From an uncultured Hymenobacter sp. (GTDB lineage: Bacteria > Bacteroidota > Bacteroidia > Cytophagales > Hymenobacteraceae), in the NCBI GenBank assembly GCA_913778455.1, contig CAJYVK010000364.1:1-42605 (forward strand): DNA of 42,605 bases, read 5' to 3'. The notes below the pieces were generated by a model. It was given only the letters and a program-made list of their open reading frames with translations, was not told the DNA's origin and ran no database searches. Position 1 is the stretch's first letter, and each line of letters starts with the position of its first letter. Of the stretch, positions 1-42,605 are shown in pieces. Made by a program: the position numbers and the translations under genes.

Positions 1-526
1 CCGGGTACTCGCCGATGGCAAAGGCCCCGAGCGTGGCCAGGCTCATGAGCAGAAACTAGTTGAAGATGTTGCCGCTGGGAATGCTGAGTATGGCGGCTTT
101 CACCACGTTCCAGCCCACCAGCACAAAGGCCAGCCCGTACCAGGCCAGGCGCACGTAGCCGCTGAAAAAGCCGACTTTGTAGTAGTCCAGCGCAATGCCA
201 ATTAGCAGCAGCGCTAAGCTGATGCCCGGCACCAGGTAGAGGTTATCGCCAGCCGGGCCGTGGTCGTGCCCGTCGTGGTCGTGGCCCGCGTGGTCGTCAC
301 CTTCCTCCTCTTCCAGGCTCAGTTCGCCGGGGTCGTGGTGGTGACCGGCGTGGTCGTGGGGCCCTTCGGCCGGGGCGTGGTCGTGGCCGGGTACGTCGTG
401 GCCCTGGGGGGCCGCCGCCGCGTCGGGCGTGAGCTGCGCCCGGGTGAGTGCGCCCGCGTTTTCGGGCTGCACCTGCTTGGCGGTGTTCAGCTCCTCGTCG
501 AGGTTATTGGATGAAGGGTCAGGCAT
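1..526 (-). pseudogene. Heavy-metal P-type ATPase, N-terminal part, interrupted by in-frame TAG
   Basis: The visible protein starts at 526 and runs 156 residues to a TAG at 56-58. Residues about 40-95 are extremely rich in His-Asp/His-Gly pairs (for example GHDHDGHDHG), a probable metal-binding tail. Two hydrophobic segments follow, ending in a stretch typical of P1B ATPases just before the third helix. After the TAG the same frame continues to the window edge as FLLMSLATLGAFAIGEYP, the conserved continuation of this family. The TAG stands where relatives usually have Glu (GAG), so one G-to-T change explains it. The gene is last in the co-directional metal-efflux operon, 51 bases after the NicO-like gene. 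The catalytic domains lie outside the window, so metal specificity (Zn, Cd, Co or Cu) cannot be read. Either a true nonsense mutation or a sequence error is possible. Confidence 0.72.
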
Positions 527-577
527 GGAGTCAGGAATAAGAGTTCAGAATAGAAAAGGGACCGGGCGCTGCCAGCG

Positions 578-1192
578 CTACCAGTCCACGAAAAAGCCGG
601 CCACGCCCACCAGCACCAGCACCGCGCCGGTCAGCCGCCGCTCGTGCCGGGCCAGGCCGTCGAGCCGGAGCCGGCCGAGGCCCAGGTGCGCCAACGCCAC
701 CAGAGCGCACATGGCCGACACCGAGGCCAGCAGGTACACGCCCATGAGCCCGGCCAGCATCGCCGGACCGTGGGTGCCCGCGGCCAGGAAAAAGGTTTGA
801 ATCTCCAGGCAGGGCGCCAGGAACATGGTGGCCGCCAGCCCCAGCACCACCCGGCGGCGGGACCGGCGCAGCTGCACGGGGGAGGGGTCGGGGTGGGTGT
901 GGCCCCGCCCCGAAAAAGCATAGAGCACCCCGATGGCCATGAGCAGCCCGGGCCCCACCCAACCCGCAGCCTGCGCGAACCGCCCGGATAGCTGCCAGCC
1001 CAGCAGGCCGAGCACCAGCCCGATGCCCACCGTGCTCAGCACATGCGCCAGCCCGGCCACCGCCGTCACGCCCACGGCCCGCCGCAGGGGCCACTTTTCA
1101 GCGCGGGCCACCGCCAGCACCGGGGCCCAGTGGTTGGGGATGGTGGCGTGTAGCAGGCTCAGCAGCAAGGCTCCGGTGAATAATTCCAGCAT
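578..1192 (-). CDS. NicO/UreH-like integral membrane protein, putative nickel/cobalt transporter
   Basis: This 204-residue protein has about six hydrophobic segments. The first loop carries HATIPNHWAP, resembling the His-containing first motif of the NicO/RcnA and UreH-like membrane families. A short charged loop with HTHPDPSP sits in mid-protein (about residues 98-105), and a conserved CLEI segment follows. From family knowledge these are inner-membrane divalent cation transporters or assembly factors for metalloenzymes. The gene lies 18 bases downstream of the efflux adaptor and upstream of the P-type ATPase, all on the minus strand, which supports a role in Ni/Co/Zn export. I cannot separate an NicO exporter from a generic sulfite-exporter/UreH-type protein by eye, so the metal is inference. 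Confidence 0.6.
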   Translation of the reverse strand: MLELFTGALLLSLLHATIPNHWAPVLAVARAEKWPLRRAVGVTAVAGLAHVLSTVGIGLVLGLLGWQLSGRFAQAAGWVGPGLLMAIGVLYAFSGRGHTHPDPSPVQLRRSRRRVVLGLAATMFLAPCLEIQTFFLAAGTHGPAMLAGLMGVYLLASVSAMCALVALAHLGLGRLRLDGLARHERRLTGAVLVLVGVAGFFVDW

Positions 1193-1210
1193 GGGGCAGG
1201 TCGTGAGGGG

Positions 1211-2391
1211 TTACTCTTCCTCCTCGGCATTCTTGAGCTTGCCGAGCAAGGCGTAGGCCCCCTCTACGACAAAGCGCAGTGGTTTGCCCTGCTCAGTAGC
1301 CGGCAGGTGAAACTCGGTGTAGCCATCTTCGCTCACGCCCCGCGTCACGGGCACGAGGCGGTAGGTGGCCCGGCCGGCGGCCGGGGCCGAATCGGTGGCC
1401 ACGAATACGTAGGACTGGGCCCCGTACTGCACCACCGCTTTTTCCGGCAGCGTGGGCACGGTCACGCGGTTGGTTTCGATAACGGCCCGCACGAAGGTGC
1501 CGGGCAGCAGCTGCTCGTCTTCACGGTCCAGGTGGGCATGCACGCGCACCGTCCGCTCGTCGCTGATAGTCTTGCTGATGAGGTACACGTGGGCCGTGCG
1601 CTCGCGGCTCAGCGAGTCGTTGCCAAGCGAAAAGCGCACCAGCTGGTTTTCCTTCACCTGCGGAATGTCCTTTTCAAACACCGTCAGCTCGACGTGCAGG
1701 TGCTCGGGGTTGACAATTTCAAACAGCACGTCGGTGGGCGTCACGCTCTGGCCGATGCTCACGTTTACGGCCTTCACGAAGCCCCCTTTGGGCGCCCGCA
1801 GGATGGCCGTGCTCACGATGCGGCCGCCGATGGGCAGGCCGGCCAGGCGCAGGCGGGCGGCCTGAGCGTTGGTTTTCACTTGCAGGCCCTCGTACTCGGC
1901 CTGCGCCCGCTGGAAGTTCTTTTGGGGCGCTACCTCCTGCCGGTATAGCTCGCCCTGGCGCTCGTACTCGGCTTTAGCAAACTTGAGCTGGCTGCGGGTT
2001 TCCTGGTAGTCCTGCTGCAGCTGCACGAAGTCGGGGTTGCGGATGACGGCCAGCACCTGGCCAGCGTGCACCCGCGAGCCCTGCAACAGGTCGGTCCGGT
2101 CCACAAAGCCGCCGAGCGGGGCGCTGACCGATACCAGGTTTTCGGGCGGCACGTCGAGCACACCGTTGACTTTGAGCCCCCCACTCATGGGTCGCTCGGT
2201 GAGGGAGCCCAGGCGCACGCCGCCCACCTGCTGCTCGGCAGCGGTGAGCGTGACGCGGTCGGCGGGGCCTTTTTCGGCCGCTTCCCCGTTGGGGCAGCTG
2301 CGGCCGTTTCTTCTTTTTCCGTGGGGGCTTCCTTGGAGCCGCAGCCAGTTAGCAGGCTGAACAGCACCAGGGGGAGGGCTAGGTATCGCAT
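1211..2391 (-). CDS. CusB/CzcB-like periplasmic adaptor lipoprotein, frameshifted near its N terminus
   Basis: The membrane-fusion subunit should link the RND pump to the outer-membrane channel. An ATG at 2391 opens a lipoprotein signal (MRYLALPLVLFSLLTGC), but that frame runs out at 2185. The body of the adaptor is in another frame, readable upstream of its first ATG (2227) as DRVTLTAAEQQ. It carries the family's barrel-sandwich/lipoyl motif (SAPLGGFVDRTDLLQGSRV), a helical hairpin and beta-barrel domains. The frames join near 2286-2294. One missing C in the CCCC run (GGGG at 2291-2294 on the plus strand) would give a continuous protein of about 393 residues. The gene lies 48 bases after the CusA-TolC fusion. 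If the shift is real, the 338-residue product lacks its export signal and the pump would be inactive. Sequence error is an equally good explanation. Confidence 0.8.
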
Positions 2392-2439
2392 GATGATTCT
2401 GAAGTTGATGGGAGAAGGCGCCGTGCGGCGCGGGCCGGG

Positions 2440-6888
<4,449 letters not shown>

Positions 6889-7061
6889 CCGCTGGTTGGG
6901 GTTAGGTCTAACGCTTCCGTGAAACCCTGCGGCCCGGTGGCTCCGGCACGAACGGCGGGAGCAAAGGGACATAACCGATTTAGCGCCAAGCGCCAAACCG
7001 CCCGTCACGCACCGCGACGGGCCACCCGGAGGGGGTGGTCAGCAGGAAAATAGGGGGAAGG

Positions 7062-7388
7062 TTAGGCCTGGGGCGGCTGCCACACGGACCCGAGCGCCCG
7101 CGTCGGGGCGGCCACGACCAGCCGGCCGTGCCGGGTACTGGTAGCCCACTCCGTGGGCGGAGGATACGCTGCCTGACTGCCCAGCGGGATGGGCATCACG
7201 GCCCCGCCGCAGCAGTGGCACTGGCACAGCGGCGAGCACCAGTCGCCCAGCGCGCCGGCTCCGCAGTCGGAATGCGAAGCGGCCACGGTCGTTTGCCGCT
7301 GGTCCTTGCACACGGGTACTTCGTCCGTGCAGGAAAGGCACGAGAGGCAGGCAAAGTAGAAGGCAAAAAACAGGGCTAGCAGGCGCAT
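7062..7388 (-). CDS. DUF6660-type cysteine-rich small exported protein
   Basis: This 108-residue protein starts with a hydrophobic signal (MRLLALFFAFYFACLSCLSC). A Cys cluster WCSPLCQCHCC follows, with further Cys and His residues before it. Small proteins with a D/W-CSPxCxCxCC motif are common in Bacteroidota next to heavy-metal RND efflux genes. I recognise the pattern as the DUF6660 type, whose function is not established. The gene is first in the metal operon, 173 bases upstream of the pump, and a Bacteroidota -7 box (TACCTTTG) sits just before its ATG. A metal-binding or sensing role is inference from the Cys/His content and the neighbours. Confidence 0.62.
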   Translation of the reverse strand: MRLLALFFAFYFACLSCLSCTDEVPVCKDQRQTTVAASHSDCGAGALGDWCSPLCQCHCCGGAVMPIPLGSQAAYPPPTEWATSTRHGRLVVAAPTRALGSVWQPPQA

Positions 7389-7395
7389 GTGCTGG

Positions 7396-7403
7396 CAAAG
7401 GTA
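7396..7403 (-). promoter_or_regulatory. Candidate -7 promoter box (TACCTTTG) of the metal-efflux operon
   Basis: On the minus strand TACCTTTG matches the Bacteroidota -7 consensus TAnnTTTG and lies 7 bases before the ATG at 7388. No convincing -33 TTTG is visible at the usual spacing. The context GGATTCGCTACCTTTG resembles the regions before 8557 and 33492. Confidence 0.45.
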
Positions 7404-7478
7404 GCGAATCCGGGTAAACGGGCCGGGGCTTTGGGCCTGGGCGCTGGCCGATTAACGCGCTCAATTGGCGTTTAGTTG

Positions 7479-8258
7479 CTAGGTGCGGGGGCGCGTCGCG
7501 GACAACTGATACGTCAGGGATTTCCCGTGCTGACCCCGCATGAAGTCCATAAACACCGCCAAGTCTTCGGCCACCCGGCTCTGCTCCAGGGCCTCGAAAT
7601 ACGCCTGGCGGTCCTCGCGGAACACGATGGTCAGCGGCTGGCCGTAGTAGCGCTGCACGTAGTTCATCAGCAGCCGGGAGGTGCGCCCGTTGCCATCGTT
7701 GAAGGGGTGAATGCTCACCAAGCGCTGGTGGGCCTCGAAGGCCAGCTCCAGCTGCTCGCGCAGGGTGGCCGCCGCGGGCATCCGCTCGCGCAGCTCCCCC
7801 ACCAGGGCCGCGACCAGGGACGGCACCTTTTGCGCGTTGGGAAACGAGCTGGCTCCGACGATGAATACGTTGTTGCGGCGCAGGTCGCCCTGCGTGGGGT
7901 CCACGGTGCCCAGGGTCGTGTTGGTAAGCCGGCCGGTGCTGCGCATCACGGCCCCCGCCAGCTCCCGCAGAAAGGCCGGGCCGGGCAGCTGCCGCGCGTC
8001 GGCCCGCGCCAGGGCCAGGTCGAGGGCGCGGGCGTGGTCGCCCAGCATGTCGTAGCCTTCCAGCGGCTTGCCCGGTCCCAGCACGGGCGCTTCGCCCAGC
8101 AAAAAGTCGAAGGCTTCGAGCACCGTCACGCGGGAGCCCTCAATCATGGTGGAGTGCGCCGACACCATAACCTGACTAAGCTGCTGGCTGGTTTGCTGGC
8201 GCACCGGGGGTAGCTGTTGCACCAGCTCGGTCAGGCGCTCAATCTCGGTCCACGTCAT
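7479..8258 (-). CDS. fic: Class II Fic-domain protein (putative AMP-transferase)
   Basis: I use the ATG at 8258 (MTWTEIERLTEL). Longer readings in this frame to 8624 overlap the upstream gene and look non-coding. The 259-residue protein carries the catalytic motif HPFNDGNGR with His184. It also has an N-terminal inhibitory helix motif STMIEG at residues 36-41, fitting (S/T)xxxE(G/N). From family knowledge, Fic enzymes transfer AMP (sometimes another phosphate-containing group) to hydroxyl side chains of target proteins, and an N-terminal motif marks self-inhibited class II enzymes. The start overlaps the stop of the upstream 100-aa gene by four bases (ATGA), so the two are probably translated together. 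The target is unknown. Confidence 0.88.
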   Translation of the reverse strand: MTWTEIERLTELVQQLPPVRQQTSQQLSQVMVSAHSTMIEGSRVTVLEAFDFLLGEAPVLGPGKPLEGYDMLGDHARALDLALARADARQLPGPAFLRELAGAVMRSTGRLTNTTLGTVDPTQGDLRRNNVFIVGASSFPNAQKVPSLVAALVGELRERMPAAATLREQLELAFEAHQRLVSIHPFNDGNGRTSRLLMNYVQRYYGQPLTIVFREDRQAYFEALEQSRVAEDLAVFMDFMRGQHGKSLTYQLSATRPRT

Positions 8259-8557
8259 GCGGCCTGCCGCAGGGTGGCCGCCCGGAGCGCCGCCACGTCC
8301 ACCGTGGCCAGGGGCAGGGGCGTAGCCAGGCCCGCCCCGTGAATCAAATCGCCGGCCCAGGCTGCCAGGTCGTGGGCGTAAACCATGCGCCGCCCCGCCT
8401 CGTCCTGGTACTCGGTTTTGCCGCGCATGAAGGCCTCCAGGCTCGGCCGCAGCGCCGCCGGTACCTCCACCAGCGCCTGGTCGGGGTGGGTGGGGCTGAG
8501 CAGCGAGTTGAGGTAATCCCGCAGGGCCTGATAAGCAGCTTGGCTGGCAGAAGTCAT
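8255..8557 (-). CDS. 100-aa protein coupled to Fic, unrecognised
   Basis: This 100-residue acidic protein has no clear membrane segment. It contains a helical first half and the segment EAFMRGKTEYQDEAGRRMVYAHDLAAW. It ends in the ATGA overlap with fic. It lacks the (S/T)xxxE(G/N) motif of VbhA-type Fic antitoxins, and the Fic protein carries that motif itself, so it need not be the inhibitor. It may be an accessory or substrate protein, which is inference from coupling only. A -7 box (TACTTTTG, 8595-8602) lies 37 bases upstream. Confidence 0.65.
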   Translation of the reverse strand: MTSASQAAYQALRDYLNSLLSPTHPDQALVEVPAALRPSLEAFMRGKTEYQDEAGRRMVYAHDLAAWAGDLIHGAGLATPLPLATVDVAALRAATLRQAA

Positions 8558-8594
8558 GGGCTGAAGGATTGGAGCGAGTGGCTGAAAGTGTTGC

Positions 8595-8602
8595 CAAAAG
8601 TA
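8595..8602 (-). promoter_or_regulatory. Candidate -7 box (TACTTTTG) of the fic operon
   Basis: On the minus strand TACTTTTG fits TAnnTTTG, preceded by GGATTTGC. It lies 37 bases before the ATG at 8557. The -33 element is not evident. Confidence 0.45.
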
Positions 8603-8880
8603 GCAAATCCAGGGTTAATGCCATGCTCAGCGATGGGGTAGCAGCTATTGTGCTGGAGAATGGTTGGGCGACCCTATTCGGGCCGGGCTGTCCGGAACTC
8701 CGGCTGCGCCTGCGGTCCTGCGGACTGGATTCCTCCCATCCCTTTCGCGAACCAAAGGAAAAAGCCGGGCGACGAATCCCTTAAGAGGCAACAAGCAGCG
8801 AGTGGATTAGGCCGGAGAGGAGCGAATAAAGAACAAAAGGGAAAAATCAGAATCCATGCCAGACACAACGATAAAATGCG
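8603..8880. other. Intergenic stretch without recognised gene
   Basis: The divergent gap between the fic operon and ardC. Short frames open here (for example a plus-strand one from 8569), but none has a convincing product or coupling. The base composition shifts from GC-rich to AT-rich toward 8880, where the ardC leader begins. Confidence 0.5.
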
Positions 8881-8966
8881 CAATAATAGACGCTTTAATT
8901 TAAAGATTATTGAAACATTAATGCGGGCTTTTGCGTTTAAATAGTATAAGCAGCAAGCACAAAACC
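8881..8966 (+). promoter_or_regulatory. AT-rich leader of ardC, copy 1 of a duplicated promoter/operator region
   Basis: These 86 bases align without gaps to 10042-10127. Shared blocks, in order, are CAATAAT, TTTAATTTAAA, ATTGAAACATTA, GCGTTTAA and GCA. The first copy starts 99 bases before the ATG of ardC, the second 98 bases before its ORF. Such conservation in otherwise diverged surroundings suggests a shared promoter or regulator site. No perfect TAnnTTTG box is present. Confidence 0.65.
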
Positions 8967-8979
8967 AACCTGTTAAGCC

Positions 8980-9891
8980 ATGAAAAAGCCCGCTCCTTTT
9001 GCTCCCCGCCCCGACGTGTACGAAATCATCACCAACCGCATAATTCTGGCGTTGGAGAATGGCGTGACCCCGTGGAAGCAGCCGTGGAACGCTGCCCACG
9101 GCGCGCCCCGTAACTACCGCAGCAAGCACGTGTATCAGGGGGTGAATGCCCTGCTGCTGGGGATGCTGGAGTATGAGCACCCGTATTTCCTGACCTACAA
9201 CCAAGCCAAGGAGCTGGGCGGGCAGGTGCGCCGGGGCGAGAAGGGCATGCCGGTAGTCTTCTTCACCGTGACCAAGAAGGACGACGGCAAAGGCGAGGAG
9301 AAGAAAAAGGCTTTTTTGAAATACTCCACGGTGTTCAACGTGGCCCAGATTGACGGCGTAGCATGGAGTTTTCCCGAACTGCCCAGCCGCGAGCACACGC
9401 CCGAGCAGGCCGCCGAGCAGGTGCTGGCCGGCTACGCGGGTGGCCCCCGCGTGCTGCATAAGGGCAGCGAAGCCATGTACCGCACCAGCACCGACACCGT
9501 GACCATGCCCGCGGCCAGCGACTTCCACTCGGCCGAAGACTATTACCACACCCTGTTTCACGAGTTGACCCACTCCACCGGCCACGCCAAGCGGCTGGAC
9601 CGGGCCACGCTCACCGAATTGGCGGCCTTTGGCAGCGAAACCTACGCCAAGGAAGAACTGGTGGCCGAGTTGGGGGCCTCATTTCTAAGCCACGCGGCCG
9701 GGCTGGACTTAACCCGCACCGAGCCCAGCAGCGCCAGCTACATCGCCAACTGGCTGCAAGCCCTGCGCAACGACAAGCAATTGATTATTTCGGCGGCCAG
9801 CCAAGGCCAGAAAGCCGCCAACCACATTCTGGGCATCGTGCCCAGCTACGAAGCGGAGGAAGCCCCGAGCGCCGAGGAGGCTCCGCAGTAA
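8980..9891 (+). CDS. ardC: ArdC-type antirestriction protein (ssDNA-binding domain plus zincin-like metallopeptidase)
   Basis: The 303-residue protein has the DUF1738 ssDNA-binding N terminus (about residues 10-125, with GVTPWKQPWN and NYRSKHVYQGVNALLL). A zincin-like domain follows, with HELTH at 194-198 and a downstream Glu in AKEELVAELGASF as the likely third metal ligand. The family protects incoming plasmid or conjugative DNA from host restriction. A peptidase activity is suggested by fold but not generally proven. Its presence points to a plasmid, ICE or similar mobile origin for this accessory operon. The ATG at 8980 follows the conserved AT-rich leader. A Pro/Glu-rich tail ends the protein. 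Confidence 0.88.
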   Translation: MKKPAPFAPRPDVYEIITNRIILALENGVTPWKQPWNAAHGAPRNYRSKHVYQGVNALLLGMLEYEHPYFLTYNQAKELGGQVRRGEKGMPVVFFTVTKKDDGKGEEKKKAFLKYSTVFNVAQIDGVAWSFPELPSREHTPEQAAEQVLAGYAGGPRVLHKGSEAMYRTSTDTVTMPAASDFHSAEDYYHTLFHELTHSTGHAKRLDRATLTELAAFGSETYAKEELVAELGASFLSHAAGLDLTRTEPSSASYIANWLQALRNDKQLIISAASQGQKAANHILGIVPSYEAEEAPSAEEAPQ

Positions 9892-9902
9892 GGCCAACGG
9901 CC

Positions 9903-9927
9903 GCCCGATGGAGCTATTCCGTCGGGC
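9903..9927 (+). terminator. Possible hairpin after ardC
   Basis: GCCCGATGG and CCGTCGGGC can form a 9-bp stem (one G-T pair) around a 7-base loop just after the ardC stop. There is no T run, so termination is uncertain. Confidence 0.35.
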
Positions 9928-10041
9928 AGCCATTGGGGCGGGCAACAAAAGGAAATTGCAATTGCAAAAAGGCAACTGCTAATGCTATACAAGAGGGAAA
10001 AATGCGGCCATAAGATTACCGGCATTCCCTGCTTAAATAGT

Positions 10042-10127
10042 CAATAATTATCATTTTAATTTAAATAAAATTGAAACATTATTACTGAATTTCGCGTTTA
10101 ATAGGTATGAGCAACGAACGATAAAAC
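10042..10127 (+). promoter_or_regulatory. AT-rich leader, copy 2 of the duplicated promoter/operator region
   Basis: Ungapped counterpart of 8881-8966, sharing TTTAATTTAAA and ATTGAAACATTA. It lies immediately before the 45-aa ORF and would drive the 10140-11091 genes with the same control as ardC. Confidence 0.62.
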
Positions 10128-10139
10128 AGCTCTTTATCC

Positions 10140-10277
10140 ATGGTTGATGCAGCTTTTGATTTAGCCCCCGGCGAGGTATGGGCCGACCGATTTGACCCCG
10201 CCGACGAAGCGCCCGGTGCACCCCCGGTAATATCCGCCGCTGAACTGGCCGCCTGGGAAGCCGCCCCCTGGTTTTAG
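10140..10277 (+). CDS. 45-aa acidic small protein
   Basis: An ATG at 10140 opens a 45-residue acidic protein (MVDAAFDLAPGEVWADRFDP at the start, WEAAPWF at the end) with no membrane segment. It is placed relative to the duplicated leader exactly as ardC is (98 against 99 bases). The next gene begins 31 bases after its stop. Position and composition support translation, but I recognise no family. Confidence 0.5.
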   Translation: MVDAAFDLAPGEVWADRFDPADEAPGAPPVISAAELAAWEAAPWF

Positions 10278-10308
10278 CCGCTCTTTTCACCTCAAACCCG
10301 TTTTCAAT

Positions 10309-10728
10309 ATGAACGCCCCCGCCGCATTCCGCCCCGCCCGCCGCATTCCCGCCGCCCGCTTAGCCCGGCTTCGGGCCGCCAACGCCGCCAAACGTCAGGC
10401 CCGCGAGGATGCCTGGCAAGCCCGCCAGGATGCTGCCGCGCAGCTGACCAACCCGGTGCCCGAGTTCGAGGCCGCGCCCCGCTTAACGATGCTGCCCGGT
10501 GGCTTGCATTGGTCGGCCCAGCAGCCCGTGCCAGCAGTGGGGACCACGGTAACGGTGAACCGCGACGGACACCCGGAGCGGGCCGAGGTGAAAGGCTACA
10601 CGCATGCCGCCGGCTTTTTGGGACTGGTAACCGAAACCACTCACCACGCCAGGACCGCCAGCCGCCGGAAGCGCAGCAGCCCCCGCGCCGGCGTGGTATT
10701 CGGCAGCCAGTTGGCCCTTGCCGCCTAG
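10309..10728 (+). CDS. 139-aa hypothetical protein, paralogue of the split gene's N terminus
   Basis: The N-terminal 45 residues are Ala/Arg-rich and probably helical. Residues about 62-135 match residues 35-103 of the next protein: LPGGLHWS against LPAGLLWS, then VPAVGTTVTV against VPAIGARVHV, AEVKGYTHAAGFLGL against AEVKAYFHAEGYLGV, and VVFGSQL against HFFGREL. The shared module is therefore a repeated small beta-rich domain within one operon. No known family is recognised. The gene lies 31 bases after the 45-aa ORF and 40 bases before the split gene. Confidence 0.65.
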   Translation: MNAPAAFRPARRIPAARLARLRAANAAKRQAREDAWQARQDAAAQLTNPVPEFEAAPRLTMLPGGLHWSAQQPVPAVGTTVTVNRDGHPERAEVKGYTHAAGFLGLVTETTHHARTASRRKRSSPRAGVVFGSQLALAA

Positions 10729-10768
10729 CCCCCGGCTCGTCTTATCACTACTCCCTTTTCCCTTCGAT

Positions 10769-11128
10769 ATGATAACCCCCGCCCCCAAGCAGCCCCAGAT
10801 TAGCCCGCTCGATTGGTCCGGTGACCCCGAGCAGTGCCCGCAGTGGGTAGGCTACCCCACTCGCGCCGGCTTACCGGCCGGCCTGCTATGGTCAGGCAGC
10901 GGTGAGGTGCCCGCCATCGGTGCCCGCGTTCACGTCCACATGAACAGCATCGGCCCGGCCGAGGTGAAAGCGTACTTTCACGCGGAGGGCTACTTAGGGG
11001 TACTTTGCCAGCCAGATAAGATGCCGGAGCATCTGGCGAAGCACAGCGTCACACTAGGCCATTTTTTCGGTCGTGAGCTGGAGCCCTATACGGGGTTTTT
11101 CTTCCAAACGGGCGGATTTACACGCTAA
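10769..11128 (+). pseudogene. 5' part of a 407-aa protein gene, cut by the Tn3-bounded element
   Basis: I use the ATG at 10769 (MITPAPKQPQISPLDW). The native sequence ends at 11091 with codons for EPY plus the first two bases of a Thr codon. The frame then runs 11 residues into the transposon inverted repeat before TAA. Joining 11091 to 30519 (one TATAC copy removed) restores the frame for 299 more residues, making 407 in total. Residues 35-103 contain the module shared with the 10309 protein. The function of the intact protein is unknown. Confidence 0.85.
11087..11091. repeat. Target-site duplication TATAC, left copy
   Basis: TATAC directly abuts the first G of the left inverted repeat and matches the five bases after the right inverted repeat (30514-30518). 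Five-base duplications are the hallmark of Tn3-family insertion. Confidence 0.88.
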
Positions 11129-11130
11129 GC
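11092..11130 (+). repeat. Tn3 inverted repeat, outer left (tnpA side)
   Basis: Begins GGGGTTTTTCTTCC and ends CACGCTAAGC. It contains the tnpA stop codon (11125-11127). It pairs with 30475-30513 (one mismatch) and 14828-14866 (three mismatches). Confidence 0.88.
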
Positions 11131-14109
11131 CATTGGGTCGTTGGGATGGCGGAGCGGGCGGCGGTGCAATGGGTCGAGGTGGGCCGGGTTGGCAAAGGAG
11201 TATTTGCCGAGCCGGTTGATGTGCTCGTAGCGGCTGGGCGAGAAGTATTCGAAGTGCGCTTCCTCGACCGGGTACCCTTCGGCGCGCAGCTGCTGGAGGA
11301 CCTCCTGCATGTAGACCGTGTTCCAGAGCAGCACGCAGTTGGTGAGCAGCGTCAGGCAGCGCGCCGCTTCGGCTTGGGCCTCGTGCTGCTTGCGCCGGAT
11401 GACGCCCTCGCTGCCAAACCAGAGCCAGGCGCGCAGCGCGTGCAGCTCTTCGCCCTTGTTGAGCTGGGCATGGATGCGCTGGCGTAGGGGCTGGCTTTGT
11501 AAATAGCGCAGAATGAAGCGGGTCTTGATGAGTTGGCCGTAGGCCTGCAGCACGTAGGTCAGGTGGTTTTGCCGGGGGTAGGCCTGGAGCTTGCCGATGA
11601 AGAGCGACGCCGTGACGCGTCCGGATTTGATGGAGCCGGCTAGGCGCAACAGCTCGTCCCAGTGCCGGCGGATGTAGTCCGGGTTGAGCGTGCCCGTGAA
11701 CTTCAGGTCGGGATAGGCCCAGTCCTGGCCCCGGATTTTGTAGAGCCGCTGGTCGGCCAGGTCCCGCATGCGGGGGCAGAAAAACAGGCCCAGCAGGTCA
11801 AACAGGGCGAAAATGAGGTCCGAGTAACCGGCCGTGTCGGTCGTGTGCTCGGCAATGGCCAGGTCGGTTTCGTTGTCGACGATTTCGTCCAGCACCACCG
11901 TGGCATCGCGCAGCGTGGCCGGCACCACCTTGCTGCCGTACTGGGCGTACTGGTCCGAGGAATGGGTTTGCATCGTCACGCCCCGCCCGGTGCCGAAGTA
12001 CGTGGGCAGGGCGCGGGCGTTGCGCACCTTGCCGCTGACCGCAAACCGCTGGCCATCCGACGAGGAGAAGGTGCCGTCGCCCCAGTAGGCGGCCAGCCAC
12101 TGGCGGTGGTGCTCGTTGACCAGCAGGGTATTGGCTGCTTTCAGCGTGTCTTCGCGCAGGTAGTTGGTGGCCGTCCACCACAGCGATTGGTACGGCAGCG
12201 CGGCGCTGCGGGCCATGTCCGCGAGGGGAATGTTGCAGCCCGTGGCCAGCAGCGTCGCCAGCAGCCGCGTGTCGTGCTCGTCGCCGCGCGGGGCGTGTTC
12301 CAGCCCGGGCAGGTGCGCCGTAAAGCCCAGCCACGCGTTGACTTCGACCAGGATGTCGGTCAAGTCCACGGCCGGCAGGCGGCGGCCGATTTCCTGCTGC
12401 ATGGCCTGGGCCCCGGCGGGCACCTCTTCGGCGGCCGGCCGCGTCACCACCAGCTCGCCGTCTTCTAAGCGCACATCGCCGCCGGCATCGAGGAGCGTTT
12501 GCATCGGTCCCAGCAAGTCGGCCAGCTCCTGCAGGCGCTCGGCGAGGCGGTCCGTGGTCACGGGCGGTAAGCCCAATTGGGCGCACAACTCGGGGCGGGC
12601 CTGCTCCCACTCCGCGGGTGGGATGAGGTAGCTGCTCAAGTCGGCGTAGCGGTGCGACGGGGCCACGTACACGTCGCCAGAGCGCAGCCGCTCGCGCAGC
12701 GTGGCCAGCACGGCCAACTCGTATGCCGGCCGCTGCTGCTCGGCGCTCAGCTGGTCCCCCAGCACGAACTTGCGCCAGGTCGGTTTCAGGAAGCCGGTTG
12801 GGGCCTGCGCGGGCAACTTACGGCGCCGGCCCGCCTGCAACTCGTTGACCAGTTGCAAAGCATCCCCGAAGTCGTCGCCCCCGAAGCCCTGCCGAAACCC
12901 TAGCTGGTCCAGGAGCCGGGGCGTGAACTGCTTGAAGAGCGGGTAGCGCTTGGCCAGGAAACTCAGGTGCGAGTGACGGGTCGGGTAGAGCATCGTTTGC
13001 ACCGCTTCCCAGGCCAGCACCAAGTCCTCGCGCGGCACTTGGGCGTAGATGCTGGGCCGCACCTGCCCGGCCGGGGTCTGGTCTTCGTCGAGCACGATTT
13101 CCACGGCCTGGGCCAGCGTGCGCAGGGCCGTGTCCTTGGCCGCCACCACTTGCTGCTGGTACTGGTCGTGGGCGCGGCGGGCTTTGGCCAGGCTCTGTTC
13201 CCAGAAAGCATCGAACATCCCGAGTACCTCGTCGGTCAGCGTCAGGTAGCTCTCGCGCAGAAACGCGACCAGCACGGGGTAGCGTTTGGCAGCTGGCAAG
13301 CGCTCTAGGTGCCGGTTTGAGCGGCTGCGGGCCAGCAAGGCCAGGCGTTTTTGCCGGTTCGGATGCAGCCCGCTCACGTCCCAGCTCGCCACCCCCAGCC
13401 CATCGAGGTAGCGCAGTTTGTCTAGGGCCGTCGCGATGGCCGCCGGATTGCTGGCCGTGGCCGGCTGCACCAGCCACCGGTGCCGCGTCAGGTGACGCCC
13501 CGCTTCGGGCAGCAGCAGCGCATCCAACTGCTGGCACACCTTGTCCGTGAGCAGGGGTGCCAGGCGCCGGTACGTTTCCTGGGTGGCCAACTCGCTGATG
13601 CCCCCGACCAAGCGTTCCAGCGTGCTGATGGCTGGCCGCACGATGCGGGCCTGGTGTAGCTTCAGGCACGTCATGGTCAGCAGCGCCCGCTCGCCGTCGT
13701 GCTCCAAGGCGCGCTCCACCAGCCAGGGCTCCAGCCAGACGGCATCCAACGGCTCCCACTTCCGGTACCCCAGGTGCAGCAGCACGGCCAGGAAATGGTC
13801 GCTGCGGGTTTGTTGCCGCGCCCCATAGTCAGCGAGGAGCACAGCGTCCGTCGTCAGCTGGGCGGCCACAAAGGCTACGGCTTCGGACGGTAGCTGGCGC
13901 GCCCAGCCCTCGGGCAGAAAGCCCATCAGCCGCAACACCCCTACCTGCACGGCCAGGCCCAGCCGGTTGGCCGCGCCGCGGAAGGGGAGCAGAAACGTGC
14001 GGTCGGCTTCGGTCAGATGGAAGTGCTGGCGGGTGTCGGCTTCGAGCAGCGTGGCGGGCACGGTCTGGTAGCGCAGGCGCTCGGGGGTAGTGAGAAAATC
14101 CTGCGGCAT
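11125..14109 (-). CDS. tnpA: Tn3-family transposase TnpA
   Basis: The 994-residue length is normal for the family. The N terminus fits the DUF4158 domain (about residues 1-170, ending LRLMGFLPEGWARQLP). The C-terminal half is the Tn3 DDE domain, with the acidic regions in GDGTFSSSDGQRF (about 680), YSDLIFALFDLLG (about 760) and the helix GVIRRKQHEAQAEA (about 910). It catalyses replicative transposition between the GGGG-type inverted repeats. The reading frame is intact. The start at 14109 abuts the 15-bp inverted repeat that overlaps both divergent translation starts, and the stop lies in the terminal repeat. Confidence 0.95.
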   Translation of the reverse strand: MPQDFLTTPERLRYQTVPATLLEADTRQHFHLTEADRTFLLPFRGAANRLGLAVQVGVLRLMGFLPEGWARQLPSEAVAFVAAQLTTDAVLLADYGARQQTRSDHFLAVLLHLGYRKWEPLDAVWLEPWLVERALEHDGERALLTMTCLKLHQARIVRPAISTLERLVGGISELATQETYRRLAPLLTDKVCQQLDALLLPEAGRHLTRHRWLVQPATASNPAAIATALDKLRYLDGLGVASWDVSGLHPNRQKRLALLARSRSNRHLERLPAAKRYPVLVAFLRESYLTLTDEVLGMFDAFWEQSLAKARRAHDQYQQQVVAAKDTALRTLAQAVEIVLDEDQTPAGQVRPSIYAQVPREDLVLAWEAVQTMLYPTRHSHLSFLAKRYPLFKQFTPRLLDQLGFRQGFGGDDFGDALQLVNELQAGRRRKLPAQAPTGFLKPTWRKFVLGDQLSAEQQRPAYELAVLATLRERLRSGDVYVAPSHRYADLSSYLIPPAEWEQARPELCAQLGLPPVTTDRLAERLQELADLLGPMQTLLDAGGDVRLEDGELVVTRPAAEEVPAGAQAMQQEIGRRLPAVDLTDILVEVNAWLGFTAHLPGLEHAPRGDEHDTRLLATLLATGCNIPLADMARSAALPYQSLWWTATNYLREDTLKAANTLLVNEHHRQWLAAYWGDGTFSSSDGQRFAVSGKVRNARALPTYFGTGRGVTMQTHSSDQYAQYGSKVVPATLRDATVVLDEIVDNETDLAIAEHTTDTAGYSDLIFALFDLLGLFFCPRMRDLADQRLYKIRGQDWAYPDLKFTGTLNPDYIRRHWDELLRLAGSIKSGRVTASLFIGKLQAYPRQNHLTYVLQAYGQLIKTRFILRYLQSQPLRQRIHAQLNKGEELHALRAWLWFGSEGVIRRKQHEAQAEAARCLTLLTNCVLLWNTVYMQEVLQQLRAEGYPVEEAHFEYFSPSRYEHINRLGKYSFANPAHLDPLHRRPLRHPNDPMA

Positions 14110-14218
14110 GGGGTATCAAAAAGGGTGTGTAAAACCACCCGCGTTTTTGGGGGCGGCAAGGCCGATTTTACGCCCCAAAAAGTAGCTTTGCAAAGGAACT
14201 CCTTTTTGATACCCCCTG
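14110..14218. promoter_or_regulatory. tnpA-tnpR intergenic control region, probable res site
   Basis: The 109-base spacer between the divergent genes is bounded by a perfect 15-bp inverted pair, GGGGTATCAAAAAGG (14110-14124) and CCTTTTTGATACCCC (14201-14215). Each lies just before a start codon and includes the likely ribosome-binding region. A TAGCTTTG -7 box (14183-14190) faces tnpR. By analogy with Tn3, resolvase should bind here for cointegrate resolution and autorepression. Subsite boundaries are not resolved. Confidence 0.55.
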
Positions 14219-14833
14219 ATGCCCGTAAAATCCACTGACCAGCCTAAGCGTGTGGCCCTCTACGCCCGCGTCTCCACCCTCGATAAAGGCCAAGACCCGC
14301 AGACGCAGCTGCGCCCTCTGCGAGAGTACGCCCAGCGGCAGGGCTTCGCCGTGGTCGAAGAGTACGTCGACCAGGCCTCGGGCACCAGCGAAGACCGGAC
14401 CCACTATAAACGGATGATGGCCGCCGCCAAAAAACGGCATCTCGACGCGGTACTGGTCTGGCGCTACGACCGGTTTGCCCGCTCGACCCAGGCGCTGGTC
14501 AACGCGCTGAAGGAATTCCAGAGCCTGGGCGTGGACTTCATCTCCTACCAGGAAAACATCGACACCACCACGCCCACGGGCGAGCTGATTTTCCACGTCA
14601 TGGCCTCGCTGGCCCAGTTTGAGAGCGCACTCATCAGCCAGCGCGTGCGCGCCGGCATGGCCCGGGCCAAGGCCCAAGGCAAGCACGTAGCCCGGCCCCG
14701 GCTGGCGCAGGCCAAGCAGGAAGCCATTGCGCAACTACTGCGCGAAGGCTTATCCATGAATCAGGTCAGCAAGCAGCTGGACGTAGCCTACGGCACGGTC
14801 TACAATTACGCCCAGAAACTGAAGAGTGCTTAG
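14219..14833 (+). CDS. tnpR: Serine resolvase TnpR
   Basis: The 204-residue protein starts with the serine-recombinase motif YARVST (catalytic Ser19) and continues with the family blocks VLVWRYDRFARS and GELIFHVMASLAQFES. A C-terminal helix-turn-helix follows (about 160-200, LSMNQVSKQLDVAYGTVYNY). It resolves cointegrates made by the adjacent transposase at the intergenic site. The frame is intact, and the stop lies in the transposon's internal-end inverted repeat. Confidence 0.95.
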   Translation: MPVKSTDQPKRVALYARVSTLDKGQDPQTQLRPLREYAQRQGFAVVEEYVDQASGTSEDRTHYKRMMAAAKKRHLDAVLVWRYDRFARSTQALVNALKEFQSLGVDFISYQENIDTTTPTGELIFHVMASLAQFESALISQRVRAGMARAKAQGKHVARPRLAQAKQEAIAQLLREGLSMNQVSKQLDVAYGTVYNYAQKLKSA

Positions 14834-14866
14834 CGGGTAAATGCGCCCGTTTGGAAGAAACACCCC
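14828..14866 (-). repeat. Tn3 inverted repeat, tnpR side (internal to the composite)
   Basis: Reads GCTTAGCGGG to ACACCCC on the plus strand. Its complement differs from the left repeat at three of 39 bases. The five bases outside it (GAGTT) do not match TATAC. Confidence 0.85.
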
Positions 14867-15042
14867 GAGTTCCAAAAAAACTGCAAAAGCCAGGTTACGA
14901 AGGCCTTGCCGCACGCGCGTTAATAATTTAGCAGCGCCGCTAAAGGCTCGATACACCCTTCGGCTTCACAGCAGTGCCTTTGTATTTTATATTCAGTCTA
15001 TATCCTGCTACCGTGCTTCTCACCAGCGCTGAGCGTATCTTA
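14867..15042. other. Spacer between Tn3 tnpR end and IS5-family element
   Basis: About 176 bases, partly AT-rich, with no supported gene, hairpin or promoter. Confidence 0.5.
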
Positions 15043-15910
15043 GAGCGTGTTTAGGAATTAGCTGGGCAAAAAGAAACGAGCCAGTAAGTTGCGGCAGGAG
15101 TTCCTAGGCTCCCGCACGCATGATGGTTGAGTGCTATCAACCCCTTACTGACTCGCAGTGGCAAGTTATTGTTTGTTTACTACCTGTTCACCGCAAACGC
15201 CGCTACTGTTTACGGCAAGTGCTTGATGCCATGCGTTATATCTGCCGCACGGGTTGTCAGTGGCGGTGCCTACCCGCCTGTTTTCCTCCCTGGCCCACCG
15301 TGTATTATTACTTTCGCCGCTGGCAGACCGACGGCACGCTGGCCCGCCTCAACCAGGCCAGCAACCGCGCCGACCGGCTGGCACAAGGTCGCCGACCAAC
15401 TCCCTCGCTGGCCCTAGTCGATGCGCAAAGCGTCAAGTTGGCGCCGCGCCTGCGCCAGCAGCGGGGCATAGATGCCCACAAACGCATCAACGGACGCAAG
15501 CGTCAAGTGCTCTGCGACACGGGTGGGCGCATCTGGCAAGCGGCCGTACACGCGGCGAACGGGCATGATAGCCGGGCGGCTCACGTCTTGCTACCTGCGC
15601 GTACAGCCCTACGACCGGCTTGGGCAAGCCGACTGCGTACCGTACTGACGGACAAGGCATATCGAGGTCAATTTGCCCAGCAGGTCCACGCCCTGGGCTG
15701 GCAGCACCAGGTGGCCAGTCGACCGCCTTCCGCCATCCGCGGCTTCGTGCCGGTCGCTAAGCGCTGGGTGGTCGAGCGCACCTTCGCCTGGCTCAGCGCC
15801 TTTCGCCGGCTGGCTGTGGACTACGAACGCACGCCGGCTAGCCACGTGGCGTGGCTCCTACTCGCCAATTTGACTATAACCCTGAACCGACTCCATTCCT
15901 AAACACGCTC
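15043..15910 (+). mobile_element. IS5-family insertion sequence
   Basis: An 868-bp element with perfect 16-bp terminal inverted repeats, GAGCGTGTTTAGGAAT at 15043-15058 and its complement at 15895-15910. Both flanks show TTA (15040-15042 and 15911-15913), fitting a 3-bp target duplication. It carries one uninterrupted transposase, as in the IS427-like group. It sits just upstream of the histidine kinase gene and may have changed that gene's promoter. Confidence 0.9.
15120..15902 (+). CDS. IS5-family DDE transposase
   Basis: The 260-residue protein has an N-terminal DUF4096-type domain (LTDSQWQVIVCLLP, TGCQWRCLP) and a DDE catalytic domain. Likely catalytic residues are Asp101 (LALVDAQSVK), Asp178 (VLTDKAYRG) and Glu219 (VVERTFAWL). 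It is a single frame without the frameshift some IS427 relatives use. The stop codon TAA falls inside the right terminal repeat. An alternative ATG lies one codon later. The element looks intact and potentially active. Confidence 0.93.
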   Translation: MMVECYQPLTDSQWQVIVCLLPVHRKRRYCLRQVLDAMRYICRTGCQWRCLPACFPPWPTVYYYFRRWQTDGTLARLNQASNRADRLAQGRRPTPSLALVDAQSVKLAPRLRQQRGIDAHKRINGRKRQVLCDTGGRIWQAAVHAANGHDSRAAHVLLPARTALRPAWASRLRTVLTDKAYRGQFAQQVHALGWQHQVASRPPSAIRGFVPVAKRWVVERTFAWLSAFRRLAVDYERTPASHVAWLLLANLTITLNRLHS

Positions 15911-16038
15911 TTATACGCGCAGGTAGAACCGGCGTGTCTCATCCGATTTTATACTATTTGTTCTATCGGCTCACAATTGCGGTTAACGCTACGGTACGTA
16001 ATGCAGCAGGTAGAAAATACGCCGGCCAGAACCATGAA

Positions 16039-17889
16039 ATGCGCGTTGTGAAATTCCTAGATACCAAGCCAAGTCGTCCGGGTACTGGTTGCGTAGCACC
16101 CAGTACAAAAATTACGCTTAGCCACCGCAACCGACTTAGGCGATGCGGGCGGCTGGGGGCTACCTGGCTGCTGCTGCTGGTTTCGCTGCGCTCGCTCGCG
16201 GCACCAGCCCCTACGCCTGATAACATCCGGCAACTACACCGCTGGCCGGAGCCCGTGCAGCTGCGCCTGGCCTGGACGCCCATCGTGCCCGGCACGGCGG
16301 CCATATTTGAGGCGCTGGCGCAGCGCGGGGGCTGGTCGCCGGCCGTGCGGCTGGCCCTCACGGGTAATTTGGGCGGGTATTACATCCACGAAAACCAGCC
16401 CAGCCTGGCCATTGCCCGATTGCTGGAGTGCCGCGCCCTTGCCCCGCACGACTCGGCCAGCCGTCGCGAGGCTGCTACCTGGCTCAGCTACTGCTACGGG
16501 CTGCTGCGGCAGCCGCGCCCGGGGCTGGCATTCGGCCGTGAGGCCCTGCGCTTCACGACCGGCCGGGGCGAAGCGCGCCAAGAGCAGCTCAGTGGTATTT
16601 ATAACAACCTGGCCCTGTGCGCCACGCTGTTGGCCGACTACCGGTTGGCGGAAGGCTATTACCGCCAGTGCCTGGCGCTCAACAAAGCCCGGCGGGACAG
16701 TGGCGACGTGGCCGTGACCTGGGGCAACCTGGCCGAACTAGCCCTGAAGCAGCAGCAGCCCACCCGTGCCGGCCAGTGGCTCGACTCGGCCGTGGCAGCC
16801 TATGCGGGCGCGGCCCCGGCCATCCGGCTCTACCTCAGCCAGCTGGCCGGCACGGTGGCCGCGCAGCGGCACCGCTACCCGGCGGCCGTGGCCGTGCTGG
16901 AGCCCGCCCGCCGGCAGGCGCACGCGCTGCGGCTGCTCAACCAGGAAGGCGAGCTGCTTCAGCAGCTGGTGCCGGCGCTGGCTGCCCTGGGCCGGCACCG
17001 CGAGGCACTGCAGCGCCAGCTGCGCCTGAGCGAGCTGCAGGACAGCCTGTTTGAGCAAAACTCGCAGCGTCATGCCCAAGAGCTAAAAGTGCTCTACGAA
17101 ACCCAGCAGCAGCAGGCGCGCATTGGGCAATTGCAGGCCCTGGCCCGGCAGCGGGCCGACGAGCTGCGGCAGCGCACGCTGCTGTTTGGCGGGCTGCTGC
17201 TGGGGCTGGCGGCGGCGGCGGTCCTGCTCGCGCGGGCTTGGCGCGCGCGGCAGCGGCGGCAGCGGCTGGCCCGCGAGGCCGCGCTGCGCACCCGCATTGC
17301 CGCCGACCTGCACGACGAAGTGGGCACCCTACTGGCCCGCGTGAGTATGCAGGCCGACCTGCTCAACACCCAGCAGCCGGGCGAAAATCCGTCGCTTACC
17401 CGCCTGCTGGGCGACAGCCGCGCTGCCGCCCGCACCATGCGCGACATTGTATGGAGCATTGACGCACAAGCCGATACGATGGGTGCGCTACTCGACCGCA
17501 TGCGCGAACACCTCGACCAGACGGCCGGGCCCGCCGGCCTGCGCACCCACTTGCACACCGAGCACCTGCCCGACGAGCTGCCCCTGCCGGCCGACCTGCG
17601 TCAGCATCTCTACCTCGTGTTCAAGGAAGCCGTGACCAATGCGCTGCGCCACGCCACCCACCCCACGCAGGTGGGGGTGACGCTGGCCCGGCACCCCGCC
17701 CGCCGCACACTGGAGCTAACCGTGGAAGACGACGGCCAGCCCGGCCCGCCCCCGGCCCGCAGCGGCATGGGCCTGCGCAACATGCGCCAACGGGCCGCCG
17801 CCCTGGGCGGCAAGCTGGAAGTTGGTCCCCGGCCGGCCGGGGGGTTTGGCGTGCGCTTATGCGTGCCGCTCGGCGAGCTTGCTGATTAG
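16039..17889 (+). CDS. TPR-containing sensor histidine kinase (HisKA_3 type)
   Basis: From 16039 the product has 616 residues; an in-frame ATG at 15934, 23 bases after the IS, would add 35. The true start is uncertain. A hydrophobic export segment (ATWLLLLVSLRSLAAPAP) is followed by TPR-like helical repeats, a coiled coil, one membrane helix (LLLGLAAAAVLLARAW), a dimerisation domain with phospho-acceptor His in DLHDEVGTLL (about residue 425) and a HATPase domain (EAVTNALRHA, GMGLRNMRQRA). Such kinases usually pair with NarL-type regulators, and one lies convergently at 17927-18553. The nearby IS insertion may affect expression. The signal sensed is unknown. Confidence 0.85.
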   Translation: MRVVKFLDTKPSRPGTGCVAPSTKITLSHRNRLRRCGRLGATWLLLLVSLRSLAAPAPTPDNIRQLHRWPEPVQLRLAWTPIVPGTAAIFEALAQRGGWSPAVRLALTGNLGGYYIHENQPSLAIARLLECRALAPHDSASRREAATWLSYCYGLLRQPRPGLAFGREALRFTTGRGEARQEQLSGIYNNLALCATLLADYRLAEGYYRQCLALNKARRDSGDVAVTWGNLAELALKQQQPTRAGQWLDSAVAAYAGAAPAIRLYLSQLAGTVAAQRHRYPAAVAVLEPARRQAHALRLLNQEGELLQQLVPALAALGRHREALQRQLRLSELQDSLFEQNSQRHAQELKVLYETQQQQARIGQLQALARQRADELRQRTLLFGGLLLGLAAAAVLLARAWRARQRRQRLAREAALRTRIAADLHDEVGTLLARVSMQADLLNTQQPGENPSLTRLLGDSRAAARTMRDIVWSIDAQADTMGALLDRMREHLDQTAGPAGLRTHLHTEHLPDELPLPADLRQHLYLVFKEAVTNALRHATHPTQVGVTLARHPARRTLELTVEDDGQPGPPPARSGMGLRNMRQRAAALGGKLEVGPRPAGGFGVRLCVPLGELAD

Positions 17890-17926
17890 TTACTGATAAT
17901 CAATGATTAGTCGATAATTCGCAGCC

Positions 17927-18553
17927 TTACTCGCGCATGCGCCGGGCCAGCTCGGTGCGCGAACCCACTTCCAGCTTCTTGTAGATGCGCTTGACGAAGG
18001 TGCGCACCGTGTCGAGCGAGAGGCCCAGGCGGGCGGCCACCTGCTTATCGCCCAGCCCGTCGATGATGCCCTGCACCACGTCCAGCTCGCGGGGCGTCAG
18101 CAGGTCGGGCCGGGTGGTGGGCGTGGGCTTGAAATGGGCCAGCACCTTGCGGGCCACGGCTCGGCTCATGGGTGCCCCACCCTGGGCTACTTCGAGCACG
18201 GCAGCTTTCAGCTCGGCCAGGGGGGTGTGCTTGAGCACGTAGCCGCTGGCCCCCCGGCACAGGGCCTGGTAAATGCGGTCGGCATCGTCGAACACGGTTT
18301 GCATCACGATGTCAGTATCGGGCAGGCGTTGGCGCAGCAGGGGCAGCGCCTCCAGGCCGCTCTGGCCAGGCAGGGCAATGTCGAGCAGCAGCACCTGGGG
18401 CAGCTGGCGCAGGTAGGGCAGCTGGGCCAGCAGGTCTTCTACCGATACGGCCACGGCTACGCAATCGAATTCGGGCTGGCCGCAGAGGTAGCTGCGCAGC
18501 AGCTCGCGCACCACGGCGTCGTCTTCTACCAGGGCCAGACGGATGTGAGACAT
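17927..18553 (-). CDS. NarL/LuxR-family response regulator
   Basis: I use the ATG at 18553 (MSHIRLALVEDD). The 208-residue protein has a receiver domain with phospho-acceptor Asp58 (LLLDIALPG), acidic pair EDD at 10-12 and Lys in YVLKHTPLAEL. A LuxR-type helix-turn-helix follows (LTPRELDVVQGIIDGL, then VAARLGLSLDTVRTFVKRI). It is the natural partner of the kinase whose gene ends 37 bases away, but the two genes converge rather than forming an operon, which is unusual for such pairs. It may regulate the neighbouring surface-protein genes, which is inference. Confidence 0.92.
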   Translation of the reverse strand: MSHIRLALVEDDAVVRELLRSYLCGQPEFDCVAVAVSVEDLLAQLPYLRQLPQVLLLDIALPGQSGLEALPLLRQRLPDTDIVMQTVFDDADRIYQALCRGASGYVLKHTPLAELKAAVLEVAQGGAPMSRAVARKVLAHFKPTPTTRPDLLTPRELDVVQGIIDGLGDKQVAARLGLSLDTVRTFVKRIYKKLEVGSRTELARRMRE

Positions 18554-18618
18554 TGCATTCGGGGGTAATAAAGGAAGCGGGCGCAAGCCAAGTCAAAAAT
18601 AGGCGTTCAGCCGCGCCG

Positions 18619-21336
18619 CTACTGGTGGCTGACGTGTAGCTGCACCGGTGGCTGGCCCGGTAGGCTGAGTGTCAGCAGGTAAAAGCCGGTTGGGAGCTGA
18701 CTGGCCCCAGCAATGGGCAGCACACACCGACCAGGCGCGGCCAGCGAAGTAGTCTGGTGCAGCAACTCGCGGCCGGTCGCATCGCGCAGTACCACGGTGG
18801 CTGGTCCGGCCGCCGTGGCCGTGGCCTGCACTGTGAGTGTGTGCGTGAAGGGGTTGGGATACGCCACGGCGGCGGGCAGCGGGGCCGCCACGGCCAGCGT
18901 GCGCACGGGCGAGTAGCTGGCCGCGCCGCCCGCATCCTGCTGGCGCAGGCGGTAGTAGAGCAGCCCGGCGCCGTGGCGGGCCACCTGAGCATCGCGCAGC
19001 TGGTAGGTGTGGGGCTGGGTGCTGGTGCCGTGGCCGGGCACCCGGGCCAGCGCCGTGAAGATGCGGCCATCGGCGCTGACTTCGGGCTCAAAAAAGGCGT
19101 TGTTCTGCTCCGAGGCCGTGGCCCAGCGCAGGAGCGCGTCGGGGCCGGCGGCCTCGGCCGTGAAGCTGGTGAGCGCCACTGGCAGCGGGCTGGCGGCGGC
19201 ACCCAGCGTCCAGCCCGAGAGATGGGTGAGGCTGGTCAGGCGGATGGTGCTGGCCGAGTCGGGCGCGGGCGGGGCCAGGCGGGTGCTGCCAGGCTCCAGG
19301 GCCCAGGGGCCGGCCAGCCCGCCGGAGCTGCTGTAGGGGCGCAGGTCGGCATCGGCCAGGCCGTTGCGCTCGTGGGCGAAGTAGTGCAGGTCGAGGGTGA
19401 GGTCGAGGCCGGTATCGGTGCCAGGCTCGGCGTTGTAGGCGCGCAGCACACCCGGGCGGCCGCCCACGCCCGACTGGGCCACGCCCGTGTAGCGGGTGAG
19501 GCGGGTGAGGTCGGGGGCGGTGCTGCCGCTGCGGCTGCTGAGCGTGAAGCCCAGGCCGCTGAAATCTTCGGGGCCAGCCCCGGCATCTACGAAGCGCCGG
19601 GTCTGGATACGGCCCAGCACGTAGCTCGTTTCCGACTCGTGCACCAGCCGGGCGTTGCTGAACAGCTCGCCCGCAAACGGATTGTCGTGGTACAGCTCGA
19701 TGTCGACCAGGCCCGTGCTGAGCACGCCCCCGTCCATCGTCAGGAAGTGGTCGAGGCGCAACGGCGTGGTGAGTACGGCCGTGCTGGTCGAGTTCATCTG
19801 CAAATCAAAGAGCTCACCGACGCCCGACACCTGCTGCGGGGCCGCGCCGCGCAAAGCCAGTACTCCGCCGGTATAGGGGATGGCACTGCTCACCAGAAAC
19901 CGGGCGTCGTCGCTGCGGTTCAGCAAGTTGCCCGACACAGCCAGCGTGCCGCCCGCGAACCGGAATGCCGAGTACTTCTCGATGCTGAGCGTGTGCACCT
20001 GGGCCAGGGCGCTGCCGCCGAGCACGGGCGCGGAGCCGGCCACGGCGGGCACCCGGGCGTTGGTGGCGGCGGTGGGCACGCCGGCGGTCCAGTTGGCCGC
20101 GTCAAACCAATCGCTGCTCGCCGTGACGGTCCAGGTGGTCAGGGGCTGGGCGTCGTCGGTAGTGGCGCACAGGGCGAAGGGGCGGGTGCCGCCGCCGGCC
20201 ACCCAGGCCCGCACGTAGAGCACCTCGCCGGCGGGCCGGCCGCTGAGGCGCAGGTAGGAATAGCTACCCCGGCTGCCGTCGTCGTCGCACTGCACCTCGC
20301 TGAGGCTGCCGCACGCGCCGCTATACACGGCCAGGCCGGTATCAAAGGCCGGGTCGTCGGCCACTTCGCTGGTTTCGAGCACCACGATGCCGTTGGCTGG
20401 CACCGTGAGGGTGAACCACACGTCGCCGCCCTGGTAGTTGGCGCAGCTGGGGTCGGCCACGCCGAGGCTGGCCGATGCGCCGTCGACCATCACCTGCGTG
20501 GGCGCGGTGCAGGCCAGGCCCACGGCCAGCGGTACGGCCCCGGCGCAGTCGTCGTTGGCCAGCGGCGGGCCGGTGGTGAAGGCCACGGGCGCGCTGGCCG
20601 GCTGACTGCCGCCGCAGTCGCTGGCCACGGTGAGGGCGTAGGTAGTGGCCGGGCGCAGGTTAGTCAGGGTCTGACTAGGGCCGCTGGTGCGCACCGTTTG
20701 GGGGCTGCCCCCGGCCGGGGTGTAGGTGATGACGTAGGTGCCGGCCAGCGCATCGCGCGTGAAGCGCACCGTGGCGCGGGCGGGGCCGACGTCGGTGACG
20801 GCCACGTTGGTGGGCGGCGCGCAGGCCGGCAGGGCCTGGGCGCATACCCCAAACGCGCCCTGCTGTGCGTTGCCGTAGCTGCTTGCGCGCAAGTAAAGTA
20901 CTTCCCCCGCCACCAGCCCGCCCGACTGCACCTGCGAGAACCGGCCGTTGAAGTCGTCGTTGCAGGCCAGCTCGGTGAGGCTGCCGCAGCTGCCCCGGTA
21001 CAGGGCCAGCTGGGTATCCGTGACCGGGCTGCCGGCCACGGCGCTGGTGCTGAGCTGCACCGCGCCGCTGGCGGGCACCGTGAGGGCAAACCACACGTCG
21101 CCGCCCTGGTAGTCGCCGCAGCTGGGGGCCGCCACGCCGGCCGAGGCGGTGGCATTCTGGTTGGTCGCCGTGAGGGGCGTGCAGGGGCCGCCCACCGGGG
21201 CCACCGGCAGGGCCGTGGCCGTGGCGCAGTCATCGTTGGCCGGCGCCTGGGCGCGGGCGTAGGAAGCAGTTAGCAGCAGGCCACCGGCCAACAGCGGAGT
21301 CAGGCGGCGCAGGCTGCGAATAGGAAAAAAGAGCAT
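18619..21336 (-). CDS. T9SS-exported multidomain surface protein with fibronectin-III and duplicated domains
   Basis: The 905-residue protein has a signal peptide (LTPLLAGGLLLTASYARAQA). Two related domains follow, at about residues 33-168 and 256-390. Each starts near ANDDCA and contains YQGGDVWF, TVPA and AGEVLYLRA or AGEVLYVRA. A fibronectin-III-like domain lies between them. A beta-rich region leads to a C-terminal T9SS type A sorting domain (VAYPNPFTHTLTV). It should cross the outer membrane by T9SS and stay at the surface or be released. Enzymatic motifs are not seen, so a binding or adhesive role is inference. It is transcribed toward the response regulator. Confidence 0.9.
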   Translation of the reverse strand: MLFFPIRSLRRLTPLLAGGLLLTASYARAQAPANDDCATATALPVAPVGGPCTPLTATNQNATASAGVAAPSCGDYQGGDVWFALTVPASGAVQLSTSAVAGSPVTDTQLALYRGSCGSLTELACNDDFNGRFSQVQSGGLVAGEVLYLRASSYGNAQQGAFGVCAQALPACAPPTNVAVTDVGPARATVRFTRDALAGTYVITYTPAGGSPQTVRTSGPSQTLTNLRPATTYALTVASDCGGSQPASAPVAFTTGPPLANDDCAGAVPLAVGLACTAPTQVMVDGASASLGVADPSCANYQGGDVWFTLTVPANGIVVLETSEVADDPAFDTGLAVYSGACGSLSEVQCDDDGSRGSYSYLRLSGRPAGEVLYVRAWVAGGGTRPFALCATTDDAQPLTTWTVTASSDWFDAANWTAGVPTAATNARVPAVAGSAPVLGGSALAQVHTLSIEKYSAFRFAGGTLAVSGNLLNRSDDARFLVSSAIPYTGGVLALRGAAPQQVSGVGELFDLQMNSTSTAVLTTPLRLDHFLTMDGGVLSTGLVDIELYHDNPFAGELFSNARLVHESETSYVLGRIQTRRFVDAGAGPEDFSGLGFTLSSRSGSTAPDLTRLTRYTGVAQSGVGGRPGVLRAYNAEPGTDTGLDLTLDLHYFAHERNGLADADLRPYSSSGGLAGPWALEPGSTRLAPPAPDSASTIRLTSLTHLSGWTLGAAASPLPVALTSFTAEAAGPDALLRWATASEQNNAFFEPEVSADGRIFTALARVPGHGTSTQPHTYQLRDAQVARHGAGLLYYRLRQQDAGGAASYSPVRTLAVAAPLPAAVAYPNPFTHTLTVQATATAAGPATVVLRDATGRELLHQTTSLAAPGRCVLPIAGASQLPTGFYLLTLSLPGQPPVQLHVSHQ

Positions 21337-21415
21337 AAATAATTACCTGGAAAACGGCTGGAATGCATGCTGCGAAATGAGTGCGGGGCTGGCCGAACAG
21401 ACACTGCGGCCCCTG

Positions 21416-23719
21416 CTACGGCCGGCCCAGCCGGGCCTCGGCAGCGGCCAGCCGCTGCTCGAAAGCCTGCACGGTCGCCGTGGCCGAGGCGGCGGCGGCG
21501 GCGGCCTGCTGGGCGGCCTGCGTGGCCTGGGCGGTGCGGCCCAGCGCCTGGGCCTGGTGGGCGCGCAGGGTGCGCAGCTGCGCATCGAGGGCCTGGGTGG
21601 CCGAGATGTTGAGCATGGCCAGGGCCTCGTAGTCCACGGCGCGCACGTCGGCGTGCTCGCGGCCGAACACGAATACCGGCTGCCCGGCCAGCGGCCCGGC
21701 CCCGCGCAGCGTGAGCACGGGGCCGGCGGCCCGCACTACCGTGGCCGTGGCCTCGCCGGCCGGGCCGAGCAGGCGCAGGCGCTGCCCGGGGCGCAGGCCA
21801 TCGGCCGGGGCGGTGGGCAACGTCAGACGCAGCAGCGAGTCGCCGGGCAGGGCTTCGGCGCGGCGGGCGGCGGCGTAGATGTCGGGCAGGAAGTCGGTTT
21901 TCCGAGTCACGGCCTGCGGAAAGATTTCCTCCACGTCCTGGGCAATGACTTTCTTGAAGGGCTGGGTGCCGTAGCGGGCGCGGTCGAGCAGCTGGTAGTC
22001 GGTCACGCGCAGGCGGCGCAGCAGGGCCAGGTCGGCAGTTCGGTCGCTCAGGCCAATGACCTGCTTGAGGCGGCGGTCCGACACGGCGTTCAGCTCGCCC
22101 ACCACGAAGCGGCCTTCGGCCTTGATGGTCACGTCAGTGGCGTCGTAGTTGTCGGCGTACCAGAAGATGGCCTCCCAGAAGTCGATGCCGGGCAGCGTCC
22201 GGTTGTAATTGGCCTTGAAGTAGGCGAAGGCGTAGGGGCCGATGCTCGTGCGCAGGGCAATGTGCAGCGGCGCGGCCGGGGCCGTGGTGCCAATGCCCAC
22301 CCCACCGTTGGATTTGCGGATGGTGAGGTAGGTGCGAAAGCTGCTGTTGCCTAGGTCATTGCCTTCCCTTATCTTGAAGTTATTGCCATCGGCGCGGTCC
22401 ATGCCCACCGAGCAGAAGGCCTGGCCGGGGTGGTGAAACCACAGGTAGGCGCTGGCCGCATCGTGCCGCACCTCCAGCCAGCCGTTGAGCACGCGCGTGC
22501 TGCCCGCCACATCGAGTGGGTAGGCCGGGCTGCTGGTGCCGATGCCCACGTTGTCGAGCCAGGAGGTTGGGGCGAGGCTGCTGCCGCTGCGCTGCCAGGG
22601 CAGGGGCAGGTTGGTGAAGTTGCGGGCATCGAGGGCGGGCGCGGCGACGGCTACCACGGGCTGCAAGGTGGCCTGGCCGTGGTAGCGCGAGACCGTGGGC
22701 GAGCCGCTCTGAAACACAGCCAGCCGCGTACCCGGCCCCGCGTAGCTGGAGCCCCCGCCGCCGGTGCCGCCGCCGTAAACCTGCGCATAACCGGGCGCAT
22801 TGCCGGGGTTGATGTGGGCCCCGGCCCCGCCGCCGTAGTAGCCCCCGCCGCCCCCGCCGCTGTAGCCGCCGACGGCACTGCCGCCGTCGCCGAGCCCACC
22901 GCTGCCGCCCGGCGCGCCGACGCTGCTGCCGGTGGTGCCGCCCGCCCCGCCACTGCTCTGGCTGCCGCCCCGGCCGGCCCAGGTGCCGGCTCCACCATCT
23001 TGGGGGCCGCCCTCGCCGTCGCTGCCGGCGGGGTAGCCCCCGCTGCCGCCGGCGTAATAGCCGCTGTTGCCCGACTGGGTGCCGCCGCCACCGCCCGCCA
23101 CCAGCAGCCGGCCGGGATAGCCGCTGCCGGGCAGGCGAATATCGGTGCCGCCGCCGCCGCCGCCGGCATAGCTGGAATTACCGCCTCCGTTATAGCCGCC
23201 GCTGCTGGAGGAGTAGTAGTCCCCCTGGCCGCCCACGCGCACCTCCAGGGCCTGGCCCGGCACCACGAGCAGGCGGGCGCGCACCGTGGCGCCACCGCCG
23301 CCGCGGCCCAACGGCCAGGATGGGAGACCCGCACTGCCGGAAGCGCCCCGCAGGGTGGCATCGAGGGCGTACACGCCGGCCGGCACGGTGTAGGTGTAGG
23401 CCTGGGGCGCGGTGTAGGTTTGGGCGGGCAGGGTGGCTACCGGCGCCACGCTCAGCAGGGCCTGCCAGCCGGTGCCGTTCCATTGGTTGAGCTGGTTGGT
23501 GGTGGTATTGTAGGCCAGCAGCCCCACGCTGGGGCCGCCAATGGCTGCCAGCTGGGCCTGCGTAAGGCGCGGCAGTAGCAGGCCCTGGGTGGTGCTGCTC
23601 ACGTCGAGCATAGCCGAGGCGTGGGGCGTGGGCGTGCCCAGGCCAATGCTTTGAGCCCCAGCGCGACCGGCCCCCACGGCCAGCGGCAGCACCAGCAGCA
23701 AACGCGTAGAAAAACCCAT
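21416..23719 (-). CDS. Secreted tail-fiber-like protein with glycine-rich region and S74 chaperone domain
   Basis: I start at 23719 (MGFSTRLLLVLPLAVGAGRAGAQ), a signal peptide; the upstream ATG at 23755 is unlikely. The 767-residue protein carries the N-terminal block MLDVSSTTQGLLLPRLT shared with two neighbours, a long Gly/Ser-rich region (about 130-330), a VGIGT/PLDVAG segment and an intramolecular chaperone domain of the endosialidase/peptidase S74 type (NAVSDRRLKQVIGL, then KKVIAQDVEEIFPQAV). A C-terminal Ala-rich coiled coil ends it. In phage fibres this domain folds a trimer and often self-cleaves. In Bacteroidota these are secreted proteins of unknown role. Confidence 0.88.
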   Translation of the reverse strand: MGFSTRLLLVLPLAVGAGRAGAQSIGLGTPTPHASAMLDVSSTTQGLLLPRLTQAQLAAIGGPSVGLLAYNTTTNQLNQWNGTGWQALLSVAPVATLPAQTYTAPQAYTYTVPAGVYALDATLRGASGSAGLPSWPLGRGGGGATVRARLLVVPGQALEVRVGGQGDYYSSSSGGYNGGGNSSYAGGGGGGTDIRLPGSGYPGRLLVAGGGGGTQSGNSGYYAGGSGGYPAGSDGEGGPQDGGAGTWAGRGGSQSSGGAGGTTGSSVGAPGGSGGLGDGGSAVGGYSGGGGGGYYGGGAGAHINPGNAPGYAQVYGGGTGGGGSSYAGPGTRLAVFQSGSPTVSRYHGQATLQPVVAVAAPALDARNFTNLPLPWQRSGSSLAPTSWLDNVGIGTSSPAYPLDVAGSTRVLNGWLEVRHDAASAYLWFHHPGQAFCSVGMDRADGNNFKIREGNDLGNSSFRTYLTIRKSNGGVGIGTTAPAAPLHIALRTSIGPYAFAYFKANYNRTLPGIDFWEAIFWYADNYDATDVTIKAEGRFVVGELNAVSDRRLKQVIGLSDRTADLALLRRLRVTDYQLLDRARYGTQPFKKVIAQDVEEIFPQAVTRKTDFLPDIYAAARRAEALPGDSLLRLTLPTAPADGLRPGQRLRLLGPAGEATATVVRAAGPVLTLRGAGPLAGQPVFVFGREHADVRAVDYEALAMLNISATQALDAQLRTLRAHQAQALGRTAQATQAAQQAAAAAASATATVQAFEQRLAAAEARLGRP

Positions 23720-23790
23720 TATCGAGAAGTGAAAAACAGGCCCGCGGCCAAGCAAAAGTCCGGGCGGGCAAATGAGAAAACCCGCTGCTC

Positions 23791-25302
23791 CTAGCGGGCG
23801 GCGGTGGGCTGAGCGGCCTCCAGGGCTTGCAGGCGCTGGGCGAGGCGGGGCACCTGGGCCTCGGCCTCGACGGCGCGGGCGCTGGCCTGGCGGGCCTGTT
23901 GGCGGGCGTCGTCGGCCTGCTGCTGCAAGCGGGCGTACTGCTGCTTCAGGGTTTCGAGCTGGCGGTCCAGCTCCTGGGTGGCGCTCACGTTGAGCATCGA
24001 AAGGGCCTCGTAGTCGACAGTGCGCACGTCGGGGTGCTCCAGGCCGAACACGAATACGCGCTGGCCGGCCAGCGCCCGCCCTCCGCGCACCAGCAGCTGC
24101 GGCTGCCCGGCGGCCGTGGCGCGGGCCAGCCGCACCACCAGCTCGCCCTCCTCGCCAATCAGGCGCAGGGCTTGGCCGGCGCTGCCCGCCACGGGCAGGC
24201 CCCGGCCGGCGGGCAGCGTGAGCAGCAGCAGCGAATCGGCGGCCAGGGCGGCGGTGGCCGGCGCGTACACGTCGGGCAGGAAGCCGCGCTGGCGCTGCAC
24301 GGCCTGCGGAAAGACTTCTTCCACGTCCTGGGCAATGACTTTCTTGAACGGCCGGTCGCCGTACGCGGCGCGGTCCAGCATCTGGTAGTCGGTGATGCGC
24401 AGGCGGCGCAGCAGGCCCAGGTCGGCGGCGGCGTTGCTCAGGCCGATGACCTGCTTGAGGCGGCGGTCGGAGGTGGCATTAAACTCCGAGGCCACCACCC
24501 GACCCTCGGCCCGGATGGTAACGTTGTTAGGGTTGGTGCCGGCGGCATAGCCATAGGAGGCCACGCCGGTGCCGCGGGTGAAATAGGCGTAGTCGAACGC
24601 CCCGATGCTGGTGCCGCCACGCACGTCGAGCGGGGCAATGGGAGCCGCGGTGCCGATGCCGATGAAGCCGTTGGCCTTGCGGATGGTGAGGTAGTTGCGA
24701 AAGCTCCGGTTAGAAAGGTCGTTGCCCTCCGAAATCTTGAAATTGTTGTCGTCGCTGCGGTCCATGCCCATCGAGTAGAAGGCCTGGCCGGGGTGGTGAA
24801 ACCACAGGAAGGCGTTGGCGTTGTCGTGGCGCACTTCGAGGGCACTGTTGAGCACGCGCATGGTGCCGGCCACGTCGAGCTGCGCCTGGGGGGTGCTGGT
24901 GCCGATGCCCACCGCGTCCGATACATTGCTCGGAACTAAGCTATTGCCCGTGCGCTGCCAGAAGCTGGTCACGTTCACGAAGTTGCTGCCGTCGAGCACC
25001 AGGGGGTCGAGCGTGCCCACCACTTCCTGCCAGGCGGTGGCGGTGCGCAGGTTGAGGCGGTTGGTGGTGGTATTGTACACCAGCAGCCCCGCCGCCGGGC
25101 TGGCAATGGCGTCGCGCTGGGCCGTGGTCATGCGCGGGGGCAGCAGGCCCTTGGTGGTACTGCTCACGTCGAGCATGGCCGAGGAGGCGGGCACGGTGCC
25201 GATGCCCAAGGCCTGGGCCTGGGCCGCGGTAGCCCCGGCGCCGGTACTGGCAGCCACGGCCAGCAGCGCGGCCAAACAGCGGGAGGAAACGAGTGGGGGC
25301 AT
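23791..25302 (-). CDS. Secreted tail-fiber-like protein with S74 chaperone domain
   Basis: I start at 25302 (MPPLVSSRCLAALLAVAAS), a signal peptide; the in-frame ATG at 25395 adds an Arg/Pro-rich stretch unlike the family. The 503-residue protein shares MLDVSSTTKGLLPPRMT, YNTTTNRLNL, VRHDNANAFLWFHHPGQAF and the S74 block NATSDRRLKQVIGLSN with its neighbours, but lacks the glycine-rich insert. The C terminus is a predicted coiled coil (LKQQYARLQQQADDARQQA). It lies 71 bases upstream of the 767-residue paralogue on the same strand and 187 bases from the divergent third paralogue, so tandem and inverted duplication is likely. Confidence 0.88.
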   Translation of the reverse strand: MPPLVSSRCLAALLAVAASTGAGATAAQAQALGIGTVPASSAMLDVSSTTKGLLPPRMTTAQRDAIASPAAGLLVYNTTTNRLNLRTATAWQEVVGTLDPLVLDGSNFVNVTSFWQRTGNSLVPSNVSDAVGIGTSTPQAQLDVAGTMRVLNSALEVRHDNANAFLWFHHPGQAFYSMGMDRSDDNNFKISEGNDLSNRSFRNYLTIRKANGFIGIGTAAPIAPLDVRGGTSIGAFDYAYFTRGTGVASYGYAAGTNPNNVTIRAEGRVVASEFNATSDRRLKQVIGLSNAAADLGLLRRLRITDYQMLDRAAYGDRPFKKVIAQDVEEVFPQAVQRQRGFLPDVYAPATAALAADSLLLLTLPAGRGLPVAGSAGQALRLIGEEGELVVRLARATAAGQPQLLVRGGRALAGQRVFVFGLEHPDVRTVDYEALSMLNVSATQELDRQLETLKQQYARLQQQADDARQQARQASARAVEAEAQVPRLAQRLQALEAAQPTAAR

Positions 25303-25489
25303 AGCCGGAGATAAAGTCGTCGGGGAAAGCGTCGCAAAACTACCGGGCCCCCTTGGGCGGCCGCAACGGGGGCTTGTACCGCAAATGCGGTACAAGCCCC
25401 CGTTGCCCGGCCCTGAGCCCTGGTCGGAGCTTTGTACCGCCGCTAGCCGGGCTCTTTTATTTCCGCAACCCCCTCAATTTGTGTTCTTC

Positions 25490-28192
25490 ATGAAGCACCT
25501 CCTACGCTCCCTTGGCCTGCTGGCCGGGCTGGCCGCCGCCAGCCAGCCCCTGCGGGCGCAGGCCCAGACCGGCGGGGTGGGCATCGGCACGGCCACGCCC
25601 GCGCCCTCGGCCCTGCTCGACCTCACCAGCACCACCAAAGGCCTGCTGGCCCCGCGTCTCACGGCCGCGCAGCGGGCGGCTGTTGCCAGCCCGGCGGCGG
25701 GGCTGCTCGTATACCAGACCGACGGCGTGCAGCGCGGCTTTTGGTACCACGACGGCAGCGCCTGGACCTACCTCAGCCCCACCGCCGCGGGCGACAACCT
25801 GGGCAGCCACACGGCTACCCAAAACCTGAACCTAGCCGGCAACCAACTGGTGGGCAACGGCGGCACCCAGGGCCTGAGCATCAGCAGCACCGGCCAGGTG
25901 GGCGTGGGCGTGGTGGCTCCTGCCGCCCGCCTCGACGTGCAGGGCGACCTGCGCGTGGGCTTGAGCACGCCCGCCCTTACGCCCGGCAGCTTCGGCAACC
26001 CCACCCCCAGCAACCCTACGCTCCTGTACGGAGCCGGCCAGCTGGGGCAGTCGTTTACGGTGCCGGCGGGCATCCGGCAGCTGGTAAGCATCCAGGTGGT
26101 AACACGGCAGTCTACCCAGCAGCCAACCGCGCTGGCGTTGTACGCCGGCAACACCGTGAGCGGCACCCCGCTGCTGCAGCAGCCGCTGACCATTGCCAGC
26201 GGCGGCCCGCAAACCATCACCCTCACTGCCCCGCTGCCCGTAACGCCCGGCGGCGTGTACACGGTGGTTTTTCAGGGGGACCCCAACCTTATTTATGCGA
26301 TGGAGGCCGAAACCCAGAACGGCACCTACGCCGGGGGCGACGCTTGGACTGATATCGGCCTGCAAGCGGACGCCGACCTGACCTTTACGGTGCAGGGCAA
26401 CTCCGGTACTGCGCCCTTTGTAGAGCCAACCTTGTACGCTGGCAGCCAGCAGGTAGGCATCAATACCTACGCGCCGCAGGCCACGCTGCACGTAGCCGGC
26501 GGCACCAGCACCGTGCGCCTGGAGGGGCTGGCCGGCACCGGCACCCGCATGCTGGTGGCTGATGCCACCGGCAACCTGGGCGCGCAGGCCGTTCCCACCG
26601 GCGGCGACAACCTGGGCAGCCACACCGCCACCCAAAACCTGAACCTGGGGGCCTACCAGCTGGTGGGCAACGGCGGCACCCAGGGCCTGAGCATCAGCAG
26701 CGCGGGCCAGGTGGGCATCGGCCTGGCGGCCCCGCTGCGGCCGCTCGACGTGAGCGGCCCCGTGCTGCTGCGCAAGCGCCTGGTGCTGGGCCCGCAGAGC
26801 GGGGCCGACCCCGCCAGCAACCTGGTCTGGAACCTGGACAACGAGAGCGGCGACCTGCGGGTATTTCAGGAAAATAACCTGGGCGGGTCCGGGGGCGTCG
26901 TGCGGATGATTATCAAGCGCAATGGCCGCCTGGGTGTGGGCACCGACAACCCTGGCCAGCTGCTGGAGGTAGCCGGCCCGATTTTCAGCAGCGCGGGCGG
27001 CTTCCGCTTTCCCGATAACTCGGTGCAAACCACCGCCGCCACGTCCCAGACCCTGACCGTGAGTGGCCAGAATCTGAGCATCAGCAACGGCAACACCGTG
27101 ACGCTGCCCCTGGGGGCCGACAACCTGGGCAACCACACCGCCACCCAGCCGCTGAAGCTCAACACCCAGCCGCTGTACCTGAACCTGGCCAATGACCCCA
27201 ACCACCAGCTACGCTTCAACCAGGGCATCGACGGGCCGCAGCTTTTTGGCTATAACGGCGGCGAGCTGGGGGCCAACGGCAGCACCTACCGCTCGGTACT
27301 GCGCTGGACCAATGCTGGCAACGTGGGCATTGGCACTGCCAGCCCGGCCTTCCCGCTCGATGTGCAGAGTACCGTCACGCCGGGCGGCTACAACTACATC
27401 TACCTCAGCAGCAGCGGGCAAAACGGCCTGATTGGCTACGCCGCCGGGGGCACCGGGGCCGTGAGCATCCGGGCCACGGGCCGGGTGCTGGCCTCGGAGT
27501 TCAACGCTACCTCCGACCGCCGGCTCAAAAACGTCATCGGCCGGAGCGATAACGCGGCCGATTTGAGCCTGCTCACCAAGCTGCGCATCACCGACTACAC
27601 CATGCGCGACCGGGTGCAGTACGGCGACCGGCGCTTCAAGAAAGTTATTGCCCAGGAAGTGGAGGAAGTCTTTCCGCAGGCCGTAAACCAGCACCCTGGC
27701 TTCCTGCCCGACGTGTACGCCCTGGCCACCAGCGCCAGCGCCGCCCCCGGCGACTCGCTGCTGCGCCTCACGCTGCCGGCCGCCGTGGCCGCCCGGCCCG
27801 GCCAGCGCATCCGGCTGCTGAGCGAGGCGCGCGAAGTGGTGGGCACCGTGGTAGCCGCCACCGGCCCCACGCTGCTGGTGCGCGGCGGCCGGGTGCTGGC
27901 CGGCCGGCCGGTGTTCGTGTTCGGCCTGGAGCACCCCGACGTGCGCACCGTGGACTACGAAGCCCTGGCCATGCTCAACGTGAGCGCCACCCAGGAGCTG
28001 GCCCGTCAATTAGTTGATTTACAAAGACAAAACGCCCAGCTTCGCCAGCAGCACGCGGCCCTGCAAGCTGCCCAGCAGGCCGACCACGCCCGCCTCGACG
28101 CATTGCAAGCCCAGGCCACCACCGCCCCCGAACTAGCCCAGCGCCTGCAAGCCCTGGAAGATCTGCTCGGCGCCAAAGCTTCGGTGAAATAA
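25490..28192 (+). CDS. Large secreted tail-fiber-like protein with repeated segments and S74 chaperone domain
   Basis: The start at 25490 (MKHLLRSLGLLAGLAAASQP) gives a signal peptide and 900 residues; the open frame extends upstream to 24815 without coding signs. It has the paralogous N-terminal block (LLDLTSTTKGLLAPRLTAAQ), two near-identical 37-residue repeats encoded at 25793-25903 and 26606-26716 with a third degenerate copy near 27117, and repeated VGIGT-type segments. The S74 domain follows (NATSDRRLKNVIGRSDN, KKVIAQEVEEVFPQAV). It ends in a Gln-rich coiled coil. The stop overlaps the next gene's ATG by one base, so both are probably co-translated. A trimeric fibre is the structural expectation. 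Confidence 0.9.
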   Translation: MKHLLRSLGLLAGLAAASQPLRAQAQTGGVGIGTATPAPSALLDLTSTTKGLLAPRLTAAQRAAVASPAAGLLVYQTDGVQRGFWYHDGSAWTYLSPTAAGDNLGSHTATQNLNLAGNQLVGNGGTQGLSISSTGQVGVGVVAPAARLDVQGDLRVGLSTPALTPGSFGNPTPSNPTLLYGAGQLGQSFTVPAGIRQLVSIQVVTRQSTQQPTALALYAGNTVSGTPLLQQPLTIASGGPQTITLTAPLPVTPGGVYTVVFQGDPNLIYAMEAETQNGTYAGGDAWTDIGLQADADLTFTVQGNSGTAPFVEPTLYAGSQQVGINTYAPQATLHVAGGTSTVRLEGLAGTGTRMLVADATGNLGAQAVPTGGDNLGSHTATQNLNLGAYQLVGNGGTQGLSISSAGQVGIGLAAPLRPLDVSGPVLLRKRLVLGPQSGADPASNLVWNLDNESGDLRVFQENNLGGSGGVVRMIIKRNGRLGVGTDNPGQLLEVAGPIFSSAGGFRFPDNSVQTTAATSQTLTVSGQNLSISNGNTVTLPLGADNLGNHTATQPLKLNTQPLYLNLANDPNHQLRFNQGIDGPQLFGYNGGELGANGSTYRSVLRWTNAGNVGIGTASPAFPLDVQSTVTPGGYNYIYLSSSGQNGLIGYAAGGTGAVSIRATGRVLASEFNATSDRRLKNVIGRSDNAADLSLLTKLRITDYTMRDRVQYGDRRFKKVIAQEVEEVFPQAVNQHPGFLPDVYALATSASAAPGDSLLRLTLPAAVAARPGQRIRLLSEAREVVGTVVAATGPTLLVRGGRVLAGRPVFVFGLEHPDVRTVDYEALAMLNVSATQELARQLVDLQRQNAQLRQQHAALQAAQQADHARLDALQAQATTAPELAQRLQALEDLLGAKASVK
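25793..25903 (+). repeat. 111-bp coding direct repeat, copy 1
   Basis: Begins GACAACCTGGGCAGCCACAC and ends GGCCAGGTGGGC. Nearly identical to 26606-26716 in the same gene, encoding DNLGSHTATQNLNL and NGGTQGLSIS. Confidence 0.8.
26606..26716 (+). repeat. 111-bp coding direct repeat, copy 2
   Basis: Same length and frame as 25793-25903. A shorter degenerate copy begins near 27117. Such repeats allow length change by recombination. Confidence 0.8.
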
Positions 28193-29646
28193 TGGCCGCC
28201 GTTCTCGCCAAAACCGCCCTGGGGCTGGCCCTCGCGCTGGCCGGCACCGCCCGCGCCCAAAGCCTCACCAACACCGGTACCCAGCTCACGGTGGCCGCCG
28301 ATGCCCTGCTGGCCGTGCCCGGCGCGCTGGTCAACCAGGCCGGGGGCACGCTCACTACGGCCGGCACGGTGCTGGTGGGCGGCGACTTCACCAACGCCGG
28401 CACCGTGGTGCCGGCCAGCGGCCAGGTCGTGTTCACGGGCGGAGCCGACCAGACCTTGGTGCCCGGCGGGGCCACGCTGCCCAGCCTGGAAGTGCGCAAC
28501 ACCGGCCCCGCCGGCCAAAACCGCGTGCTCGTCACCGCCGACCTCACCGTAGGCCAGCAGCTCCGCCTCCGCAGCGGCCTGCTGCGCACTGCCCCCACGG
28601 CCACCGTGCGCCTGCCCGACGGGGCCACCCTCACGGGCGAAGGCCCCGGCCGCTACGTGCAGGGCCACCTGCGTGTAGAGCGCAGTGCCGTGAGCGGTAC
28701 CGTGCCGCTCGACTTTGGCCACGGCTTCGTGTTGAATCCCAACGGTAACGCGCTGGGCACGGTACGCGCCACCCGCAGTGCCGGCCTGCAAACGGCGGGC
28801 CTGAGCTTCGCCCAAAACCCAGCCAACACCAGCCAGCATGGTATCGACCGCATCTGGACGGTGGTGCCCGACCAGCAGCCCGCTACGCCCATCAGCCTCA
28901 CCTTTGCCTGGCTGCCCGACGACGACAACGGCCTCAGCTTTGGCAGCGCGCAGGCGTGGCGGCTGCCCGACGGCGGTACCGCCTGGCAGGCCGTGGGCAG
29001 CCCGGCCAGCGGGGCTGCCCGCAGCCTCACGGTGAGTAGCCTTGTTCTCTCGCGCTGGACGGTGAGCAGCCTGGCCAGCCCGCTACCCGTGGAGTTGGTT
29101 AGCTTCACAGCCGAGCGCCAAGGCCCCGATGCGCTGCTGCGCTGGGCTACGGCCTCAGAGAAAAACAATGACCGGTTTGAGGTGGAGAGCAGCCTCGACG
29201 GGCGCATCTTTGCCCACCTTGGCACAGTACTTGGTCGGGGCAGCAGTTCCCAGCCCCACGCCTACTCTTTCCAAGACCCCGACCTGGCCCGCTACGCCGC
29301 TGCCATGGTGTACTACCGCCTGCGCCAAGTAGACCGCGACGGCACGGCCAGCTACTCGCCCGTGCGCCCGGTGCAGGTGCCGGCCGGAGCGGACTTTGCG
29401 GTGCAGGCCTATCCGCAGCCGTTCACTACGACGCTCAGTCTGTTTATCCGCACGGCTGCGGCGGGGCCAGCTAACATTGCCCTGCACGATGCAGTGGGCC
29501 GGGCCTTGCTCACGCGCGCTGTAAACCTACTGCCAGGCAGCACTATGGTGCCGTTGCCTGAGGCAGCGGCGCTGCCCAGTGGGGCGTACGTTCTAACTAT
29601 TAGCCAGAATCAGTACCACCGCACCGTGAAAGTCGTGCGGGAGTAG
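28192..29646 (+). CDS. T9SS-sorted surface protein, coupled to the large S74 protein
   Basis: The 484-residue protein opens with a signal peptide (LALALAGTARAQS). A beta-rich, Gly/Thr-rich passenger follows (LVNQAGGTLTTAGTVLVGGD, TFAWLPDDDNGLSFG). It then has the LPVELVSFTAERQGPDALLRW linker common before T9SS sorting domains and a type A C-terminal domain (VQAYPQPFTTTLSL). The ATG at 28192 overlaps the TAA of the preceding gene. The last 170 residues resemble the end of the 905-residue protein (LTSFTAEAAGPDALLRW). A surface role is likely; the partner of the S74 protein is inference from coupling. Confidence 0.9.
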   Translation: MAAVLAKTALGLALALAGTARAQSLTNTGTQLTVAADALLAVPGALVNQAGGTLTTAGTVLVGGDFTNAGTVVPASGQVVFTGGADQTLVPGGATLPSLEVRNTGPAGQNRVLVTADLTVGQQLRLRSGLLRTAPTATVRLPDGATLTGEGPGRYVQGHLRVERSAVSGTVPLDFGHGFVLNPNGNALGTVRATRSAGLQTAGLSFAQNPANTSQHGIDRIWTVVPDQQPATPISLTFAWLPDDDNGLSFGSAQAWRLPDGGTAWQAVGSPASGAARSLTVSSLVLSRWTVSSLASPLPVELVSFTAERQGPDALLRWATASEKNNDRFEVESSLDGRIFAHLGTVLGRGSSSQPHAYSFQDPDLARYAAAMVYYRLRQVDRDGTASYSPVRPVQVPAGADFAVQAYPQPFTTTLSLFIRTAAAGPANIALHDAVGRALLTRAVNLLPGSTMVPLPEAAALPSGAYVLTISQNQYHRTVKVVRE

Positions 29647-29862
29647 GGTCTGGGCTCTACTTCTTAACCAGTCTTTAAAGGTGCGTAATATCCGGAAAGG
29701 AAACCGATGATGAGGGCGCTAGTGTAGGTGTATAGTCCCAAGGAGTGACGGAGTATTTTCCGGGCCGGAGTTTCGCTCACCATTACGGGGCAAGTGCTCC
29801 ATGGCAGCGCCCGCACAACTTAGGCGGTACAGCGTGCTATTCAACACAGCCAAGAAAATCTA
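29647..29862. other. Non-coding or decayed spacer at the cargo's right edge
   Basis: About 216 bases with no supported gene. It may contain degenerate ends of the IS481-like remnant that follows, but no inverted repeat could be assigned. Confidence 0.45.
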
Positions 29863-30267
29863 TAAAACTTAGTCAGGCGCTACAGCATCAAGTCGAAAAT
29901 GGTGATTATATGGCGTAAACGTCCCGACGTGCGGGATGCGCGCATGGGTCCAGAGCCGGTTTTAACGGTGCTCACGGCCGAACAGGAGTCTATTGCCATG
30001 GCTTTTCGCCGGCACACCCTGTTAGTATTGGATGAGTTCCTATATGCGCTGTAACCCACAATTCCACACTTGTCGCGCTCGGCGCTACACCGCTGTTTTC
30101 CGCGCCACGGCATTGGCCGCTTGCCCCTGAACGAAGACAGGCAGAGCCTTCCGAAAAAGAAATCTCGCGACTACCCAGTCGGCTATCTGCACAGTGATTT
30201 TGCCGAAGTGTAGGTCGAAGAAAGCCGCTAGTATCTCTTTGTGACCATTGACTGCACCAGTAAAGTT
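29863..30267 (+). pseudogene. Decayed IS481-family transposase fragment
   Basis: One plus-strand frame reads IWRKRPDVRDARMGPEP, LTAEQESIAMAFRRHTLL, TIPHLSRSALHRCFPRHG and DYPVGYLHSDFAEV, the usual order of an IS481 transposase up to its first catalytic Asp (HSDFAEV). It has in-frame stops (after YAL, after FAEV and after ESR) where relatives have sense codons. It breaks off after TIDCTSKVAF, where tnpA sequence begins. The C-terminal catalytic part is missing, so the fragment is inactive. Confidence 0.72.
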
Positions 30268-30513
30268 GCCTTTCTGCTCTGAAACACCATCCATATGAAG
30301 GAAGTCCTCCAGCAACTGCAGGCCGAAAGGTATCCGGTCAACGAGGCCCACTTCCCATACTTCTCGCCCGGCCGCTACGAGCACATCAACCGACTGGGCA
30401 AATACTCCTTCACCAACCCGGCTCACTTGGACCCGCTACACCGCCGTCCACTCCGCCATCCCGGCGACCCGATGGCTTAGCGTGTAAATCCGCCCGTTTG
30501 GAAGAAGAACCCC
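30268..30513 (+). mobile_element. Tn3-family remnant: tnpA 3' end plus terminal inverted repeat
   Basis: From 30268 the frame reads LL-stop-NTIHMKEVLQQL, matching LLWNTVYMQEVLQQL of the intact TnpA (Trp codon TGG changed to TGA). It continues to the same DPMA stop at 30480. Over the 61 residues from Met the two copies differ at eight. The outer inverted repeat (30475-30513) closes the 19.4-kb element. The fragment is in opposite orientation to the intact tnpA. Confidence 0.85.
30475..30513 (-). repeat. Tn3 inverted repeat, outer right (tnpA side)
   Basis: Plus strand starts GCTTAGCGTGTAAATCC and ends GAACCCC. One mismatch to the complement of 11092-11130. Confidence 0.88.
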
Positions 30514-30518
30514 TATAC
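30514..30518. repeat. Target-site duplication TATAC, right copy
   Basis: Perfect match to 11087-11091, directly outside the right inverted repeat. Confidence 0.88.
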
Positions 30519-31419
30519 GCCCGGCCCCGCCGCGCCGGCCCAGGTGCCCGAAGTGGTAGAAATCATCTTGCAGGACTACCGGGTGATTCCGGCCCCGCTT
30601 TACTACCGCAACATGCCCACCGGCCGCATTACGGTGGTGTACGGCGGGCTGGCCGACTACTACGGTTTCTACGATGTGGAATACTTCGCCGGCACGGACC
30701 GCCAGGACGCGGCCCAGCTGGCCGACCCGGCCAACTGGAAAGACCTTCCCGAGCACCATTACCTAGAGATTCACGAGGCCAGCCACGAGCGCAAGGGGCC
30801 GCAGATTTTTGCCCTTCGCGACGGCACGGCGGACCAGGTGGACTACCTGACCGAGCAGTTCCACGGCCCGTTCCGCATCCCCGGCCGCGAGGCGTACATT
30901 TTTGACCAGTACGACACGCTAGGGGCCCTGGCCGAAGCGATGAAAGAGCAGGGGGAGCAGTACCGGGGCCGCATCGTGGAGAATAACGAGTGGCGGACGT
31001 GGGTAGCGTTTGAGGAAGAAATGGGCGGCAGCGGGGAATGCCCGTGGGAGCGCGTAGAGCTCGACTTGGGGCAGCTGCCGCTCGACAGCTACGTCTACAT
31101 TTCGGGCCGCCGGGCCACGGCCGAGGAAGGGGAGGGCAACGGCCGGGTTACGCTTTGGCAGCAGCCCAGCGGGCAGTACTACGTGGAAACCGAGCCCCGT
31201 TTTCACTATGGCCCCAATTACCCCACGCTAACCCCGCTAACGCTGGCCCAGGTGCAGGAGCGGTATGCATTCGAGTTCATCCCCAACGGCCAGGAGCCCG
31301 CGCCGGTCGAGCACGGCGACTGGATTCCGGAATACCCGCCCCAGGAGGGCGACGAGCTGGCCGACAACCAGGACAGCACCGAGTACCCGGAATACCCGGC
31401 CGACGAGCAGCGTGACTAA
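30519..31419 (+). pseudogene. 3' part of the 407-aa protein gene split by the transposon
   Basis: The frame continues that of 10769-11091 exactly: base 30519 completes the Thr codon, followed by PGPAAPAQVPEVVEIILQ. It encodes 299 residues with a Pro/Ala linker, Tyr/Glu-rich mixed alpha-beta sequence and an acidic tail (EYPPQEGDELADNQDSTEYP). A GTG at 30544 could start a separate 291-residue protein, so some product may still be made, but no promoter or ribosome site is evident. I recognise no family. The downstream gene begins 28 bases later, so insertion probably silenced it as well. Confidence 0.8.
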
Positions 31420-31446
31420 CCCCACTTTTTACAATTGCAAAATCTG

Positions 31447-31979
31447 ATGTTACCGAACCTTCCCGCCATCGAAACCCACGCCGGCCGCATTGTCATTGGG
31501 GCCACCGTCCGCAGCACTCGTTACCGCGATGTGCAGAGCCTGGTGACCGCTGTTTACTGGAACGGCAATCACTACGCCATCAAGGTAAACGACCGCCACA
31601 GCGACGACGCGGGCCAGTACGAATTGCTGTCCCCGCCCACACACCAGGGATTCAACTACGTTAATTCGAACACCCAGCAGGTGCTGGGCGGCAGGTTTGA
31701 GGTACTGCTACCAGGGGAGGGGACCGGATATATTTTGTCGACACCGTCGAGCAGGGCATTGCCCTACTCGCGGCCACCATCGGCCTACGCAACCAAGCGC
31801 GGGAAATCGAATACCTGAAGCAGCGGGCCGAAGCCGGCCCGGTGGACGAACTTCCTTGGCGCGGGCAGGCCGTGAACAGCATTGTTGGCCAACTGGCTTA
31901 CGTGAGCACCGGCAACGGTAGGCAGCCCAAATTGCTTAGTCTCGGGCTCATCAAAGCAGAGAATTTTCCGGGCCACTAA
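31447..31979 (+). pseudogene. Hypothetical protein gene with one frameshift
   Basis: The ATG at 31447 opens MLPNLPAIETHAGRIVIGAT and runs with good codon use to about 31720, then loses character (TPSSRALPYSRPPSAY). A second frame without its own ATG takes over as YFVDTVEQGIALLAATIGLR and ends IKAENFPGH at TAA 31977-31979. One extra G in the GGGG run at 31719-31722 would join them (LLPGEGDRIYFVDT) into a protein of about 177 residues. The second half looks helical. The family is unrecognised. It probably belongs to the ardC-linked accessory operon. Real mutation or assembly error cannot be separated here. Confidence 0.6.
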
Positions 31980-32123
31980 ATAAGTGGGCTGCTACAGGCT
32001 TCAACGATAAGCCGATATAAACGTAAATGTTGAGCTGTAAAAGGTGTCAGTAACTGCCTGAAAGACAAGAGAAGCGCGGGCAAAATTTAACTGGGCTGGT
32101 AACAGGGCATTGTATATTTACCT

Positions 32124-32780
32124 GTGATGCCCACCTCACCTACATCTGCCGGCACTACTGATGGGGAGCGTTACCTCGCCCAGCTTTGCCAACGCTCTTT
32201 TCTTTCCCTTTGGAATTACTCTAATCCGTACACGGACGAAGGCAAAACACCCCCGGCTAACGTGGGAAAGGAGTTGTGTGACCAGTTGGTTATATTTGGC
32301 AACCACGTTATCATCTTCTCTGATAAGGATTGTGCCTATCCGGTTACCGAGGACGAGCAGGTGAATTGGAGCCGGTATTTTAAGAGAGCCATCTGGAAGA
32401 GCGCGGCGCAAATCTGGGGAGCAGAAAGCTGGCTGAAACGGTTCCCAAACCGCATTTACGAAGATGCGACTTGCCAGCGGCCCCTACGGGCCACCCTACC
32501 GCCACCCTCCGATATGAAGGTGCATCGGGTGCTGGTGACGCACGGGGTATCGGCGGCATGCCAAGCCATTTATGAGGGTATGGGTAGCCTACTCATCGAT
32601 ACTAGTATAGTAGGCGACGCACACTTTCAGCGCCACCCTCAAGGGCCCACCACTCAGCCCCGCGAGCTGGAAATCTTTACAGTAGGACATCTAGACCCGA
32701 CTCGGGGGTATGTGCATGTTTTCGATGATGCTAGCCTAGTGACAGTGCTGCGCACGCTCGACACCATTGGCCTTGGTTAA
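32124..32780 (+). CDS. Hypothetical protein, probably C-terminally truncated
   Basis: The 218-residue protein contains ELCDQLVIFGNHVIIFSDKD (about 51-70) and WSRYFKRAIWKSAAQIWGAE (about 82-101). I recall this combination from a widespread uncharacterised family of about 300-400 residues, with a nuclease-like look. The segment LVTVLRTLDTIGLG ends abruptly where relatives continue, so the end may be lost, and transposon debris follows immediately. The alternative start is one codon later. No function is assigned. Confidence 0.6.
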   Translation: MMPTSPTSAGTTDGERYLAQLCQRSFLSLWNYSNPYTDEGKTPPANVGKELCDQLVIFGNHVIIFSDKDCAYPVTEDEQVNWSRYFKRAIWKSAAQIWGAESWLKRFPNRIYEDATCQRPLRATLPPPSDMKVHRVLVTHGVSAACQAIYEGMGSLLIDTSIVGDAHFQRHPQGPTTQPRELEIFTVGHLDPTRGYVHVFDDASLVTVLRTLDTIGLG

Positions 32781-32796
32781 AAGTTTGGTACAAAAG

Positions 32797-32895
32797 TTAA
32801 TCGGCGGCCTTGGCAGCGGCTGGCTTTCGGTGGGCGTGGATGACCACTTTACGGTGGCGTAAGTACTTATAAAGGGTAACCTTCGTTTTAGTGAA
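32797..32895 (-). pseudogene. Possible resolvase C-terminal remnant
   Basis: On the minus strand a short frame reads LFTKTKVTLYKYLRHRKVVI and ends AAAKAAD-stop. TKVTLYKYLRHR resembles the DNA-recognition helix and tail of serine resolvases. It lies back to back with the transposase N-terminal fragment at 32935, as divergent tnpR/tnpA pairs do. It is only 33 codons with no upstream start, so the call is tentative. Confidence 0.28.
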
Positions 32896-32934
32896 CAAGC
32901 CAGCTGGCTATTTTTAGGATTTCCTTCCTGCTCC

Positions 32935-33486
32935 ATGGCCCGCTACTTGTTTTTACTCGACGCGACCCAGCGCCGTGCCTTCGACCAGCCCCCTGTTTTC
33001 AATCCGCCCCAGCGGCAGCTCTTCTTTGCGTTGCCCGACTGGGCCACCCGGTCTCTGGCTACGCTGCTGGCCCCGCACAGCCGGGGCGGCTTCGTACTGC
33101 AGGTCGGCTACTTCAAGACGACGGGGTGCTTCTTTCCCGTGGACCGGTTCCTGGCGACTGACCAGGCGTACGTGCAGCAGCGTTACCACTTGGGAGCGGT
33201 GGAGTGGACGCGCTACGGCAAGGTCACCCGCTTTAACCACCAGCAGCAGATTCTGCAGCAATTCGGGGTTCCGCCCTTCGAGCAGGTCGAAGCCGCCGTG
33301 CGCCAGCAAGTGACGCATTTCGCCCGCCTATTAGGACCGCCTTTTTCCGTATCTATTCAGGCACTGTCCTGCCTGCTTTGGCTGAAATCATTTTCTCCGA
33401 TGCTGACCCGAAGGCCCGTTGACCCGCTAAAAAGGCCATCCTGGAGGCCAGGCCAGCGCGGCGGCGGCGGGTTTCGCTACCTTTAA
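32935..33486 (+). pseudogene. N-terminal fragment of a second Tn3-family transposase
   Basis: Residues 1-140 (LDATQRRAFDQPPVFNPPQR, FVLQVGYFKTTGCFFP) match the DUF4158 domain that opens Tn3-family transposases of about 1000 residues. After about 33340 the sequence loses resemblance and stops at 33486. The DDE domain is absent, so it cannot transpose. It is a different lineage from the transposase at 11125-14109, whose N terminus is clearly unlike it. No inverted repeat was found nearby. Confidence 0.75.
33478..33485 (+). promoter_or_regulatory. Candidate -7 box (TACCTTTA) of the LytS-type kinase operon
   Basis: GTTTCGCTACCTTTA lies 6 bases before the ATG at 33492, nearly the same arrangement as the metal operon's GATTCGCTACCTTTG. 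The last base deviates from TAnnTTTG. Confidence 0.4.
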
Positions 33487-33491
33487 AGCGC

Positions 33492-34604
33492 ATGAGTACG
33501 ACCGCACGGCCCCTGGAACGGCAACTATCTCCGCCCCTGGTGAGCGGCTCCACCATTGCCCTGGCGTGGCTGCTGTTCAGCGGGTTCATGGTGCTGCTGA
33601 TTTTTGTGCAGAACCTCTCGGCCGGCACGCCCACTGACTGGCGCGAGGCCCTGGGCGGGCGGCTGTTGCACGGCCTGATTTGGGGCCTGCTCACGCCAGT
33701 GGTGTTCGCCCTGGCGGCCCGCTTCAACCTCACCGAACGCCGGCACCGCCTCTGGCACCTGCTGGCCCACGCGGCGGCTAGCTACGTCCTGACCCTGGTG
33801 TACCGCCTGGGCTACGCCGCCGTGATGCACGGCAGCGGGGCCACGCCGGGCGGCTTCTCCCTGCATACCGTTGTGGCCAATGCCAACAACTGGGTGCCCA
33901 TCTACTGGATGCTGCTGTGCATCGCCTACGCCGTGCAGTACCGCGAGCGGTACCGCGAAGGCCGGGTGCGGGCCGCCCAGCTCGAAACCCAGCTGGTGCA
34001 GGCCCAGCTGCAGGCCCTGAAAATGCAGCTTCAGCCGCACTTTCTCTTCAACTCGATGAACGCCGTCTCAGCCCTGATGACCCAGGACGTGAAGGCCGCC
34101 CGGCGCATGTTGGCCCAGCTCAGCCAGTTTCTGCGGCTGGTGCTGGAAGGCACCGACGAGCAGGAGGTGACCCTGGAACAGGAGCTGCGCCTCACGCGCC
34201 TCTACCTCGAAATCGAGCAAACCCGCTTCCCCGACCGGCTAGCCGTGCGCTACGACATCGCCCCCGATACCGAGGGCGCGCTGCTGCCTGCCCTGCTGCT
34301 GCAGCCGGTGGTGGAAAACGCCGTGCGCCACGGCCTGGCGCCCCGCGCCGGGGCCGGCGAGCTGGCCGTGCGGGCCGAAAAACAGGGCGACCGACTCGTG
34401 CTGCAAGTGCACGACAACGGCCAGGGCGCGGCCGATACCGCCGCCCGGGGCATCGGCCTGCGCAACCTGGAAAGCCGCCTGACTACGCTCTACGGCCCAG
34501 ACTACGCCCTGGCGGTGGAGTCGGCCCCGGCGTGCGGCTACTGCCTGCGCCTGTCCATCCCGTTCCGGCTGGCAGCGGCCGGGGTTACGCATCTATCCGC
34601 ATGA
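33492..34604 (+). CDS. LytS-type sensor histidine kinase (His_kinase family)
   Basis: The 370-residue protein has four hydrophobic segments in residues about 20-150, a short coiled region (QLETQLVQAQLQALKMQL), the His_kinase motif QPHFLFNSMNA with phospho-acceptor His183, and a HATPase domain (QPVVENAVRHG, GIGLRNLESRL). It should phosphorylate the LytTR regulator encoded next, whose ATG overlaps its TGA. The upstream neighbour is transposon debris and the downstream genes include a DUF305 protein, so a link to metal or envelope stress is possible but inferred. Confidence 0.93.
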   Translation: MSTTARPLERQLSPPLVSGSTIALAWLLFSGFMVLLIFVQNLSAGTPTDWREALGGRLLHGLIWGLLTPVVFALAARFNLTERRHRLWHLLAHAAASYVLTLVYRLGYAAVMHGSGATPGGFSLHTVVANANNWVPIYWMLLCIAYAVQYRERYREGRVRAAQLETQLVQAQLQALKMQLQPHFLFNSMNAVSALMTQDVKAARRMLAQLSQFLRLVLEGTDEQEVTLEQELRLTRLYLEIEQTRFPDRLAVRYDIAPDTEGALLPALLLQPVVENAVRHGLAPRAGAGELAVRAEKQGDRLVLQVHDNGQGAADTAARGIGLRNLESRLTTLYGPDYALAVESAPACGYCLRLSIPFRLAAAGVTHLSA

Positions 34605-35380
34605 GGCCCATCCGCACGCTGCTGGTCGACGACGAGCCGCTGGCGCGCAGCCTGCTGCGGGAGCTGCTGGCCGATTTTCCGGCGCTGACCGTGACGGGCG
34701 AAGCCGCGAACGGCACCGAAGCCTTGGCCGCCCTGCAAACCGGCGCGTACGACGTCGTCTTTCTCGATGTGCAAATGCCCGACCTCGATGGCGTGCAGGT
34801 GCTGGGCCGGCTGCGGGAAGCCGGCCAGCCGCTCCCGCTGGTGGTGTTCGTGACGGCCTACGACCAGTACGCGGTGCAGGCCTTCGCGCTCCACGCTGTC
34901 GATTACCTGCTCAAACCGCTGGACCCCGACCGGTTTGCCGACTGCGTACGCCGGGTGCAGCAGCAGCTACGCCTGCGCCAGTACCAGGCCCGCGTCCCCG
35001 AGCTGGAGGCCCTGCTGCACAGCTGGACCGCCCCGGCAGCTGACTACCAGGACCAGTTCCTGGTGAAGCTGCCGGAGCGCAGCTTCTTCGTGCCGGCCGC
35101 CGAGGTGTGCTACTTCGAGGCCAGCGGCAACGGCGTGCAGCTACACGCGGCCGGCCGGCACTACCCGCTGCGCACGGCCCTGGGCCAGCTGGCCGAGCGG
35201 CTCGACCCGGCCGTGTTCCTGCGCATCCACCGCTCGTGCATCGTCAACCCGGCCCACATCGTGGACTTCAGGCACTGGTCGCACGGCGAGTACCTGTTTC
35301 GCATGGCCAACGGCCAGCACGTCACCTCCTCGCGCAGCTACAGCGCCGGCGTACAGCAGTTGCTCAAGCGATTTGCCTGA
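34601..35380 (+). CDS. LytTR-family response regulator
   Basis: The ATG at 34601 (MRPIRTLLVDDEPLARSLL) overlaps the kinase stop as ATGA; longer upstream reading in this frame is shadow sequence. The 259-residue protein has a receiver domain (Asp56 in VFLDVQMPDLDG, Lys in YLLKPLDPD) and a LytTR DNA-binding domain (VCYFEASGNGVQLH, FLRIHRSCIVNPAHI). It is a transcription factor acting with the preceding kinase. The target genes are unknown; the immediate downstream DUF305 gene is a candidate. Confidence 0.94.
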   Translation: MRPIRTLLVDDEPLARSLLRELLADFPALTVTGEAANGTEALAALQTGAYDVVFLDVQMPDLDGVQVLGRLREAGQPLPLVVFVTAYDQYAVQAFALHAVDYLLKPLDPDRFADCVRRVQQQLRLRQYQARVPELEALLHSWTAPAADYQDQFLVKLPERSFFVPAAEVCYFEASGNGVQLHAAGRHYPLRTALGQLAERLDPAVFLRIHRSCIVNPAHIVDFRHWSHGEYLFRMANGQHVTSSRSYSAGVQQLLKRFA

Positions 35381-35509
35381 GCCGGCCCGGAACCTGGAAG
35401 GCCAGTTCACCCCGGGATAGGTCCAGTTGGCCCGTGTCGGGCGTTCATTTTTGGAAGTTGCCCGTTAGTGCACCAGCCCCCCACTCATGGGACGGCAACA
35501 GCGCACGAC

Positions 35510-35965
35510 ATGACCAAACCCTTCCTCTTTTTGCTGGCCTTCACCTTCGGCGGAGTCGCGACGGCCCGCGCCCAACACCATACCCCGGCTGGTACTACAT
35601 CAATGCCGGGCACGACCCACTCCATGACGGGCATGACCGGCCTGAAGATGGACCACACAGCCGCGCCCGGCACCCCGGTCGCCGCCTTCCAGCACGGCAT
35701 GGATTCGGTGATGGTGGTGATGGACGAGGGCATGCGCCGCATGGAGGGGGCCCGCCCCGACGACATCGACGCCAGCTTCGCGGCCATGATGCTGCCCCAC
35801 CACCAGGGGGCCGTGGACATGGCCCGTCTGCAGTTGCTGTACGGCAAGGACCCCGCCCTGCGCCGCCTGGCCCAAAGCATCATCGCCGAGCAGCAGGTCG
35901 AGATTCAGCAGATGGCTGCCTGGCTGAAACAGCACCCCGTGGGCACGCAGAATCCTGGCAAATAG
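35510..35965 (+). CDS. DUF305 exported protein
   Basis: I start at 35510 (MTKPFLFLLAFTFGGVATARA), a signal peptide; a GTG- or ATG-type start further upstream adds a polar stretch. The 151-residue protein has a Met/His-rich N terminus (HSMTGMTGLKMDH) and the DUF305 signature MMLPHHQGAVDMARL (about residues 91-105), then AEQQVEIQQM. Family members are ferritin-like four-helix proteins often found with copper or silver resistance genes. Met/His residues suggest metal binding, not proven. Confidence 0.88.
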   Translation: MTKPFLFLLAFTFGGVATARAQHHTPAGTTSMPGTTHSMTGMTGLKMDHTAAPGTPVAAFQHGMDSVMVVMDEGMRRMEGARPDDIDASFAAMMLPHHQGAVDMARLQLLYGKDPALRRLAQSIIAEQQVEIQQMAAWLKQHPVGTQNPGK

Positions 35966-35984
35966 TACCTAATTCCGTTTAAAC

Positions 35985-36080
35985 CGTCATGCTGAGCTTG
36001 TCGCAGCATCGCTACCGCTTCGTTGAAGAAGTGTTGATTAGTAAAGAGGTAGCGATGCTGCGACTTCGTTCAGCATGACG
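35985..36080. repeat. REP-like long palindrome between DUF305 and beta-propeller genes
   Basis: Two 32-33-base arms, 35985-36016 (starting CGTCATGCTGAGCTTGTCG) and 36048-36080, are inverted copies. They differ only in the GAGCTTG/GAACGAAG segment and enclose a 31-base loop. Intergenic palindromes with GTCATGCTGA ends are repeated widely in Hymenobacter-like genomes from memory; only one copy is in this window. It may act as a terminator or be a REP/RAYT-type mobile unit. Confidence 0.72.
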
Positions 36081-36098
36081 TTCTTTTTTCCCTATCCC

Positions 36099-37505
36099 AT
36101 GAAATTCCCTCTCCTCCCCGGCCTGCTGCTCATTTCCAGCGTGGCGGCGGCTCAGGTCGTCAGCCACCGCGACCGGGTGTACACCGCCGACCAGATTTCC
36201 AACACCGTCTCGGTTATCGACCCCATGGATAACAAGCTGCTGGGCCAGATTATTCTGGGTAAGCCGCAGCCCGACTTGCTCTCGGCGCTCTACAAGGGGC
36301 AGGCGCTGGTACACGGCCTGGGTGCTTCGTCCGACCATAAGCTGCTGGCCGTGGTGTCGGTGGGCTCCAACAACGTGACCTTCATCGAAACGGCCACTAA
36401 CGTCATCAAAGGCAGCGTGTACGTGGGGCGGGCCCCGCACGAGGCCACCTTCCGGCCCGATGGCAAGGAGGCCTGGATAACGGTGCGCGGCGAGGACTAC
36501 CTATCGGTGATTGACGTGGCCACGATGCGCGAAACCCGCCGTGTGCCCGTGCCCAACGGCCCCGGCCAGATTGCCTTCAGCCCCGACGGCAAGCGCGCCT
36601 TTGTGTGCTCCAGCTTCTCGCCCGAGCTGGCCGTGGTGGACGTGGCCACTTACAAAGTCATCAAAAAGGTGCCGGTGGTGAGCCCCTTCTCGCCCAACAT
36701 CTTCCCCACCAAAGACGGCCAGCAAATCTGGTTCACCCACAAGGATGTGGGCAAGGTATCGGTACTGGATACCAAGACGCTCACCATCAGCGGCGTGCTG
36801 ACAACCGGCCCCGTCACCAACCACGTGGCCACGGTGGATGTGGCGGCCGGCAAGCTGGCCTACGTGACCGTAGGCGGCGAGGACGTAGTGAAGGTGTACA
36901 GCCGCGCCCCGGGCTTCAAGCAGCTGGCCACCATTCCGGTGGGGGCTAATCCGCACGGCATCTGGCCCTCGGGCGACGGCAGCCGGATGTACGTGGGCCT
37001 GGAAAACGGCGACTCCGCCGTGGCCATCAGCACGGCCAGCAACCGGGTGCTGGCCAAAATCAAGGTAGGCCAGGCCCCAATGGCGCTGATGTACGTGCCC
37101 AACGCCGTGCCTGCCGGCGCGGCCACAAACACCGGCCTCGGCCGGCAGCTGGTTGACCAGCCCGCCGTGGTGCGGACGCTCAAGCCGCCCACCGCTGGCC
37201 CCGCCACCGGCACCATGACGCTGCGCTCGGAAGGGCTGGTGGATTTGGCCACCTTCGCCCTGCGCGGCCTGACGCCGAACACCGACTACGACATCTTCCT
37301 GACCAGCGGCACCAAAGCGCCCTACGCGCGCGACTACGCCCTGACCACCGTGCGCACCGATGCCAAAGGCGGGGCCATGGGCCAGGCCCTGGGGCCGGTG
37401 CAGCGCATCGCGGGCGGCGAGTTGAACCCAGCGGGCAAAAAGTTTTCGCGGGTAATCGTCGCACCCAAAACCACTGACGGTGAACCCGCTTTACTGGCCG
37501 AATAG
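36099..37505 (+). CDS. Secreted YncE-like beta-propeller protein
   Basis: I start at 36099 (MKFPLLPGLLLISSVAAAQ), a signal peptide. The 468-residue protein has repeated blades of the YVTN/YncE type: NTVSVIDPMDNKLLGQIILG, GRAPHEATFRPDGKEAWITV, VDVATYKVIKKVPV and GANPHGIWPSGDGSRMYVG. A C-terminal beta domain (NTDYDIFLTSGTKAPYARDY) follows. Propellers of this type bind partners or small ligands, and no catalytic motif is visible. The next gene is a close paralogue, 42 bases downstream, so the pair probably forms one operon. Confidence 0.88.
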   Translation: MKFPLLPGLLLISSVAAAQVVSHRDRVYTADQISNTVSVIDPMDNKLLGQIILGKPQPDLLSALYKGQALVHGLGASSDHKLLAVVSVGSNNVTFIETATNVIKGSVYVGRAPHEATFRPDGKEAWITVRGEDYLSVIDVATMRETRRVPVPNGPGQIAFSPDGKRAFVCSSFSPELAVVDVATYKVIKKVPVVSPFSPNIFPTKDGQQIWFTHKDVGKVSVLDTKTLTISGVLTTGPVTNHVATVDVAAGKLAYVTVGGEDVVKVYSRAPGFKQLATIPVGANPHGIWPSGDGSRMYVGLENGDSAVAISTASNRVLAKIKVGQAPMALMYVPNAVPAGAATNTGLGRQLVDQPAVVRTLKPPTAGPATGTMTLRSEGLVDLATFALRGLTPNTDYDIFLTSGTKAPYARDYALTTVRTDAKGGAMGQALGPVQRIAGGELNPAGKKFSRVIVAPKTTDGEPALLAE

Positions 37506-37547
37506 TCCGGCTTAGACTGGGCGGCAAAACCAGCATTTCATCCCTCC

Positions 37548-39020
37548 ATGCGCATCACTACCTTATCCACCTGGGCCCTGGCAGCCACGCTGTTGCTCGG
37601 GGCCTGCTCGAAAAAGAACAGCGAGGAAACCGAGCCCGACATGGTCATTCCGCCCGACCCCGGCCCCATCGCAGCCAGCGCCGCCGACCGGGTGTACCTG
37701 GCCGACCAGTCATCGAACACGGTGTCGGTGCACGACCCGAGCACCAACCGGCTGCTGGGCGTGATTCGCTTGGGCAAGGGCCGGCCCGAGTTTCTGAGCC
37801 CGCTCTACGACATGGAGTCCAACGTGCACGGGCTGGGGGTGTCGCCCGATGGCAAGACGCTGGGCGTGATTGCCACCCTCACCAACGCGGTGATTTTTAT
37901 CGACCTAGCCACCAACACCGTCAAGGGCAAGGTATACGTGGACCGCAACCCCCACGAGGGCTTTTTCACGCCCGACGGCAGACAGTTCTGGGTGGCGGTG
38001 CGCGGCAAGGATTACGTGACGGTGATTGACGTGGAGAAAATGCAGGTGGTGAAAAACATTGCCACCGAGCACGAGCCGAGCATGGTCGTGTTCCGGCCCG
38101 ATGGCAAAGTGGCCTTCGTGGACCACTCCGAAACCGCTACGCTCGACGTAATTGATGTGAAGAAGCGCGAGGTCATTGCCCGGGTGCCGGTGGTGAGCAA
38201 GTTCTCGCCCAACCTGGTGGTGACCGAGGACGGCCAGCAGGTCTGGATGACCCACAAAGACGTGGGCAAGGTGACCGTGGTGAACGCCCAGACCTACGCC
38301 GTGGAAGGCGTGATTGACACCGGCCCCGGCACCAACCATGTGAACATGGCCGGCCCCGGCGGCGGCACCCGCTTCAGCGGGGCCAGCGCCGGCGACTTCG
38401 CTTACGTAACCGTGGGCGGCGAAAACGCGGTGAAGGTGTATTCGCGCCAGCGCCAGCTGCTGGCCACTATCCCGGTGGGGGCCAACCCGCACGGTGTGTG
38501 GCCCAACGGCGACGGCAGCAAGCTCTACGTGGGCCTGGAAAACGGCGACGCGCTGGTCAGCATCGACACCAAAACCAACACCAAGCTCACCGAAACCGGC
38601 AGCGGCCAGGCCCCGCAGGCCCTGCTCTACGTGGTGAAAGCCGGCGGTGGCAGCCCCGGCGCCAGTGGGCTGGAAGCCTTCACGCCGGTGACGCCGGTGA
38701 ACATCCGCCTGGTGCCCGTGGGTACGCAGCCGGTGCCCGGCGTGGGCGGCGGGGCCACCATCCGCCCCACCGAAGACCTCGACGAAATGGTACTGGCCCT
38801 CAAGCAGCTGGCCGCCAACACCACCTACACCCTGTACCTGTCGGACAGCAAAACCGCATTGGTGGCCCCGGAGCCGGTCATTTCCTTCAAAACCGATGAT
38901 GGTGGCGCAGTCGAAGTCAACGCCTACTACCAGATTCGGCTGCGGCTGGCAGGCCGGTTCGCCGTGGTGGTGCTCGGCGACAAAAACCCGGCCGGCGCGG
39001 TCACGCTCACGCAGCCGTAA
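37548..39020 (+). CDS. YncE-like beta-propeller lipoprotein, tandem paralogue
   Basis: The 490-residue protein has a lipobox (ATLLLGACSKKN) and the same blade motifs as its neighbour (NTVSVHDPSTNRLLGVIRLG, HKDVGKVTVVN, VGGENAVKVYSRQRQLLATI, GANPHGVWPNGDGSKLYVG). A similar C-terminal domain follows (NTTYTLYLSDSKTALVAPEP). One paralogue is soluble or periplasmic and one membrane-anchored, which suggests a division of location. A factor-independent terminator follows at 39041. Confidence 0.88.
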   Translation: MRITTLSTWALAATLLLGACSKKNSEETEPDMVIPPDPGPIAASAADRVYLADQSSNTVSVHDPSTNRLLGVIRLGKGRPEFLSPLYDMESNVHGLGVSPDGKTLGVIATLTNAVIFIDLATNTVKGKVYVDRNPHEGFFTPDGRQFWVAVRGKDYVTVIDVEKMQVVKNIATEHEPSMVVFRPDGKVAFVDHSETATLDVIDVKKREVIARVPVVSKFSPNLVVTEDGQQVWMTHKDVGKVTVVNAQTYAVEGVIDTGPGTNHVNMAGPGGGTRFSGASAGDFAYVTVGGENAVKVYSRQRQLLATIPVGANPHGVWPNGDGSKLYVGLENGDALVSIDTKTNTKLTETGSGQAPQALLYVVKAGGGSPGASGLEAFTPVTPVNIRLVPVGTQPVPGVGGGATIRPTEDLDEMVLALKQLAANTTYTLYLSDSKTALVAPEPVISFKTDDGGAVEVNAYYQIRLRLAGRFAVVVLGDKNPAGAVTLTQP

Positions 39021-39040
39021 GCCGGCTGCTGACCAAGAAG

Positions 39041-39073
39041 GCCCCTGGTGCATGTCGCATCAGGGGCTTTTTT
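39041..39073 (+). terminator. Intrinsic terminator after the beta-propeller operon
   Basis: GCCCCTGGTGC and GCATCAGGGGC form an 11-bp stem (one G-T pair) around a 5-base loop, directly followed by six T residues. Confidence 0.85.
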
Positions 39074-39121
39074 AGGGGCGCAAACGCTTTTGCTTCGGGT
39101 AGCACCGGGGTTTTTTGTTGC

Positions 39122-39407
39122 TCAACTACCTTCGCCGCTTGCTAGCTGGCAGGCCGCCAATTCCCGGCAATGGGCCCGAAAGCGCAGCAGCCCGACCGTC
39201 AGCACCAGCCCCGCCACCGCCAGCGCGGAGTAACCCAACCGGCCGCCCCGCTCGGGGTGAAACTGAAGGAGCGCCAGCCCGAAGCCCACCAGCGCCAGGC
39301 TGGTGCGCACGTAGGTGAGCAAAGTGCGCTCATTGGCCAGCCGGGTCCGTTGCAGGGCCAGCCGGTCCGAGAGGGCGAGTGGGTTGGTGGGGGGGGGGTA
39401 GCGGCAT
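39122..39407 (-). CDS. DUF202 (YidH-like) membrane protein, frame broken at a 10-G tract
   Basis: The downstream frame reads DRLALQRTRLANERTLLTYV, then RTSLALVGFGLALLQF and a second hydrophobic helix, the DUF202 pattern. In that frame there is no ATG, and a stop precedes it. An ATG at 39407 is one base out of frame, separated by ten consecutive C on the coding strand (39389-39398). Nine would give a continuous protein of about 95 residues (MPLPPPTNPLALSDRL start). Slippage or sequence error is likely at such a run. A TTG at 39322 could start a 66-residue form. Confidence 0.7.
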
Positions 39408-39418
39408 AAGGGAGTAGG

Positions 39419-40081
39419 CTACGGGAGGGTAATGGCATCGCCCGGTTCGGCCAGCCGGTGAAACACGATGCCGTGCTTCTCAAAATACGGCCCGTAGTTC
39501 TCGTAGCGCTGCTGGATGAAGAAGGGCTTGAGGTAGCCGTCGTGTACGGGCAAAATTTGCCTGGGACGCATTTTCAGGGCGAAATCGGCCACCACCAGCT
39601 CCGTGAGAAAAGGCGCGGTGACGGGCAGTAGGAGCATTTCCACCCCCGCGAAGGGCAACAAATTGTTAGCAAAAGAGTCGGCGGGATTTAGCACCTTGCC
39701 ATTCACCAGCCAGGCGGTCATTTGCGGCAAGGGGCTGTCGAGAATGGCCTCGTGCTGCACCGGAAGGGCCAGCAGCTGAAACACGCCCAAGTCTAGGCGA
39801 CCTTCCTCGTGGATTTGCACCGTGAGGCCGTGCGCTTTCAGTTCGGTTGCCACCTCGCGGTTAGAGATGATAATGACCTGACGCAGGGCCACGATTTTCT
39901 GAAGCGCCGCCACGTCGAGGTGGTCGGGGTGGTTGTGGGTGATGATGATGACCGATACGTCTTTGAAAACCTCGGGGTGCACCAAGCCTTCGATGAAGGA
40001 AAACTTGCCCGGGTCGAAAAGAATCTGTTGGCCGTCGAGTTCGAACAGCAAACAGGAATGAATGTATTTGGTGATGCGCAT
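39419..40081 (-). CDS. Metallo-beta-lactamase-fold hydrolase
   Basis: The 220-residue protein has the metal-binding motif HNHPDH (His49, His51, Asp53, His54), a preceding KYIHSCLLFEL strand, ILFDPGKFSF, and later His in PVQHEA and PVHDGYLKPFF. It resembles UlaG/YycJ-like small MBL proteins of the cytosol, with no signal peptide. The two-metal centre looks complete. The substrate cannot be read. It lies 62 bases downstream of the exporter gene on the same strand. Confidence 0.88.
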   Translation of the reverse strand: MRITKYIHSCLLFELDGQQILFDPGKFSFIEGLVHPEVFKDVSVIIITHNHPDHLDVAALQKIVALRQVIIISNREVATELKAHGLTVQIHEEGRLDLGVFQLLALPVQHEAILDSPLPQMTAWLVNGKVLNPADSFANNLLPFAGVEMLLLPVTAPFLTELVVADFALKMRPRQILPVHDGYLKPFFIQQRYENYGPYFEKHGIVFHRLAEPGDAITLP

Positions 40082-40143
40082 GGCATTGAAAATGAGGTTG
40101 TTCTAGCTGCTTCGGTAGTCCAACTTCCTCCGTGCGCTTTGCG

Positions 40144-41214
40144 CTATACCGTGTGCAGAATCACGTAGAGCGAGCCAGTCGAAATCACCAACCAGAGCAG
40201 GATGCCCAGCACGTAGGGCTTGATGCCCACCGAGCGCACCACCTTGGCCGACAGGCCCGCGCCGATGAAAAACAGCGTCACCGTGAGGCCGATTTTGGCC
40301 AGGTTCACCATCACCGGGCCCAGGGGCTTGGCGGCGGGCACGAAGGTGTTGAGCAGCATGGCGGCGATGAAGCCGAAGATGAAATAGGGAATTTTCACCT
40401 TGACGCCCTTCTGCTTGAAAATCATGGCCGTGCCAATGGAAATCGGGATAATCCACAGGGCCCGGGCCAGCTTCACGGTGGTGGCTACTTCCAGGGCTTT
40501 ATTGCCGTAGGCGGCCGCCGCGCCCACCACCGAACTGGTGTCGTGGATGGCAATGGCGCACCAAAGGCCGAACTGGTTCTGAGTCATGGCCAGCGCGTGG
40601 CCGATGGGCGGGAAGGCAAACAGGGCCAGCGCGTTGAGCACGAACACCGTGCCCAGGGCCACCGACATCTCCTCGTCCTTGGCCCGCAGCACCGGCCCGA
40701 TGGCCGCGATGGCCGAGCCGCCGCAAATGGCGGTGCCGCACGAAATCAGATGCACCACGTGCCGGCCCAGCCCCAACCACCGGCCCACCACCAGGCCCAG
40801 CAGCAGCGTGCCGAAGATGGACACCACCGTGAACAGGATGCCCTCCTTGCCGGCCTGCACCGCCGCGTGGGCGTTCATGCCGAAGCCCAGCCCGATAACC
40901 GAGAACTGCAGCAGCTTGGCCGTGGCCTTTTTGGTTTGGGTAGTGAAGGGGTTGCCGATGGTCTGGGCCAGCACCAAGCCCAGGGCCAGGGCAATGGGCG
41001 GCGAGGCCCAGGGCGTGAGGCAGAACACGAAGAACAGCACGAACACCACCTGCTTCAGGGTGAAATCCTGCCCGAACAGCACGCGGGGCGTGTGCAGGTG
41101 GCGGAAGAAGCCGGTGGTTTCGTTGAATTCAGGAGCGGCCGGTTCCTGCGCCGGAGCGGGAGCGAGCGGCGAATCAGGGGCTTGCGGAGTTGCGGAATGA
41201 ACCGGGAGTGCCAT
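40144..41214 (-). CDS. yeiH: YeiH-family putative sulfate/sulfite exporter
   Basis: The 356-residue protein has a Pro/Ala-rich cytosolic N terminus and about ten hydrophobic segments. It carries the family blocks GLGFGMNAHAAVQAG, SCGTAICGGSAIAAIGPVL and AIAIHDTSSVVGAAAAYG, as in the Cons_hypoth698 (YeiH) family. These are inner-membrane proteins proposed to export sulfate or related anions. A LysR regulator gene lies upstream on the same strand, the common YeiH/YeiE association. A palindrome and a -7 box lie in the 283-base gap between them. Confidence 0.9.
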   Translation of the reverse strand: MALPVHSATPQAPDSPLAPAPAQEPAAPEFNETTGFFRHLHTPRVLFGQDFTLKQVVFVLFFVFCLTPWASPPIALALGLVLAQTIGNPFTTQTKKATAKLLQFSVIGLGFGMNAHAAVQAGKEGILFTVVSIFGTLLLGLVVGRWLGLGRHVVHLISCGTAICGGSAIAAIGPVLRAKDEEMSVALGTVFVLNALALFAFPPIGHALAMTQNQFGLWCAIAIHDTSSVVGAAAAYGNKALEVATTVKLARALWIIPISIGTAMIFKQKGVKVKIPYFIFGFIAAMLLNTFVPAAKPLGPVMVNLAKIGLTVTLFFIGAGLSAKVVRSVGIKPYVLGILLWLVISTGSLYVILHTV

Positions 41215-41239
41215 GAGCGGGAGGGGGTTGTTTCTGAGG

Positions 41240-41295
41240 CAAATATACGGCGACCCCTACGCAAAGGATTATCCAATCGTGTTATCCTGCATAAC
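41240..41295 (-). promoter_or_regulatory. Promoter and LysR-box candidate upstream of yeiH
   Basis: On the minus strand TATATTTG (41240-41247) fits TAnnTTTG, 25 bases before the ATG. Upstream lies the palindrome GTTATCCTGCATAAC (41281-41295; GTTAT-N5-ATAAC), which fits the T-N11-A form of LysR boxes and stands where an activator would bind. The binding protein is inferred to be the product of the next gene upstream. Confidence 0.5.
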
Positions 41296-41497
41296 CAAAA
41301 GTTATTTATAGAATAGCTGATTTTTGCATTCCCGCCAGTCTTGAGCCGCCCGGATGGCCGTGGCAGCAGTTGTTACGGCACCGGCAGACCTGTGCCATCG
41401 CCAATCTGCCGTTGGACGAACCACCCGGTTCACCTCCTGCTGTATAAGTACAGCCGCTGCCAGCTGACACCGAATGGTTATCCGGCATCGCCAGCCT
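41296..41497. other. Spacer between yeiH promoter and the LysR gene
   Basis: Includes an AT-rich patch (AAAGTTATTTATAG) near the palindrome that may be a second half-site. Otherwise no gene or hairpin is supported. Confidence 0.4.
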
Positions 41498-42409
41498 TTA
41501 TTTGGCCCCCTTGAATTGCCCCTGCACGAAGCTCAGAAACCGCTGGGCCGGCCGGGCCAGCACCTGTCCCTGCACCCAGAGTGCCTCGAACTGCCGGGCC
41601 AGGTGCAGCCCTTTGATGGGCACGATTTCGAGCAGTCCAGCCGCCAGCTCGCGGTCCAGGGCCCGGCGCGACACGAATCCCAGGGCCGCCGGCGCGGCTT
41701 CGAGGTAGCGCTTGATGGCTTCCGTATTGTCCAGGTAAAGGGCTACGGAAAGGCTGCTGAGCTTAATGTGCTGCGCCCGCAGAGCAAATTCGAGAATTTC
41801 CAGCGTGCCCGAGCCCCGCTCGCGCAACACCAGCGGGTGGGCCAGGGCCTCGGCCAAGGACAGCGGCGTGGCGAGCGGGGAACCGGGCGCGACGCGGCGC
41901 ACGGCCACCAACTCGTCGGGCAGCAACGGCTCGTAGTGCAGGTCGTGGCTTTTGGTGCGGCCTTCTACAAAGCCCAAATCCAGCTCGCCGCGTAGTAGGG
42001 CATCGGCAATGCGCTCGGAATTGGCGTTCAGGAACGAGAGCTGCACCTGCGGGTAGCGGGCCTGAAAGGCGGGCAGCAACCCCGGCAGCACGTACTGGGC
42101 CAAGGTGGTGCTGGCCCCCAGGCGCAGGCGGCCGGCGGCCTCTTCGGGGTCACGCAGGGCCAGGAGCTGGTCTTCGAGCTGCTGCTGGGCGGCGGCGGCG
42201 GCATCGGCGTGGGCGTGCAGCAGGCGGCCGGCCTCGGTGAGGCTCACGCGGTTGCCGCGCCGCTCCAACAGGCGCTGGCCGTACTGGGCTTCCAGCTCAC
42301 GAATGTGCTTGGTGACGGCCGGCTGGCTCACAAACAGCTCCTGCCCGGCCTTGGTAAAGCTCAGATGCCGGGCCACGGTGGCAAATACGCGCAGACGAAA
42401 ATCGGACAT
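41498..42409 (-). CDS. LysR-family transcriptional regulator (YeiE/CysB-like)
   Basis: The 303-residue protein has the LysR winged helix (LRVFATVARHLSFTKAGQEL, SQPAVTKHIRELEAQYG) and a periplasmic-binding-like effector domain (about 90-300, LRLGASTTLAQYVLPGLLP). Members near yeiH genes respond to sulfur-containing ligands, but the ligand is not readable here. The ATG at 42409 fits the family start. It is likely to act at the palindrome before yeiH, and possibly on itself. Confidence 0.93.
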   Translation of the reverse strand: MSDFRLRVFATVARHLSFTKAGQELFVSQPAVTKHIRELEAQYGQRLLERRGNRVSLTEAGRLLHAHADAAAAAQQQLEDQLLALRDPEEAAGRLRLGASTTLAQYVLPGLLPAFQARYPQVQLSFLNANSERIADALLRGELDLGFVEGRTKSHDLHYEPLLPDELVAVRRVAPGSPLATPLSLAEALAHPLVLRERGSGTLEILEFALRAQHIKLSSLSVALYLDNTEAIKRYLEAAPAALGFVSRRALDRELAAGLLEIVPIKGLHLARQFEALWVQGQVLARPAQRFLSFVQGQFKGAK

Positions 42410-42497
42410 GGCGGCAAGGTAGGCAGTTTGCTATAACCTCGGGGCGGACCCTCCCCGCTCATTTCGGGCACTCATCCGCCCACCCTGCCAACGCCGC

Positions 42498-42605
42498 TTA
42501 CCGAACCAGCTTCTCCAGCGCGGCCTTGAACTCGGGGGTGTAGTACGCGGCCATGCCGTCGTGGCAGGTGACCACCTGGCCGTCGGGGCCGATGATGACG
42601 GTGGC
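42498..42605 (-). CDS. C-terminal end of an unidentified protein, possibly thioredoxin-like
   Basis: The last 35 codons read TVIIGPDGQVVTCHDGMAAY and end KAALEKLVR-stop. The TVIIGPDGQVV strand-turn is typical of the late part of thioredoxin/TlpA-like domains, but the active site lies outside the window. The assignment is tentative. Confidence 0.5.
   Translation of the reverse strand, partial: ATVIIGPDGQVVTCHDGMAAYYTPEFKAALEKLVR

Follow-up and report, generated by a model that had tools for sequence, protein, structure and literature searches.

The closest described systems in plan are Tn1721 and Tn1722. The accessible parts of two accounts (PMC5736529, PMC5756416) describe three terminal repeats, of which two share an orientation and flank the cargo and the third is opposed. 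A complete minor transposon (tnpA plus tnpR) occupies one side, the far end has a second, truncated tnpA, and there are 5-bp direct repeats. These elements are believed to derive from two elements, one of which lost a part, and the cargo of Tn1721 is tetA/tetR. Tn3 cargo in general is known, according to the accessible part of PMC7157771, as resistance, catabolic, and virulence genes. The same text describes TnXax1 of Xanthomonas, in which a Tn3-family module is joined to genes for interaction with other organisms. Two systems outside the Tn3 family bear on the cargo reported here, each described in an accessible part of its source: the Bdellovibrio MAT (mosaic adhesive trimeric) fibers, in which S74 and the SDxxxK motif occur in one of two MAT groups (PMC10769870), and an IS5-flanked composite transposon proposed around the T9SS-linked porR of Porphyromonas (PMC7323717).

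Here we analyzed a window of 42,605 nucleotides from an uncultured Hymenobacter sp. (GCA_913778455.1, contig CAJYVK010000364.1, positions 1 to 42,605, forward strand), together with 120 Hymenobacter genomes (coded G###, with contigs C##). We conclude, with a probability of about 0.93, that positions 11092 to 30513 form a single Tn1721-like composite transposon of the Tn3 family, in which TnpA and the outermost repeats mobilize everything between them, and that the cargo is a foreign fiber locus (Table 1).

Table 1. Features of the transposon and its flanks (positions in the window)
Feature	Position	Strand	Evidence and remarks
Interrupted plasmid gene, 5' part	10769..11091	+	0 mismatches in 323 to NZ_CP095054.1
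Target-site duplication TATAC, left copy	11087..11091	.	Flank comparison; single TATAC at empty sites
Outer left terminal inverted repeat, tnpA-proximal	11092..11130	+	38/39 to right end; same end at G108:C46:69644-69682
tnpA, Tn3-family transposase, 994 aa	11125..14109	-	PF01526 E 7.7e-130; NF033527 852 bits (cut-off 500)
res-like region (putative), divergent tnpA/tnpR	14107..14218	.	18-bp inverted arms 14107-14124 / 14201-14218
tnpR, serine resolvase, 204 aa	14219..14833	+	PF00239 E 2.1e-45
Third (inner) inverted repeat, tnpR-proximal end of 3,775-bp unit	14828..14866	-	3/39 mismatches to left end
IS5-family insertion sequence, inside block	15043..15910	+	16-bp perfect ends; transposase 15120-15902 PF13340, PF01609
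TPR sensor histidine kinase	15934..17889	+	PF07730, PF02518, PF13424; longest open frame
LuxR-type response regulator	17927..18586	-	PF00072, PF00196
T9a, 905 aa, T9SS-associated and fn3 domains	18619..21336	-	PF23759, PF00041
S74a, fiber-type, glycine-rich domain and S74 chaperone/protease	21416..23755	-	PF12810, PF13884; SDxxxK
S74b, S74 protein	23791..25395	-	PF13884; SDxxxK
S74c, 900-aa S74 fiber-type protein	25490..28192	+	PF13884; SDxxxK
T9b, 484-aa T9SS-sorted protein	28192..29646	+	TIGR04183 26.2 bits (cut-off 23)
Second insertion sequence, 5' fragment	29725..30273	+	79-81% to G012 and G067 copies
Second, different tnpA, 3' relic	30274..30477	+	tblastn 81% over 70 aa
Outer right terminal inverted repeat	30475..30513	-	Pairs with left end; same boundary in G108 copy
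Target-site duplication TATAC, right copy	30514..30518	.	Flank comparison
Interrupted plasmid gene, 3' part	30519..31419	+	1 mismatch in 901 to NZ_CP095054.1

Results

The original prediction held that the block had been transposed as a single unit, with outer repeats flanked by TATAC on both sides. The outer repeats are 39 bp long, within the 38 to 40 bp of Tn3-type ends, and are flanked by TATAC as described. Beyond the outer pair and the inner repeat, no inverted match to the left repeat in the window has fewer than 18/39 mismatches. Removal of positions 11092 to 30518 was expected to restore a reading frame, and the joined flanks (10769-11091 plus 30519-31419) indeed form an open frame of 1,224 bases. 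An annotated 1,224-base gene on the finished Hymenobacter aerilatus plasmid NZ_CP095054.1 equals these joined flanks at 1,223/1,224 positions, with one TATAC. The empty site foreseen in relatives is also present across the genus: 13 of the 120 genomes carry the target gene without interruption. The junction was inspected in 10 of these 13 and was uninterrupted in all 10, 2 of which equal the joined flanks at 60/60 bases with one TATAC. A single TATAC marks the empty site on the H. aerilatus plasmid, in G068, and in G003.

Does the same block occur elsewhere with another duplication? A second copy was found at an unrelated site in genome G108 (G108:C46:50261-69682; 19,422 bp, 123 mismatches, no gaps), with the same boundaries and TACTA on both sides. 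Relatives thus hold the uninterrupted gene, and the block is not confined to one locus without duplications; single-unit transposition, as predicted, is borne out. The G108 insertion sits in a reading frame whose G003 homologue is uninterrupted. Its empty site was not found in the genome of the window, where a long match covers only the neighboring gene; across the genus, the only long match besides G108 itself was in G003, at 70%. Full-length cargo was present in only 2 of the 120 genomes, so just two insertions are available. Both holders of the block are draft or metagenome assemblies.

Between the two copies, 118 of the 123 mismatches are concentrated in 8.3 kb of cargo; this clustering suggests that homologous recombination probably also acts on the cargo, besides transposition. 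All 10 genes compared are without stops in both copies, and the pooled pN/pS of the cargo is 0.18. The right flank of the block is nearly identical to G108:C61 and the left flank is ∼91% similar, indicating that the plasmid carrying the block is a mosaic.

The left edge of the block is an intact 3.8-kb Tn3 unit (tnpA, tnpR, and the third repeat). At 994 aa, TnpA has the size of the ∼1,000-aa DDE transposases of Tn3-type elements; it matches TnpA of Tn4430 (7qd4) with an E value of 2.9e-145, and the three catalytic residues (D, D, and E) are aligned, at what we take to be the Tn4430 residue numbers. The 5-bp target duplications, TATAC here and TACTA in G108, are likewise of Tn3 type. Evidence for the res-like region consists of the inverted arms at the expected place, positioned as in Tn3 (PMC7157771, accessible part). 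The third repeat closes a complete 3,775-bp unit. The bases outside it are GAGTT, which match neither TATAC nor TACTA; what moved was therefore the full 19.4 kb rather than the 3.8-kb unit. A lone 3.8-kb unit was not found in the genome of the window, where the four matches to the left end were the three repeats of the block and one 27-base match elsewhere.

The right edge is an inverted 240-bp end of a different tnpA, which is 92.9% identical to the tnpA ends of the Hymenobacter sublimis and Hymenobacter sp. 5516J-16 elements versus 85.4% to the tnpA of the block. Neither this relic nor the third repeat had been noted in the original prediction. The block is thus a three-ended composite made from parts of two different Tn3 elements. 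Its plan is of the Tn1721 type: the outer pair of three repeats is used, the minor transposon is complete, and the second tnpA, at the opposite end, is truncated. The differences from Tn1721, as far as the accessible text on that element goes, lie in the relic, the borders, and the cargo. The relic comes from another Tn3 (85% to the resident tnpA) and is inverted, so that both outer ends are tnpA-proximal, whereas the second copy in Tn1721 is of the same tnpA. Insertion sequences or fragments border the cargo, which in place of tetA/tetR comprises a two-component system together with S74 and T9SS-type proteins. With neither tetracycline cargo nor a duplicate of its own tnpA, the block is not Tn1721 proper. 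Its IS5-family element has TTA on both sides (read by eye). The second insertion sequence, which we take to be IS481-like, has copies in G012 and G067 with an open transposase frame (∼330 aa in relatives), and the match ends exactly at 30273.

We propose that TnpA of the intact left-edge unit acts on the two outermost inverted repeats. Everything between them would then move by replicative (cointegrate) transposition with duplication of 5 bp of target, and TnpR would resolve this intermediate at the res-like site that separates tnpA from tnpR. A different Tn3, whose truncated end lies inverted beyond the cargo, presumably contributed the right end.

The cargo had been predicted to be a kinase/regulator pair with T9SS and S74-chaperone surface proteins, and the Pfam matches agree. 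T9a, at 22.2 bits, falls just below the cut-off of 23 for the sorting-domain model TIGR04183; T9b passes it and scores below the Pfam cut-off of PF18962. The T9SS core protein SprA is encoded in the same genome. The true start of the kinase probably lies further inside its frame. All three S74 proteins carry the SDxxxK motif. By phmmer, S74c matches the Bdellovibrio fiber bd2133 (8ond; E 1.3e-13), which belongs to the MAT group without S74 (PMC10769870, accessible part); matches to solved structures were not significant for S74a (best E 0.016) or S74b (best E 0.22). Gene neighborhood suggests that the kinase/regulator pair controls the fiber genes. Most probably, the cargo provides its host with an additional, separately regulated set of surface fibers, whose display at the surface is predicted.

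Where did the cargo come from? The genome has a native counterpart, a two-component system beside S74 fiber-type and T9SS-type proteins, in synteny with the cargo. In the T9b tree, the native copy of this genome (a 256-residue piece) and that of G108 group as sisters (100/100), apart from the transposon copy; we therefore rejected the cargo as a duplicate of the genome's own locus. The response-regulator tree did not resolve the transposon copy. Judged from these comparisons, the cargo resembles a native Hymenobacter locus but stems from another lineage. The cargo was not found in a plasmid collection at megablast sensitivity, where two records matched, both of them within the tnpA relic (200 bases each).

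Another five elements belong to the same tnpA clade; their ends match, and their 5-bp flanks are identical on both sides but differ from those of the block. The plan of unit, cargo, and inverted tnpA end recurs in two of the five. These two, on plasmids of H. sublimis (5,309 bp, flank TAGTG) and Hymenobacter sp. 5516J-16 (11,439 bp, flank GGCGA), are 87 to 88% similar in tnpA DNA and have the unit at one edge, cargo past tnpR, and an inverted 124-bp tnpA end opposite. Unlike the block, their annotated cargo includes an amidohydrolase-family gene, and their unit ends at position 3757 of 3775, leaving a truncated inner repeat where that of the block is complete. The elements of Hymenobacter rubidus, Hymenobacter sediminis, and Hymenobacter sp. 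BT190 resemble the block in clade, ends, and 5-bp flanks but are without an inverted tnpA relic past the 39-bp repeat. In H. rubidus and H. sediminis the cargo, a 773-aa glycosidase-like protein whose start is by eye of lipoprotein type, sits between tnpA and tnpR; in BT190 the stretch from tnpR to the far end carries a 1,273-aa T9SS-sorted lectin-like protein. G045 has a 3,775-bp unit with decayed ends and without matching flanks. Inverted-repeat pairs in G094 and Rudanella were rejected as further elements since their flanks do not match.

Could the block have arisen without moving as a whole? Recombination between two separately inserted Tn3 copies, the unit and the relic, might have captured the cargo without moving it. 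In its favor, the two ends are inverted relative to each other and 85% identical across 240 bp, and the cargo bears signs of homologous exchange. Such an event, however, yields neither a second site nor an empty site, whereas the block has the same boundaries with a different 5-bp duplication at an unrelated site, and the site in relatives is empty with a single TATAC. In-place capture is thus refuted for the present positions and very improbable overall; recombination between Tn3 copies could nevertheless be the route by which the composite was first assembled.

Slightly less probable still is that the 3.8-kb unit alone is mobile and that the cargo arrived separately beside it. The unit is complete with its own repeat pair, and the G045 unit offers a parallel. 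Against this, GAGTT outside the inner repeat matches neither duplication, the outer pair matches in both copies, and the cargo is in both without a gap; flanks and gapless cargo refute separate arrival for these two insertions. We give equally little credence to an assembly or binning artifact that misjoined the block into one contig. Both holders are drafts, and they are 100% identical over part of the right flank. Yet the two contigs differ in their flanks and in their duplications, the ends are exact, the 123 mismatches are clustered, and the empty site lies on a finished plasmid. Transposition of the composite as one unit accounts for the two insertions.

Discussion

The block provides an unusually complete sequence proof for one Tn3 composite: one unit, two sites, two duplications, and empty sites. 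The transposition mechanism is already known; it is the surface-fiber cargo that extends the range of Tn3 cargo. The original prediction that Tn3 cargo is normally resistance or catabolic genes was too narrow: virulence and plant-pathogenicity genes are also known on Tn3 elements (PMC7157771, accessible part). No earlier report of surface-fiber cargo was found in a limited literature search (Tn3 cargo in Hymenobacter/Bacteroidetes, surface proteins, and T9SS), judged by title and the start of the abstract, which gives weak evidence of absence. TnXax1, in the accessible account (PMC7157771), differs from the block in its tnpS/tnpT resolvase and in carrying two single genes (xopE and mlt) rather than a fiber locus; the Porphyromonas transposon is not a Tn3 element (PMC7323717, accessible part). 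To the resistance, catabolic, and virulence genes can now be added a surface-fiber locus with its own two-component system.

Because native and transposon-borne loci coexist in one genome, the acquisition of new surface fibers by Bacteroidota becomes testable. Tentatively, and with the odds somewhat against it, this Tn3 subfamily might be a shuttle for Hymenobacter surface loci: a recurring platform of unit, exchangeable cargo, and inverted tnpA end, which places an entire alternative fiber locus, separately regulated, beside the native one and in which homologous exchange between copies swaps fiber genes while the ends stay fixed. If this were true, strains could trade surface identity, that is, phage receptor, attachment, or recognition of other cells.

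Outer ends and the interrupted gene

Did the block at 11092-30513 enter the contig as one transposed unit? The predicted 39-bp outer inverted repeats and flanking copies of TATAC were borne out at the positions claimed, with one differing position between the repeats. Elsewhere in the window, the inner third repeat set aside, the best inverted match to the left repeat carried 18 mismatches of 39. Removal of 11092-30518 from the window gave a 1,224-base open frame, in keeping with the claim that the reading frame would be restored.

The interrupted gene, predicted to have an empty site in close genomes, was indeed found whole in relatives. An annotated gene of the finished 135-kb Hymenobacter aerilatus plasmid NZ_CP095054.1 (126258-127481) matches it at 1,223 of 1,224 bases and holds a single TATAC, and no block-family repeat (≤8 mismatches) was found within the 25 kb of this plasmid read around the gene. 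Some match to the interrupted gene was present in 55 of the 120 Hymenobacter genomes searched, and in 13 it was unbroken, covering 1,188 or more of 1,236 bases; the same search found two pieces in the window's own genome, a 5.4-Mb draft of 403 contigs in which the window makes up all of contig C364 (42,605 bases). The junction was uninterrupted in all 10 genomes examined out of these 13: two (G068 and G003) were identical to the joined flanks (60/60 bases), and the other eight had TACAC in place of TATAC. The named matches to the tnpA and to the flanks point to Hymenobacter as the source. Hymenobacter plasmids match both flanks of the window, and the flanks adjoin on the H. aerilatus plasmid, which suggests that the molecule carrying the window is most likely a plasmid.

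A second copy with a different duplication

Full-length cargo (query 15934-30273) was detected in 2 of the 120 genomes, the window's own and G108, an uncultured Hymenobacter. In G108, the block occupies another position, 50261-69682 of contig C46 (CAJYPK010000046.1), as 19,422 bases with 123 mismatches and zero gaps relative to the window block, and it is flanked on either side by a different 5-bp duplication, TACTA. The point of insertion is in a frame similar to the beginning of a membrane sensor kinase; in G003, the homologous frame is continuous across that point. Another G108 contig, C61, carries an empty version of the window's insertion site. Because the bases outside the inner repeat equal neither TATAC nor TACTA, the outer repeat pair was used in both insertions. 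We conclude that the observation is real and that the original prediction was right.

The two blocks are 99.4% identical, whereas at the native fibre locus the longest piece shared by the two genomes (5.8 kb) is 90.8% identical and other pieces 76-90%; from this we infer that the genomes shared the block recently. All 10 genes compared are stop-free in both copies, and the pooled cargo pN/pS is 0.18. The mismatches are strongly clustered, with 118 of 123 inside 8,256 bases (18203-26459) and 120 inside 18161-26459; the minimum span in 2,000 runs of random placement was 16,351. The kinase, T9b, the IS5 transposase, and tnpR do not differ between copies, and tnpA has two differences. This confinement suggests homologous replacement of fibre genes inside the transposon, the likeliest account being that homologous recombination exchanged the fibre core in one copy for another version.

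Outside the block, the right flank (~31050-42605) turns 100% identical to G108 contig C61 over kilobases, and the left flank is ~91% identical. From ~32768 on, a stretch encoding a histidine kinase, LytTR, DUF305, a beta-propeller, a sulfate exporter, and LysR is common to several Hymenobacter plasmids at 99.5-99.9%. The lone DUF4158 (N-terminal TnpA) fragment at its start, annotated on two finished plasmids too, reads as a further Tn3 trace.

Anatomy and cargo of the block

The left 3,775 bases form a complete Tn3 unit. Its TnpA aligned to Tn4430 TnpA (E = 2.9e-145) with D, D, and E all in place at the catalytic residues of Tn4430 TnpA. At the right edge stand the final 240 bases of a different tnpA, which match the Tn3 of H. 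sublimis and strain 5516J-16 at 92.9% and the resident tnpA at 85.4%; a truncated insertion-sequence fragment upstream runs exactly up to the start of this relic. The IS5-family element just before the sensor kinase gene stops just upstream of the kinase frame and could change its promoter or start.

Features of the block and its surroundings (window positions)
Feature	Position	Strand	Remarks
Target duplication	11087-11091		TATAC
Left outer repeat	11092-11130		39 bp
tnpA			994 aa; Tn3 unit, left edge
res-like region			between tnpA and tnpR; 18-bp inverted arms
tnpR			204 aa; divergent from tnpA
Inner repeat	14828-14866		closes Tn3 unit; 3 mismatches
IS5-family element	15043-15910		TTA-flanked
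Sensor kinase			first cargo gene
Response regulator			follows sensor kinase
T9a	18619-21336	minus	T9SS-type protein
S74a	21416-23755	minus	S74 protein
S74b	23791-25395	minus	S74 protein
S74c	25490-28192	plus	third S74 protein
T9b	28192-29646	plus	T9SS-sorted protein
tnpA relic	30274-30477		3' end of second tnpA
Right outer repeat	30475-30513		39 bp
Target duplication	30514-30518		TATAC
DUF4158 fragment	32935-33486		N-terminal TnpA

All three S74 proteins carry an SDxxxK motif. S74c matched the Bdellovibrio fibre bd2133 (E = 1.3e-13), which PMC10769870 places among mosaic adhesive trimeric fibres; for S74a and S74b, no significant match was found among solved structures. The cargo S74 proteins are candidate members of that family. 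SprA, a core component of the T9SS, is encoded in the window's genome.

Is this gene set native to the host? Among 12 native loci picked from the best cargo matches rather than at random, 9 combined homologues of the kinase, the regulator, S74, and T9b, 2 were without a T9b match above 90 bits, and 1 was cut by a contig end. Compared with the gene order of these loci, the block has three additional genes, T9a, S74a, and S74b of the minus strand. Contig C398 of the window's own genome bears a locus of this kind. In the T9b tree, its native copy (a 256-residue piece) and the native copy of G108 were sisters (100/100), with the transposon copy separate. In the regulator tree, the transposon copy sat on a long branch whose position was not resolved. 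The cargo thus probably came from outside both hosts.

Relatives of the element

When 16 sequence sets were scanned for the ends that mark this tnpA clade, 7 revealed an end pair with identical 5-bp flanks, representing five distinct elements; the other 9 had a single end, none, or unmatched flanks. The five are those of H. rubidus (6,331 bp, TAATA), H. sediminis (6,337 bp, TATCA), BT190 (9,025 bp, AAAAA, weak since it is a run of A), and plasmids of H. sublimis (5,309 bp, TAGTG) and 5516J-16 (11,439 bp, GGCGA).

The two plasmid elements share the plan of the block: unit, cargo beyond tnpR, and an inverted tnpA end (124 bp, 84% against that of the resident tnpA). An amidohydrolase-family gene is among their annotated cargo, and 5516J-16 has further genes between tnpA and tnpR as well. 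The platform thus recurs with different cargo. In both, the unit reaches position 3757 of 3775, and the inner-repeat truncation is identical (loci L063/L095, NZ_CP095849.1; L065, NZ_CP095059.1). The common plan and truncation point to a shared ancestor that would have exchanged cargo.

The H. rubidus element carries a 773-aa glycosidase-like protein (family-scanned), and that of H. sediminis is identical to it at 756 of 774 positions, stop counted; both have a lipoprotein-type start, as read by eye. Near-identical glycosidase-like proteins (GDE_C) of two Hymenobacter Tn3 elements lie between tnpR and tnpA, at L006:6473-8794 and L012:7453-9774. BT190 carries a T9SS-sorted lectin-like protein (TIGR04183, 26.8; cut-off 23) and, in addition, a 242-aa protein that fell into no family. 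By plain count over these five elements only, three encode exported-type proteins.

A 191-bp element in genome G000 (C27:3290-3480, L032) has two Tn3-type ends, one with 9 and the other with 7 mismatches in 39 positions, and TGTAA on both sides. It is too short for a transposase gene, its inner piece resembles a res arm by eye, and we take it to be a miniature Tn3-derived element.

Comparison with Tn1721

The block is close in plan to Tn1721, which two reports describe as a complete minor transposon, cargo, and a second, truncated transposase; its three repeats are 38 bp long and its direct repeats 5 bp (PMC5736529, PMC5756416). In contrast to Tn1721, the relic in the block stems from another Tn3 element and lies inverted, which makes both outer ends tnpA-proximal. 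The transposition logic is already known, and a near counterpart of the architecture has been described; the novelty lies in the cargo, in a platform with an inverted tnpA end that recurs, and in how cleanly the case is proven.
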